Source of the DNA: Pachyseris speciosa
Taxonomy: Eukaryota; Cnidaria; Anthozoa; Scleractinia; Pachyseridae
Direction: 5' to 3'
DNA length: 64,000 bases
NCBI GenBank assembly: GCA_016490735.1
Contig: JAEMWC010000624.1
Coordinates: forward strand, 250,001-314,000
Shown piece by piece: positions 1 to 64,000 of this stretch. A program made the translations under genes and the position numbers. The notes beneath the pieces are model-generated. The model searched no databases and had not been told where the DNA came from. It saw only the letters and a list, made by a program, of their open reading frames with translations. Numbering within the stretch: the first letter of the stretch is position 1; each line of letters starts with the position of its first letter.

Positions 1-64
1 GTGATGTTATTGGCTGTGAAGACTGTAAACCGTGGTTGGTGCGTTTCGATCCGTCTTTTGTTAG

Positions 65-478
65 TCAAATGTTCGTAGGTGTATTGTTAGTCAAATTAGT
101 CGGTGTGTCTATTGTTTGTCTGTTGTTGATATCGTCAATAAGTCGTTTGTAAGGTGTGGGAAGCTGTTGACAACGGCTCAGTGGTGTCTGTTCTAAGTTA
201 GTTAACCAACTTTCCAGTGCGATCCGTTGGTGGTAGTTAGTACAGTAGGTAATGCATTTAGTAGAGTCCCAGTCGATTGTGTGGTTTGTCAGTAAATGGT
301 GCTCAGCAATGTTATTGTTGATGTCACCATTTCTCGTCGCTCGTTTGTGTTCAGTCAGTCTTACGTTCAAATTTCTGCCAGTCTCACCGATATAAGTGGC
401 CTGACAGTCGCAGCATTCGATCTTGTAAACTGCTCCCTGTCTGTCCTTTGGTTCGTGTTTGTCCTTAACGTTCGTCAA
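65..478 (-). pseudogene. PLE1 GIY-YIG endonuclease domain
   Basis: 137-residue frame with VYKIECCDCQATYIGETGR, then RLTEHKRA and IAEHHLLTNH. These match the PLE-type GIY-YIG fold: Cys cluster, YIGETGR, and a Glu in the IAEH block. The domain itself looks intact; it is orphaned by frameshifts upstream. The same block appears in PLE2 (stop in place of Glu) and in the 53 kb remnant (IANH). Confidence 0.85.
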
Positions 479-882
479 TAATTGTCGTAAAGTTGTGATG
501 GGTCTGTGAGCGACACGGATATTGTAAGGTTGTAGTATCCGTGCAATGGTCTCAGAAGTTCCTTTGATGTATGGTATAGTCGCTGTAGTGACTGGTGTCG
601 GGTTAGCGTTCGTAGCGTTTGGTTCTGTCCTGTAAGTGTTGTGTCTAACAAAGTCGCGGTTGTAGTTGTTCTTACTGAAAACGTTGTCTAAGTATTTGCG
701 TTCGTCTGCTAAACTGTCGCTCGAGTCGCAAACTAGTTGCGCTCGTCTCGTTAAGGTCCGTATTGTCGTTGCTTTGTGTGAAGTAGGGTTGTAAGATGAT
801 TCGTCAAGTAGTCTGTCAGTGTGTGTGGGTTTTCTGTAAACTGTCGTCTGTAGTCTGTTGTTGTCACGGCTAACAAGGTAGT

Positions 883-1534
883 CTAGAAAAGGTATCTTAC
901 CATTTCCTCGATCTCCTTGGTAAACTGTTTGTGGGCGTTCTGTCTGTTGAGGTGTTCGTAAAAATCGTCGATTTCGTCTTTGTGTACAGCTGTGAAAGTG
1001 TCGTCGACGTAACGTAGCCAGAGCGGTAGCGTTCGTTCGTAAGTCGCAAGGGCTTGTTCCTCGATGTTTTGCATGACGATCTCTGCTACAACAACGGAAA
1101 CTATGGTGATCCCATAGCTGTCCCGTGCAATTGTTTGTAGTGTTTGCTGTTGTACTGAAAGTAGGTAGACGTAAGGCAAAGGTTCAGTAAGTCCATTAAG
1201 TCGTCTGTTGGTAGTGGCAGTTGTAACGTGGAGTTCTTGAAGGCGGTCTCAGTACAATATGGAGCCAGTTGGAGTGGAAACTGGTGAACAGTGATTTCAC
1301 ATCAAAAGACACTAGTTTGTAGTCGTCAGGTAGTTGTGCTGTCTTAATGGCGTCAATAAAGTTTTCATTCGACTGTAGTTTGTGTCGTGACTCGTCAGTC
1401 AGTGGTTTCAGTATAGTAGTCAGGTATTTAGACGGTTGGTAAGTCTGTGAACCACAGAACGAGACTATGGGTCGCATAGGTATGTTAGGTTTGTGTAGTT
1501 TGGGCAGTCCGTAAAGTTTTGGTGTTTGCGGCAC
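883..1534 (-). pseudogene. PLE1 reverse transcriptase core, frameshifted
   Basis: Two open stretches on the minus strand. 1534-1196 has KLYGLPKLHKPNIPMRPIVS and LVSFDVKSLFTS (motif A, Asp present). 1179-883 has LRYVDDTFTAVH (motif C, both Asp present). The two are in different frames, and the canonical AMGSPVS motif B region is degraded. The catalytic Asp codons survive, but the protein cannot be made from this copy. Confidence 0.82.
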
Positions 1535-1640
1535 GTGGCACCTCAGTCTGTTGTAGCGTCGAATGTCAATAACGTCAGCTTTCTTTAGTGAAAGTAGTTT
1601 TCCGTTGAGTTTTCGTTGAAGTGCTGGCGTCGGGTCTCGT

Positions 1641-1967
1641 TTAAGTAGTTCGTAAGTCTGTTTCTCGTTTAAAGTGCGTCCATTTTGTCGTTATAGTTTT
1701 CTTGTCCATAATTTTCTTGTCCATAACAACAGTAACACGTCCTTTGTCAGCGGGAAGTATAACAATGTCATTGTCGTTTTTCAGTCGTTTAAGTGCTTGT
1801 CGTTCGTCTCTAGTCAGGTTATTGTCTGTGAGAGAGGCTGATTGTATAGTAGAAGCTATTTTACTTCTGATGTTATCCTTGGTCGGTTCTGATGGTTCTC
1901 TTCGACGAGACAGAGCCGCCTCAACAGTAGATACAATGTCCTCGGTCGGTATACGTTTAGGCGTCAC
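1641..1967 (-). pseudogene. PLE1 pre-RT segment
   Basis: Open frame of 108 residues containing NDNDIVILPADKGRVTVVMD, the block that precedes RT in Penelope-like proteins. A short duplication follows (MDKKIMDKKT) and the frame is then lost before the RT motifs, indicating at least one frameshift between 1641 and 1534. Confidence 0.75.
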
Positions 1968-2097
1968 TGAGTGTTTAAGTCCGTAAGAGAGTACCTGAGT
2001 TTCAGTCTTGTCTAAGGGACGGGAAGAGATATTCCTGACGCAGTTGGCGTCTGTTTTGTGTCGTTTTTTGTCTTAGTACGTTGTAGTCGAGTTAGTT

Positions 2098-2505
2098 TTA
2101 GTTGTGTCTTAGTGCGGCATTGTTCAGTTTTTTCTTAGCTCGTTGGTCGGCAATGTTTCGTACAACGTCAAATAAGTTAGTCGGTACAAGTTGTTTTAGT
2201 TGGTCAAATCGTTTCTGTAGTTTGTCGTTGTAACGGTTCAGTCTTCTGTGACAGTCGTTAATCCGCGCTCGGATCAGTCGTCTGCAGGTGGTTTTTACGA
2301 TCTGGATAGCCTCTTGTGTGTTCAATGGGGTCTTAAGTCGAAGTCCAGCCGGAACAAGGCCAAGATCTTTGCAGCGGTGGTTGAACCAGAGTTGTTGTCG
2401 TATGCGTCTGACGTTGCTTGCGTAACTGATGTAATCGTTAGCAAGCCGTTCGCTCTGTCGTCCAAGTGAACGTAAAATCGTAAATGGTTTGAACCCAGGA
2501 GTCAT
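2098..2505 (-). pseudogene. PLE1 N-terminal ORF fragment
   Basis: A 135-residue open frame, rich in Arg, Asn and Gln, starting MTPGFKPFTIL and ending in a stop. It lies directly upstream of the PLE core, where PLEs carry a poorly conserved N-terminal domain. No known domain is recognised. The proposed start sits inside the 2463-2525 inverted repeat. Assigned to PLE1 by position and orientation, not by motif. Confidence 0.5.
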
Positions 2506-2525
2506 TTACGATTTTACGTTCACTT
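2463..2525. repeat. 23-bp perfect inverted repeat at PLE1 5' edge
   Basis: The 23 bases at 2463-2485 recur as an exact reverse complement at 2503-2525, separated by 17 bases. It separates PLE1 from the hexanucleotide array and may be the remains of an inverted terminal arm like those flanking PLE2. Confidence 0.8.
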
Positions 2526-3375
2526 CAGTGGCAATGGCAATAACAATGACAATGACAGCGACAGTGACAATGACCATGACAATGACAATGACAATGACAA
2601 TGACAATGACAATGACAATGACAATGACAATGACAATGACAATGACAATGACAATGACAATGACAATGACATTGACATTGACAATGACAATGACAATGGC
2701 ATTGACATTGACAATGGCAATGACAGTGACAATGGCAATGGCAATGACAATGACAATGACAATGACAATGACAATGACAATGACAATGACAATGACAATG
2801 GCAATGGCAATGGCAATGACAACGACAAGGACAAGGACAACGACAATGACAACAACAATTGCAATAACGATGACGATGACGATGACAATGACAATGGCAA
2901 CAACAATTGCAATAACGATGACGGTGACGATGACGATGACAATGACGACGACGATGACGCCAACGATAATGGCAGCTGGAACTACAGTTAGAACGACAGC
3001 GATAGTAACCAGAACAATTACAAGGACAACGACAACGACACAGCGACGGTGACAGTGACAATGATAAAGACAACGACAATGGCAACAACAATGGCAATGG
3101 CAACGACAACGACAATAACAGCGACAGCGACAACGACAGTGACAATGACAATGACAACGAAAATGAACGGCAATGACAGCGGAAGCGACAATGAAAACGA
3201 CAATGAGAATGACAATGAAAATGATAATGATAATAATGATAACAATTATTATGATGACGCTGACTTTGACAATAGCAATGACGATGACGATGGCAATGTC
3301 AATGACATTGACAGCGTCAGAGACACTGATAGGGACAATGACAATTGCATGGGAAATAGCCATAGAAACAGCAAT
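2526..3375. repeat. Degenerate hexanucleotide array (ACAATG-type), ~0.85 kb
   Basis: Long run of ACAATG/ACAGTG/GGCAAT-type hexamers, purest at 2570-2820 and increasingly diverged towards 3375. The unit lacks stops in several frames, giving long spurious dipeptide ORFs on both strands; these are not annotated as genes. A shorter related array lies at 12700-12828, also directly left of the same conserved sequence (GAGGTCAATAGCAAA-like), so it expanded from a shared seed. Confidence 0.92.
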
Positions 3376-4054
3376 AGCAGTTGAAGTCAACAGCAACTCT
3401 TTCGCAAAGGTATCTTTTTCGTTCAATTCTTGAAGATTTTGAATACTGAGATATTAGGTTATCGAATTTGATGACAGTTACCGACGGCCGCGTGTAAATA
3501 GCAGCCCTAGTTGCTGTTTGAAATTTGAGCACTTTCTGACATATCAATAACCGTTTTTCGAAATGCCACCTACGCTTTAAGATTTCAGCAAGAAATCCGA
3601 AATTGTCTAGGGCAGCATGAAATGAAAATTTCGCCGGTTTAGGCTAGAAGGTCAAGATCAGAGAAAGAGTCAATAATATTAAATTATAATTATGTTAGCT
3701 AGCTAGTGTGGCTGTAGTCATGAAAAAATCCCACTTGTATTACCTCAAGTCAGAGACAATTAAAAAAGCTATACCTTCTGTGCGCTTTTTTAGTTCGAAA
3801 TGCTATATTCTTAAGCGATATAGGCTCAACCAAAGAAAATTAAAGTAACATTTATCTATAGATATTAAGAGTGATTGTCAGTAAAAATCAAAGAAATCGT
3901 GGCCAAGGTCAAAAACTCGATTTCGCTCATACTTTGTCAGTTTGAAGGCCTAGGTAAGTAATTGAAGGAAATAAGGTTAGTTTTTTAAATATTCGATATA
4001 ACGGCAGAAAGCCAAGAAAAACGATCATGATCATGAATCAACGATCTTGCGAGA
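3376..4054. other. Diverged host repeat, no gene
   Basis: Contains a copy of sequence also found at 12830-13050: the AGTCAACAGCAAC landmark near 3385 and an AAGCGATATAGGCTC block near 3820. No signal-peptide exon copy is found to its right, so this is a truncated relative of segments A-D. No coding evidence. Confidence 0.5.
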
Positions 4055-4578
4055 ACTCGAAATTTTACACTTAGCTTTGAAACGTTTTAAAAAAAATTGA
4101 TGTTGAATATTGTCTACAAAGGTTTACAAATTAAGAAATACCTCGAGCTGAAATTATTTTTCACTCGCTTCCTAATCTGTGTCACGCACGAGCGACTCAA
4201 AAACAATAGCAAGCAGATATTTACATCCGTTGATTTAAAATAAGTCATATTTTGAAATATCTTACTAACGATGTGCTAGGTTATCCAGTTAGCTCGCTGA
4301 AGAAATCGAAAATAACTTAATACCAGTACAAAGTGGAACAATGTAAATCAATTTTATTAAGTACGAGAAGCTTTATGGATGTTCCCAGGAAAAGCTCCAA
4401 GGAAAGAAATCTACCTATCCATATCTCTGTAAAATTATAACCAAATACCAGACTTGTCGGGAAGTTCACAGTAATACTGAACAACGATGTCTTGTCCGTT
4501 CTTGAGTGGGATTCTCGGTTGGATTTGCGGCGCAGACGAAGGCACAGCTGCTCAACTTCCGTCGCACCACTCACGCAG
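4055..4578 (-). repeat. Left arm of inverted paralogous pair
   Basis: Read on the minus strand it aligns over about 0.5 kb with 8055-8615 on the plus strand. Shared blocks include GTGAGTGGTG, CTGCGCCGCAAATC, TTACAGAGATATGGATA and TTTTAAATCAACGGATGTAAA, with the same order and spacing. A minus-strand ORF at 4586-4317 (89 aa) is not kept open in the partner arm, so it is not called as coding. Confidence 0.75.
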
Positions 4579-5084
4579 TGGAACAAGGATATAAACTGAC
4601 CACAAAACGTCTTTGAAATTTTCCGGAGTTGAAACAGTAGTAGAATTGATTTTGGCGCCTGTTGTGGGTGTTTTCAAAACCCCACGAATGTATTGGCGAT
4701 TACTATCTGTCCGGCTCATCATGCCAGGTTAGGCATAGGTTTGGCGAAGGACGAGTAATTTTGCACTACCCCGGAAGTTGTTTCAGGTCACTGTAAGGAG
4801 CTAAGGAAAGTGCGCACATTGGAAGAAAGGAATAAATTTATTCCAATCCATGAAGATATTAGAACTTTCAAAACAACTCTTCCCTGTAGGCTTAGGTAAG
4901 TAACCAGTTGTTTGATGTCCTACCAAACAGAAACTGCCTCCAATGAATCTCATAGCATTGTCTTCATTCTGATGATACGATAAATCATTATTTCTATTCT
5001 ATTATTTTCATATATTCTATGTTCGTATATTCTATTCTATTATTTCATGTATTATTATCATATATTTTATACGTATTATCATTG
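4579..5084. other. No gene seen
   Basis: AT-rich single-copy-looking sequence. No open frame with coding character, repeat or RNA gene was recognised. Confidence 0.4.
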
Positions 5085-5131
5085 TAAAGCGTTATTGGTT
5101 TCTTTGTAGAAATAACGCTATATAAATAAAG

Positions 5132-5173
<42 letters not shown>

Positions 5174-5175
5174 TC
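5085..5175 (+). repeat. Retroelement-like 3' tail with (ATT)n
   Basis: TTGTAAAGCGTTATT ... AACGCTATATAAATAAAG followed by (ATT)n. The GTAAAGCG...CTATATAAAT pattern before a trinucleotide tail is typical of non-LTR element ends. A similar end lies at 15850-15954. No coding part is attached. Confidence 0.5.
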
Positions 5176-5534
5176 CGAAAGACGGAAAGAAAGTGAAAAT
5201 AATTTCGCAACTTATCTCTTCAGTCTGTTGTCCAATCCAGTCGATTGATAACAACTTTTATTTCACGACTCTCATGTTTTATGGATTTCCGTTATAGTAT
5301 ACCAGTCTGTTTAGAAGCCCTATCAGAAAGATGTCAACAGAAAAAAGGAGGGTCTAAACACACTACTGACCCCCCCCCCTCCCCCCTCCCCAAATCTTCT
5401 CATCTTAAAATGTACTGAGACTGCGAGATTACAGCTGAAGTTTCGAAAATCGTCGATAACTTGAGCGAATAAACCTGGTGAGTATACCCACATTAATGAA
5501 ACTGCTTACTTTTAAAATTAAGTTCGACTTTGAC
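5176..5534. other. No gene; C-rich tract at 5370-5391
   Basis: Nothing coding. A homopolymeric C/T-rich tract interrupts otherwise AT-rich DNA. Confidence 0.4.
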
Positions 5535-5740
5535 CCCGGGATTCATTTTCCCAGACGATGCATGTGAATCGTTTGGCGGAAATTACTCCACGAGTGCCCA
5601 TTTCCATTCCTTTACGCAGCTCGTTCTTGGTTTTTTCAAAACAAGGGCTAACCGCCGGCGAACGGAAGTGGCAGTTCAGTTAAGCAGACGTTCGTGGGAG
5701 AGGAACGCATGACTAGCCCAAAGAGCGCCTGCTGCTCGTG
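5535..5740 (+). mobile_element. Partial copy of the 33 kb MITE family
   Basis: Shares TTTTCCCAGACGATGCATGTGAA-like, CAAAACAAGGGCTAAC and CGGAAGTGGCAGTTCAGTT blocks, in order, with 33120-33270. The left TIR is missing and the right end (CCCAAAGAGCGCC) is diverged. Small ORFs here are part of the repeat. Confidence 0.65.
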
Positions 5741-6010
5741 ATTAAAATTTTGTTAATTTAAAGCTTACCTGAAAAAAACTTGGTACAGCAGAGTCGGCGG
5801 CAGGGTTTGTAAACGAAGTAAAACAGTCATAAGTGGGTTAACACTAATTTTATTAGAAATGTCAAACTGGCACGCGAATATAAATACCAAGAGCTTTTGT
5901 TCACTTCTTTTAAAGAGCGCACTAATAGTACTTTTTCGAGCGTACTAATAGTACTAAGTTTACCAACGCAATTTAAGATATGATTATCTTTTTACTTTTT
6001 CGCAATGCAG

Positions 6011-6306
6011 GTCAATTATAAAACTGACACTGACATTCCTCCTCCTGTACCGATCACTGGTAGTAAATGCAAAGACGCTAGAGCTAGACGAAACAGCCTT
6101 TACGTGCCAGACGAAGATTCGCAGGAAAGCGAAGATGACGTAAACTATGTGCTAGATGAATCACAATCTCGTTCCCACGGTCCAGCCTCTCTTCCTCCTT
6201 CGAGAAGTAACCTGGTTAAGACTGGTCACGTGTCTACTAAATTTTTGCAGATTCCAGGAAAAATGATTGACGGGAGCTGCAGGAAAGTTAAACTTTGTCT
6301 CCACTA
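6011..6306 (+). CDS. Orphan exon-like ORF, acidic Ser-rich peptide
   Basis: Open for about 98 codons after a good acceptor (pyrimidine-rich stretch then GCAATGCAG, AG at 6009-6010). The peptide has coding character: VNYKTDTDIPPPVPITG, then RRNSLYVPDEDSQESEDDV, a proline-rich start followed by an acidic stretch resembling a cytoplasmic phospho-tail. It ends at a TAA (6304-6306). No domain recognised and no partner exon found nearby. It could be the last exon of a gene on the plus strand or a captured exon fragment. Confidence 0.35.
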
Positions 6307-7482
6307 AGTCGAGGATCCACCCTCTTTGGGGATTCGATTTGTACCCATGGGCACGTGACCAACCGCAACGAGGAAGAGATATAGGCCCTGGCAACGAATC
6401 AATCACGTTCTACCGGGTTCGCGACATCAGCAAAGCTCGCAATGCAGTATCAGTACAATACCATGGAATGCAGCCCAAAGCCGTACTAAACGCTTTGAGA
6501 AAAGCTGAACAGTGTGTTTCCCGGACTCGAGTAGCGGCGGAAATCAAGCCTATTTTAAAGTGCACATGAATCGAAATTTTAAACCTATTTACTTTCTCCA
6601 ATGTGAAAACTGGTGTTTTAAGAAATATTTTGAGGGGAAAATAATTAACTCTAAGTAGCAGGACCTTGAAAGTTAGGCCTTTCTCACTGGAATTCTAGAC
6701 AAGGTCCTGGGTTATATTGAATAGTCGTGACGTCATTCGTATGTACTCAGTCGAGTGCGTCACTCTGTTTTTGTTTGTTCGGTGGAATAAAAATCTCGGA
6801 GAACTACTTAATGGCAGCGCCTACAACTACCAGGTAAAAGGAATAGAAGCATAGTACCATAAGGATAATCCACAAAAGAGTCCAAGAACCCATACGAGCA
6901 GATCTCCTAAAAAAACTACCAAGATTCATTACCGCGGCCGCCAGCTGCGCAAAACTTTGCAGGTTTACGCTTTTTCGCCTTTCCCGCCATGTTTCACGCT
7001 TGAACATACACGCGAATGTCGCCACAGAGACTTTTTGGCCGCGCGCAAAATGGCTAAAATTTCAGACCACGGCGGGAATTTCGGAACCCCTAGAATCCTC
7101 TTCACGAAAAGGAGGGAATCGATTGAAATGAAATATGGGGAATATAAGTTATGTCAAAAAATTTGTAGTTGATTTTCGATTCATGAGCACTTTAATGTGG
7201 TACTCATTTCCATACAGTACCATATACAAGGACAAAAGAACATAAAAATTGATCCAAGGATAAATTTATGTGGGCCCACATGGCTAGCTCCTTCCGAGTG
7301 ACCCGAAATAACTTCCGGATTGTGCAAAAATTACTTTTATGCCTAACCTGACACGATGAGACGGGCAAATAGTCATCTCCATAAATTCGTCGACTTTTGA
7401 AAACCCGCAATCTTGTCAAAATGAGTTCTACTTCTGTTTCCGGAAAATTCCAAGGACTTTTTGTGCTATTTTATATCGTTAT
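6307..7482. other. No supported gene
   Basis: Several short ORFs on both strands (for example 6804-7025 minus and 6957-7172 plus) overlap each other and show no recognised domain or splice context. No repeat partner recognised in the window. Confidence 0.35.
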
Positions 7483-8051
7483 TATGCACTTGTCAATGTT
7501 TAGCCCCGGAGGGGGGGCGGGGGGGGGGGCATACCCAGGGAAGTTGACTTGATATCCTTTCCCGTGGGAACGGAATAGTAAGAAATTTGACAGAACACAA
7601 GATCTAAAGGGTGGGGATGTTTGACAAGGTCGCGGAAGAGACTCTTAGCCCACCATCATGAAAAAGAAGAACCTGAGATTGAGGTTAAGGGTCGGATTGC
7701 CTGCCATTTTGCAATTTAGTAGTTGCTGAACCGGAATGTTAAACAGCTTGAAAAACTCATGGATATTAATTATTCTTAGCTAGATTTTCATAATAATGAC
7801 CTTGTACAAGGCTTGGGATCAATGTTGGGACGTTAAGAGACAGAAAAGAAAGGCCGTGGTGGCGAATGGGTACAAAGAATTGCCAAATGCATGTGAGTTG
7901 GTTTTTGGTTATTTACCCCAGTGCAATGGGTATTTGACACCTGTACTTGTCCCCTGGACAGAGAATTTGACATTAAAATAAGGTAAAATGTCAAATTCCT
8001 CAGGGTATGCCCGCCCCCCTCCCCATGGGGCTAAACATTGACTGGTGCATT
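7483..8051. mobile_element. ~570-bp TIR element with G-rich termini
   Basis: The ends are inverted copies: TGCACTTGTCAATG then TTTAGCCCC, a G-run and GGCATACCCAGGGAA at the left; TTCCTCAGGGTATGCC, a C-run, GGGGCTAAA and CATTGACTGGTGCA at the right. About 60 bp of TIR. The interior has no transposase, so this is a non-autonomous element. Superfamily not assigned. Confidence 0.7.
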
Positions 8052-8054
8052 ACA

Positions 8055-8615
8055 CTACGTGAGTGGTGTGACGGAAGTTGAGGAGGTGCGTTCGTCTGCG
8101 CCGCAAATCACAACGACAAAACTCTGAAAACTCAAGAACGAACGAGACATCATTGCTCGGTATGTCTGTGATTCCACAAAAATAAACTCTGGTTTTAGAT
8201 GTGATGTTACAGAGATATGGATAAGTAGATTTGTTTATTTAGCGAACGATGCAATATTTGCTTTTGACGTGGGAACATATACTTCCGATCGCCGTGATCG
8301 ACGGTGTAAAGCTTCTCATCCAGTTTGAATTACTGTTAAAATAGTTTTCTTTTTATTTCAGCATGTTAACTGGGGAATCTGGCACATCGTTAAGTAAGAT
8401 ATCTTACAATACGAGTTATTTTAAATCAACGGATGTAAACATCTGTTTGTTATTGTACCAATTGCAGCTAAGTGCTCGTGCGTGACACAGATTATGGAGC
8501 GCGTGAGTAATTTCAGTTTTGGTGTTTCTTCACGTTTTTTAGTTTGTAAACCTGCGGAGACAATATTTAACATCAACATATTTTTTTAAAACGTTTCAAA
8601 GCGTTAAAAAGATTG
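8055..8615 (+). repeat. Right arm of inverted paralogous pair
   Basis: Partner of 4055-4578 in the opposite orientation, starting GTGAGTGGTGTGACGGAAG and including CTGCGCCGCAAATC and TTTTAAATCAACGGATGTAAA. It abuts the TIR element at 7483-8051 and leads directly into segment A. Confidence 0.75.
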
Positions 8616-9142
8616 AACCTCCTTTTTTAAGATACAAACTTTGGCCGAGGAGTTAATTTACTTTCTTCTCGATTGTTGTGTGAAGTTGTAGATTTCAAAG
8701 ACGCTGCATTGTAATTTTATCGAACTTTGAGCGGCATTCGTGCAAAAGCGCTACTAGATCCTAAAGATTTTAAAGCATAGAGACAAAAAAACAATAACTG
8801 AATTGTCTTTGTTTAACATATCAGAGGATTTGAGGCACTACCGGTCAGCTTTTTACCTCGCTGGATTTGGATTATTTTAGACTTTTGGATAAACGAGAAA
8901 AGTGTGTCTAGTTAATTCGGGGCTCAGTTCGCTCACAAATGAGTAAAAATCGAAGAAAATTGCAAAGATGTGGTTTAACTCTTAATTCCTTCCGGTTTAA
9001 AAAAGGTCGACGGGCCTGAGAAGTGTCCAACTACTTAGGATATGAAGAGAAACCTCACGAGATAAAAGCGAGAACAGATTGATAACTCGACCGGATGACA
9101 ACGAAAAGCAGAAAAATGATACAGAATTACATTACCACTCAC

Positions 9143-9212
9143 CAACAGGGAAGATGGCCATTAACAGCAAGAATTTGATCGTCGGCAACCGCTTTGGGCA
9201 GATAATCTCCAT
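9143..9212 (-). CDS. Signal-peptide-like first coding exon, copy A
   Basis: ATG at 9212-9210 in a good Kozak context (AAGCATGG). 23 codons begin MEIICPKRLP and continue into a hydrophobic core (FLLLMAIFPV), then one G before a GTGAGT donor at 9142-9137 (phase 1). Positive residues followed by a Leu/Ile/Phe core fit an N-terminal signal peptide, and phase-1 introns after signal peptides are common in animals. Three more copies at 13221, 37795 and 42386 keep the frame, length and donor. The rest of the protein was not identified. Confidence 0.6.
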
Positions 9213-12115
9213 GCTTCTAAGTTTGCCAGTAGTTCGTAGTCATGCCCAACTCAAAGATGAATCCGGCAGCTGTTTCGAATATCAAACTACAATGGTGGCT
9301 GGATGAAGACTCAAGGAGTCTCTTTGACAATTCTAAATGCAACTATTCGACAGTTTGACCACTGATTTCCTGATCGATTTCGCGATCGATCCCTCGCATC
9401 ACGCAGTCTCGACCCAAATCTTCTCCACGTTTTAAGACTTCTGCGATATGCTAATTAATGCACATCTCCTAACATTTGAAAAGCGTCATTAAACTCAGTA
9501 ACAGCGACATTTTTCAGTGGCAATTAACTTTCAAATAGAAGTACGCTATCCAGGTTAACGTCAAACACAAAACCATAGAGGAAAATGGATTTTGTAATAA
9601 TTCAACTAATTATAATCTAGAACAGGCTGCTTATTTTGTTGATGTAACTTCCTTAAACACAGTTCGATACTGGTATAAAAAATAAACACAAGGTTAAATA
9701 GTTCTATTGTTGGTTAAAAATTACAGGATGATCATGGGATTCGGAAACTTTTTTTCCGTAAGAGAATTCTTTTCACACGCCATCAAGTCACGTTTTAGTT
9801 TAATTACAAATATCGATAGGAATGAGAAGCAACATGTTTTTCCTTCTTCAGTCAGTATTTGCAGTTCTATATTAAAAAAAGAAGTCGTTTAATTGGCGTA
9901 ACATTTGGCCGCGAAATGAGGATATTCGCTCAGTCTTGCATCAACTCAAACCAACTAAAAATCGACGAGGACCTTACACGGTGTTTTACATGTTCTGAAA
10001 TATTTTAATTCTGCATTTTTTTGACGACTGAGCGTAAAGTTGACCTTCCCTAAGCGTGACTTAAATTCACAATTGGTCTTTGACAAATGAGTTGTAAGGT
10101 ATTAAATTTGACGCCCCGCTAACTACAAATTAATCCTGGTGCTTATGATATATTTAGGGGCGAAATAATAAACATTTCCAGACGAAAAGGTGAATTAGGA
10201 CATGACAGTGTAGTAAGTTATGTTGCCTAAACTAAAACTTGTGACAAATTGGCTGCTAGTGACGTAATCCATTAGCTTCTGTTTATTTCTCATGTCATTT
10301 CTTTTAAGCATCAGTGTCTTCTTCCTCCGTTCCCGTAATTTTGAACTCGACCTCTTTTAATGTTCAGAATCCTCCTTACAATGTTGAATATAATATTCTT
10401 TTAACTCCTATTTTTCACTTTTGAGTGTTTCTGTGAACGTGACTCAAACCAAAAAGTAGATTAGCAGGTATTTTAACAGGTGTAGTGCCCTTTATTTCCA
10501 TATATTGCGCTGTTTGACTCACGATTGATTCACAATGAGTTCTTCCGGATAACAAAACGTCTTATTTTAATACTCAACTAACAAAAGGTAAAACAATCCG
10601 GCAGTCACGAGTGCGAATAAAACATATAGTTTTACGTTTTTTTTTTTTTTTTTTTTTTTGCGCATAGGAAAAGAACAGAAATTTTATTTCCACCCGAATA
10701 AAGGAATATTGCGTGCTCTTTTATCTAAGCAATTCCCACTGCTATGTGTTTGAATAATTACTTTGCCAGTTAAGCCTGGTACATAAAATAATGTAATTTG
10801 TTTAATGGGCATGGGTCAAAATACCAAGATCTAGTTCTTACAAAAATGGTTTGGGTTATTGTACTTCCCACATCTCAATTTATTCTTGGGCCGGGCACCA
10901 ACTGCACCTCCTGTGTTCATAAGCAACTGTAGTTTTGTCACTTGCTATGTAAATATGTCTTTAAGTGTTTAGAGTAAAAAAGCATTGTTGTTGTTGTTGG
11001 TGGTGGTGGTGGACCCTGGTGCATGCTTTTGATCTTACTTTCGATTCTCAGTTGGGTAGTTATTCCCGGGCCAAATTATCTGGCAGTTTGATCACTGTTG
11101 TTATAACGGATCACCGAATGTAAATTCACAGTGCTGTTTGAATGACCTTTAACGTTCACGGTAGTTCTTCACTTGCCCAAACCATTTATGGCGTACTTGA
11201 AGCTGACATGCCTTCCGTATCGGTTGGGCATGTTGGTCACGATTTTATAATTATCGACCATCTTGCAGCGTCAGTTCTATACGACAGCTCTCTGTTCAGG
11301 CGTGAACTTTGTTCTTTCTATCTCTGGCACCATGTTCTGTATGGCATGTGCTTCCACTTGGTGTTGGTCGACTAAACAACAACAGATACCAGCTGACAGC
11401 GAGTTCGACAATAGTAACAGGGAAGGAGATTATAATAAGTTTGAACTTTGGAAAGAAACCATTATTTCCAGAATCAAGGCGTAAATGCTAGTTCTAATAT
11501 AAGTCACTTTGAATAGCGATTGCTATGATAACGGACAGTGTGCTTGCTTGCTATTGAATTTTCATATAACAAAATGTTTGTACCTTACGCCTGACCGCGA
11601 TCGATTTATGACCAGTTCACATGACAAATTAACTGCTCCTCTAAACTTAGCTTTTCAGTTGCTTTAATAGCCAGAGTTAAAGCTTTTTGGTGAATCCTGA
11701 GTTCTCTCATTTTCGGAATCATACTTTACTTTTCCATTCGTCTCGAACGAAACATAAGGGCATTGTGATATACAGAACCGAGATGAATTAATCTTTCTTG
11801 CTGTTGCAAAATAAGTACGTTTCAGTTGATGAAGCATTCTATTTGGCTTATAAGCTATTCATGTGTTCTGCCAAGGATAACAGTGAAACAGAAAATTACA
11901 TTACAGCAAACAACATCCTAACCATTATTGTTGTTGCTTGATGATCATGATTACATCAGCTGGACGGTTTTGTCTGGTCTCAGCTTTGCATTCCTCCAGT
12001 TATTCAATGGTGCATAAATTGTTCTCTTCTGGGGCGATTCCTGACAATTGCATGGTGCATCCTTACTGCACCTAATTTATGGCGTCATTTGGCGCGCGCT
12101 TGTGCAGGCACACAT

Positions 12116-12200
12116 TTAGTCTCCCTCGCAGCCGTTTTTATAGGCTGTCACGCGAAGTTCCCACCAAGACAGCCAAAAACAGCGGCTGCGAGGGAGACTA
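12116..12200. mobile_element. 85-bp MITE with 8-bp target-site duplication
   Basis: Ends TTAGTCTCCCTCGCAGCCG and, inverted, CGGCTGCGAGGGAGACTA, flanked by the direct repeat GCACACAT at 12108-12115 and 12201-12208. The paralogous segment B near 20000 lacks the insert and has a single GCGCACAT. Tiny size, TIRs and an 8-bp TSD suit a hAT-type non-autonomous element; the superfamily is inference. Confidence 0.85.
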
Positions 12201-12699
12201 GCACACATGGAAAACATGGCTGATTTGCCTCGACATTGAGCTCTGTCAGTTGGAAAATGGATAAATCTCACTGACCACCTTGGGCATCCGATATGTTTCT
12301 ACTCATTTTAATCAACTAATCATAGCCTTTGCGTGAAAAAAGACTGATAATAATAATTTGTTTATTTGTGTCCGACACAATATGTTGACTGTAGTATAAC
12401 GAGAGTTGTCATGAGGCTGAACTCACATATAGTAACTGAATAATGCCAGAATGGGGCATTTTAATGCCTTACTGCTCCTAGAAAAGTCTCCCTGTTTTGT
12501 TTTAAAATTGACGTTCTCATATAATAAGTATTCAGTGGACAAAGTTTGAACAAAAATATATTGTCATTTTAATTTCCAAGGAATTACCTAAAGTCTACAG
12601 GTCTCTTACAAGCATTGTTTTATATGATCATTTATCTTTGAAAATATGTTTGCTTGTGTACAAAGCAGGACAAATGCCATGACATGTTAGGATCTTATT

Positions 12700-12828
12700 T
12701 CGGTGACGGTGACAGTGACGGTAAATAGTGACAGTGGCAGTGGCAGTGGCAGTGGCAGTGGCAGTGGCAGTGGCAGTGGCAGTGACAGTGACAATAGCAA
12801 TAGCAATAGCAATAGCAATAGAAATAGA
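12700..12828. repeat. Hexanucleotide array (GTGGCA / TAGCAA)
   Basis: About eight GTGGCA units followed by TAGCAA units, ending at the conserved GAGGTCAATAGCAAA. It occupies the same place relative to that landmark as the large 2526-3375 array; other copies (37190, 41812) have only one or two GGCAGT units. On the minus strand it would read as Cys-His/Tyr-Cys dipeptides, but the frame relative to exon 1 is not consistent among copies. Confidence 0.9.
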
Positions 12829-13220
12829 AGTTGAGGTCAATAGCAAATCTTAGGCGGTAAAAAGAAAAGAGAAAGAAAGAGTTACAATTATGTTCGCTAG
12901 TTAATCTGACTTTAGTCGTTAAATACTGCCGCTAGTAGTGCCACAAGTCAGCGGCAATCTCAAAGGCTTTATCTTTTATATGCGTGTAGTTAAATGTTTT
13001 ATTTTTAAGCGATAGGCTCCACAAAAGAAAAATAAAATAACAATTATCAATAGATATTCGCTCCTTTCTGGCTAAATAAGGTCAATGGGCTTAAGACAGA
13101 AACGAGCGAAACCGGTAACACGATTTCACGAGAAACCTCAGGAAACAAAAGAGAAAATATATCTCATATCTCATCCGGAAGTAAAGTACAGAGATGATGG
13201 GAAAGTACATTGTCACTCAC

Positions 13221-13290
13221 CAACAGTGAATATCGCAAATAACAGCAGGAAGTTGATCCTCGGCAACCGATTCTGGTAGATAAACTTCAT
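13221..13290 (-). CDS. Signal-peptide-like first coding exon, copy B
   Basis: ATG at 13290-13288; begins MKFIYQNRLP and ends with the hydrophobic FLLLFAIFTV, then a phase-1 GTGAGT donor at 13220-13215. Same 70-nt length as copies A, C and D, with many substitutions but no stop or indel, which points to selection or recent function. Downstream DNA to the next paralogous segment is only ~0.6 kb, so a full gene may not be present. Confidence 0.58.
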
Positions 13291-13685
13291 GCTTATAAGT
13301 TGTCACAAGTTCGCTGCCACAAGTTCGTTGCGATGCCTAACTGAAAGTTGAATGTAGCAGCTGTTTAGAACCCTCAAACCACAAAGGTGGCTTGATGGAG
13401 CCTCGCGAAGTCCCTTTGACAATTTTAAATGCAATCGACAGTTAGATCACTGTTTACCGTCTTTTTCAAAGGCTTCGATGCTTTCCTTGTTTGGCAGGTG
13501 CATTAAAGCACATCTAGTGACATTTGAAAGACATTATTGAACTGAATTATAGTGACAGTTTGCTGTTGCAATTAACTTACAGGTTGACACAACTTACCCA
13601 GGCTAACGCCAAACGAAAAACAACAAGACAATTTGTTTTAATTATTCAAGGAATTATAATTTATACTAGGCTGGGTATGTTGTGC

Positions 13686-13702
13686 TGGAGCAGGGTTGGC
13701 GC

Positions 13703-13734
<32 letters not shown>

Positions 13735-13992
13735 TCCCGGGTTCGATTCCCGGACTCCGTGTCATATGTGGGCTGAGTTTGTTGGTTCTCTACTCTGCTC
13801 CGAGAGGTTTTTCTCCGGGTATTCCGGTATATCCCCTCTCCTCAAAACCAACATTTGATTTAATTTGATTTGATTTGAGATTTGTAATTAGTAGGCGAAG
13901 AGCCACCTTGTGGAAGTACTACTGATAAATCGTTTATTATTATTATTATTGTTATTATTATTATTATTATTATTATTGTTATTATTATTATA
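13686..13992 (+). mobile_element. tRNA-derived SINE with conserved central domain
   Basis: Box A-like TGGCGCAGTGGTG (13698-13710) and box B GGTTCGATTCC (13740-13750) are correctly spaced for an internal Pol III promoter. A GC-rich body follows (CTCCGAGAGGTTTTTCTCC, then CCCCTCTCCTCAAAACCAAC) and a (TTA)n tail. The body resembles a widely conserved metazoan SINE domain (Nin-DC-like, from memory, not verified). It is absent at the matching place in segments A and C. Confidence 0.75.
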
Positions 13993-14462
13993 TAAAGAAA
14001 ATAATATATAATAGAGTTTTTAGAACAGAAAGAAATACCACATTTGAACTTTAGTTGAACTGGTTGGTTTAAGCTTGGAAGCTGTTAAGAAAGTGTTCAA
14101 AGCCAGCTATACGTAGTTAAGACAGTTCGAATTGGATCCTAGTATATTTAAAGATTGGTTGAAAATTCCAAAATATCATATTGTGGAACTACTAAACTCT
14201 TTTCCATAAGAACGTGACATGGAAAACAATAATTCTCTTCACACAAATTGCTTCACCGTTTGAGTTTCACTACAGACAGTGACTGGAATTTCATGCGAAA
14301 TGTCTCTCTGTAATTTTCCGAAAGGTTATATTTGTATTTCGTTATTTAAAAAAGAACTCTCTGCTTAAAATTTGGTCTCGAAGGCGGATATTCAGTTAAT
14401 GCAATCTCAGATCAGCTTAACACCAACTAGAAGCTTACACAGTGTTTTCACGCTTTCTGTTA

Positions 14463-14499
14463 TCATCATCATTATCATCACTAGCACCATCATTACCGC

Positions 14500-14544
<45 letters not shown>
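14463..14544. repeat. (CAT)n microsatellite
   Basis: ATC/CAT trinucleotide run, purest at 14500-14540. Produces a spurious Ile-rich ORF. Confidence 0.95.
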
Positions 14545-15163
14545 TATTGAAATTCAAATGAATTTGGGAAGTCAGACTTACCAAAGCGTGACCAAAGTTC
14601 GCAAGTGCTTTTGAAGAAGCTGATGGCTTTTGAAGAATTAAATTTGCGCCCCACTACCTACAAATTAATTCTGATGCGCTTATGGGTCAAGTAATAAAAA
14701 TAGCTACACGAAAAGGTGAATTGGGGCGTAACAGTGTCGTTAGTCACTTCGTGAATACTTTTAATTATGTGACAAATTAGTTTTCACTGACGTAAGCCAT
14801 CAGCCTCTTCTTTGTTCTCAAGTCGCTTCATTTAAGCATCAGTTTCTTTCTCTTCTTTTGAAATAACCTTTTTTTAATGTTTAGAATCCTCATTGCAATT
14901 TTAAACATTTCGTTGTTTTAATTTAGATATTATTTTTGCGTGTTTCAGCGAAAGCGGCTAAAACAAAAATATACGAGCAGGTATTTTAACAGGTGAAGCC
15001 TCATTTAAGGCCATCATATATATTGCTTTTTAACTCACTGTTTGTTTGCGAATAAAAAAGTGGTCATTAGCTAAGTACAAAGCAAAACAGCTTTCTGTAA
15101 TAACCAACCAGCTTGACAAGATAAAACAAGCCAGTCTCGAGAGCGAATGATATATACACTTTT

Positions 15164-15246
15164 TCTTTCTTTCTTTCTTCTTTTCTTCTTTTTCTTTTTC
15201 TTTTTTGTTTTGTTTTTGTTTTTGTTTTTGTTTTTGTTTTTGTTTT
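15164..15246. repeat. Pyrimidine/T-rich tract
   Basis: TTTC units then TTTTTG units. Simple repeat; no gene. Confidence 0.9.
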
Positions 15247-15849
15247 TTGGAACTTACAGACCTTGAGCTTTATTTTAACCGTACTTAAGACATAATGCGT
15301 GCTGTCATCTTAGCAATTTTCAGTAAATATTCAATTTTATTTACTAGTTGAGCTTTCAACTTCTATGAATGTCCTTAAGATACCAAGCTATGGTGTGGTC
15401 CTTTGCTAGGTAATCATGTAAAATTGTAGTACTTTCCTCGTTGTAAAAGGCCTAAAAGAAACATGGTAAAAGATTCGGTTTATTCAAGATATGAATAAAA
15501 CGTGGTGCTCAGTACGCCACCAGAGCGGGCATTAGTCTCTCAAATCATCTTGCATCCACCATCTTGCAGCGTTAAGTCTATCCGACGGCTATCTTTTAAG
15601 GCGTGACCTTTGTTCTTTCTCTCTGGCACCATGTTCTGTATGCCATGTGCTTCCACTTGGAGTTGGTCGACTAAACAACAACAGACAGCAGCTGACCGAG
15701 AGTTCGATAATGGCAACAAGGAAGGAGATTATATCATAATTTCGAGCTTTGAAATAAAACCATTATTTCCAAGTCAGTTTGTTGTTTAAATGTTCTATTT
15801 TTAACACATGAATTTTTATTCTTAACTTTTTTATTTTAATTTTAATCTT

Positions 15850-15954
15850 ACATTGTAAAGCGCTTTAGAATATTTCATAATCTTAGCACAATATAAATCT
15901 AATTTATTATTATTATTATTATTATTATTAGTAGTAGTAGTAGTAGTAGTAGTA
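15850..15954 (+). repeat. Retroelement-like 3' tail with (TTA)n(GTA)n
   Basis: ATTGTAAAGCGCTTTAGAAT ... ACAATATAAATCT and then TTA and GTA repeats. Same type of end as 5085-5175 but not the same tail unit. No coding portion is attached; inserted in segment B. Confidence 0.5.
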
Positions 15955-16413
15955 TAGCAATTGCTGTGCTAACGGACAGTGAGTGTGCTTTCAAGTTTCG
16001 ATATAACAAAATGTTTGAGCCTCACACCCGACCGCGATAGGTTTATGACCAGCTCACATGAGAAATTAACTGCACCCTTAAATTAAACCTAGTGGAGCTT
16101 ACTGGTGAATCCCGAATTCTCTCCTTTTTGGGAATCATATTTTACTTTTTACTTTTCCATTCGTTTCGAACGAAGCAGAAACGCATTTTGATATAGATAT
16201 ACATAGATAGATAGATAGATAGCTTTAATTCAAATCACATGGCAGCCCTCTAAGGCTGAATTGCATGAATTTACAAATATATTTGATACAAGATTTAAAA
16301 TATGAAAAAGTACAAAAAATATGAAAAAGTACAGTACAATATTGTACTTTAGAATTCTACTTTATAAAGTTATACTTTAAATGAGATTATACTTTATACA
16401 AAAACAAAAACTA

Positions 16414-16961
16414 CTAATGCTTGCACATAGATGGCAGAAATGTGCTAGAAAAACGCTTGGTCCGCATGACTGAATTTGCAAAGTGGCGTTGTCTCCTGAG
16501 GTTATAATGACAATAGTTCTTGGGAGGGAGAAAACGATGCAACTTATGATATGGATTAGATACAATGGAATCAAACAATTTTTTACATTGATCTATGCGC
16601 CTGTCCTCTAAAGGTGCCATATTGAACATTGACATGCTGTCATTGTAGGAAAGGCTTGGCGAAATGATTGATAGTGCACGTTTTTGAATGCGTTCAATAT
16701 CTTTACTTAAATAGTCAGGCAATGCGTTATGATACAGGGGGGGGGGGGCACAATATTCTAGGACAGGCCTTATACAAGTGAGATAGAACAAATAATATCG
16801 TGTGCTGGAACATTTGTACGCTTAAGTAATATAAGAAAGTAAATTCTCTTGTTGGCCTTTTGGATTATATCCAAGACGTGACAATTCCATTGGAGTGTGT
16901 TGGTTATAATAACTCCTAGCAATTTAACACTATCTACGCGTTCGAGTTCTTGAGAGTTCAC
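16414..16961 (-). pseudogene. LINE1 ORF2 C-terminal part
   Basis: 16961-16770 has RVDSVKLLGVIITNTLQWN; 16791-16414 has YLTCIRPVLEYCAP, IERIQKRALSI and LRRQRHFANSV. These are the thumb and C-terminal blocks of CR1/L2-like RTs, in shifted frames. A G-run (16738-16748) sits inside and may have caused one frameshift. Confidence 0.8.
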
Positions 16962-17137
16962 AGTAACTGCTTCAAAATGATGTTTACCTTCTTAAAGTCT
17001 ATAACGAGTTCCTTGTACTTATCCGCATTCAGCTGGAGCTTGTTGGTTGTAGCCCACTGCTCAAAAGCGTTAGCAGCTACCTGCATCCCACTTTGACCTC
17101 CACTTGGAACAACCTCAGCGAGCGTAGTGTCATCCAC

Positions 17138-17881
17138 CTATTTCCATACGTTATACCCAGAAGAGTGGAGATCGTTGATCATCAAAATGAAAAGCCAAGG
17201 GCCAAGTTTTGTGCCCTGGGGCACGCCTGATGGAACGGTTCCCCATTCGGAGAAGCAATCGCTAGTTAACTTCACTCGCTGGCGCCTATCCATTAGGAAG
17301 TCGCAAACCCAACGGGCAATTCCGCGAGGAATGCGCAAACCCAGAATTTTGGCAGCTATAATACCATGATCCACCAGGTCGAAAGCCTTTCTGTAATCCA
17401 AGCACACCACCCGCACCGCTGAGCTAGTACCATCCGTTGCTTGCGCCCACGCATGTATCATTGAAATGAGGGCACGTAGGGTTGAGGAATTTGGGATAGC
17501 TCCAAATTTGTTAGGATCAATCGACTCCAAGACTGCAGGACCAATGTATTTACTAACCACAAAGTCCTCTGCTAACTTGGACAGAGCCGGTGTTAGGGAG
17601 ATAGGTCGAATATGCTTGGCGATGGTAGTCACTGGCTTAACTTTCATCAGAGGTGTGACATCGGCATCCTTCCAGGACCTTGGAAGTTCCTGCTCAGCGA
17701 ATGATGCATTCAGAATGTCGCAGACCGGAGAAGTTAAGAAGTCAGCATAGTCTCGAAGAAGCCAGTTGTTAATACCATCTGGTCCCCCGGCCTTCCTCGG
17801 ATTCAGCTCCAAAAGAGCATTACATACCTCCGAGGGGGTAACTATTAGTAGCTCAGAGTCGTCCGCAAGTGGGGGAGGCAC
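17138..17881 (-). pseudogene. LINE1 reverse transcriptase, stop at catalytic motif
   Basis: Frame with NPRKAGGPDGINNWLL, the HIRPISLTPALSK block, VVCLDYRKAFDLVDH (motif A) and SGVPQGTKLGPWLF (motif B). It terminates at TAG exactly where motif C begins: the codons read W-K-stop-V-D-D-T-T, so the Tyr of YVDD is a nonsense codon. Reading continues in the same frame after the stop with DDTTLAEVVPSGG, so this is a point mutation. Confidence 0.88.
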
Positions 17882-18330
17882 GAAATCGGCGTATAGTCCT
17901 GCATTGGTTCCAGAAGAGCCGAGTTGATCATGTTTGCAATGTCCTGATTAGAATGCGCCGCGATCCCGTCAAGGTGTAAATGCGAAAGTATGTCTTCCTC
18001 ACCAGTAGCCGGAGTCATCCCAGCAATCATTTTAACTTCTCTCCACCACTGGCTAGGCTTGGTTGTCTTGAGGTTAGCAACTTTCGATGCGTAGAACTTT
18101 CCGCGACACACCTTTCGCTCACGATTTATGATCTTGCGAAGATGTCTATAACCCTCAGTATCGCCTTGCGCAAAGGCTTTTTGACGCGCCTTGATAAGCG
18201 CCTTAAATTCAGCTGTCACAGAGGGAGGGTCATTCACGTGCAGCTTGAAGGTCTTTAAGGGCATGATGATATCTAAGCCAATCTTGACGAGATCTTGAAA
18301 AAGCTGTAGCTTGCTTTCGCAGTCTTGCAC
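17845..18330 (-). pseudogene. LINE1 linker between endonuclease and RT
   Basis: 161-residue frame with LKTFKLHVNDPPSVTAEFKA, IKARQKAFAQG, INRERKVCRGKFY and QWWREVKMIAG. This is the usual basic linker before the RT palm in jockey/CR1-type ORF2 proteins. It is separated from the neighbouring pieces by frameshifts. Confidence 0.8.
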
Positions 18331-18335
18331 AGATT

Positions 18336-19295
18336 CTAAAAAAACCAGTCAATAGAGCCGAAATACCTGCCAAGATCGCATTTACGACTGGCGCGAGTAT
18401 CCCTGCGGGTGACGGAACGACGACTACAAGTGATGTGCCTGCTCCTTGGCATAGGCTCGAGTAATACCACCAGATGGTCAGAGAGACCAAAAGGAGGAGC
18501 AGTTTGCACAAGATCTTTGTTGTACACATGGGGCATATTGGTCAGAATAAGATCTAGTGTCTGATTACCCCTTGTTGGAACGCGCACAAGTTGCTTTAAT
18601 TTGAATTGGGTTTGAAGCCGACTGATGTTAAGCCGGTTGAAGTCCCCAGATAAAAGAATACCACAACCAGGATAACGCCCTTCGATAGTCGTAAGCGAAG
18701 AAATAAGATAGTCAATCATAGCAGCATCACTGGATCCGTTAGGATACAAAGTGTGGTAAACTGTACCTGAAACGATGCAAGGGAAGCCTCTCGGTAGTCG
18801 CGCCGGTCTAATATGAGCCCACAGCACCTCTAACTCAGGGTGGTATAAGTCAGTCAAGGCCTTGTACTTAATGGTGTTATTAATGTAAAGACCCACTCCG
18901 CCATGGACGCCGGACTTTCGGTTCTTTAGGCACAAATTATAGCCAGGAAGATGGAGATGATGTTCAGTGGCCGTGTCGTCGTAGATCCAGGTTTCAGTCA
19001 GCGATATGAAATCCGGCTTGTTATCATTGGCAAAACACCTAAGTTCGTCGATCTTAGGGCCAAGAGACATCATATTCGCTAGCGCAACAGAGGGACCAAA
19101 TTCCCTACTGTTTTGGCGCATGGCAACAGAAGCGTGAGGAACTTGAATGACATGGCGTGACAAAGGCGGCGGACGTGGCGGGTTTGGTATGCAAGTTCGT
19201 CTTCTTGGAAAAGCAGATTGAATATTTAATGAGCCAACATGGTTCCGAAACTTTAAAGCTCTCCCAGCTCGACAACCACGGAAAGGTCGTAACAT
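18336..19295 (-). pseudogene. LINE1 endonuclease (EEP-type) region
   Basis: 320-residue open frame with LTETWIYDD (catalytic Glu), GGVGLYINNTI, LSGDFNRLNIS, LDLILTN and FGLSDHLVV (terminal Asp-His). This is the exonuclease-endonuclease-phosphatase fold of CR1/L2/jockey-type LINEs, which nicks target DNA for primed reverse transcription. The key catalytic residues are present. The first ~75 residues look like a degraded N-terminus. Confidence 0.85.
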
Positions 19296-20544
19296 TCCGC
19301 AGTCTCGAAGTAAATTGAAGGAAGTTCCATCAATTGGGCTACGTTTGCATCTGGTCCCAAGCCGGCGAAGTTCACCAGGCGAGTAAATATAGGATTCACT
19401 ACGACGATGTGCATCGTTGCTCTCGTTTAGCGGGAAACTTGAAATGGATGGAAAAGGGTTTTGACAGCCAGACGGCGAACCAAAGGTCGACAGGTAGTTG
19501 GCAGCATGTCCAAGGCATAAGAAATAGATCTTTAAAGTTATGTGAATAAAAATGAGGACTATAACTTGAAGAAAACTTAGAAGATCAGAGAGCCTGACTA
19601 TACAGAACCGAGATGAATTAACCTTTCTCGCTGTTGGAAAATAAGTACGTTTCAGTTGAGGAAGGATTCCATTGGCTTGTCAAAATTTATTTTTAGATCC
19701 TTGTAAGCTATTCATGTGTTCATGTTCATGTTTTCTAAGAGTGAAATGGAAGGTGACATTACAGAAAACAACTTCCTTACCATTATTGTTGTTGTTTGAT
19801 GATCATCATTACATCGACTCACATTGATCAATTTCAAATTATTTGCACGGTTTTGCTTGGTTAAAAATCTTAGCTTTGTATATAATCCAGTTATTCTATG
19901 GTGCATAAATTATTCTTTTCAAAGATGATTCCTGACAATTGCATGGCGCATCCTTACTGCGCCTAGTTTATGGCGTCATTTGGTGCGCGCCTGTGCAGGC
20001 GCACATGAAAAACAAGGCTGATTTGCGTTGAACTCGAACTCTGTCAGTTGGAAAATGGCTATAGCTCACTAACCACCTTGGGCATTCTAAATGTTTTCCA
20101 GTCATTTTAATCAACTTATCATAGCCTTTGCGTGAGAAAAGACTGATTTGATTTATTTTGTTGAAAAATTAATAAATAAGTAAAAAAATTGATACACTGT
20201 TATTCCCAGTTTTTTTATTTTGGAAGGAATTTGGTCCAAATGTTTAATGAATGATCTAGTTTTCTATATAAATTAATACAGGGACTGTAGTTTAATGCAA
20301 GTTCTCGTGAGGCTAAACTCACATAGATTTTACAGTAACTTAGAAAGCGATCTTATAATAAGCATTAAGTAAACGCCAAAATGGGAGCATTTTAATGCCT
20401 CACTGTTCTTTAATGAAAATGGGTAGTCCCTCTTTTAATGCAAAATCGAGTTCTCGTGTGATAAGTATTCAGTGGACATTTTAACTTTCAGAGGAATTAC
20501 TTTATGTCTGCAGGTCTCTGCAAGCATTCTTTTATGTGATAATT

Positions 20545-20935
20545 TGCCAGAAAAATATGGATTTAGACCAAATTCCCGAACAACAGATAGTTTATTTATT
20601 CTACAGCAACTCCTTAGTAAGTATACAAAACACCACAAGAAACATTACGTTGACTTCATTGATTACGACAAAGCGTTTGAAAGCGCGTGGCAGTCTGGGT
20701 AATCTATAAACTCTACAAGTATGGAGTTAAAGGTAAATTCTTTAAAGTCATTAAACCCATGTCCTCGTCGATTAAAAGTTGCGTCAAAATTGATGAAAAC
20801 TCTATAACAGAAAAGTTCTCATGCAAGAAAGGAATAAGCCAAGAGGATGGCTTAAGTCCACTTCTATTTTCATTGTTTATGAATGATTTACCGCAGTACT
20901 TTAGGGAAGACCATTGTTCAAGAGTAAAGGCCCGG
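20545..20935 (+). pseudogene. LINE RT fragment
   Basis: Frame 1 has KYGFRPNSRTTDSLFIL and YVDFIDYDKAFESAW (motif A); after a frameshift near 20690 comes YKLYKYGVKGKFF and GISQEDGLSPLLFSLFMNDL (motif B, where G-x-RQGD is usual). Truncated at both ends, with no motif C. A different lineage from LINE1 and LINE2. It joins segment B at about 20545. Confidence 0.78.
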
Positions 20936-21262
20936 CTACACGTTTAAACATTGTTGGAAGAACACGTCCCAGCATTGTTGTAAGAACGCTTCTAACAATG
21001 CTGGATACGCATACAACATTGTTGGAAACACGTCGCTTCGGGGTTTTGACTTCAACAATTATTAGGATCTCGGATTGTAGACTGGACCCTTAACTCTGAT
21101 TGGTCTTTGCAATACGACATTGTTGAAAGGGCGGCTACGCGCTTCAACATTTGTTGTATGTTGGAGAAAATGTTTGATCGAAATTGAAACATTCTTCCAA
21201 CAAAAAATGTTGAACAAACGTCATCAAACATGCATGCTACACGTTCTAACATTGTTCATCAG
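20936..21262. mobile_element. Non-autonomous element with CAACATTGTTG palindromes
   Basis: Begins GGCCCGGCTACACG and contains many near-palindromic AACATTGTTGG / CCAGCATTGTTG / CTAACAATGCTGG motifs in both orientations, plus a second GGCGGCTACGCGCTTCAACA start internally. Subterminal palindromic repeats without an ORF suggest a MITE, possibly two partial copies. Superfamily unknown. Confidence 0.5.
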
Positions 21263-21822
21263 AAGAATAGGCGGGGCACTTCAGGGATCAAAAGAGCCGC
21301 CTGCTTGAAACAAAAAAGAAAGAATGTAAGGAATGTTCCGCTATTGTTATGTTCAGGAATTCACCCAGTGTCTTTGATATGTGAAGGAATTTATCTACTC
21401 TCTTTGTTATGTAAAGGAATTTGTCCCGAAGCTTTCCGAAGCTAACTGTCAGATGAATATTCCTTGATTATCTGTTTCCATAGGGATCCGAAGCTATTCC
21501 ATAGCTACCCCTAAACTGTCCCAAAGCTGACCCTGTAATTCGTGAAGATTCTCGGAAAAACGTCTTACACGAATAAAGACTGATGAATTATTGTTAACAA
21601 AATGTGTTTTATTGAAAACATTTAAACAAACCCTAACCTTCTTACACGTTCCATATTTACATAATTCATATCAAAAGGTAATTCCATCACATGCAAATTG
21701 CGCTCTTGAATGTTCCGTGGCGTTAATGAAGTGCTTCTTCGTGTTACAGAATGTATATTCACCTTATTGATTCTGCACTTCGCGAAAATGAATATCTTTT
21801 TCGCCTAAATGATCAGCAAAAG
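21263..21822. other. No gene; short ~34-bp tandem repeat at 21340-21420
   Basis: Three diverged copies of a unit around GTTATGT(A/G)AAGGAATTT. The rest shows no coding signal. Confidence 0.4.
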
Positions 21823-22633
21823 GTGTATTATGTCCTCCAGAGAGGGTACGTAATTTTTGTCAAGTGCAGAATTGCATTAAAGCATCGTAAAATTTTTACC
21901 AGTAGCCGGTTCCTGAAAGATAAATCTGCCTTATTACAAAACGTACTCCTGGAATAAGGCAGATTTATTCCTGGAATAGAGTTTTTACACCTTTCAGGAA
22001 ACAGCCCCAGTTCATTCGCTTCGTGAGCGTTTTCTGGCCACTGGCAAAATGACGCGAAGAAACCGAGTTTCACTCGAACACACAGAGAGAATCGTTAGAG
22101 CATTCGAGGTCGAGGACGAAGACTATCTTTTACTCGCAGACACGCACAAAGTGAATCAATCAACGGCAAGAGGCGTCGTGGCGCGCTGCATCAGAGAAGG
22201 CAGGATCCAGGAGGGACCACGAGGTGGTAGAAACAACGTGCACGCGGATGATGAGATGAGAGAAATCTCGAGGAAATCATCAACGAACTCTGTTTACTCA
22301 CACTTACTCAGATAAACCGTGAACTGAGGAGACGGCTAGCAGTGAAACCCACGTTCGAGTGCTACTTTGGTTTCTTCGCGGCATTTTGCCAGAGGTCAGA
22401 AAACGCTCACTACGCATAATAATTGTGACTGGTTCCTGAAAGGTGTAATAACCCTATTTCAGGGATAAATCTGCCTTAATCCAGGAATACCTTTTGGAAT
22501 AAGGCAGATTTATCCCTGGAATAGAGTTTACATCTTTCAGTAACCGGCCCGGCACTGGTCAAAATTTTACGATGCTTTAATACCATTCTGCACTTGACAA
22601 AAATTACATAGCCTCCCTGGAGGACATAATGTT
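21823..22633. mobile_element. Fold-back DNA transposon with ~0.28 kb TIRs
   Basis: Outer arms mirror each other (TATGTCCTCCAG...TAATTTTTGTCAAGTGCAGAAT against ATTCTGCACTTGACAAAAATTA...CTGGAGGACATAAT), followed inwards by the GCATCGTAAAATTTT, GGTTCCTGAAAG, AAGGCAGATTTAT and GTGAGCGTTTTCTG blocks in inverted order. Between the arms is a short broken transposase HTH. A deletion derivative of a larger transposon; exact ends and TSD not resolved. Confidence 0.82.
22049..22372 (+). pseudogene. Transposase N-terminal HTH remnant (IS630/Tc1-like)
   Basis: 22049-22315 encodes MTRRNRVSLEHTERIVRAFE, DYLLLADTHKVNQSTARGVV and REGRIQEGPRGGRNNVH, a helix-turn-helix pattern like IS630/Tc1-type transposases. 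After a frameshift near 22270, IINELCLLTLTQINRELRRR continues in another frame and then runs into the right TIR. The catalytic domain is absent. The family call rests on pattern similarity only. Confidence 0.65.
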
Positions 22634-23520
22634 ACAAGGGTACACACCGACAATGTAAAAGTCAGACAAATTTGTTATTGTTCAATTGAATGCAAAGAAC
22701 GCTCTATTGTCTGTACAAGTGCATTAATATTTGTCTGATCCACACTAACGCCGTTCAGGAATACTAATGAATTTCAAACAGTGTGATGAAATGTTAATGA
22801 ATGTTTTATGCACTTTAATGTTTGTCTATTGTCTCCATTGATTTTCAAGATGGTGTTAATGACTTGAATGTTAGCGCAAATGAAAGTATATTTTTCTCTT
22901 TTGTATGCCAAATGACGCATATGAATGCCTAAAAATGTTATTGAATGTTAACAAAAATGCAAAAATCGTTATTGAATCTGAGTTACGTGCAAATGTTCGT
23001 TCTTTTGTGCGCTCATGAATGTATATTTGCGCTATTGGTCGCCAATTCACGAAAATGAATGCTCATTTTCTCGTAATGAACAGGAAAATGTGTGATGTTT
23101 TAGATCATTACGATTGATTGACACGAAGTTGACAGAGCCTACCTTGTACGTTTTGGCAACTTTTTAGTGCGACAAATTCTTCACCAATTCAAGCACAAAT
23201 TCTTATAGTCAGGTCACAACTTATAGCCTCTTCCATCTAAAATAGACTTGGGGCTTTTTGAGCCACACTGAGATGGTCGTGTATTTACAAGCATCTGGCT
23301 TCTTGTAGAGTACGGTTGACAAGGTTGAAACACTGTCATGGTGTTGTGGTTTCTTCCATACGAAAGTCGATTCAAGGAGTTAAACAAATTCTTCGCCATT
23401 CTTAGTAAACGAAGGCCTGTACGATAAGGAATAGAGTATTTTGATAAAAGCGACGGGTTCCAACCTTGCGTTCGTCGAGTTCTCGAATCAACATGCGTGA
23501 CAAGGGACCGGAAGTGACAA
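22634..23520. other. No gene; AATG-rich DNA
   Basis: Unusual density of TTAATG/AATGAATG/GAATGTT words at 22690-23090, without a clean period. Possibly an ancient decayed repeat. No coding signal. Confidence 0.4.
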
Positions 23521-23783
23521 GGGGCAGACTGCTGACCGATTGTTGATGGACTTATTTTTCATTATTTGTTTGTGGTTACATTTTCTACGTTTCTTCGTGC
23601 TTTGTTGTTTTGTTAATAACTTGCCAGATATAATATTTAACAACTAAAAACCATGCTTTGTTCTGTTAGAGGGGCAGACCGCTGACCGGATGTTAATGGA
23701 CTTATTTTTCATTATTTGTTTGTGGCTACATTTTTTACGTTTCTTCGTGCGTTGTAGTTTTGTTAATAACTTGCCAGATATAA
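23521..23783 (+). repeat. 150-bp period direct duplication
   Basis: GGGGCAGACTGCTGACCGAT...AACTTGCCAGATATA at 23521-23634 recurs at 23671-23783 with few changes. Between them lies the left arm of the fold-back element at 23650-23905. Confidence 0.85.
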
Positions 23784-23905
23784 CAGGAAGTGACGAGGGC
23801 ACGAAAGAAGTAGTAAGAAGCACGAGCCGTAGGCGAGTGCTTTTAATTACTACTTGAGTGCTCTCGTCAATTCCTTGAGTACCTTATAACAGAACAAAGC
23901 ACGGT
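23650..23905. mobile_element. Nested fold-back repeat
   Basis: The outer arms CATGCTTTGTTCTGTTA (23652-23668) and TAACAGAACAAAGCACGG (23887-23904) are inverted. Inner arms AGGAAGTGACGAGGGCAC...AGTAGTAA and TTACTACT...GTGCTCTCGTCAATTCCT (23785-23875) form a second hairpin. No ORF. Likely MITEs nested or fused. Confidence 0.65.
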
Positions 23906-25645
23906 TAAGGCTTTTTAATTTGTTTTATAATAAAGAATGTCTTCATTTCTTCACGCTATCGGCTACATTTTTCGGGAAACTTTATTTTCCAAATCTTACG
24001 AGTGGCGACAGCCGTGCATCTGTATTCTCATAGGGCACGCTAAAACAGACCAATTACAATCCCTGTTAGAATGGCTCACTTCATCTAATATGTTAAACTT
24101 GACCGAAGCTGTCAAAGTGTCAATCCATCAAAGTTCACAAACCATCAAAGCGCAAGTTGTTTTTTAGTCTAAAGTCGCAATAAAAAGCAAATTCTTCAGT
24201 GAAATTCGGCGGAATTTTGGATCATGCATTCGCTAAATCATGCATTCGCTAAAGCTATTTTTAAAAGATACTCAGGAAGGTGAATTTCCGAGTGAAAAAC
24301 GAAAGTGCAAAAATATTTTACTCGTGAAAAGCTTAAAACTCTGATCGGCTTGCATGGCGCCCGGTGTAGCGGGATTGTGTGGTTCAAAAAACAAAATGAT
24401 TATTCCACGGCATCTTGCAGTTCACCAAAAAGGGTCGCAGAACGGTTTACCATTAATGGGAGGAACGAGTAGCTCAAACTTGGAGGACGAAGTTCTTTCT
24501 TTGGACAATCCGTTTGCTATGTTTGCCGATACGTGTTTTTAAGCGGATCTGTTTTTTTCAAGTGATGGAAACCTCTTCAACGACAGGCGAATTAAATAAA
24601 TTCCAGCTTTGAACATTTGGTTTAATTGTTGCTACTTTTGTCCAGGACTGAAACTCGTATTTATCTCTCGACTGGATGTAAACAGTAATCATCTACACTC
24701 GTTTTGGACGCGAATTAAGAAGTAAGCTTTATCTTTGTTGAAACTCTTTTTTCGTTTACTTTGGGAGCGAACGAGTGATTTTACTCCGCTTGGCTGACTG
24801 TTTTTCGACGTGCCTCAGCGATGTTAAGAAAATTTTGCCCTTATTTTATTTACACGTAATTGGAATGAGTCCTCGTAAACCACTTGTGTGTTTCAGACGT
24901 TGCTGAAATTGCCCTCGTCGCTGCGTGACTCGGACAATTTCGGCAACTTCTGAAAGCACGCTTTAATCACGCACGCATTAATCCTTAATTTATAATGCTG
25001 TTATTGTGGTGTTACTCGCAGAAACATCTTCCAAATCCATTGAGGCTAACCACTCGTTTTCATAGACATTTTCTAGGTCGTACAAGACGTCTGAACCAAA
25101 ATAAAAACCGAGGGAAAAATTCAGATTTTCATTTGGGTGCATGGCGCGACGCCGTAGCTGCCCGTGCATCTGTACTCTCATACGGCACGCTGTTTCAACC
25201 AATTTTTAAATATCATATACCGCCATAATGCATGACTAATTGGGAAAGGAAGAATTCGGCTAAGTTGCACCGTAAATGCTCTTTGTAACGAGAAGAGGTA
25301 ATTTTGCTTTTGGCAGAGGGCACTGAGGTATTAAAAATGAATGGAAAGCTGTTCGTTTAGTAATTTTACGGGCGGAGGGGTTGATTGCACAGGTAGCGTT
25401 ATAACGTTATAATGCGACATAGAAATTACCGGGCATGTGGAAACCCACGGACTAGGTAAAAACCGCGAGAAGATCAAGTGAGGTTCGCGGATCTCAAGTA
25501 AAATCTTAGTGAGGAGACCGGAAAGAAAATCAGCGATGAGGTTGTAGTCAGGCAGATGAAACGAGCTAGTGGCCAGGATGGCAAACGATTATTTGCCCGT
25601 GACGATTTCTGAACGCCAAAACAGATCTCTTTATACCTCTCTCCC
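23906..25645. other. No supported gene
   Basis: A ~40-bp sequence (CCGTGCATCTGT.CTCATA.GGCACGCT) occurs twice, near 24013 and 25164, so both are members of a dispersed repeat. A 62-codon ORF at 24354-24542 ending LDNPFAMFADTCF is not recognised and has no splice context. Confidence 0.4.
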
Positions 25646-25927
25646 ATGGGCGCCAGTCATAAGAATGTCACAGATGCGGTTAAGCTAGCTACAGAGGCAC
25701 TGAGAGAAAATGCTACACTAGCCGCACTAGCAGACGAGTTAGTTGAGAGCTGCTGCTACACATACAAGAGGCCGTTAAACATGTGTTTCCCACTCAGAGA
25801 TGAGCTTCAGGCGAAGCTTACTCTGAAAAGTTTATGCCTCAAGTACCCCGCGGCATTCGGAGCGTGTCGGAAAGAAAATGGGAGCCATATACACTGTATG
25901 TTAATGCCCTGTTCAGGTTTACTCTAG
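25646..25927 (+). CDS. Unrecognised 93-aa ORF
   Basis: Begins MGASHKNVTDAVKLATEALR and includes NATLAALADELVESCCYTY and LTLKSLCLKYPAAFG. Composition (Ala/Leu/Glu, helical) looks more protein-like than most ORFs here, but no domain is recognised. It could be an exon fragment of a decayed gene or transposon. The start is simply the first ATG and is not supported. Confidence 0.25.
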   Translation: MGASHKNVTDAVKLATEALRENATLAALADELVESCCYTYKRPLNMCFPLRDELQAKLTLKSLCLKYPAAFGACRKENGSHIHCMLMPCSGLL

Positions 25928-28410
25928 TAGTATCTTTCATTTTGCCTCTGAAAGCAAGGGTGTTGTCATTACTTACAGCATGAAATCTTTTTTGGGTCAT
26001 ACCTACATTTTAGGGAAAAGAGAAACAAACTTAATAAAACTGCAGTTTGGAAATCGCGTATTTTTAACTCACTTAAAACTACTCCGCGACGTTGAACGGA
26101 AATATGTTTTCCTTCGCTTTAGTCGGCTTTTTTGTTTTCTTGTTTGCAAACCGTTTGTTAAGAACTGATCCTTTGGTAGGTCCCAATAACCTATCACCAT
26201 CATACAGTGTAGAAATTATAAGGAGTATGCCTAGCCTAGCAAATGCGACTGGAGTAGTAACAGTATGTGGAAATTAAAACTAATTTCATGTTCGTGTCAC
26301 TTCAGGGACTGTAACTTCCGAAGTTCAACCCCTTTTATGATGTCACCGCTAAACTATCACAAGTCCAGTTGACAGTTGTAATAGTAAAAAAAAATAAAAA
26401 ATGGGGAGTGGAGGGGGGGGGGGGGGATTAAGGGAAACTTGGGTGGGGATTTGCTGGCGAGACTTTCAAATCCTGACCCTGTGTAAGACATTTTTACACC
26501 CATCTGGAAATCACTAGGAATGTAGTCATTCCGATTGGCTCTCGACGGTGCAATTTATTCGCGAATCACACTATTTTTTGTTGTAAATCGCACCCTTTTT
26601 TCTAACCTATATCGAAATGCACATCTCAGTTTCCTGATGTTAATAGACAAATATTAATATTGACAGAAAAAACTGTATGATTTCAAAATAGGTGAGAGAA
26701 GGATGGTTATTGGACTTTGTGTCATCCAATTTTGGTCTGAAATGATACTTATAGATTCAAATCGATTTTGAAATCACGTGTACGGATTTCAGGCGAAAAT
26801 GCAATCCCCTCAGTTTAAGTTCCATCATAAATCCGTTTATTTTATAATATGTTTAAGAGAAGAGACCTTTATCCGTAACCTTTATTCCATTATTTTTCAT
26901 TTCACATACAGAAAGAACTTTTCTATAACTGACATCAGAGAATTCGCTGTTTTTGAAAATGTTGTTGGTACAGGCACATTTAGAGCTCACACCGCCAACT
27001 TTCGTGTACTGTGTTCAAGGATTCTGGTCCAGAAAGACACCCTGTTGAGGAGGCTATATAGCGAAATTGCAAACCCGGTTTAACTAAGCTTCAGACCCTG
27101 AAAACCATACCCTTCCTGGCGGCAAATACCCGTTTAGGCCAAACAAGGGACTACCCCTCCCAGGACAAACGTGCATAACTTTGACTTTGAAGTGTTGGTT
27201 GCCCAGATGCTGACACTCAGATTTGACGTTATCGACACAAAGGATCTTAAAATAAGTTAGAACAGGTCCTTTTAAGCCCAACAACGATTAAAGTCGGAAA
27301 AATTCCGAGAGGAGGCTTAACCCAGTGACCGTCCTCCATTCCTCTTTCCCGCGCATCCGCTATGGACCTCAGTCAGATTTACTATATAAGTGCCTAATGC
27401 AATCTTGTAAAACCGTAGGTTATAATATCACCAAACGTTGGAAATTGTCATGTCAAAATATGGCTATTCGTCATAAGTGTAACATTTATAATTTCAGCGA
27501 GGTTTGTGTCGACATCCTGTCAGCAGTCTCCCCTTCCATTTCCGGTCTACACATCTTCCTGAAACTTCCCTACAAGAGATAAACAACTTCATGGCGACTG
27601 AAGGCAATGGCTCGATTATAGCCGAATGCTTTATTCTTTGTCTTCACAGCGTGTATTTGTGTAGTGCATAAAATCGTGATTTGTTTAATTTCCTCAATAA
27701 ACGTCAATGGATGGATTTTATAGCATCAATGGCAGAAATCACAAATACCACGAACGTGTTTATCAAGTACATGCAGATCAAATCGATCGAATCCACCATC
27801 ATCCGTGGTTTAAAACAGCTGAAACATCCTTACTGAGTCGATGTTCAATAGGAGACACTGGGAAATTGGTCTTACTTTTCGAGCCTGTACTAGATTTGGT
27901 CGAGATAGACGAACGAAAAGAGAAATGGACGCGATAACAGTATGCTGCATAAATTACCAAAATGTACAAGCTAGGCTTTCTATCAAACTTCGTTTTCATC
28001 AATCGTAATGATCTTAAGCATCATACATCAAGTTTAGCCTAGAAACAAGATGATAGAAAATATGTTTAGAGCTTAAACGCCCATAATAATCATTTTTAGA
28101 GGAAACCAATGCAGTCTGAAAATGGCCAAATTTGGAATTTATCTGCACCAAAAGCGTTTATCACCCATGGCCAAAATATAATTTTTCCCAAATAGATTTT
28201 CTAATATTTAGAAACTCTAGTACCTGTTTGAGTTCTGCTGCGAATTTTGTGTCTGGGAAGAGAGTAATTTTGGAGAAATCGCGGAATTGATCGAGCCTGT
28301 TTTTGATGTTTGTCAAAATGGCGAAAAGGCAACATAGTAAAACCATTATTTTCTACTTGTCTTTAGAATAAAGCTACTGGCGTTCTATTACGAATGCCGT
28401 TCTCTGATTG
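25928..28410. other. No supported gene; G-tract at 26409-26427
   Basis: Scattered 60-100 codon ORFs without recognised domains or paired splice sites. No repeat partner recognised within the window apart from simple tracts. Confidence 0.35.
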
Positions 28411-28417
28411 GCTACGC

Positions 28418-28451
28418 TACTCACTATCTATTCTGTGATAGATAGTGAGTA
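28418..28451. repeat. 14-bp stem perfect hairpin
   Basis: TACTCACTATCTAT and ATAGATAGTGAGTA are exact reverse complements around a 6-base loop. Probably a MITE terminus or solo hairpin. Confidence 0.75.
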
Positions 28452-28557
28452 ACGGTTGTCAACAAAATGGCACCTGCTTCGTCTTGTTTTCGAAGTGTCT
28501 GTAAGGAGAAACTGGATAATTTACTTGTCTAGTTTTGAACGACCGGTAGATTTATAC

Positions 28558-28669
28558 TAAAACAATTAGATTATTCGCTCTCGATTTCTATGCGTGCTAG
28601 CTGATTCGGGCTGCGCCCTAATCAGCTATCTCGCGATAGAAATCCCGAAATCATAATCTAATTGTTAAG
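28558..28669. mobile_element. ~110-bp fold-back element
   Basis: AACAATTAGATTAT at the left and ATAATCTAATTGTT at the right frame inner arms GATTTCTATGCGTGCTAGCTGATT and AATCAGCTATCTCGCGATAGAAATC-like. About 50 bp per arm with few mismatches and a GC-rich centre. Its size suits a MITE. Confidence 0.75.
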
Positions 28670-31600
28670 TAAAAGTCAAAATACTGGAACAACATTTGTT
28701 TGAAAGTACAGGGATTGCCCTTCCTCGTGCATGGTGGAATGTCGTTTCAATTGGTTCACATTCACTCTTAAAATACACTCATATTTGTCGGCCATTTCAG
28801 AGCAAAATTTTGCTCAAAACATGGGTTGAAGGTGGGTATGGTTAATTGTGGTTACCATGACAACGATACGTCAGGTGACCCTTATATGGCCTTTTTCGTT
28901 CATTCCGCCAGGCTACCTACCTCCACACAGGTAAAAATTTCCACTTCAAACTTTCCTTCACTTTCTCAGAGACCTGCTCTTAAGTAAATATAGATTTCTT
29001 CATAAAAAGTGCTGACTACGATATTTACACATTTACAAGTTTGTTTTCACAAAACGAACGAGCAAGACTCTCCTAGTGAGTGAGTAAATATCGTACGTCA
29101 GCGCTTTCCATGATGAAGTTTGTTTATTATACACAAACTGAGATTTACTCAAATTAGGTCTATTTCCTTTGCCCTCCATTTTAAGCTGCTTGTTCTTAGC
29201 TTCAAAAGACCGAAGACCGATGACACTGACGGGATATTTGCATTCTTTCAAATATGAACTTGAAGGTTCAAAGTCTTTACCGTCTTTTCGCTTCACACTA
29301 AAGATGAACTCGCAGAGATATTCCGGCGTTCAATTCTTTGGCTTCGATGTCTTCAGGATTTCTTTGCACGTGTTTTTCTCTCAGAATTCAATGAGTAACT
29401 TCACATCTCTCGTCGTCTTAGCTCTTGTATTTTTGTTTTGTTTCTCAATAATATAGTCGTCAATTGACTTTTATAAGTGCTCAAATCTCGTGGATCCTCG
29501 AGCCATTGTTAAAAGTACAAGTATTTCTGTACTTTTTGGACGAAAGTCTTCTCACTATGACGGCTTTGCACGCAAGGAACTTGGACTTATTTAATTAAAA
29601 CAGTGGTATGTTTTGACAAGTCGCTACTGATTGGACGAAACGTTTCACGCACGTGTGAGAAAGCCACTTTGCTGCTGTGATTGGCTATTACAATTTTTGA
29701 AGTGGGTTTTCTTATGAAGAAAACTGAGAGTAAATTTTATTATGTATATAATAATGAACAAGAATTGACGAATCTTTGAGTACCTGCATATATAAATGCC
29801 CATTGAACGACTGTCTTAATATAAGTTCTGATTGATAGGCTACTCGTTGACGTGAAGGATGTGAGAGACCAGACGCCATACATTTTCGTACGAATCGTGA
29901 AAGTTCCTCAAGTGTTAATGAGATCTTTAGTCTCTTAAACTTTGGATTTTAGCTAAACTCAAAATGGCTGCTTTCTTTATAAACTCAATTATCAATATTA
30001 TTTAATTTTTATAGCGCTCACTGACTGACTAAATTTGTTGTTTATTTGTATGAATGTTGATGAATGTTGCACTGCCGCTTTTCAAACGTCGTTCGTTGGC
30101 AATCCCGACCACCAGTTTAGGGAAATGGATTCGTACACCAGCGGTACCGAACTTGGGTCCTTCCATTGCAGGGCCTGTTGCACGAAGAATAGCCTGTCCA
30201 CTGAGTCTAACCACCGAGAACTGGTACTTGTTAGGATTGAGTTTTTGCGTAAACGTCACATGCAGTTACGATGCCCAATAAATAGATATGAAAGCGGTGT
30301 TTGGATATCTGATGAAAAGCTCTTTCGAGTGCTTAATATACGGCTTCTCAAACTAGCAAGAGCACGCGGGCTACACAACATATAGACTACTAATAATATA
30401 TTGGACAGTGCTTAGTGTAAGCCAACGTGTGATGTCGTGATACTATATCAAAATAAAAATATATCAATAAAACAGAAATGAGACGTTCAGGACAAAAATG
30501 TCAACAAAGAAAGCGGTAAGGTACACTGAGCACATCAGTTTGCACATCGTTCGCTTTTATTTTCCCTTACTCCAAATGATGCTGTACAGCCAACGATGAA
30601 ACTGATGACCGCTGTGAAGAGGTTATTTTGGCATCTGGGACGAGATTAAGAGGGTTTTGCCGTTGTGGAGAGGTGGCCACTATAGAGAAGGCAATTGTAT
30701 GGAAAACAAAAACAAAAGAAAGTGGCCGTCGTGAAGAGGTGCACGTTGGTAAATGTTCCACCGTATTCAAAAAGCTCGTTTGAACGACTCACTGGATCAT
30801 TTGTTGAAACCGTTCGTTTTGTCAAGTTTTCATCGTTGTAGAAAATGTGGAAAATGATGAAAGCTTATGGAATAAGCTTTGAAGCAAATTTTAAATGATT
30901 TGCACTTTTTGCAATAACGCTTTATGAATACTTCGTCCACTCACCGTTTTAAGTAGGTATGACGCACGGTTTAACGGCATGTCGCTGTACATCTATCTCA
31001 AAATCGTATGCCTGGTACACTCTTCACTTTAATTTATTCAGTATTGGTGAAAGTTATGCTAGTATAGGGGAATGGCTAGTGAATATCACTTTTCGAACAG
31101 GTTAGTTTTCAACAGCTGCTGTCTAAGCTACTCACAAAAGCCACGTGCACGAACCGGGAGAAACAGCTAAAACATTACAGATCGTAGGGTCAGCAATTCC
31201 GGGTTATGGTCTTAACTCCGCTTTCTCTACGTTTTCACAGAACTGAATAAACGTTGCATTGAATGCACAACATTTTGAAATCGAAATACGAGACGGTTAA
31301 TCAACGAATATATTTTGCTGGTGCTAGACGTTCCGTGAGACAACTGTTTTTGCCAGCATTGAGGTCAATAGCAAAACCTTTCGTTAGATACTTGGAGATT
31401 GTGGAGACTGGTCTAACATGTCATTAAATTTTTGCGTCACTTAGCCACAGCTGCATACAGTCGAACGGAGCGTCTTAGTTGTTGTTGTTATTGTTTGTTT
31501 GTGTGTGTGTGAAATTTGAACGTTTTCACGTTAATTCAAAACGTTGTCCACACTTAACTTAAACATTTCGGCGACTAGCCCAAAATTGTAAACATTATCA

Positions 31601-31792
31601 CTCGATTAAAACGTTTTTAGCCCGGGAAAATCCAAGTCTGGACAAAGAGGACCAGAATACGTTTACACTGGTAGTTAGCTAATCTGCTTGTTTTAACATG
31701 ACGTTATTTTTATGGTCAGAACATGTCAAGTCATTTCGTAGATAATAGCCCACAAGAATCCCTAACATTCCTAACAAATTTTGACCAATCAA
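28670..31792. other. No supported gene; minor inverted repeat and a diverged segment copy
   Basis: Inverted copies of AGTGCTGACTACGATATTTAC (29010) and GTAAATATCGTACGTCAGCGCT (29085) form a small fold-back. ORFs at 30029-30385 on both strands are open but unrecognised. At 30574-30600 (AAATGATGCTGTACAGCC) and 31352-31375 (CCAGCATTGAGGTCAATAGC) are sequences shared with segments C and D, suggesting a fifth, heavily diverged copy without a recognisable exon 1. Confidence 0.4.
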
Positions 31793-32230
31793 GAAGCGGG
31801 GCGTTCAAGCCCATTATTATTCTAGGGTCTGGGGGACCCCAGGAAGGTGAGGTCCCCCGCCTCGGTGGTGTTACCAATCTCTCAATACAATCTCTCTTTA
31901 TTTTTCGATCGCGTTCACATTTGAGATGGGGTACCTCACCGAGATGGGTTGCTCGGTCAGAAAGGGCGGGTAACCCGCTTAGCTGGGGTGAGTTTTCTCC
32001 ATTTGAATGCTGGAGGTGGGGTGGGGTGTTGTTCATCAGGGCAATTGTCTCTAAATTCTTTGTTAACATACGTGCTTAGCGACCACGCGATAGCATTTTA
32101 AACCTCACCCCAGCACCCCGGGGTTGCATGTGAAAGCCAGCATGTTGTTGTTGTTGTTGTTTGTCTACGGTTAGGAGGGTTACCTCACCTACCCGTTTCC
32201 CCCACCTCCATGGGAACAGGCCCTAAGTCA
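31793..32230. repeat. GC-rich dispersed repeat
   Basis: Sharply more GC-rich than its surroundings, with repeated GGTGAGGT / ACCTCACC / GGGGTACCTCACC words in both orientations and partly inverted ends (AGGGTCTGGGGGACCCC against a C-rich GGGAACAGGCCCT end). Overlapping ORFs on both strands are by-products of composition. Probably a non-autonomous DNA transposon. Confidence 0.45.
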
Positions 32231-32826
32231 GTCGCATTTTGACAGTCATTCCTATTTTCATTGTTGAGTCGAACAACTGTTTCCATTATCAAAGGACTAT
32301 GTTGCCTGTTGGGGACTCGGAAGTCTAAACGTAATCGTAAGTTTGGTCAGTGTATCACGCAAAGTTTTAACATTTTAATACAGTGCCAGAACAAACTTGA
32401 TGGTCTTATTTTTGAATTGATTTCTTCTTCTTTTGTTTTCTCTTCTTCTTTTTCTTTTTACCAAGGAACTGAAACCAACGCTGAACAAACAGTGTGACTC
32501 AATCTGCGCGAAGTAGCAGTTGTTAGTGCGCGAAGTTATTTTTAGACAGTTCTTTTACGCTCAATTATTAAAATTTTTTAAGCCATTCGATATTTTACTT
32601 TAACGTTCATGATATCGTTACTCGCTCTTGATACTGTTATGTGCAGAAGGCACAAGCTTTTTCTCCTCATCGAACGTCTGTTTATTCTTCTGCGCTTTCT
32701 TTGGCCCGGGCCGTACTCTTCTTCGCCCACGGTGACTTTTCGCTGTTTACTCGTTTCATGAAGATGACTAATCTTTTTTTTTTCTCGTAACACAGTTTAA
32801 AAGTCTCGCCTCTTTAGAAATTGCGA

Positions 32827-32957
32827 ATGTTGATGTAAACAAACTATGTAGATTCACGGTAATTCGAGATCCAGGATGAAGATATAGTCGCAGAACCGCA
32901 GCACGCATCCTGGATCTCGAATTACCGTGAATCTGCATAGTTTGATTACATCAACAT
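32827..32957. mobile_element. Fold-back MITE, unit 1 copy
   Basis: Arms of ~52 bp (ATGTTGATGTAAAC...GGATCTCGAATT-type inverted with AATTCGAGATCC) around a ~27-base loop. The same element is at 38816-38947 in unit 2, so it predates the duplication. Confidence 0.88.
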
Positions 32958-32986
32958 TTGGTCACGTTTAATTTCCTCTTCAGGGG

Positions 32987-33304
32987 CATCCTTCGCAGAC
33001 GTCTTTGGGCTCGTCCCGCGTTTGTTCCCCACGAACGTATGCTGAACTGAACTACCACTTCCGTTTGCGGCGGTTAGCCAATCAAAGTTGGTGTTCCAAA
33101 TTGTGGAAAGTAGGACTTCGCCCAGGGATTATTTTCACAGACGATGCACGTGAACTGGTGTCGATTTCCATTCTTACGCACCTCGTTACCGGTTTCTTCA
33201 AAACAAAGGCTAACAGCCGGAGAACGGAAGTGACAGTTCAGTTCAGCAGACGTTCGTGCGCAAGGAACGCGTGACGAGCCGAAAGACGTCTGCGATGGAG
33301 GCTA
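32987..33304. mobile_element. 318-bp MITE, present only in unit 1
   Basis: TIRs of ~80 bp: CGCAGACGTCTTTGGGCTCGT at the left, and the right end reads the same inverted, with ACTTCCGTT and GGTTAGCC blocks in both arms. Flanked by TCTTCAGGGG at 32977-32986 and 33305-33314. Unit 2 (~38970) has one TCTTCAGGGA and no element. Long TIRs with a ~10-bp TSD would suit a Mutator-like MITE (inference). A partial relative is at 5535-5740. Confidence 0.85.
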
Positions 33305-34071
33305 TCTTCAGGGGGGCTCCTCGGTTGTGTTTTACTGGTCAGGGGTATGATCGCGTTGTCAGGAACTTCAATGAGGCGTGAGAAGTGTGAAAATCTTTGG
33401 AGGCCAAAAACTCGCGGTTAATTTTTGCGTGTATTCAATTCAATCGAATGAATTAATCTCAACCTAAATTTATCGGATTTGGACGAAATCTGACCAACGT
33501 ATTCGTCACACATTGATTCGCCAAAGTGAGTGAGACATTTTACAAACTTAAAAATATTTTGTCCCTGGCGTCCAAGCGCGGGACACGCCTGGTGAAAAAT
33601 TCCATTGGCCAACTAAACAATTGATGTTCTCAGGAACCAACGAAAATATCGAAAAAGCCTCACACTGATTTGTTAGTCTATTCTCTCCTGACTGATATAG
33701 AGCAGTTTGCTGTAAGGCAAGGACTATTAAATCCTTTGAGAAAACGCGGTCAGTTTTCCGTTTGAACGCTTGCGCTCGCCTAACAAAATTGTTAAGGTTA
33801 AAAGCTATTTTCAGATTTTATGGTTTATTAGCTTTCCAGTGGTATATAGTTTCTTGGAGTTTCTTTGAAAACAACGCGCAGAAGAGTGATTTTCCCGAAA
33901 GACACCCCTGAAGGTTTACAGGAACGTTAAATTTTACTATCAATATTGTATACTCATTAAACATTGGACAGTATTAACTAGAACCTTTGTTGTTTTGTTA
34001 GAACGTCTTCTGTCGACAATTCATAAACCGTCGCATTTCTTCCTCGTTTGAATTTGATTCCTGAAATATTG

Positions 34072-34486
34072 ATGGGAATGACATGCAGTCTTTCTAAAAA
34101 AAAAGAAGAAAAAACAAAAACAAAACAAAAAAACTCGTTTGCATCAACATTTGGCCTTCAACGTAGACTACTCACTCGAGCCTGACATAAATTGAGATCA
34201 GCTCAACACCAACGAGGAGCTTGCGCACTGTTTTACATTTTCTGAATTGTTTCATTTACAGAATACTTTGATGGGAATGGCATGCAGTCTTTCTAAAAAA
34301 AAAAGAAGAAAAAACAAAAACAAAAATAAAAAAATAAATAAATAAATAAACTCGTTTGCATCAACATTTGGCCTTTAAAGTAGACTACTCACTCGAGCCT
34401 GACATAAATTCAGATCAGCTCAACACCAACGAGGAGCTTGCGCACTGATTTACATTTTCTGAATTGTTTCATTTACAGAATACTTT
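34072..34486 (+). repeat. ~198-bp local tandem duplication
   Basis: GATGGGAATGACATGCAGTC..., an A-rich tract, CTCGTTTGCATCAACATTTG, CTCACTCGAGCCTGACATAAA and CAACACCAACGAGGAGCTTG occur twice in order. Unit 2 has lost most of this block (39733-39790). Confidence 0.85.
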
Positions 34487-37400
34487 GGAGGACTGGGTTA
34501 AAAATTAAAATAAATTCTAAAAAGTGGAAAGCTGTTCTTGCATGAACGTGACTTGAATTCACAAAGTTAGTTATGAAATTATTTTTCAAGTAATAAATTT
34601 GACGCCTCGCAACCTAATTAATTCTGGTGCGTCAGGGGTGGTATAAAAAACATTGTCATCCAAAAAGCGAAATTATGACGCGACTACAGTGTGTCAGTTA
34701 TCTTGGCAAGACTTTTCGTTATGTTAAATTAGTTCCCACTCAAGCCATTAAGTCATTAATGCATCTAAATCTTCTTCTTCGGCCTGCATTTTGAAACCAA
34801 ACTTGTTTTAGAATCATCATTAGAAAGTTAGATATTATGTGCCCATTTTCATTTTTGAGCATTTACTGCAAAAGCAGCTCAAACGAAAGATAAATTAGCA
34901 GGTATTTTAGCAGAGGATATATCTTTAAGTGCTATAACTTCCTTCCTCTGGCTCACTGAAGCATAAAGAGTTCTTGTGCATGGAAATAAACACACATCGT
35001 TGTCAGTCTGGAAAACAAAAATGTTTATTACATTAAGAAAACTTGTAAAGGCAGAAGAATCCAATATTTGCGTTGTTTGCGAATAGGAAACGGACTGAAT
35101 GGTATTTAATAATGGCATACGCATGCTCCATTCTTCCAGAGCAACTTACAGTGCTATGAGTTTGAATATTTATTTTGCTCGGGGCACAAAATTAAGTACT
35201 TTGCCTATGGATATGACTCAGATCAGTACCAAGCTAATGAGTGTTGTCCTTTGCTAGGTAATCATGTTTCAGCGCTGTCAAAAGCCTAAAAGAAAGATGG
35301 TCAAAGTTTAAGTTCTTCCAAGAAATATGTAAGATGCTCAGCACATCACGAGAGCGGGTGTCCCTTTGTCAACATGTCCAAAGAGTGTTTCCAGAAAATA
35401 ATTTTTAGTCCGAAGTGTTTATTTATTAATCAATTTTCAATTCTTAAATATTAACCCTTTCAAACCTATTCAAAATGGCATATATCTTAACTAACATTGT
35501 GGAAGTGAAATAATTCATCGTCGCCGAAATGATTTTAGGAATTTTAACGGCTAAAGCAAACCAGGACAATGAACGTATATGAGTCGTCGACGGGAACTGA
35601 ACCCATAAACTTCTGATATTCATTGTTACCACCAAGCCAAAAGGGATTTGGGGAAAACCAGGCCGATTGCTACTTTGAAATGTGTTACACTTCATGAATA
35701 GTGTTAATCCCGGTAATGGTGTAGGATTCCGGCGGTCTGGACAGGCATAAAATAAAGATGAAAGCGTGGTTAATGAAATGTAATCGCCAAATGGTCAGCA
35801 GTGTTATCTCTACTGTATGGTAGTTCCATTTTAAAGTTATGTACGCTGTGATATATTTTTCCTTATACCTGACTGGAATCAAAATAATAAGTAAAACGTC
35901 AACAAGCTGTTTCTCAAAAAACGATGCAAGATAACGGAAAGATAACAAAATCGTTTAATTTTTTTTTGCAGAAACTTTAATAATCCCTTCCACAACTTTA
36001 CAAGCATTACTGTAAAGAATGGCAACGCTTTTGCAAACTGCCGCGTTTGCTTCTTTGGCACGTAAATGCGACAGCCCTATGTTTTTCAAAATTCACTATT
36101 TTGGCGAGCGTTATCTTAAACTTTCTTGCTCCGGACCACGTCTCAGGCTGTCTCTGGCGGTCTCAGCTAGGCTGCTACACTCGGGTGAACATATTGTAAT
36201 AACCATTTAGTAAATGATAAAGTTGTTGTTGTTGTTTGACTGACCCCTTGGAGATTCACGTTGCAGAAACCAATGAGAACGTAAAGGTTTGGAAAAAGTA
36301 ATGGGTAGCCTTTCTCCCTATTTTGGCCAGCGTAAAAATTGCGTGAAGTAAAGGAATGAATCTGAAAATATATTCGTGAAGTGCTTCAGTATTGTCATAG
36401 ATTCTGAGTGATCACTGGGAATTTTTCAACCCAATAATAAATATATAAACATAAAAATAAATAAATAAAATAAAGAAATAACGCTTTCATAGTGTACTCT
36501 TTGTATATTCAAGACTTGAGTCTAAGAAACTTGTTATTGAGTTAGCCCGACGGCTACATGTAGCAAGTTTTTTAATTAGGCTGCATTGCAAGGCAAGGAA
36601 CTGAAATGCATTCCGTTATGCTTTGGGTTTTTCTCATCTTCTTAAGCACACAACGTTTTCGGTCCGGTAGTGGAATTACACAAGGTTATGTAAATTTGGG
36701 ATCTAAAAATCAAAAGAGTGGGTACCATTTTTTTTTTGCGGCGGGAACTGGGACGTGACTCCTGTCCCCAAAGAATTTGAAAAAGAGGACTATTCAGCGT
36801 ACCGGTGACAGAGTTGACAGAATTTTACTAACAGTAAAACGTTGTTAACACTGGCGTAACCAAAACCCCGTTTTATATTAGTAGTCGATCCTTCCTCAGT
36901 GAATACGTAAATGAAGGCGCGTGCTTTTCTATTCTGTATTTATAACTAGTATCACCTTTCAGGTATCCCGAGTAGTAAAACAGAAAGCAAATGTCGAAAA
37001 CAACATTTTCAACAAAACAAAGCTACAGGGTGTACACAGTTCGCTTTTAAATTATACTGCAAACAGTTTGTTTGCCCTTTCAGTCAAATGATGCTGTATA
37101 GCCTACAACGGCTGGTACTGATTAAGTTTTTTTTCTGGTGGTCGAATCCCTATGGGACAACTGTTGCCGGATAATTGTAACTCTGGCAGTGGCAGCCAGC
37201 ATTGAGGTCAGTAGCAAATACTTCGCCACAATGTGTTTTTCGTCGGATGATTGCAGATGGCAAATAAATAAACGTAGTTGTACTTAGAAATTTGAAAAAT
37301 TTTCCAAAATAATAATAAATATAAAAGATGAAAAACCGTTTACTTCAAAATTTAGGTCAGTTTTTTTTACATTTTAACAACAAACCCAAAACGGCAAATG

Positions 37401-37794
37401 GGCACTCTACCTGCTATTAAAATATCTGAGCTTTAGGACAACAAAAGCAAGCTTGGGGGAGAGTCCACAATAAAAATGAAAATTAGAAATCTATTAACTT
37501 GCTAATCTGGCGGTAATCCTTAAATATTGTCGCTTGGCTGGCCACAGGTCAGATACATTAATTCCAGACTCAAACAAAGACAAACGAAGAAACATTTGTC
37601 CGTAGATAGTCGCTTCCTCTGGGTTAAATAAGCTCGACGGGCTTAAGACAGTGACGAACGACAGCGAAACCGGTAACACGATATGATCATGATGAGGTAA
37701 TTCACCAGATCCAACCAAGAATACATTTTTAAAATATCTCATCAGGATAACCAAGTAAGGCAGAGAAATGATACAAAATTACATCATCACTCAC

Positions 37795-37864
37795 CAACAG
37801 TGACCATGCCAAATAACAGTAGGAAGTGGACATTTGGAAACCGCTTCTGGCAGATAAAGTCCAT
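37795..37864 (-). CDS. Signal-peptide-like first coding exon, copy C
   Basis: ATG at 37864-37862; begins MDFICQKRFP and ends FLLLFGMVTV, then a phase-1 GTGAGT donor at 37794-37789. Strong Kozak context (AAGCATGG). Closest to copy D in the other duplication unit. The conserved downstream block near 37205 (minus-strand TTTGCTACTGACCTCAATGC) might be part of exon 2 or a branch-point region; this is unresolved. Confidence 0.6.
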
Positions 37865-38815
37865 GCTTCTAAGTCAGTCGTGAGCTCGAAGTCATGCCCA
37901 ACTCAAATGGGAATCTAGTTGCTGTTTCGAACGAGAAAAGATAAAGGAGTCTTAACGGAAACCTTACAGGTCTCTTTGACAATTTTAACTACGACCGACG
38001 GTGATACCAGGGTTTCCCGATCGCTAAAATTTCACAGCCTTCAAATCTCACTAGTTTTTCAAGTGGAGGTGTTTTCCTTTCACAGCATGAAAACACACGC
38101 ATCTGGTAACATTTGAACAGCATTATTTAACTGAGCAACGATGACAGTTTTCAGTTGCAACTGACAAATAAGTTTATCGCTTCGGTTTCAGTTAATCAGT
38201 TTCAGCTGATTAACGCGAACACGCGAACACAGCTTATCCAAGTTCACGTCAAACACAAAACCATACAAGTCAAATTGAAATTTGCAGCTATTCAAGGAAT
38301 TAAAATTTAGACCAGGCTGGGTATTTTTGCCTCAATTTCCTTGTATGTGAAAACAATGTAAGCAAGATTCTGTAAAAGAAAGAAATTTTACATTAAAATT
38401 TAGTTGAACTTGTTAATTTAAAGTTCTTGATAATTGTCAAAGAACTGTTAAATTTAGAGCCAGTCATACTTTAGTTAAAGACACTTCGGTACTGGTATCA
38501 ATAAAATCAGCTTTCTCAATATATTAAGTAAAATAGAGTTCCTTATTTTACACGAAAATTTGGTCTATCAACAGAGTTGATAATGAAAATTGACCACCGT
38601 ACCGGCTTGTCAGGAGCAGAAGGCACAAGCAAGCAGAGGGCAGGAGCTTTTTTTTTCCTCATCGAACGTCTGTTTATTCTTCTGCGCTTTCTTTAACCCG
38701 GGCCGTACTCTTCTTCGCCCACGGTGACTTTTCTGTTTTTGCTCGTTTCATGAAGATGACTAACCTTTTTCTCTCGTAACACAGTTTAAAAGTCTCGCCT
38801 CTTTAGAAATTTCGA

Positions 38816-38947
38816 ATGTTGATGTAAACACACTATGCAGATTCACGGTAATTCGAGATCCAGGATGAAGATGTAGTCGCAGAACCGCATCACACATCCT
38901 GGATCTCGAATTACCGTGAATCTGCATAGTTCGTTTACATCAACATT
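38816..38947. mobile_element. Fold-back MITE, unit 2 copy
   Basis: Same arms and loop as 32827-32957 with a few substitutions; see that entry. Confidence 0.88.
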
Positions 38948-41109
38948 TTGTCACGTTTCCTCTTCAGGGAGGTTCCTCTGTTGATCTCTATTGGTCGGCG
39001 GTATGACCGCGTTGACAGGAACTTCAATGAGGCGTGAGAAGTGTGAAAATCTTTGGAGGCCAAAAACTCGCGGTTAATTTTTGCGTGTATTCTCTTCATT
39101 CAAATGAATTAATCTCAACCTAAATTTATCGGATTTGGACGAAATTTGAGGAACGTATCCGTCACACATTGACTCACCAAAGTGTGAGAAACATTTTACA
39201 AAATCCAAAATATTTTGTCCGTGGCGTTTAAGCGCGGGACACGCATGGTGAAAAATTCTATTGGTCAACTTTACAATTGATGTTCTCAGGAACCAATGAA
39301 AATATCGAAAACGCCTCACACTGATTTTTTTTAGCCTATTCTCTCCTGGATGATATAGACCAGTTTGTTGTATCGCAAGGAATATTAATTCCTTTGAGAA
39401 AACACGGTCAAGTTTCCGTTTGAACGCTTGCGCTCGCCTAACAAAACAAATCTGTTAACGTTAAAAGCTATTTTCAGACTTTATGGTTTATTAGCTATCC
39501 AGTGGTATGTAGTTTCTTGGGGTTTCTGTGAAAACAACGCGCAGAAGAGCGATTTTCCCGAAAGACACCCGTGAAGGTTTACAGGAACGTTAAATTTTAC
39601 TAGCAATATTGTATATTCATTAAACATTGGAGAGCATTAATTAGAAGTTTTGTTGTTTTGCTAGAACATCTTCTGTCGAAATTCATAAACCGTCGCATTT
39701 CTTCCTCGTTTGAATTTGATTCCTGAAATATTGATGGGAACGGCACGCAGTCTTTCTCAAAAAAAAATTGAAATCTGAATTGTTTAAATTACAGACTACT
39801 TTGGAGCACTGGGTTAAAAATTAAAATCAACTCTAAACAGTGGAAAGTTGTTCTTGGTTGAGCGTGCTTGAATTAACAATGTTAGTTAAGAAATTATTTT
39901 TTTCAAGTATTAAATGTGACGCCTCGCCACCTACAAATTAATTCTGGTGTGTCAGGGGTGATATAATAAACATTGTTATCCGAAAAGGGAAATTAAGACG
40001 CGACTACAGTGTGTCAGTTATGTTGGCAAGACTTTTCGTTATGTTAAGTTAGTTCCCACTGACGTAGATCATTACCTTTTTTCCATTTCTTAAGGCATTA
40101 AGTTATTAACGCATGTAAATCGTCTTCTTCTGCCTGCATTTTGAAACCAAACTTGTTTTAGAATCCTCATTTGAAAGTAAGATATTATGTGGCTATAGGA
40201 CCTATTTTCATTTTTTAGCATTTGATGCAAGAGCAGCTTAAACTAAAATAAATTAGCAGGTGTTTTAGCAGTGGATGTATCTTTAAGTACTATAACTTCC
40301 TTCCTCTGGCTCACTGAAACATAAAGAGTTCTTGTGCATGGAAATAAATACGCATTGTTGAAGTCTGGAAAAAAAAGCGGTTTGTCGGACTTAACAAACT
40401 TGTAAAGGCAGAACAACCCAATATCTGCGTTGTTTGCGAATAGGAAACGGACTGAATGGTATTTGAACCTTAATAATGGCATACACATGCTCAATTCTTT
40501 CAGAGCAACTTACAGTGCTATGGGTTTGAATATTTATTTTGCTCGGGGCACAAAATTAAGTATTTCGCCTATCGATATGACTCAGATCAGTACCAAGCTA
40601 CTGAGTGTTGTCCTTTGCTAGGTAGTCATGTTTCAGCGCTGTCGATAGCCTTAAAGAAAGATGGTCTAAGTTTAAGTTCTTCCAAGAAATGAATAAGATG
40701 CTCACCACACCACGAGAGCGGGTGTTCCTTTGTCAACACGTCCAAAGAGTGTTCCCAGAAAATATTTTTTGAGTCCGAATGTGTTTATTTATTTTTATAA
40801 ATGGTGGTCTCAGCTAGGCTGCTACACTCGAGTGAACATATTGTAATAACTATTTAGTAAATGATAAATAAAGTTGTTGTTGTTGTTGTTTGACTGGCCT
40901 CTTGGAGATTCACGTTGCAGAAACCAATGAAAACGTAAAGGTTTGGAAAAAAGTAATGAGTAGCCTTTCTCCTTATTTTGGCCAGCGTAAAAATTGCGTA
41001 AAGTAAAGGAATGAATCTCAAAATCTACACGGATAGTGCTTGAGTATTTTTGCTAGATTCTGGGTGATCACCGGGAATTTTTCAACCCAATAATAAATCA
41101 ATAAACATA

Positions 41110-41144
<35 letters not shown>

Positions 41145-41935
41145 CGCTTTCATAGTGTACTCTTTGTATATTCAAGACTTGAGTCTAAGAAACTTGTTCT
41201 TTAGATAGCCGGACGGCTACATGTGGCAAGTCTATTGATTAGGCTGCATTGCAAGGCAAGGAACTGAAATGCATTCCGTTATGCTTTGGGTTTTTCTCAT
41301 CTTCGTAAGCAAATAACGTTTTGGGTCAGGTAGTGGAATTACCCAAAGTTATGTAAATTTGGGATCTAAAAGCAAAGGGTCGGTACCACTTGTTTGTGGC
41401 GGCAACTGACACGTGACTCATGCCCCCAAAGAGTTCAGCGTACCGGTAAGAGATCTAGAGCCGACAGAATTTGACTGACAGTAAAACGATGTTAACGCTG
41501 GCGTAACCAAAACCCCTGTTTTTGTTCGTAGTCGATCCTTCCTCAGTGAATACGTAAATGACGACACGTGCTCTTCTATTGTGTATTTATAACTACTACC
41601 GCCTTTTAGATATCCCGAGTAGTAAAACAGAAAACAAATGTTGAAATCAACCCTTTCCACTAAACAAAGGTACAAGGTGTACCCAGTTCGATTTTAATAC
41701 TGCAAACAGTTTATTTCCCGTTTCAGTCAAATGATGCTGTATAGCCTACAACGAATGGTAGTGCTCAAGTTTCGTTCTGGTGTTCGACTCCCTTGCCGGG
41801 TAATTATAACTCTGGCAGTTGTAGCCAGCATTCAGGTCAGTAGCAAATACTTCGCCATAATGTGTTTTTCGTTGGATGATTGCAGATTACGAGTAGAAAA
41901 ACGTAGTTGTATTTTGAAATTTGAACATTTTCCCA

Positions 41936-41938
<3 letters not shown>

Positions 41939-41993
<55 letters not shown>
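41939..41993. repeat. (AAT)n microsatellite
   Basis: Uninterrupted AAT run in unit 2. The matching place in unit 1 (~37310) has only a few AAT units. Confidence 0.97.
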
Positions 41994-41997
<4 letters not shown>

Positions 41998-42061
41998 GTG
42001 TCCATGGGCACTCCAGCTGCTATTAAAATATCACAGCTTTAGGACAACAAAAGCAAGCTTA

Positions 42062-42090
42062 TGAATGATATATGAAATGAATCATATATC
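42062..42090 (-). mobile_element. 29-bp SINE-tail insertion with 9-bp TSD
   Basis: TGAATGATATATGAAATGAATC... is flanked by GCAAGCTTA at 42053-42061 and 42091-42099. Unit 1 has a single GCAAGCTT and no insert (~37450). The insert matches, in reverse complement, the palindromic tail of the SINE near 51740. An extremely truncated copy, or a minimal hairpin element. Confidence 0.8.
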
Positions 42091-42385
42091 GCAAGCTTAG
42101 GGGAATAATCCACAATAAAGATAAAAATTAGCTTGCTAATCTGGCGGTAATCATTAAATATGGTCGCTTGTCTTGCCACAGGTCAGATACATTAATTCCA
42201 GACTCAAACAAAGAAGATAGTCGCTTCCTCCGGGTTAAATAAGCTCGACGGGTTTCAGACAGGGACGAACGGCAGCGAAACTGGTAACACGATATGATCA
42301 TGATGAGGTACATTTTTAAAATATATATCTCATCAGGATAACAAAGTAAAGCAGAGAAATGATACAAAATTACATCATCACTTAC

Positions 42386-42455
42386 CATCAGTGACGATGC
42401 CAAATAACAGTAGGAAGTGGAAATTTAGAAACCGCTTCTGGCAGATGAAGTCCAT
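42386..42455 (-). CDS. Signal-peptide-like first coding exon, copy D
   Basis: ATG at 42455-42453; begins MDFICQKRFL and ends FLLLFGIVTD, then a phase-1 GTAAGT donor at 42385-42380. The donor differs from the GTGAGT of the other copies but is equally consensus, which suggests the splice site is maintained. Confidence 0.6.
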
Positions 42456-43130
42456 GCTTCTAAGTCAGTCGTGAGCTCGAGGTCATGCCCAACTCAAAGG
42501 TGAATCTAGCAGCTGTTTCGAATGAGAAACAACAAAGGAGTCTCAACGGAGACCTAACAGGTCTCTTTGACAATTTTAACTACGATCGACGGTGATACCG
42601 GGGATTCCCGATCGCTTAAATTTCACAGCCTTCAAACCTCACTAGTTTTTCAAGTGGAGGTGTTTTCCTTTCACAACATGAAAACACACGCATCTGGTAA
42701 CATTTGAACAGCATTATTTAACTGAGCAACGATGACAGTTTTCAGTTGCAACTGACAAATAAGTTTATCGCTTCGGTAAGTTTCAGCTGATTAACGCGAA
42801 CACAGCTTATCCAAGTTCACGTCAAAAACAAAACCAAACAAGTTAAATTGAAATTTGCAGTTATTCAACGAATTATAATTCAGACCAGGCAGGGTATTTT
42901 TGCCTCAAATTTCTTGTAAGTGAAAATAATATAACCAAGATTTTGTAACATAAAAATTTTACATTGAAATTTAGTTGAACTTGTTAATTTAAAGTTCTTG
43001 AAAGTTGTCAAGGAACTGTTAAATTTAAAGCCAGTCATACTTTAGTTAAGGGCGCTTCGACACTGGTATCAATAAAATCAGCTTTTTCAAAATATATTAA
43101 GTAAAATAGACTTCAGTATTGTACACGAAA

Positions 43131-43331
43131 ATTTGGTTTAACAACGGAGTTGATATTGTAAATTGACCACCGTACAGAGATTCGATTAGCTGACGTTTCA
43201 AGCGTTAGCCCTTCGTCGGAGCGAAGCGATGAATCGATCGCTCCGACGAAGGGCTAACGCTCGAAACGTCAGCTAATCGAATCCCTGTACGGTGGTTAAT
43301 GTACATTATCAACTCCGTTGATAAACCAAAC
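43131..43331. repeat. ~200-bp palindrome with hammerhead-like arms
   Basis: Arms of ~100 bp around 43231: TTTGGTTTAACAACGGAGTT at the left is mirrored by AACTCCGTTGATAAACCAAA at the right, with AGCTGACGTTT, CGTTAGCCC and CTTCGTCGGAGCG mirrored inside. Both arms contain a CGAAACGTC-type motif. It lies at the right junction of the tandem duplication. Probably paired inverted terminal segments of a Penelope-like element. Confidence 0.85.
43236..43280 (+). ncRNA. Hammerhead-like motif, degenerate
   Basis: Core CCGACGA (43243-43249; consensus CTGANGA, so U4 is changed), stem II GGGC/GCTC around TAAC (43251-43262), GAAA, then CGTC (43267-43270), with a short stem I (GCT / AGC). The other arm carries the same on the minus strand. 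The layout matches PLE-type minimal hammerheads, but the U4 change probably abolishes cleavage. Confidence 0.5.
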
Positions 43332-45827
43332 TTTCGCGTTTCACTTCCCCACCGACGCAGCATCACAGTTTCTTTAGAAACTAATCTCCTTGATTCAGTA
43401 TTTTACAGTTCACTCTATTTTAATGAGCAAATAGACGGAAATACCACTGAATATCAGCGTGATAAAAGAGATGCAACATCGCGTTTACGGAAGCACTGTC
43501 GAATTTCTTCACTCGGCCTAAGTTTAATTCCAATTATTGATCGGAATGACATGCCTAATGTTGTTCCTTCGTCAGTCTCTCCATTTCAATTTCTGGTCAG
43601 TTGTACTTACATTTCTTTATTAAGAAAAAAAAAAAAAGAAAAAGAACTCAACTGCAAAACATTTAGTCTTGTTCAAAGTTGGATATTCACTCAATCTACT
43701 ATAACCTCCGATCAGCTCAACATCCATGAGGAACTTACACAGTGTGTTTTACATTTTCTGGATTTAATTTATTGTGAATGAACGAGGGGAAAATTCAAAG
43801 TGCAAAGTTCGTCTTGCCTAAGCGTGACTTGAATTCACAATTTGTATTGAAGAAACGACTTTTGTGGTATTATATTTGACGCCCCATTACCTACAGATTA
43901 ATTCTGGTGCGTATGATATATTTAAGGGTGAAAAGAAAATAAACATTGTCACTCCGAGAGAGGTCAATTAAGACAAGACAGTGTCGCAAGTTATGTCGGC
44001 AAGACGTTCCATTATGGCAAATTAGTTTCTACTGACGTACATAATTACCCTCCATTTCATTAACGCAAAAGTTTCTTCTTTCTCTGCTCCCTGTATTTTG
44101 AAAGCACTCTGTTTAGTGTTTAGAAAACCTCATAATATTGTCAAATATTCAAATCCCTGTTTTCATTTTTGAGTGTTTGTTGTGAAAGCGGCACAAACGA
44201 AAATAAATAAGCAGGTGATTTAAGAGATATCTTAAATAACTATCTTTAATGTAATGTTTAATAAATGAGAAAAGTAGTTTGATGGACCCAGAGGACGTGC
44301 TAACTGAGGAAACACCTAATAATGAGCAAAGACAACACATCTTTTCTAGCTGCATTGTTTGCGAAAGTGAAGCTAACTGGATGCCATTTAGTTTGGACCC
44401 AAATAATAACATGGCATCTTTTCTATTTTAGCAACTTCAGTGCTATGTGTTTGAATATTCGCTTTGCCTGGGACACACAAAACAGTGCTTTTATTTATCG
44501 ACATGAATCAGACCGGACTCTTGCGTGCTTCCTACTCCGCGCCAGTTGGGTTGACTGTCCTTAAAATACCAAGATGTAGTGGTTATTCTTCGTATATAAT
44601 CATGTGAAACACCCGTCATGTATTTCAGTAGTTTCAGCAAAGGTTGCGTTCGTTCAAGAGATGGATAAGATGTGATGCATGCAACGAGAGAAGGATCCGT
44701 TTCGCTAAAACTTCGGAAGAGTTTTTGTTTTTTTAGATTCGTTTCTTAGCCATTGGTGGTAGCCTAACAGCTGAATTTATCTTTCAATTTTCTAAGTCTT
44801 TTTTCCCACTTGAAGTAAATTATTGTATTAGAAATGTTTCTGTAGTTTTGAAAAGAGCACATAAGGACAAAGAACGAATTTGAGTCGCCTACAGGAACCG
44901 AGCCTTCTTGTATACACTTCACAGCGTTAGAATTCCGGGCAGTATGACAGACATGAGATGAAGCCGAATTAAACAATGGTTAAAGAAATAAAATTCGCAA
45001 ATGCCATCACTTTGCTAATAAACTTATTCGCTGGAGTGAATAGCCCTTATAATCAATACTTTGGATAATCGAAAATATGAATATCAATGAGGTAAAAATT
45101 AATTTATTAGGAAACCAAAATTTCACTTTTTCAGCAAAACAATTCTCAGCCAATCAGAACACAATAGAAAGCACTTTGCTTATAACGCGTGCGCGCCAGC
45201 TCTTAGAAATTCGATGTTTGAAAGGAAAACGAAGCCGTTTTAAACGCACTTTTCACTGCCTAAATTTAAAACATATCAAAAGAATAGAGTTTTAGGAATC
45301 TTCATCATGCCTTATCAATAGCGGTTTGCACTAATCACGTCAACAAATTTTTGACCCCCTCCGTGTCTCAGACAAACCAAGCTCCAATTCTGTAAGAGTT
45401 GTAGGGACAAATGCGTGAATGGCGAGCAATTCGTTTCAATTTTTACGGTTCCACCGAAGATGACGGCGTCCCTGGGTCTAAATTTGAAAGAGAACCTGAG
45501 GAATACACTGTCGACCAGCTGAGACGGAACGGTGCTTTAAGTACAGGGGCTTGTTAAGGGGAAAACGCGACTAGCTTGTGGAACGTGTGAGCGATTGCAT
45601 TGATAATGTAAATTGCTTACCGCAAAGGTTCTCAAAGAAAGTTCAGAGCTGCAAGAAAACAGCAACTTGGCTTCGCTTCCGTTTATTCAATCGACCGGCT
45701 GGCGTTCTTTCCCACCTAACAACATTTCTTCTCTCTTTATTAAACTATGCACGAGTTATAGATTATCGAGTTTATTAGTATTAAATATTAAAGTATACTA
45801 TTGCTGGCCTGACAAACATGAATGATA
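43332..45827. other. Upstream part of copy D segment; no gene
   Basis: Holds diverged copies of the upstream landmarks of segments A-C: CAACATCCATGAGGAACTTAC (~43718), CTACAGATTAATTCTGGTGC (~43891), AGCAGGTGATTTAA (~44210) and TGTTTGAATATTCGCTTTGCC (~44449). A 160-codon ORF at 43299-43781 crosses the palindrome and these repeats and is judged fortuitous. Nothing coding at 44620-45827. Confidence 0.55.
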
Positions 45828-45878
45828 CATGATAGCTGAGTTAATCTTTTGTCTCACGATTGAGTCACAAAGATGTGG

Positions 45879-45923
45879 ATCCCGACGTTTCGACCGCTAT
45901 ACTGCTGGTCTTCATCAGGCGAA
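45879..45923 (-). ncRNA. Hammerhead ribozyme motif, PLE2 left arm
   Basis: On the minus strand: core CTGATGA (45918-45912), stem II GACC/GGTC around an 11-nt loop, GAAAC then GTC (45886-45884). The whole core equals the right-arm copy, but stem I is weakened (TTCGC against GGGAT, with a G-G mismatch), so it is likely less active. Confidence 0.72.
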
Positions 45924-46007
45924 GCTGTCCACTGGCTGCGTGTGCGTATAAGAAGCACCGTGGCCGGTGGTGATTGGCGTGTTTCGATCCTCGCTTAGGC
46001 TGACTTT

Positions 46008-46541
46008 ATGAATGACATGGCGCTGGTACCTTGGGACATAATAGAGCAAATAGATAATCCTACTAGAGCGTGGGAGGTGTGGAAACAATCATTTTTAGCA
46101 GTAGCCAACCTTCATGCACCTGTTAAGAAAAGGAGAGTTAGAAACTCTAAGGCTCCCTGGCTCACCCCTGAAATCAAGCGATTGATGTGGGAAAGAGACA
46201 GAATAAAGCGAATTGCAACCGTCACCAATGATCAGTTAAAATGGGCGGAGTACAGACGACTTAAGAATCGAGTAAACCATTCTATTAAGGCCTGCAAGAA
46301 GAATTACTATCATTCTTACTTCAAGGATAACGTTGGAAAAGAAAAAGAGACTTGGAATGGAATTAATACAATATTATCGCGAAAGAAAAACTCTGCCCCG
46401 GCGTCAAAACTGATTATTGGTGACACGATGATAATGGACCCCCATGAGCTAAACAACGCTTTTAACAGGCATTTTACCGATATTGGCCCCAATTTAGCGG
46501 CAAACATAAATCCCCTCGAGTCAGTTTTCGTGATTTTGTAG
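46008..46541 (+). pseudogene. LINE2 ORF2 linker region
   Basis: 177 residues with NSKAPWLTPEIKRLMWERDR, KNRVNHSIKACKKNYYHSYF, TWNGINTILSRKK and FNRHFTDIGPNLA, the usual basic pre-RT linker. The frame is lost after NPLES near 46520 and resumes one frame over with FRDFVESCESTFEL, consistent with a single small indel. The upstream endonuclease is missing through 5' truncation. Confidence 0.85.
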
Positions 46542-46600
46542 AATCTTGTGAAAGCACCTTCGAGCTTGAATTACTTACTACTGACGGACTGCGCAAACTT

Positions 46601-48094
46601 GTGAACGATATCCCTGTAGGCAAGGCTGATGGCCTCGATGGTATTCCAACTTGCCTCTTAAAGTTATCATTTTCATTCATTGCGTCTTCCCTGACACACA
46701 TTTTTAATTTAGTTATTTCCACTGGAATCATTCCCAAAGACTGGAAGAGTGCTAGAGTAACTCCAATTTACAAAGCTTACTCGAAGGTTGACCCAGCCAA
46801 TTACAGGCCTATTTCTGTACTTTCTGTAATAGCTAAACTCTTTGAAAAAGCCATTTTTAATCAGGTATATACATATTTAAATGACAATAAGTTACTTTCG
46901 AAATATCAGTCTGGCTTTAGACCTATGCACTCTACTCTTACAGCTCTTATTGATATCACAGACAATTGGTATCTTAACATTGACGATGGTTTGACAAATG
47001 CCATTCTGTTTATTGATTTAAAAAAGGCATTTGATACTACTGACCATGAGATCCTTCTGTCAAAATTCGAGCTGTATGGGTTTAAAGGTGCAAGTCTTAA
47101 TCTTTTCCGAGACTACCTCTCTGATAGAACTCAGGTTACAGTTATAAACAACGTAAATTCTGAAACTAGCTTCATAAGTTGTGGGGTGCCTCAAGGCTCA
47201 ATCCTCAGCCCCCTACTATTCCTATTGTACATTAACGATCTCCCAAACTGTAACCTTCTATCAGATGTGAGGATGTACGCCGATGACACTAATCTTACGT
47301 TTGCCTCCAAAGACCCTGATGAGCTGTTTTCATCCCTGACTCACGATTTAGGTAATCTGAAACAATGGCTGGATTCTAACCGTCTAAGTCTTAATGTCCT
47401 CAAAACTAAGTGTCTGTTTACAGGTACAAGGCACAAAATCTCCTTGCTCCCTAGTGAACCTCACATATGCCTTGATGGGCATTCAATTGAACGAGTCAAT
47501 AATTACAAATGCCTAGGCGTTCAGGTTGATGAAACACTCTCGTGGGAAGCTCACATCTCCGAAGTCGTCGGTAAGGTTGCTAAAGTACTTGCTGCCCTGA
47601 GGAGACTAAGACCGATATGTCCCCAGAGTACCCTAGTCACAATTTACAAGTCATTGATTCTTCCGCATCTCGATTATTGCAGCGCTGTCTGGGGCTGCAT
47701 CGGTAATGACCTCAGCCAAAAACTAGAGAAACTACAAAACAGGGCTGCACGCATAATAATAGGGTCTAGTTGGGATACCAGATCTGCCCAGATTCTTCAT
47801 GCCCTTAAATGGAATAGCCTCGCTGACAGACGTGAAAAACAACTGAAATCTTTAATGTTCAAAACTGTAAGTAACCTTGTACCCGAATACCTGTCTGATA
47901 AATTCGCCAGCGTTAATACCATCCACAGACATAATCTTCGAGGTGCGCAACATAACCTGTTTATTCCGCGTCCGAACACTGAGGCCCTCAAGAAGAGTTT
48001 TCGTTATAGGGGCGCAGTAACATGGAACAGTCTGTCAGCGGAGGCTAAGCAGGCCACTACTTTAGATAGTTTTTATTCCGCTATTGTACATTAG
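46601..48094 (+). CDS. LINE2 reverse transcriptase, open over 497 codons
   Basis: Reverse transcriptase of a non-LTR retrotransposon. Motifs in order: KADGLDGIPTCLLK, VDPANYRPISVLSVIAKLFE, AILFIDLKKAFDTTDHEILL (motif A, ~residue 145), SCGVPQGSILSPLLFLLYIN (motif B, ~195), MYADDTNLTFASKDP (motif C, both Asp present, ~225), LKQWLDSNRLSLNVLKTK, YKCLGVQVDETLSWEAHI, then a C-terminal ILPHLDYCSAVWG and LEKLQNRAARIIIG block. No stop over 1.5 kb indicates recent insertion. The start given is the first in-frame ATG after the frameshift; the true ORF begins far upstream in the full element. Confidence 0.9.
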   Translation: MNDIPVGKADGLDGIPTCLLKLSFSFIASSLTHIFNLVISTGIIPKDWKSARVTPIYKAYSKVDPANYRPISVLSVIAKLFEKAIFNQVYTYLNDNKLLSKYQSGFRPMHSTLTALIDITDNWYLNIDDGLTNAILFIDLKKAFDTTDHEILLSKFELYGFKGASLNLFRDYLSDRTQVTVINNVNSETSFISCGVPQGSILSPLLFLLYINDLPNCNLLSDVRMYADDTNLTFASKDPDELFSSLTHDLGNLKQWLDSNRLSLNVLKTKCLFTGTRHKISLLPSEPHICLDGHSIERVNNYKCLGVQVDETLSWEAHISEVVGKVAKVLAALRRLRPICPQSTLVTIYKSLILPHLDYCSAVWGCIGNDLSQKLEKLQNRAARIIIGSSWDTRSAQILHALKWNSLADRREKQLKSLMFKTVSNLVPEYLSDKFASVNTIHRHNLRGAQHNLFIPRPNTEALKKSFRYRGAVTWNSLSAEAKQATTLDSFYSAIVH

Positions 48095-48306
48095 TAATTT
48101 CTTAACTTAGTTTAGCACTTATTTTAGGATTTTTTAACAATTTCTGTAATTTAGTCTTAGCTTTTATGTACTAGGTTTAATGCGCACGGCTCTTTAGAAG
48201 ACCACTTTTTAGTGATAAGGATCCCGTGGATAAATAAAGTTTATTATTATTATTATTATTATTATGTTGATTGGAGGATTTCGATCCTTTTCGTTCAGAT
48301 TAGAAA

Positions 48307-49029
48307 TTGTCTTTCGACGTAGTGTCTCTGTTCACGAACATTCCAATCGAAGGAGCAGTACAGACTGCACTGCGAAAACTAGAATCTGGCTCGTGCCTTG
48401 CCAACCGCACGACTCTAACTCTAACACCTACGCAGATTGCAGACCTCTTGAGTTTCGTTCTTAGATCCACATACTTCCACTATGATGGACTGATTTACGA
48501 ACAGCAAGAAGGAGCAGCCATGGGTAGCCCGGTATCCGCAGTGATAGCTAACCTCTACATGGAGGGTTTTGAGGAGCGAGCTTTGACATCGACGCCCTGT
48601 ACACCTAAGATCTGGAAATGCTATGTGGATGCCACCTTTACCATCTTAAATCGTGACAAAGTTGACTCGTTCTTACAACACCTCAATAGTCAACAGTCGA
48701 CGATCCGTTTCACAATGGAAACTGAGAATGACAACTCAATTCCCTTCCTTGATACGTTGATCATCAAGGATTCGAATGGATACCTCTCTGCCAGTCTTTA
48801 CAGAAAGCCTAAACACACTGACCAGTACTTAGCGTATGATTCACACCACCCACAGAATGTAAAACGCGGTATTGTCAAGTGCCCGTACGATCGATCTAAA
48901 CACCTCATAACAAAACCATCAGTTCTCTATCATGAAAAGAAACACCTCTCATCGGTCCTTGTTTCCAACGGTTATCCGTTTTCGTTTGTAAAAAAATATT
49001 ACGAAAACCAAGGGACGAACAACCACTAA
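48307..49029 (+). pseudogene. PLE2 reverse transcriptase, catalytic Asp lost
   Basis: 240 residues starting SFDVVSLFTNIP (motif A), then EGAAMGSPVSAVIANLYMEG (motif B) and CYVDATFTIL, where PLEs have YVDD: the second motif C Asp codon is GCC (Ala). Later blocks IPFLDTLI, YRKPKHTDQYL and SVLYHEKKHL are typical PLE. 5'-truncated at motif A, so RT fingers are missing. Frameshift before the GIY-YIG part. Confidence 0.9.
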
Positions 49030-49057
49030 AGAACTTGGACCCGAAATTAAATCTACT

Positions 49058-49339
49058 GTGGTTGTGCCATACGTCAAAGGCACATCGGAGGCTCTTCGCC
49101 GTTGCCTACAACAACAAGGCATACGGAATGGTTTCAGATCTGACACAACTCTTAGATTACACCTAGTGCGACCTAAGGACATTGTCGATCCAGTAAAACA
49201 AGACGGAGTAGTCTACAAGAATCCCTGCGAATGTGGTAAGGTTTATATTGGAGAGACGGGAAGATCTATGCATGAACGGATTAAGGAACACGATAGAGAT
49301 ATACGGCTTGCTCGAACCCAATCCTCCGCCGTTTCATAA
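49058..49339 (+). pseudogene. PLE2 GIY-YIG domain with nonsense codon
   Basis: 93 residues with VPYVKGTSEALRRCLQQQGI, VVYKNPCECGKVYIGETGRS and RIKEHDRDIRLA. It stops at TAA (49337-49339) and continues in frame with HSNATGHLLTETH; the stop replaces the position that is Glu in PLE1 (IAEH). The remaining C-terminus up to about 49500 is further broken. Confidence 0.9.
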
Positions 49340-49653
49340 CATAGCAACGCGACCGGACATTTATTGACCGAGACCCACATTGGTACACCCGACGTAGAGT
49401 TAAAGAGGCTATTCACATAAGACTTCACCCTAACAACATTAAAAGGGACAGTGGAATTGAAATTCCTGAAGCGTGGATGCCCACGATCAATTAACACAAC
49501 AGCCGATCAGTACCAAAGCGGACCGCTGAGGGAAAAATTTCTAATCTGAACGACAAGGATCGAAATACTCCAATCAACAAAAGCCTAAGCGAAGATCGAA
49601 ACGAACCAATCACCACCAGCCACGGTGCTTCTTATACGCAGCCAGTGGACACC

Positions 49654-49698
49654 ATCGCCTGATGAAGACCAGCAGTATAGCGGTCGAAACGTCGCGAT
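49654..49698 (+). ncRNA. Hammerhead ribozyme motif, PLE2 right arm
   Basis: Stem I ATCGC (49654-49658) pairs with GCGAT (49694-49698). Core CTGATGA (49659-49665), A, stem II GACC (49667-49670)/GGTC (49682-49685) with loop AGCAGTATAGC, GAAA (49686-49689), C, then GTC (49691-49693), the expected cleavage site after C. Stem III is only the AC/GU pairs of ACGT, the minimal type I form known from Penelope-like elements, which may act as dimers. All conserved core nucleotides are present. Confidence 0.82.
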
Positions 49699-49748
49699 CC
49701 ACATCTTTGTGACTCAGTCGTGAGACAAAAGATTAACTCAGCTATCAT

Positions 49749-50218
49749 TTGGAACCACGATGACGAACACCTTTCATAATATATGAATGATAGATTTTAC
49801 AAGATGCCAAATTGTATTAAAGGCATCGACCTTCGATGTAAAATGTAATGGCTCGCAATCGTCAGTTGGTAAACAGTCATCGGTTGAATTATTTCTGAGT
49901 ACAGTTTCCGTCGACTAGCTTCTTCTTTGTCATCGGCTCCGCTCTTTCTCTTAGGAGCACGCGCTCGACTTGCTTGTGGTGGAGCATGATTCGCCTGCCG
50001 TCGATCAGGAAAATTCGGCCGATGGACCCTTTTCTCAGAACCATTTGACTGCTGATTTTAATTTGAGAGAACAAATATAGGTATTCCTATGTAGTATTCA
50101 ATGTTTTTCTCCGTTAAGCTCTCACGCGGACAAGTCACTAGCCAACGTTTGCACTTTGCTATTTCTTGCGAACATCGGTTTCGGAAACGGTATGAAGAAT
50201 TTCATTCCCGATGCTTCT
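49749..50218. other. No gene seen
   Basis: Flank of PLE2. No repeat or coding signal recognised. Confidence 0.4.
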
Positions 50219-50352
50219 AGCCTGCATACAGGTTCTTCATTTGGACAATTCAGAGCCGTTTTATGGTTCGATTTTGCTTTTGAATTTGGCGCGGTCTCGA
50301 TTTTGCGCGCAATCTCCATTCGTGTGTTCAAAAGAAGAGCCTGTATGCAGCC
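50219..50352. mobile_element. 134-bp fold-back MITE
   Basis: AGCCTGCATACAGGTTCTTC at the left and AAGAAGAGCCTGTATGCAGCC at the right are inverted. The overlapping ORFs on both strands (50122-50473) span it and are not supported. No TSD resolved. Confidence 0.65.
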
Positions 50353-50927
50353 TCTCTCGGAGAAATTTTGGTTATTTTTGAGGATATCTGGAGTCGTTTT
50401 TGCATTCACCCTAACAGCAGTGCTTGGTAGTAACCATGAACCTTCCTTCCTAAATACTAACTCTGCGATTTAACCTATTATTTTTCTTTTTTGTTTCGCT
50501 ACGGCCCTCCTCGGTCAAACAATCCTTCTATCGCATCTCAATGTTTGCCTGAGTAAGGCGGGGGGTCTCATCTGTCAAAATCTATTTTTAGTAATAGTGC
50601 ACAGCGCTATTTAATATTCATGAAAACAATGGGACCTCAAGAAATATTGATAATCGAGGTCCGGATGATCGAGGTTCAACGGTAAAACGCCAACAAACGG
50701 CTTCCAAATCCTCGTTTGCATGAATGCGACAGACCTTTGTTTTTGTTTCGCTATTGTGGCGATCGCTGTCTTAATTGTTCTTTCCTCAGACTATTCGATT
50801 AGAAGACAAAGGCATTAATGATTCTTGACATCCATGTCATACAGATGTTAACATTCAAGGCAAAATGTAAATTTTCTTTTGAATATATGAACAGGAAGCG
50901 TCACGTGCAATATGTTGTCAAATCTCC

Positions 50928-50930
<3 letters not shown>
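50353..50930. other. No gene seen
   Basis: AT-rich DNA without recognisable features. The GCGATCGCTGTC region near 50760 resembles 36100 only weakly. Confidence 0.35.
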
Positions 50931-50968
<38 letters not shown>

Positions 50969-51690
50969 TATTTATCCACGTGTCACCTAGGAGCTGAAAG
51001 CTCGCTTAAACGTGAACGTGAAACTAATTACAAATAGTAAACTAATAAGAAGTAATGACAAAAGATAAAGATATTGATAAGCTATATATTATCTAATTCA
51101 TATGTATCTAATTTATGTGTAACATCTAATTAGTAAGCGAAGGTGCATTAAAATTCGAAGAATTAAAAAAAAAATTCATAGGTATACTATAGAATAGCAC
51201 ACCTATGTGTCCAGCCCAGCCACCCAAGATCTGTAACAATCACCGCAAAGTTAAGTGAAAGCCTTGCCATAAACGAAAGTCCAGACACTCCCTAACTCTA
51301 GTAGGTAAACCATTCCAAAGCTTAGTAGTTAGATATGAACATGACTTATGCATATATTCTAAATTGAAAGACGGCAGCATAAGGCGTGTGCCAGACCCCC
51401 TTAGATTGTAATTCACATTTAATACGTAAAAAAAACTTACTAAGATATTCCGGTCCCTGACCTCTTAAACATTTATATAAAATAACTAGTGACTAGAATA
51501 GCCTCCGTGTCTCTAGGTTTTGTAATTTAGCTAAATTAAGGAGAAAATCATAAAACACTGAGTTTGAATACCCTAAGATAGTCCTTAGGATGTAGTAATT
51601 AGTGTCCTCTAACTTTTTTTGAGCCCATTACTTATTCCTAGTAGGAGTGGGCTACAATACTCTAAGTGAGGTAGTACATATATTGTGTTC
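50931..51690 (-). mobile_element. LINE 3'-end fragment with (ATT)n tail
   Basis: On the minus strand the sequence ends in AATAAAGT followed by (ATT)n (50931-50966), as LINE2 does. Upstream, 51340-51240 encodes LTTKLWNGLPTRVRECLDF and WQGFHLTLR then a stop, the C-terminal pattern of LINE RT proteins or of a related 3' module. The remainder is degenerate. Truncated 5' at about 51690. Confidence 0.5.
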
Positions 51691-51809
51691 ACAACTGCGA
51701 GGATCATTCTTCAGTTGATTTCATTTCCGCAGTTCATATATGATTCATTTCATATATCATCCACACTCATTTCTTTCACGGGAACATACGAACCCACAAT
51801 TGACCTGCT

Positions 51810-51846
<37 letters not shown>

Positions 51847-51975
51847 ATCGCACCAGTAATCGCGAGGTCACGGGTTCGAACCCCGTTGAAGTCCTGAATT
51901 TTTTTCAGGCTTCTTTTCGCAATTGCATAAAATTGCGTTCACAACTGCGAGGGTCATTCTTCAGTTAATAATAAT
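51690..51975 (+). mobile_element. tRNA-derived SINE, with repeated tail module
   Basis: A tRNA-like head (51821-51894) followed by CTGAATTTTTTTCAGGCTTC, TTTTCGCAATTGCATAAAATTGCG and GTTCACAACTGCGAGGGTCATTC. The module TTCACAACTGCGAGG.TCATTCTTCAGTT also occurs upstream at 51690-51717 with an ATATATGATTCATTTCATATAT tail, so a second truncated copy precedes it. Pol III boxes are present (GGTTCGAACC). Confidence 0.72.
51821..51894 (+). tRNA. tRNA-Thr(AGT)-like SINE head, probably not a functional tRNA
   Basis: Acceptor GGCTTCA/TGAAGTC (one G-T), D arm GCTC...GAGC and T arm ACGGG TTCGAAC CCCGT all fold. The anticodon arm does not: TCGCA faces TCGCG and pairs only if one C is skipped, and position 33 is C, not U. 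With AGT at the anticodon position it would read Thr. Followed by SINE body rather than genomic flank, so it is the SINE promoter region. Confidence 0.45.
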
Positions 51976-52844
51976 AATAATGATAAAAATAATAATAGTA
52001 AGACATTGATCCTTTAGGAAGGGAAATTGACAATGAATTAAAACGGGAAGCATAAAACGAACTTCCTGTTTTTCTGGTGTGTAAAACGCTTTGAATATAC
52101 TTTCAACGTATGTAAAGATGGGTTTCGCAGCAAATATTTCCGTCCATGATTGCCAGACTAATGATTTACTTCTACTCACTTTTACATACGAGGAAAATAT
52201 ATCTTAATAAAATAAAATAAAAATAAACAACCTAAAAAAAATGGTAAGGCGCGGGAGTTTTTTTTATTCATGAGTAGGTAGCATTTAATCACACTTCCGC
52301 AAGAGTTTAACAACTCCAGTCCCCAGCGCGAAGATCCTAATTTGTGAATGCCTTTCAAGAGTTAACCTGGCAATCGAGATGCACGTCCTTTCGAATTAAG
52401 ATAATAGGGCTCTTTAGCGAATCCTCGATCCGAGCCTCTTTCTCTGGTGGATCCTGACTCATCCCCAGTTCAGTCTTCTTCGTTGAGTCTGGGACTATAT
52501 GCTTGCGATTTCGTTTCAGGAGAGGCCACTCCGACTACACCGTACTTAAGTTTAACAAGATGCTAAGTTGCACTGGTAGAGGTGATACCTTACGGGTGGA
52601 GGGTATTTTACTATTGTTTAACGCTTCGCTTTCTCAAATTCCTCATCTTGAAATAAAATTTGCCCCAGTAGAAACACATAAAACTTCCAAGGACGTAAAC
52701 GATAAAAAGCAAACGAGAAAACTAATATAAAACACAAAAAAAGACAAATTTCATGTTACGAAATATGTGTTTAATCAAACACTGAAAGTTCTATTATACA
52801 ACTTTTAAGTTTAAATACAATATGAAATATGACCACACTCATTA
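51976..52844. other. No gene; short AAT run at 51966-51980
   Basis: No supported coding region or repeat. The 75-codon ORF at 52503-52730 has no recognised feature. Confidence 0.35.
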
Positions 52845-52984
52845 TTATAAGAAAAACAACACATAAAGCGGTTATAAACATGGTGAAGCAATGCATTTTA
52901 TGAAATCTGACTTGACGTTCGTATGTCCCATCATACATTTTCAAAAGTAACCGTTATGAGATGAAACACTATCCATATTTAAAA

Positions 52985-53209
52985 AGAAAAAAAAAAAAAC
53001 ATTTTGAAGCGCTCTCCAAACTTGAACACACATCAGCTATTGCCAATCATGTTATGACTACTGGACATAATATGAAATGGGATCGTTTTGAAATCCTCGC
53101 GTCAGGAAAAACTGATTACCATTGTAAGATAAAAGAAACCCTGTTTATACAAGAATTGAACCCGGCGTTGAATGCTAATCTCACCAGTGACAAGCTGTCA
53201 CTTTATTAA
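52985..53209 (+). pseudogene. PLE3 GIY-YIG C-terminal fragment
   Basis: HFEALSKLEHTSAIANHVMT, TGHNMKWDRFEILASG and KIKETLFIQELNPALNANL, ending in a TAA stop: the end of a PLE nuclease domain. IANH replaces the IAEH seen in PLE1. A poly-A run (52985-52999) separates it from the left arm. Confidence 0.78.
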
Positions 53210-53291
53210 CGTGTCACTGCTATTTTTAGTGTTACCCAGATCGCTCGCAATTTCTTTTTAAATATAGATAGTGTTTTATCTCATAACGGTT

Positions 53292-53331
53292 ACTTCTGAA
53301 AATGTATGTTGGGACATACGAAACGTCAAGT
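53292..53331 (+). ncRNA. Hammerhead-like motif, degenerate (PLE3)
   Basis: Stem I ACTT/AAGT, core CTGAAAA (consensus CTGANGA; G8 changed to A), stem II GTATGT/ACATAC with a TGGG loop, GAAAC and GTC (53325-53327). The left-arm copy is worse (GAAC instead of GAAAC). Recognisable as the PLE hammerhead but expected to be inactive because G8 is catalytic. Confidence 0.6.
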
Positions 53332-53396
53332 CAGATTTCATAAAATGCATTGCTTCACCATGTTTATGGCCGCTTTATGTGTTGTTTTTCTTATAA

Positions 53397-54085
53397 AACT
53401 TCGATGGCCGAAGAACAAGAGTCTCTATGATACTCATTATTAGTTCAACGAAAAGGTAGATTTTTTAACTTACTTTTTTATTTTTATTTTTGACCTCTGC
53501 TACAGACCAAAAATGCTTCTTCAATTTCTGGTTTATAAATTAACAATGATTAAATGAACATCTAATGGTAATTTCATTAGCCTCTAACACACTTATTACG
53601 TAAAGGAGATATAAGAAAGGATTTGTGGCGCTGCTGTTCTTATTTTTAGTCCGAGCCAACAATGAGCCAATTATGAATCACCCATTCTTTAAAAAAAAAG
53701 TACGCTTTAGAAATTTCCTAATAACAATATCGTTCGCTGATTTTTTTTAGGGCGTTTTGAAAGGCCCATTATATTACCACCCTTGACCCATCGCGGTCGT
53801 TTGTTTTTGTTTTGAAATCGTGCTATTGTTAAACGATGCTTCTCATTAATCAATTATTTTTATCTTTATTTTTATCGCTTTTGATCTGGTTTATCACGAC
53901 GAGTTGTCGCTTGTCCCCGGTTTCGCAAAGCAAAGCAAATGGCTACAAATTCGACTTGCACATTTCTTCATATTTCTTCATTGAAACCGTGCACAATACG
54001 CTCATAGGTTTAAAATTAAAACAACAAAGTATTGAACGATCTGTTATTGATAAAACTCGCTGATTAGGTGCCTAGGATGGTGACA
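53397..54085. other. No gene seen
   Basis: AT-rich. The 75-codon ORF at 53836-54063 has a hydrophobic start but no splice or homology support. Confidence 0.35.
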
Positions 54086-54410
54086 AAATATCCATAAGAA
54101 AATATTTATTGTCAGTGAATGGTTTCAAATTTGCAGAGAGAAATTTACTCATACGTTCTCATTAAATTATCCTGAACTTTCGCTTTATTGTGTTCAAAAT
54201 ACAGTCGACCATGTAGCTAGAACTCCGCATTAAAACACGGGAGGAAAATATCCACAAGAAAATATTTATTGTCGGTTAATGGTTTCAAATTTGCAGTAAG
54301 AAAACTTCCCATATGTTTTCATTCAATTATCCTGAACTATCGCTTTTTTTGTGTTAGAAATAAGGTCGAACACGCGGCTAGAACTCCGCATTAAAACACG
54401 GGAGGAAACA
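54086..54410 (+). repeat. ~160-bp direct tandem duplication
   Basis: AAAATATCCATAAGAAAATATT... through AGAACTCCGCATTAAAACACG-type sequence at 54086-54245 recurs at 54246-54410 with ~10% differences. Confidence 0.9.
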
Positions 54411-55797
54411 AAAGCGGTGTAGTCCTCATCGATCACGGCGGATATCTCGGCGAGAAAGAGAAGTTAATAATCACGCAGTTTAGGCAAGCTGCGAAGTGTT
54501 CGAACGTAAAGCTATATTGCCTGGTGGGGCATGAAAATAACAGTCGATAAAGAGACTTAGCGATAAGTAGGATTAAAAACACTGAAGAGTTGACCAAAGC
54601 TGCCGAATCCATTACATAAACTGACCGTGAGGTAAAACATCAAACATGCGGAAAACAGTTATCCAGACACGTATAATTTTTAACACTCGCCATCAAATCA
54701 GTTTCCAAATCGCAGTAAGTCGGCTCCAACAAGCTCAGCAAATTCTTGAAAGCTCCGAGGTAAAAAGCACCAAACTTGAACTAAGAGTCTCCATCAATCC
54801 TCCGCCTTGACCCTCACTTTGTCGATAAAACAACGATGCGAAGTTACCGCTACCGACTATTGCCACATTGACTCTTTTGACTTTAAACGGACAAAAATTT
54901 ACATACATACATTTTTTCCCGAAATAATACAAGGAAAACGAAGAAGAATAAACAGAAAACATATTTACGGCCATACCTTTGGAGATTTGTTCACGATGCA
55001 ATAAAACAAAAACGATAAAACAAGAAATCCGAAGTCTGAGTAAACTCGCGTTACACGAAATTCCAGAATTAACGGTCGCGGCGCGGGATGCATCAAGGGT
55101 GATAATGGGCCTTTAAATGAAAATTAAACCAAATCACGTTTCCCTGCACCTGCTAAACACCGTGAGTCACATTTCCCTTTTCTCCAAAAATTTTTTAAGC
55201 GATACGCATCAGGATGTCTTTTAAAGATAGAAAGAAAGTTAACTTCAGTGAAGTTCCATGTTATGATTTTGCACTTCTTTTGTTCTATTTCCTTCAGTTA
55301 CGACAACAACAGATCTATGTAAAGGGCCAATAAAATTCTTTCCATAATTTATAACTTGTCCACAGAAATTACCCATCATTTACAGATGTCCATCACGTTG
55401 TCTTTTATCCTTTTTTTAAGATATGAAAGGATGAGCACAAAGAGGTCTTCAGTGCTAGTATTTCAGGTTTCTAGTGCCATAGTCTTAGGTGCACCATAAG
55501 AAAAGAGAATGTTCTATTTCTGAAATCCTGTAACTGAACCATCTCTTTAGAGTTTTCGACATTATTAATTCATTAAATCACAAAAGAAGAGATCGTTAGC
55601 TTCATCGACTTGCAACGGTCCAATCATGCAAAAATATAATGCAACATATTGTAATAACCTGATGGCAGCATAGCTATTGATGTAACAAGAAAAAAAAATA
55701 GGACGTTAGAACTACAAAACTGATCAAAAAGGCTGCAGAGAGAGTGATGCGCAGGATCATTACAACAAATCACATCTGCGCTTTAGTCATGAGTCAG
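54411..55797. other. 3' flank of adhesion GPCR gene
   Basis: Presumed 3' UTR and intergenic DNA of the minus-strand receptor gene. No clear AATAAA was located on the minus strand close to the stop codon, and no other gene is recognised. Confidence 0.4.
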
Positions 55798-56070
55798 TCA
55801 AGTGCCTACAGGAGTCATGCATTTCTCCCCGTGGAAAACAAAGGCATTGTCGTATCCACTTGATGGCCAAGAGGAGGCTTCGTTGCCCCTGCTTTTTAAC
55901 TCGTGGGCGTCACTTTTCATAACTCTGTTGGTCCACCTGTCGCTTGGGTCTTGAGTCCAGGATAGAGAAGCTTGGATACTCCTCGCATCTTTCCACTTTT
56001 GTCTTATACGTCGGAATTCTGCACGAACATCACCATTTCTCACAACGTGAAGTATGAAGATGAGAAAACC
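55798..56070 (-). CDS. aGPCR last exon, end of TM7 and cytoplasmic tail
   Basis: Encodes [20 protein letters not shown], then a basic Ser-rich tail ending CMTPVGT and a stop at 55798-55800. NSLQ/GFLIF across the junction is the canonical TM7 motif. No PDZ-binding C-terminus is apparent. Confidence 0.92.
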   Translation of the reverse strand, partial: GFLIFILHVVRNGDVRAEFRRIRQKWKDARSIQASLSWTQDPSDRWTNRVMKSDAHELKSRGNEASSWPSSGYDNAFVFHGEKCMTPVGT

Positions 56071-59000
56071 CTAGAAACACCAAAAACAGAACGCGTGCAA
56101 TTGGACTTTAGATAGAGCAAACCTGGAAACATAACACATAAAGATTTATGTACATGTAACTCAGTGCTCCTACTTTGTTTGGAAAGATTGACGAGATTGA
56201 CAAATCGATCTACTCAAACGCCATTTTCCCCACATTCAAAACATTTTAAGACGTAAAACCGATTTTCTAAGGCAAAAATTTCGAATTAAATGGTATGCTG
56301 TCTCTCTTTACATTATTGCCTATTATTCCCGAGGAACATGAAACAATCAAACAGGCTTTCAAGTCACTCTATTGCTTATATTTACGTCTAAATGAGTTTC
56401 ACTTCTCCACTACTGTATTACGGAATCGTTCCATAAGCCACTATGTATAACACGCAGTGTGAAATTCTTGCATGCTCTAAGTTGATACATTTATGAAGGC
56501 CACAATCTTCGACAAAACCATTGAAAAACCACCGCCAAGGTCACAAAAGGCTCCCAGAAACTTTTTATAAAACCAATTAAAGGTACGTGGAAGGTGGAAG
56601 GTATCCAAGTCTCTATCCCTTGTACGCTTCTTGGTAAGCTTCGATTCCCTATCTTATTGTCATAGACATGAGAGTATGATTTTTTAACGCTATGTACCTG
56701 TAGAGAGTTGAGGATTGTAAAGATGTACTGAAAGGCGAGACCAACATTAGTGATGCTTAGAATACCAAACACCCACGTTATTCCAAGAAGAGGCAGAAGA
56801 ACCACATATGCCTTTGTGACTTGTCTCAGTTTGTCCATCTCAGACGTGTTATAACTCTCTATTTGCAGGATTTCGCGAACCACTAGCCCAAGGAGCACCA
56901 AGTTTATCTGAAAAATGGTCATCAAAGCTATTTGTCTGAAGTTCTCACGATGGGAAAGTTGATAAGTCAAGTCTTCTAGGCCTTAAAATGTCCGTGGTTC
57001 ATGTAGTCGTTTGAAGTATTTAATGGGTAAAAAGTAAATCCAGGGAAGTTTCCTTTTAGAGTTGTATTCATTAGTGATGTTGACGTGAAGTTGCATTTTC
57101 TCTTTCACTCTTTATTTTTGTTGTGAAAAAGAAGGATTATAAAATGCTTTTTTTTGTTAGGATTATTAAGTCTTACCATGCATACTAGAAGAACAGGAGT
57201 GACAAAGGTCCAGATCATGTTGTTACTGAAGGAAACCCAGCAACTACAGAACAAAATAAAATAAGTTTCGTTTCATGTCAAGGCACTGGACATAAAGGGC
57301 TTTCCTCCTTTCCATACGGTGTTAAATATTTAATGATGCAATAACTGCTTTACTGTAACCGACCTAGGCGCATTTACAAGTGGAAGACAGTGACATCATA
57401 ATTGTTTAACCAAATCGCGTTTCATAGAAGTTATCGCCAGAAGAGAGCTAATGTCTTTGACGTTTTGCAAGCTCTTGTCCCATGGAGCAACCACCACACG
57501 ATTATGAAAGGTATATTGAAGATTTACGCTGGAAGCAATTGGTAACTCAGTAAAACTTTAATTTTAACGTAGAAAATGGATAATTTCTCACAAGTCGCCA
57601 TGCACATAGCTGAATACACCTCCATCTTGACTGGACGCAATGACAATTGACAGTGCTACAATTACAACAGGAAGACCTTTGGAGAGATAAAATACATAGA
57701 AATGATTAATTATTTGTAAGCAAAAACTCTGAACAATGAAATAGGCTACAAGCCTTATAATTAACCTCAAACGGCCATTTTGAGTATTTTTAAGGTTGTC
57801 AACTTGCCACTTGCATTATAGTCTGTATTTCTTTAACGTTCTTATCTATTATTAAACTGATTTAAGCCCGATTAAAGCAACCTTCCCCAATGCTTTACTC
57901 CCAACGTCTTTTTACCCTTGCGGATACGGTTTTAAGTAGCTACATCAGAGAATATTTAATTTGGCGCTGATCAAGACACTTCCACAATGTTTGCGTCATG
58001 CCAATTCACAATTAGTACAAAACTTACCCCAAGCAACTGCATAGAACAGGCGCATTTTGACCACGACATTAAACACTTTGACCACCATCAGGTACAAGTA
58101 AACTCCTTCAAACAACATCCAAGCAAATCCAGCGAGGTAGAAAAGATGGATCAATGCTGCCACGAAAACGCACACACCCTGTGGAAGAAATCAGTGTTTA
58201 TATACCTAATCAGTTTAATTTTTAGTTGATGAACGACTCTTACTCCACAAAAGTATGGTGTTTTGCGCAGGGTAAAGGTATAGCGTTGAAAAGAAGACGT
58301 TTCCAGAACTCCCATCGTTTGTAAGTGTGTGTTGATATTTTATAGGCTATCCAAAACTGTGAATTAGCACTGTCAAAATTATAAAGGGGCTAGTGAGAAT
58401 TAGAGGGCCGTTTGATTTGGACTTTGGCAGAGGCCAAAGGACACTGGCGACGACAGACGGCGTCCAAGGCAGATACTGAAAAGATGGCAGGCAAACAAGA
58501 AATTGAAACGTGAAGTTTCCGTTGCGATTCTACTGATGCAAGTAGTGTGTCCTAGGAAATTGAACAAATACTTAGTGTTGCTACTAAGAGCGATAGCTCT
58601 TGGTTTGGATAGCAAATTCACTAACATAAAATATTAATAACTAACCTTTGATTCCGAGGCACTAATTCCGGAAAGGAAGACAATTTGTGCGATCGCTATG
58701 GCAACCACAAGGTTAAGACGTATTTGAATTTGTTCCTGTTTCAAATTCCTGAAAGCACAAAAAATATCAATGAGAATAGCGGCGTATTTTTAGGGTCTGG
58801 CCATGAAAGATAGTACGCACAGTAACGATGTTTTTCAAAGAGTGATTGAAGATTTCTCATTGCAAGTTGAGACTGGGCTAAATGCGGATCGTATCACCAA
58901 ATTTACGCACATATTTATATTGTGGCGCCAGCTGTTCCTTCAAGGGAAGGCTTTTCGACAAAACGGAGCGGATTTGAGAAAGTATCGAGCCGAGTCTTTC

Positions 59001-61463
59001 GAACTGTTACACGTCCCTCCCCCCCTCCAAAAAAAATAATAAATAAGGTAGTCGTTTGCACCCATATGGAGAACTACTTTCACGTTTCAGTCACTACTGT
59101 TAATAGGTTTTGAAAAGGCTTGAATTATCAATTATTGGATGAGGATGAGTATGGTTGCGAGAATTATCATAGCCGAGGTTTGTGTTAGATCTAACGAAGC
59201 TGAAGGCTGAGGAGGGAGAACAATAACAGAGGCCTTGATAACTCTGGCTATCATGCGAAAATCGAATTTAATAATTGTTTTATTATACATATACTTGAGC
59301 GTTTGTAAAAACAAGAGCGGTTACAGTAAGAAAGTAAAAACGCTACACGAACTTGTAAACAACTTTATTTCTGAGCATGCAACCTAAAAGTTTCAGCGCA
59401 GTCCAAAAGTTTTACAAAAGCCCACACTGAAACGTGTTTTGAAACTTAAAATTAAACCTTTTGAATGAAATAAAACCTGTTTTTGTCCGTGAAAGAATTT
59501 TGTAAAAGCGTCAGCAAAGCAAACGTGTTTCTCACGTGCATAAAACTATTTTCTGTAATTTGACGTCACTTCTGCTTGTATAAAACCTATTGTCAGTAGG
59601 CATGACGTCACCTCTACATGTATATAACCTATTGTCGGTAAGTATGACGTCACTTCTACATGTATATAACCTATTGTCGGTAGGCTTGACGTCACTTCTA
59701 CATGTATATAACCTATTGTCGGTAGGCTTGACGTCACTTCTACATGTATATAACCTATTGTCGGTAGGCTTGACGTCACTTCTACATGTATATAACCTAT
59801 TGTCGGTAGGCTTGACGTCACTTCTACATGTATAAAACCTATTGTCGGTAGGTTTGACGTCACTTCTACATAAAACTTATTGTCTATAGGGATGACTTAA
59901 CGAACACAGTGCCAGTAGTAATTACCTGCGTGTTTGTAGCCAATCAAAACGGAGATAGTGACACCAATGCATAATAATCTTACTTAATTGCAGACTGGAG
60001 CGGAGAAGTCGATTATGAACTTACATAAGGACACAATATACTATGATAGTAAGCACTGCTCCAGTAAGTGACAGGGCACAACCAATGTAAGTGATGACTT
60101 CCAACGCCAACCTGTGCCCCTTTGAAACGCCCTATTAAGGGGGAAAGAAAGGAAAAGGAACGGTGCCTAAGTATAATCATGATCATTACATCTCAAGACT
60201 CATGAACCAAGCCGTTTAATTAATTAGATCAGCTTAAGCGGTAAAATCTTACCTTGAAGAAACAAATGGAGCCGACAAAACATACAAAACGCACAAACAA
60301 GTTCCCTTTACTGACCTTACTTTCCTTAACTTGCATCAAAACAGCAAAATTCGTGAGATGATTGCAAGAGCAAGTGACTTCATTGTTGAATGATCCTACC
60401 AGCGAACACCCTCTGCTGGACCATGAGCCGTTCATTGTCGATCTGCAAAATTATAACAGAAACGTGGCGTTGTCCTTGTTGTTCTTTTTCTTGTTTTTTG
60501 TTTTAGGCACTATTTTTTGGGACGGATTTAGTGGACTTATAGCCCATAATGTTATAAAGGGTTGTATACCAAACAAAATTTTAAGGTTGAGTTCTTTGTA
60601 AGTCAACCTGAAAGCTATGCCTGCTTAGCAGATAGGGCTCTCTGGCTGCTTTCAATAACACATAATCAACACGTTTATTAGGGTTCCATTGTATTTTGCC
60701 TGGTTAGACGACTCGCAAAAGGTTGTTCAACCATAACTTTTCAATACTAGTTGTGTTCACACTTTTGCTGCAAACTTTACCCCGGCCATTTTCAAGTTAA
60801 AAGTGTTTCTAAGTCAATGAAGACAGACTAAGACAAATCGCCTTTACTAAGCACGTCAAATGATCCTGATGAAGATAATATCGCACGAATAGACTAAGTA
60901 GATCCTACAGACAGCTGGGGGACGTTCCATGGTGTAAAACTGTTTTCTTTGCGGCTTAGCTTATCTTACTTGATATCGAAGTCCCAGAAACGACAATGCG
61001 GTACGTCTTTCTTCTTGAATTCCTAGAAGTTAAGAGAAAGAGAGTTGCAGCATTTTTTTTAGTAGTTCCTTCTAGGCGTCAGTTCTATGCGCTACTAAAC
61101 AAGTTGCTAATGCTGAACATACGTTGTAGTTTCTCAAAAATATGGTGACATTTTCTTGAAGAGCACCAGGCGGCTCGGGATAAACCCTTGCGGCAATTAT
61201 CCGGCTTCCCAACTTGAGGACCTCGTTATTACTGAAAAGTAAGAAACCAAGTTATTAATAGTAATTACACCCGTTTCAAACCCCACATTTTACATAAGCC
61301 AGATCTAATATTAATTTGAGTCGACCCGAATTCAGAAGGTTTCAGATTTGATTTCAATGTCGCATTTAATAGGCTATTTCCGAATTTACTTTGGCCTCAT
61401 TTTCAAAGCCACGCCTGGTGCGCAACCATTCGTATGTAATTGAGTTTAATTTGCATGTGAATG

Positions 61464-61544
<81 letters not shown>

Positions 61545-63598
61545 GTCGAATTTAATTGCAGAGAATTAGTGACATTTTATATGTCTCCATATCAGTATGG
61601 GATTTCTCCCAAAGGAAAGAGTTTGACACGTTAATAAAGTTTCACTACTACAATACTACTACTACTACCACCACCACCACCACTACTACCGCCACCACCA
61701 CCACCACTACTACTAGTACTACTACTTCTACTACTACCACTACTATTACGAGGTAATTTCATACCAAAGTAAATTTCATACCACAACATATCTACTGAAA
61801 CTTTAGTTTCCAAATAATACATGCAAATACTTAAAGAGTTGATAAATAACTCGTGCGTCCTCGTACGCCCTGGCGTTAGATTTCCGTGCACCACCATCGT
61901 GATCATCACTTCAAAAATCCACGTTTATATTATCTCAAAAAAAGACAGGAGAGGGGCCAACGTTTCACAGAAAACAGGGTGAACCTTATGGATGGAAGGA
62001 GGAACTCAGTGAACCCTGTTACCCAGTTCGCCTGAACATTGTCTGTTAATCCGCTAAACTAGAACAAAGATGAAGTACACTTACTTGTGCAGTTGAGTTT
62101 GCATATCTTCTGAGAGCCATTTCTTGACGTTGTTATAAATAAGGCATACAACCGCAGCCTCTGCCTCTGAAAACAGTGTAAAATATGAGTTGAGCATGCA
62201 ATGATCAAAATAACTATCCTTTTTTAACTCGTGCCGATACTTTGTACCATTGGAGGAGGCTTCTTTGCACCTCTTGGAGGAAGGTGAAAGGAGTGGTGGT
62301 GTACCCAGTAAAGTGGAAGGAGCTGACTGGTGGACTTAGGCAGGTGGTTTAGTGAGGATAATGAAGGCACCGGCTTTTTCAGTCTTAAACTCCATTCCTA
62401 TTCCTAAGTTTTTATTTATTTATTTTTTATTTATTAATTTTTTTGCCATATCCTTTAAAGGAAAAAATATTCCAACATGGCAACAAGAACACGACAAACA
62501 TTATGAAAAGCTGCTAGAGCTTACTTTCAAGCGATGGGCCAGGGGTAAGTGGGTAATTATTCATAATTAAATGAAGTAGCTGTGAAACAACAATCGAAAT
62601 GTACCTTTGCCATCGAAGGCTTGGGGAGGTATGGAAATACTCTCTCTTGTCTCATTACAGTAGTTTTCCGCCTCATTCAACGAGCAAACAACTCCAGACT
62701 TGCTGTCTGCAGATAGTTTCTTGATTTTAATCGCTGTAAGATCAATTGAAGGATAACTTGAGATGTGATATTTAATAAGGATCCCACTGGAACTCCCGTA
62801 TGGATTTATTTGCTTTTTGTTTTGTTTTTTTTTGCTGTTGTTGTTGTTGTTTGTTTGTTTGTTTGTTTGTTTGTTTTTTGCTTTGTTTTGTGTGGACTAT
62901 TCTGGTTATTTATGTTATTTCATCGTAGTAAGGAAATACGCAGAACAAAGGTTTCACTAAGGAACAAATATTCTAAAAAACATAATACTCTCGCTATATG
63001 TGACCCGAAAACAGTTCGCAGAATAGCCTGTATCAAGCATGTGAATCTAACGGCTGGTGCCACATCGGGGGCTTGGCGGGACTAGATAGCAGTGCTCTGT
63101 CCATCTGCTATGAGCCGTTGCTCTTGTTTGTATTTTTTGGTATTATTTGTTACTCCCTGTCCTTTACCTTCACCTCTGTAGGAGTAGGTAACGCAGTTCC
63201 TCTTGTTATGGCTTGTCCTAATATAGATAACATATGAGTCGAGTGAAGGCTGGCAGATATCCTAGTAAAAACCTCAACAATGAGTAATACTCTGGCTGAT
63301 GATATGGCCTTATTGGCATAATCTTCTCGTAAGATCTGTCTTTTGCTTTAATGTTAGGTTGTTTCAAAAGCGAGGTTCTCGGTGAGACAGGGCCCTCGCA
63401 TGCAACCATCTTTTTCTGTGACCTACCAAAGTGTTCTTTGTAAATAACCCGACTCTCATTTGCTTTGAAATAAATCTTGGTGTAATTACTGGCAAAGGAC
63501 TCCAACTCCCGAGTGGCTAACAGCACATTGACGGCATTTTTCTTGACAGGTTCCTTTTCCAATGCCTTTAATAATTTGCTGATTATCTCCACTGCGTT
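55798..63598 (-). CDS. Adhesion G-protein-coupled receptor, 3' portion (13 exons)
   Basis: Cell-surface receptor that self-cleaves at the GPS and signals through a tethered agonist. Coding exons (minus): 63598-63427, 62733-62605, 62166-62085, 61231-61123, 61022-60970, 60442-60316, 60131-60025, 58748-58646, 58178-58028, 57676-57592, 57243-57177, 56907-56698, 56070-55798. They sum to 1668 nt (555 residues plus stop) with every splice phase matching and GT-AG at all junctions. GAIN domain ~1-224, with HCRFWDFDI and [14 protein letters not shown] (cleavage expected between Leu211 and Thr212). TM1 ~232-258, TM2 ~270-287, TM3 ~305-330, TM4 ~346-365, TM5 ~380-402, TM6 ~425-447, TM7 ~452-476; TM3 and ECL2 cysteines present. 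C-tail ~75 residues. The 5' exons (ectodomain, signal peptide) lie outside the window, so the subfamily cannot be assigned. Confidence 0.93.
56698..56907 (-). CDS. aGPCR exon, TM5-TM7
   Basis: Encodes [34 protein letters not shown] (TM6) and [12 protein letters not shown] (TM7). Acceptor TTTTTCAG, donor GTACAT. Confidence 0.95.
57177..57243 (-). CDS. aGPCR exon, ECL2 and start of TM5
   Basis: 67-nt exon encoding [20 protein letters not shown]; the ECL2 Cys is expected to pair with the TM3 Cys. Acceptor TTCTGTAG, donor GTAAGA. Confidence 0.92.
57592..57676 (-). CDS. aGPCR exon, TM4
   Basis: Encodes [16 protein letters not shown] and [11 protein letters not shown]; the joined codon gives GDFCW across the next intron. 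Donor GTGAGA. Confidence 0.92.
58028..58178 (-). CDS. aGPCR exon, TM3
   Basis: Encodes [36 protein letters not shown] and MRLFYAVAW. The HxFxLxxFxWMLxEGxxLY signature is the TM3 hallmark of the family. Confidence 0.95.
58646..58748 (-). CDS. aGPCR exon, TM2
   Basis: Encodes [20 protein letters not shown] and [14 protein letters not shown]. Acceptor GCTTTCAG, donor GTTAGT. Confidence 0.92.
59561..59873. repeat. 42-bp minisatellite, 8 units, each with a CRE palindrome
   Basis: TGACGTCA occurs at 59561, 59603, 59645, 59687, 59729, 59771, 59813 and 59855, exactly 42 bp apart, followed in each unit by CTTCTACATGTATATAACC and ATTGTCGGTAGG with little divergence. It lies in the TM1-TM2 intron of the receptor gene. 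TGACGTCA is the full CREB/ATF site. The 42-bp unit is a multiple of three, so long repeat ORFs on both strands are artefacts. Confidence 0.95.
60025..60131 (-). CDS. aGPCR exon, TM1
   Basis: Encodes [20 protein letters not shown] and [15 protein letters not shown]. Acceptor TTAATAG, donor GTAAGT. Confidence 0.93.
60316..60442 (-). CDS. aGPCR exon, GPS motif
   Basis: Encodes [16 protein letters not shown] and [16 protein letters not shown] with four Cys and the HL/T cleavage triad intact; the tethered agonist TNFAVLM follows. Donor GTCAGT. The alternative donor 6 nt earlier would break the phase with the TM1 exon. Confidence 0.93.
60970..61022 (-). CDS. aGPCR exon, pre-GPS strand
   Basis: 53-nt exon encoding [17 protein letters not shown]; the C-x-FWDF motif precedes the GPS in nearly all aGPCRs. 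Donor GTAAGA. Confidence 0.9.
61123..61231 (-). CDS. aGPCR exon, GAIN subdomain B
   Basis: Encodes [20 protein letters not shown] and [11 protein letters not shown], the beta-strand-rich GAIN core. Acceptor CTTTTCAG, donor GTATGT. Confidence 0.9.
61653..61750. repeat. (ACT/ACC)n microsatellite
   Basis: Compound trinucleotide run in a receptor intron; gives spurious Thr- and Ser/Gly-rich ORFs. Confidence 0.95.
62085..62166 (-). CDS. aGPCR exon, GAIN domain
   Basis: Encodes [20 protein letters not shown] and MQTQLH. Acceptor GTTTTCAG, donor GTAAGT. Confidence 0.88.
62605..62733 (-). CDS. aGPCR exon, GAIN domain
   Basis: Encodes [36 protein letters not shown] and DGK. Acceptor TCTTACAG, donor GTACAT. 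The ISIPPQAF block is characteristic of GAIN domains. Confidence 0.88.
62815..62885. repeat. T/G-rich tract with (TTTG)n
   Basis: TTG and TTTG repeats in a receptor intron; the overlapping ORF at 62765-63085 is not supported. Confidence 0.9.
63427..63598 (-). CDS. aGPCR exon, GAIN subdomain A start
   Basis: Encodes [34 protein letters not shown] and [13 protein letters not shown], helical as in GAIN subdomain A. Acceptor ATCATCAG, donor GTAGGT; ends in phase 1 and joins to form an Ala codon. Confidence 0.85.
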
Positions 63599-64000
63599 CT
63601 GATGATTTGAAAATATTATGAGTAACGAGGCACAAACAAGAGACTATCATATACTCCGGCAGTGCGCACCATACTTACAAGACCTAGACACTAGCCACTG
63701 AGTTTATCGACTTGACTTCATGCATGTAAGAATTTGCCGATAATAACTGAGTTTGAGTTATCAAGTATCACCCTTGACCTTTTAATAATTTTTTTAATTA
63801 CTAGTCAGGCTTGCAGTAGTATGCTTAAATTCATTGTTAAGCTTTAAACTGTTGGAGTCCGTTTGTTTAAAGAGGAAGCAAGACAACTTTGGTGATACTT
63901 ATGTTAGTATAAAAAATAAAAATAAAAAACCTAGTGAATTTACTTATCTTTTAGTTTTGATACTGTTATTGAGTAAAACGACTGCAGGAAATTTTAATTA
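63599..64000. other. Intron of adhesion GPCR gene (minus), no exon seen
   Basis: A GTAAGT donor-like site on the minus strand near 63686 is preceded by stops in all frames within about 40 bases, so no exon is called. The upstream ectodomain exons must lie beyond 64000. Confidence 0.5.

Follow-up and report, generated by a model that had tools for sequence, protein, structure and literature searches.

Four short exons with signal-peptide-like coding sequence lie in a 64,000-nucleotide stretch of the Pachyseris speciosa contig JAEMWC010000624.1 (C624; positions 250,001 to 314,000, hereafter the window). They raise two questions, namely which protein they begin and whether they still begin one.

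Four S exons and their duplicated surroundings

We refer to this kind of first exon as S. The four copies lie on the minus strand of the window: c1 (9143..9212, beta type, MEIICPKRLPTIKFLLLMAIFPV), c2 (13221..13290, gamma type, MKFIYQNRLPRINFLLLFAIFTV), c3 (37795..37864, alpha type, MDFICQKRFPNVHFLLLFGMVTV) and c4 (42386..42455, alpha type, MDFICQKRFLNFHFLLLFGIVTD). In line with the preliminary description, each is 70 nt long, has an ATG with A at -3 (c2 with A instead of G at +4), stays open and ends in phase 1, at GTGAGT in c1, c2 and c3 and at GTAAGT in c4. Inspection and hydropathy, which address the start and core rather than the cleavage site, gave a start containing lysine or arginine and a Leu/Phe-rich core in each. 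A plain exon filter, its thresholds chosen in view of c1-c4, asked for a purine at -3, an open frame, K/R, a hydrophobic run and a donor scoring no lower than the c1 donor. Of the five matches that it gave over the two strands of the window, four are c1-c4.

Judged by the identity of their surroundings, c3 and c4 are products of a recent tandem duplication, the units 32643..38602 and 38633..43175 sharing blocks that are 83-91% identical. The exons c1 and c2 lie inside an older one, in which blastn self-comparison shows 9039..12633 to be collinear with 13024..20545, the latter carrying a LINE insertion at about 16.2-19.6k. At 32.2-32.3k a candidate fifth copy was rejected since the upstream sequence alone matches, with no exon. 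A block repeated upstream of S exons in five places was rejected as coding on account of frame-breaking indels. We also rejected a small secreted-peptide gene in each 4-5 kb unit, as no clear coding exon stood out among the 42 open segments shared by c3 and c4 (at least 25 codons, minus strand, judged by dN/dS with splice sites unscored). A search of a phage collection with 201 bp of sequence surrounding c3 gave no match.

Probable adhesion GPCR genes in a tandem array

The preliminary description left the product and the downstream exons unidentified. The exons were found by sequence in the same assembly, and comprise TSP1, hinge, linker, GAIN, GPS, 7TM and C-tail exons, the product being an adhesion GPCR with TSP1 repeats. 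The clearest case is a gene on C624, gene A, which starts with S; its candidate starts are a beta exon at 157.8k and a gamma exon at 167.7k. Spliced in silico as far as GAIN1, its S, two TSP1 exons (T1 and T2), Thr-rich hinge, linker and GAIN1 exons form one 233-codon frame with GT-AG junctions; its GPS, 7TM and C-tail exons come next in order on the same strand, and are placed by that order beyond the spliced model. The T1 acceptor is weak under a simple matrix (-5.1), and a site in the same phase 24 nt further upstream reaches 2.5. All ten C624 TSP1 exons that keep both splice sites are in phase 1 at both ends, and hence any S exon can join any of these ten in frame. The hinge exon (phase 1-to-0) and the linker exon (0-0) connect T2 to GAIN1, and are open both in gene A and in a second receptor body, body B.

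Body B lies on the minus strand of the window. Its GAIN exon 1 (63425..63598) and GAIN exon 2 (62603..62746, a match range with approximate ends) were located by tblastn among copies and align with coral adhesion-GPCR ectodomains, and the GAIN1 exon alone gave no Pfam match. They are followed by the GPS exon (60328..60450, match range; Pfam GPS, 6.7e-13), TM1 (60024..60131), TM3 (58029..58178; Pfam 7tm_2, 1e-8), TM4 (57594..57677), TM4b/TM5 (57177..57242), TM5-7 (56698..56907; Pfam 7tm_2, 7e-11) and the C-tail exon (55801..56070). TSP1 was also matched in Pfam; the scans covered the minus strand less about 20 bp and edge effects, and positions 3501-13490 of the plus strand, with E-value limits of 0.01 to 1. 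In silico splicing of body B gives an open T1-T2-T2-hinge-linker-GAIN1 frame that skips its frameshifted TSP1 exon. No S exon was found for body B. A different C624 gene has a lectin-like ectodomain match in place of TSP1.

At least 57 S positions and 48 receptor-body positions occur on 11 contigs (C472, C282, C683, C751, C15 and C1954 below being contigs other than the window's own). The S count is a lower bound, the DNA searches having scored the best 40 of 64 and the best 40 of 66 candidates; it leaves out a broken copy at C624:502.5k and includes a weak partial match at C1954:47.3k that may be due to chance. Bodies were counted at 60% identity or more on S-bearing contigs, from 134 matches, with those on other contigs left out; 42 extend over the full 70 residues or nearly so and six are partial, one has an internal stop, and one adjoining fragment (C15) was merged with its neighbour. 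T1 was placed at 20 positions (61% identity or more, S-bearing contigs, best 150 of 711 candidates scored), leaving out matches of 65-69% identity on other contigs (C459, C447). Type labels beyond ten aligned copies were given by identity, with alpha as the default, and several of the S positions may be allelic. Body matches occur on ten of the 11 S-bearing contigs, in a single orientation per contig except for one S at C683:485k.

In database searches, the best full-length relatives are stony coral adhesion GPCRs, many of them named ADGRD1-like (among the best 120 of 280 matches), while the top-scoring protein matches are TSP1-rich non-receptors with only 18-20% covered. When S peptides were compared with 103 N-termini, the top ten were all coral receptors like these, eight of them from Acropora. 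An S+T1 query of the protein database returned nothing at E up to 10, and a 7TM-only protein search gave no match. The best PDB match to the concatenated exons was ADGRD1 (1.4e-51), ADGRD1 and ADGRL structures matching best among the best 60 of 107; with the 7tm_2 matches on two exons, this marks the 7TM region as class B2/secretin-type. The database names of the relatives are a mixture of D1, L, E and G, and the nearness to ADGRD1 is by best match.

Collectively, the gene A frame and the receptor exons support the earlier proposal of a membrane-protein family, multiplied in tandem, whose signal-peptide-like first exons are spliced in phase 1. We consider it very probable that c1-c4 are, by origin, first exons (the end of the 5'UTR plus signal peptide) of a tandem adhesion GPCR array. 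This confidence applies to their identity as receptor first exons, and not to their use as alternative first exons.

First-exon pairs and the possible use of c1-c4

Eight pairs, c2-c1 among them, consist of a gamma S followed 4.1-9.9 kb downstream by a beta S, and the interval contains neither a T1 nor a body match. In six of the eight, T1 and a body come before another S, and some of the pairs may be alleles. Exons identical to c1 occur at two places on C472 and one on C1954, and the c2 protein recurs unchanged at C472:489.2k and C472:364.1k. The c1-identical exon at C472:484.6k is upstream of a T1 (472.6k), more TSP1 exons and a body (455.7k), so that the near-identical C472 counterpart of the c2-c1 pair has a receptor body behind it. 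Since no T1 or body match lies between for the gamma exon to join first, gamma and beta would provide one receptor with alternative first exons, each S exon presumably carrying its own promoter. Such sharing is plausible but unproven; with twin first exons ahead of it, one receptor gene may be expressed from more than one start point. The arrangement of the exons is compatible with a reservoir of promoter-plus-signal-peptide cassettes, as first suggested for the window. In a wider model, which we regard as possible but less probable than not, a tandemly multiplied reservoir of gamma, beta and alpha S exons feeds fewer TSP1-adhesion-GPCR bodies, with regulation diversifying by first-exon swapping and TSP1 number varying through the phase 1-1 exons.

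The c1-c4 copies themselves may be non-productive. Behind c1 on C624 we found no receptor body before gene A, and no GAIN, GPS or 7TM exon match between c1 and 168k; the next complete body is about 120 kb away (259.2k to 137.7k), beyond two TSP1 exons and a further gamma-beta pair. Furthermore, c4 and c3 precede a dead first TSP1 exon of T1 type (30057..30209, minus strand, in-frame stops), and stop-bearing T1 exons also lie behind the alpha pairs at C624:109.6k, C282:373.2k and C683:115.5k. The c3/c4 copies are young, as are c3 and the copy at C624:117.1k, where a 289-bp match to the c3 surroundings is 97% identical. Body B without S and the broken S copy imply that the array contains dead parts. 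About as probable as not, in our judgement, is that c1-c4 were left by tandem duplication and loss of bodies and, transcribed or not, make no receptor, their frames being inherited from recently functional parents; this is compatible with their identity as receptor first exons.

The conservation of the exons bears on this directly. The preliminary description contrasted indel-free exons with diverged flanks, and among c1-c4 the exon is indeed free of indels, but the DNA immediately next to the exon is equally conserved. Among ten copies, pairwise identity averages 0.80-0.87 in this adjacent flank (about -105 to +35) and 0.82 in the exon, falling mostly to 0.67-0.79 in the outer flank windows; this windowed identity defines a conserved core around c1 (9108..9317, minus strand), with equivalents around c2-c4, and c1 is indel-free against c3 and c4 from -100 to +60. 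Exon divergence thus equals that of the adjacent flank, identity was discarded as proof of exon constraint, and the case for constraint must rest on frame retention. Ten of the 11 S copies read in C624 DNA are intact, which is unlikely if they are neutral (P 0.00025-0.054 under a rough model) and argues against non-functional remnants. Six more copies on other contigs are intact, and all 47 protein-level matches to S are free of stops. Also against remnants, the first two TSP1 exons downstream of c1 keep an open frame, one with a dN/dS of 0.13 against the nearest body-B copy. The suggestion of fast evolution is reasonable where the S exon is concerned, its pooled pN/pS being 0.82 in 45 pairs. 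It fits the TSP1 exons less well, T2 giving 0.39-0.68 in 13 of 15 pairs and 0.13 and 0.89 in the other two.

Those two TSP1 exons (C624:234.1k and 232.9k) give open frames with c1-c4, and every phase combination fits, as would be expected if c1-c4 were alternative first exons of gene A itself, in a clustered variable-first-exon locus where six S exons would share a single body over about 155 kb. The region from the C-tail at 305.8k to the point where gene A ends does contain six S exons and a single body, and the gamma-beta pair recurs eight times. Such a gene, however, would have to splice across about 80 kb (232.7k to 152.5k), and the array also has stretches with one S and then one body (C751); we regard this arrangement as rather unlikely. 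An improbable reading is that the S and TSP1 exons belong to a short gene of their own, which codes for a secreted TSP1 protein and lies among the receptor genes. The TSP1 exons are interchangeable cassettes, the adhesion-GPCR matches lack TSP1 (best 120 of 280) and the other C624 gene has its lectin-like match, but the hinge and linker tie T2 to GAIN1. Chance open frames in a duplicated non-coding repeat, for which a pN/pS near 1 and flank-like exon identity might be cited, are very improbable given the in-frame join to a receptor gene, which speaks strongly against them, the stop-free protein-level matches and the clustering of S with bodies.

Comparison with known systems

The accessible parts of two papers describe large, tandemly expanded surface-receptor families in corals with largely open roles (PMC10236652, PMC11639872). 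In the literature found on first exons and cnidarian adhesion GPCRs, including the accessible parts of these and of PMC12960093, this locus is not described. It offers a concrete and testable example of a TSP1-bearing adhesion-GPCR array with, locally, more first exons than bodies. Should both members of a first-exon pair prove to be in use, each locus could serve for studying promoter choice and ectodomain length, and promoters and bodies would have to be counted separately when the genes of such arrays are tallied.

The array shares GAIN-GPS-7TM-C-tail with stony coral adhesion GPCRs, the likeness extending to an Oculina patagonica ADGRD1-like protein (P0006; 55% identity over 79%), a Desmophyllum protein (P0007; 52% over 87%) and records from Acropora, Porites and Pocillopora. 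S-like signal peptides occur in Pocillopora, Montipora and Acropora receptor records. These relatives differ in that their precomputed Pfam lists hold no TSP1, several having a C-type lectin domain instead (best 120 of 280).

Vertebrate ADGRB (BAI) receptors carry TSP1 repeats ahead of GAIN, GPS and 7TM, the same order as in the present array. For ADGRB1 an alternative promoter appears in the accessible part of PMC11711277. The 7TM region here nevertheless gives its best structure matches to ADGRD1 and ADGRL, and no ADGRB structure was among the best 60 of 107 matches.

UGT1A and the clustered protocadherins are variable-first-exon clusters in which, as here, one body is preceded by several first exons, each presumably driven by a promoter of its own. 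They differ in that the S exon encodes a signal peptide alone and its shared use is putative; the mature receptor would therefore hardly differ between first exons.

The four exons and receptor gene A

A re-reading of the sequence bore out the preliminary description of four minus-strand exons, c1 to c4 (window 9143-9212, 13221-13290, 37795-37864 and 42386-42455), in coordinates, strand, ATG start, 70-nt length, phase and donors. When both strands of the window were screened with a simple filter for such exons, five candidates came out, and c1-c4 are four of them. The units 32643-38602 and 38633-43175, which hold c3 and c4, stem from a recent tandem duplication; those of c1 and c2 (9039-12633 and 13024-20545) go back to an older duplication, and the c2 unit is split by a LINE insertion. 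This LINE-type retroelement remnant (16414-19679, minus strand) gives a reverse transcriptase match at 1.3e-14 and an endonuclease match slightly under the cut-off. Further reverse-transcriptase-like ORFs occur at 46000-49350 (plus strand) and 65-2072 (minus strand); those at 48.3-49.3k and 65-2072 are similar to each other and presumably Penelope-like. Repeats of 12 and 18 bp form a long array at window 2448-3400, and at 21827-22630 there is an inverted repeat of about 800 bp with an overlapping ORF, which we take to resemble a transposase helix-turn-helix.

The window occupies positions 250001-314000 of contig JAEMWC010000624.1 (C624) within a 984-Mb assembly. Elsewhere on C624 the same signal-peptide-type first exon (S) heads a receptor gene, gene A, whose exons share one strand (positions in k are contig coordinates). 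S at 157.85k is followed by the TSP1 exons T1 and T2 at 152.4k and 150.3k (171 nt each, phase 1-1), a hinge exon at 149470-149415 (56 nt, phase 1 to 0), a linker exon at 147658-147599 (60 nt, phase 0-0), GAIN exons between the linker and a GPS exon at 141.4k, and TM exons between the latter and a C-tail exon at 137.0k. Joined in silico, the 70-nt S, T1, T2, hinge, linker and GAIN1 give a single 233-codon frame. The Pfam domains TSP_1, GPS and 7tm_2 were matched in the receptor exons; GAIN1 searched alone against Pfam gave no match, and it aligns to the ectodomains of coral adhesion GPCRs. Hence the proposal that c1-c4 are signal-peptide-type exons of a tandemly duplicated membrane-protein family holds, and the downstream exons and product, which the preliminary description had left unnamed, can be placed on C624. 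Exon order, phase and the open frame from S through GAIN1 are read from the genomic sequence; we infer transcription, splicing, signal-peptide function and receptor activity. Most likely, S would be the first exon of a multi-copy receptor.

What stands behind c1-c4

A tree of ten S copies sets apart a beta type (c1 and the 157.8k copy) and a gamma type (c2 and the 167.7k copy); the rest, including c3 and c4, were named alpha. For c1-c4, simple decay after duplication, which would have left them as orphan first exons with their receptor bodies lost, is no less likely than actual use. The T1-type TSP1 exon behind c4 and c3 (window 30057-30209, minus strand) is dead, its frame interrupted by stops. 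Stop-bearing T1 exons also follow the alpha pairs ending at C624:117.1k, C282:365.8k and C683:123.0k, and stop-free ones follow alpha pairs on C1954 and at C282:701.8/707.4k as well as S at C282:80.1k. Behind c2 and c1 are two open TSP1 exons (C624:234.1k and 232.9k), past which no GAIN, GPS or 7TM exon match was found on C624 until the next gamma-beta pair and gene A. On C472, a c1-identical exon (161 bp identical; 97.6% over 3.2 kb) precedes T1 at 472.6k, three TSP1 matches and a body at 455.7k. Exons of the c1 type thus head a seemingly complete gene, and the window copy of c1 appears to have lost its body.

The reverse case, a body without S, is body B (window 55.8-63.6k, minus strand), which has T1, TSP1s, hinge, linker, GAIN, GPS, 7TM and C-tail. 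One of its three T2 exons is frameshifted; with that exon omitted, a single frame runs from T1 through the other two T2 exons, hinge and linker to GAIN1. Upstream, at C624:318.7-319.4k, S-flank sequence persists but the S exon itself is gone, so body B may be without a first exon of its own. A 42-bp tandem repeat lies between its TM1 and TM3 exons (window 59518-59913).

Frame retention and the receptor array

The exons had been described as free of indels amid diverged surroundings; across ten S copies, pairwise identity averages about 0.82 for the exon and 0.80 to 0.87 for its immediate flanks (farther flanks are mostly lower), and identity does not mark the exon out. Codon positions 1, 2 and 3 hold 12, 9 and 13 variable sites, and pooled pN/pS is 0.82 (45 pairs). 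Reading frame, rather than identity, is the retained feature of S. In the C624 stretches covered (90-354k and 464-536k), ten of 11 full S copies keep the ATG, open frame and GT donor, one of them (121.7k) with a weaker donor, GTTAGT; the broken copy (502.5k) has an 11-nt deletion and has lost its donor. A rough neutral simulation gave P from 0.00025 to 0.054 for at least 10 of 11 intact, and 0.0005-0.041 with the broken copy omitted. Six more copies, on C472 (two), C1954, C1442, C1006 and C683, are intact, half of them identical to c1. Stops were absent from 47 of 47 protein-level matches, in a search that could have shown them and whose E-value limit favours good copies. Around c1, 161 bp (window 9100-9260) are identical in both C472 copies and the surrounding 3.2 kb only about 97.6% identical, which may hint at constraint on this core.

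Merged DNA and protein-level searches gave at least 57 S positions (47 plus 10, one doubtful match included). Bodies, counted as TM5-7 exon matches of at least 60% identity on S-bearing contigs, number 48 (six partial), and T1 positions 20 (one partial). With 57 S against 48 bodies, overall numbers are therefore about equal and the excess of S is only local. Bodies lie on 10 of the 11 S-bearing contigs, the exception being C2034, and share one orientation per contig with S, save for one S on C683; on C751 each of three S has its own body before the next.

Eight gamma-beta pairs, with gamma upstream of beta by 4.1-9.9 kb, were counted (two each on C624 and C472, one each on C1442, C1006, C683 and C282); none has a T1 or body match between its two exons, and six lead on to T1 and a body, in that order, ahead of any further S. 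Gamma without a nearby beta match also occurs, as does beta without gamma (C1954). Over 2.8-3.1 kb around beta, the C624:157.8k copy shares 95.6-97.9% identity with those on C1442, C1006 and C683, so some of these pairs are probably alleles of each other; the two C624 pairs are older, at about 79% identity around beta. Wherever both precede one body, gamma and beta would most likely be alternative first exons.

Relatives of the receptor

A secretin-GPCR orthogroup is reported to be relatively enriched in Pocilloporidae (PMC11639872), tandem duplication is reported as pervasive, 34 of 192 amplified coral orthogroups containing rhodopsin-like GPCRs (PMC10236652), and adhesion GPCR and TSP1 proteins are reported from coral larvae (PMC12960093). 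Searches of the open-licence literature turned up neither an array of ADGRD1-like receptors with TSP1 domains nor signal-peptide first exons arranged in pairs.

A protein database search with S plus T1 alone returned nothing at E <= 10. A 650-aa query pieced together from gene A exons matched 280 proteins at E <= 0.001, of which 120 were listed; the top five are TSP1-rich proteins with 18-20% coverage. N-terminal likeness was scored for 103 proteins against the S peptides, ungapped at the best of three offsets. The ten best all come from coral receptors of gene A's kind (8 of 10 Acropora), and a shuffle test on one composite Acropora N-terminal pattern gave p = 0.007; the likeness is suggestive only, since signal peptides share composition in general. 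A lectin-like ectodomain match at C624:472.2-472.8k, upstream of another receptor body, differs from the TSP1 type.

The full-length receptors that match best, among the proteins listed, are adhesion GPCRs from the corals Oculina (55% identity over 79%), Desmophyllum (52% over 87%), Acropora, Porites and Pocillopora. The coral receptors carry mixed names, ADGRD1-like being frequent, and ADGRD1 is the closest solved 7TM structure among the matches listed. Unlike gene A, none of the adhesion GPCRs listed has TSP1 in its Pfam list, and several bear a C-type lectin domain.
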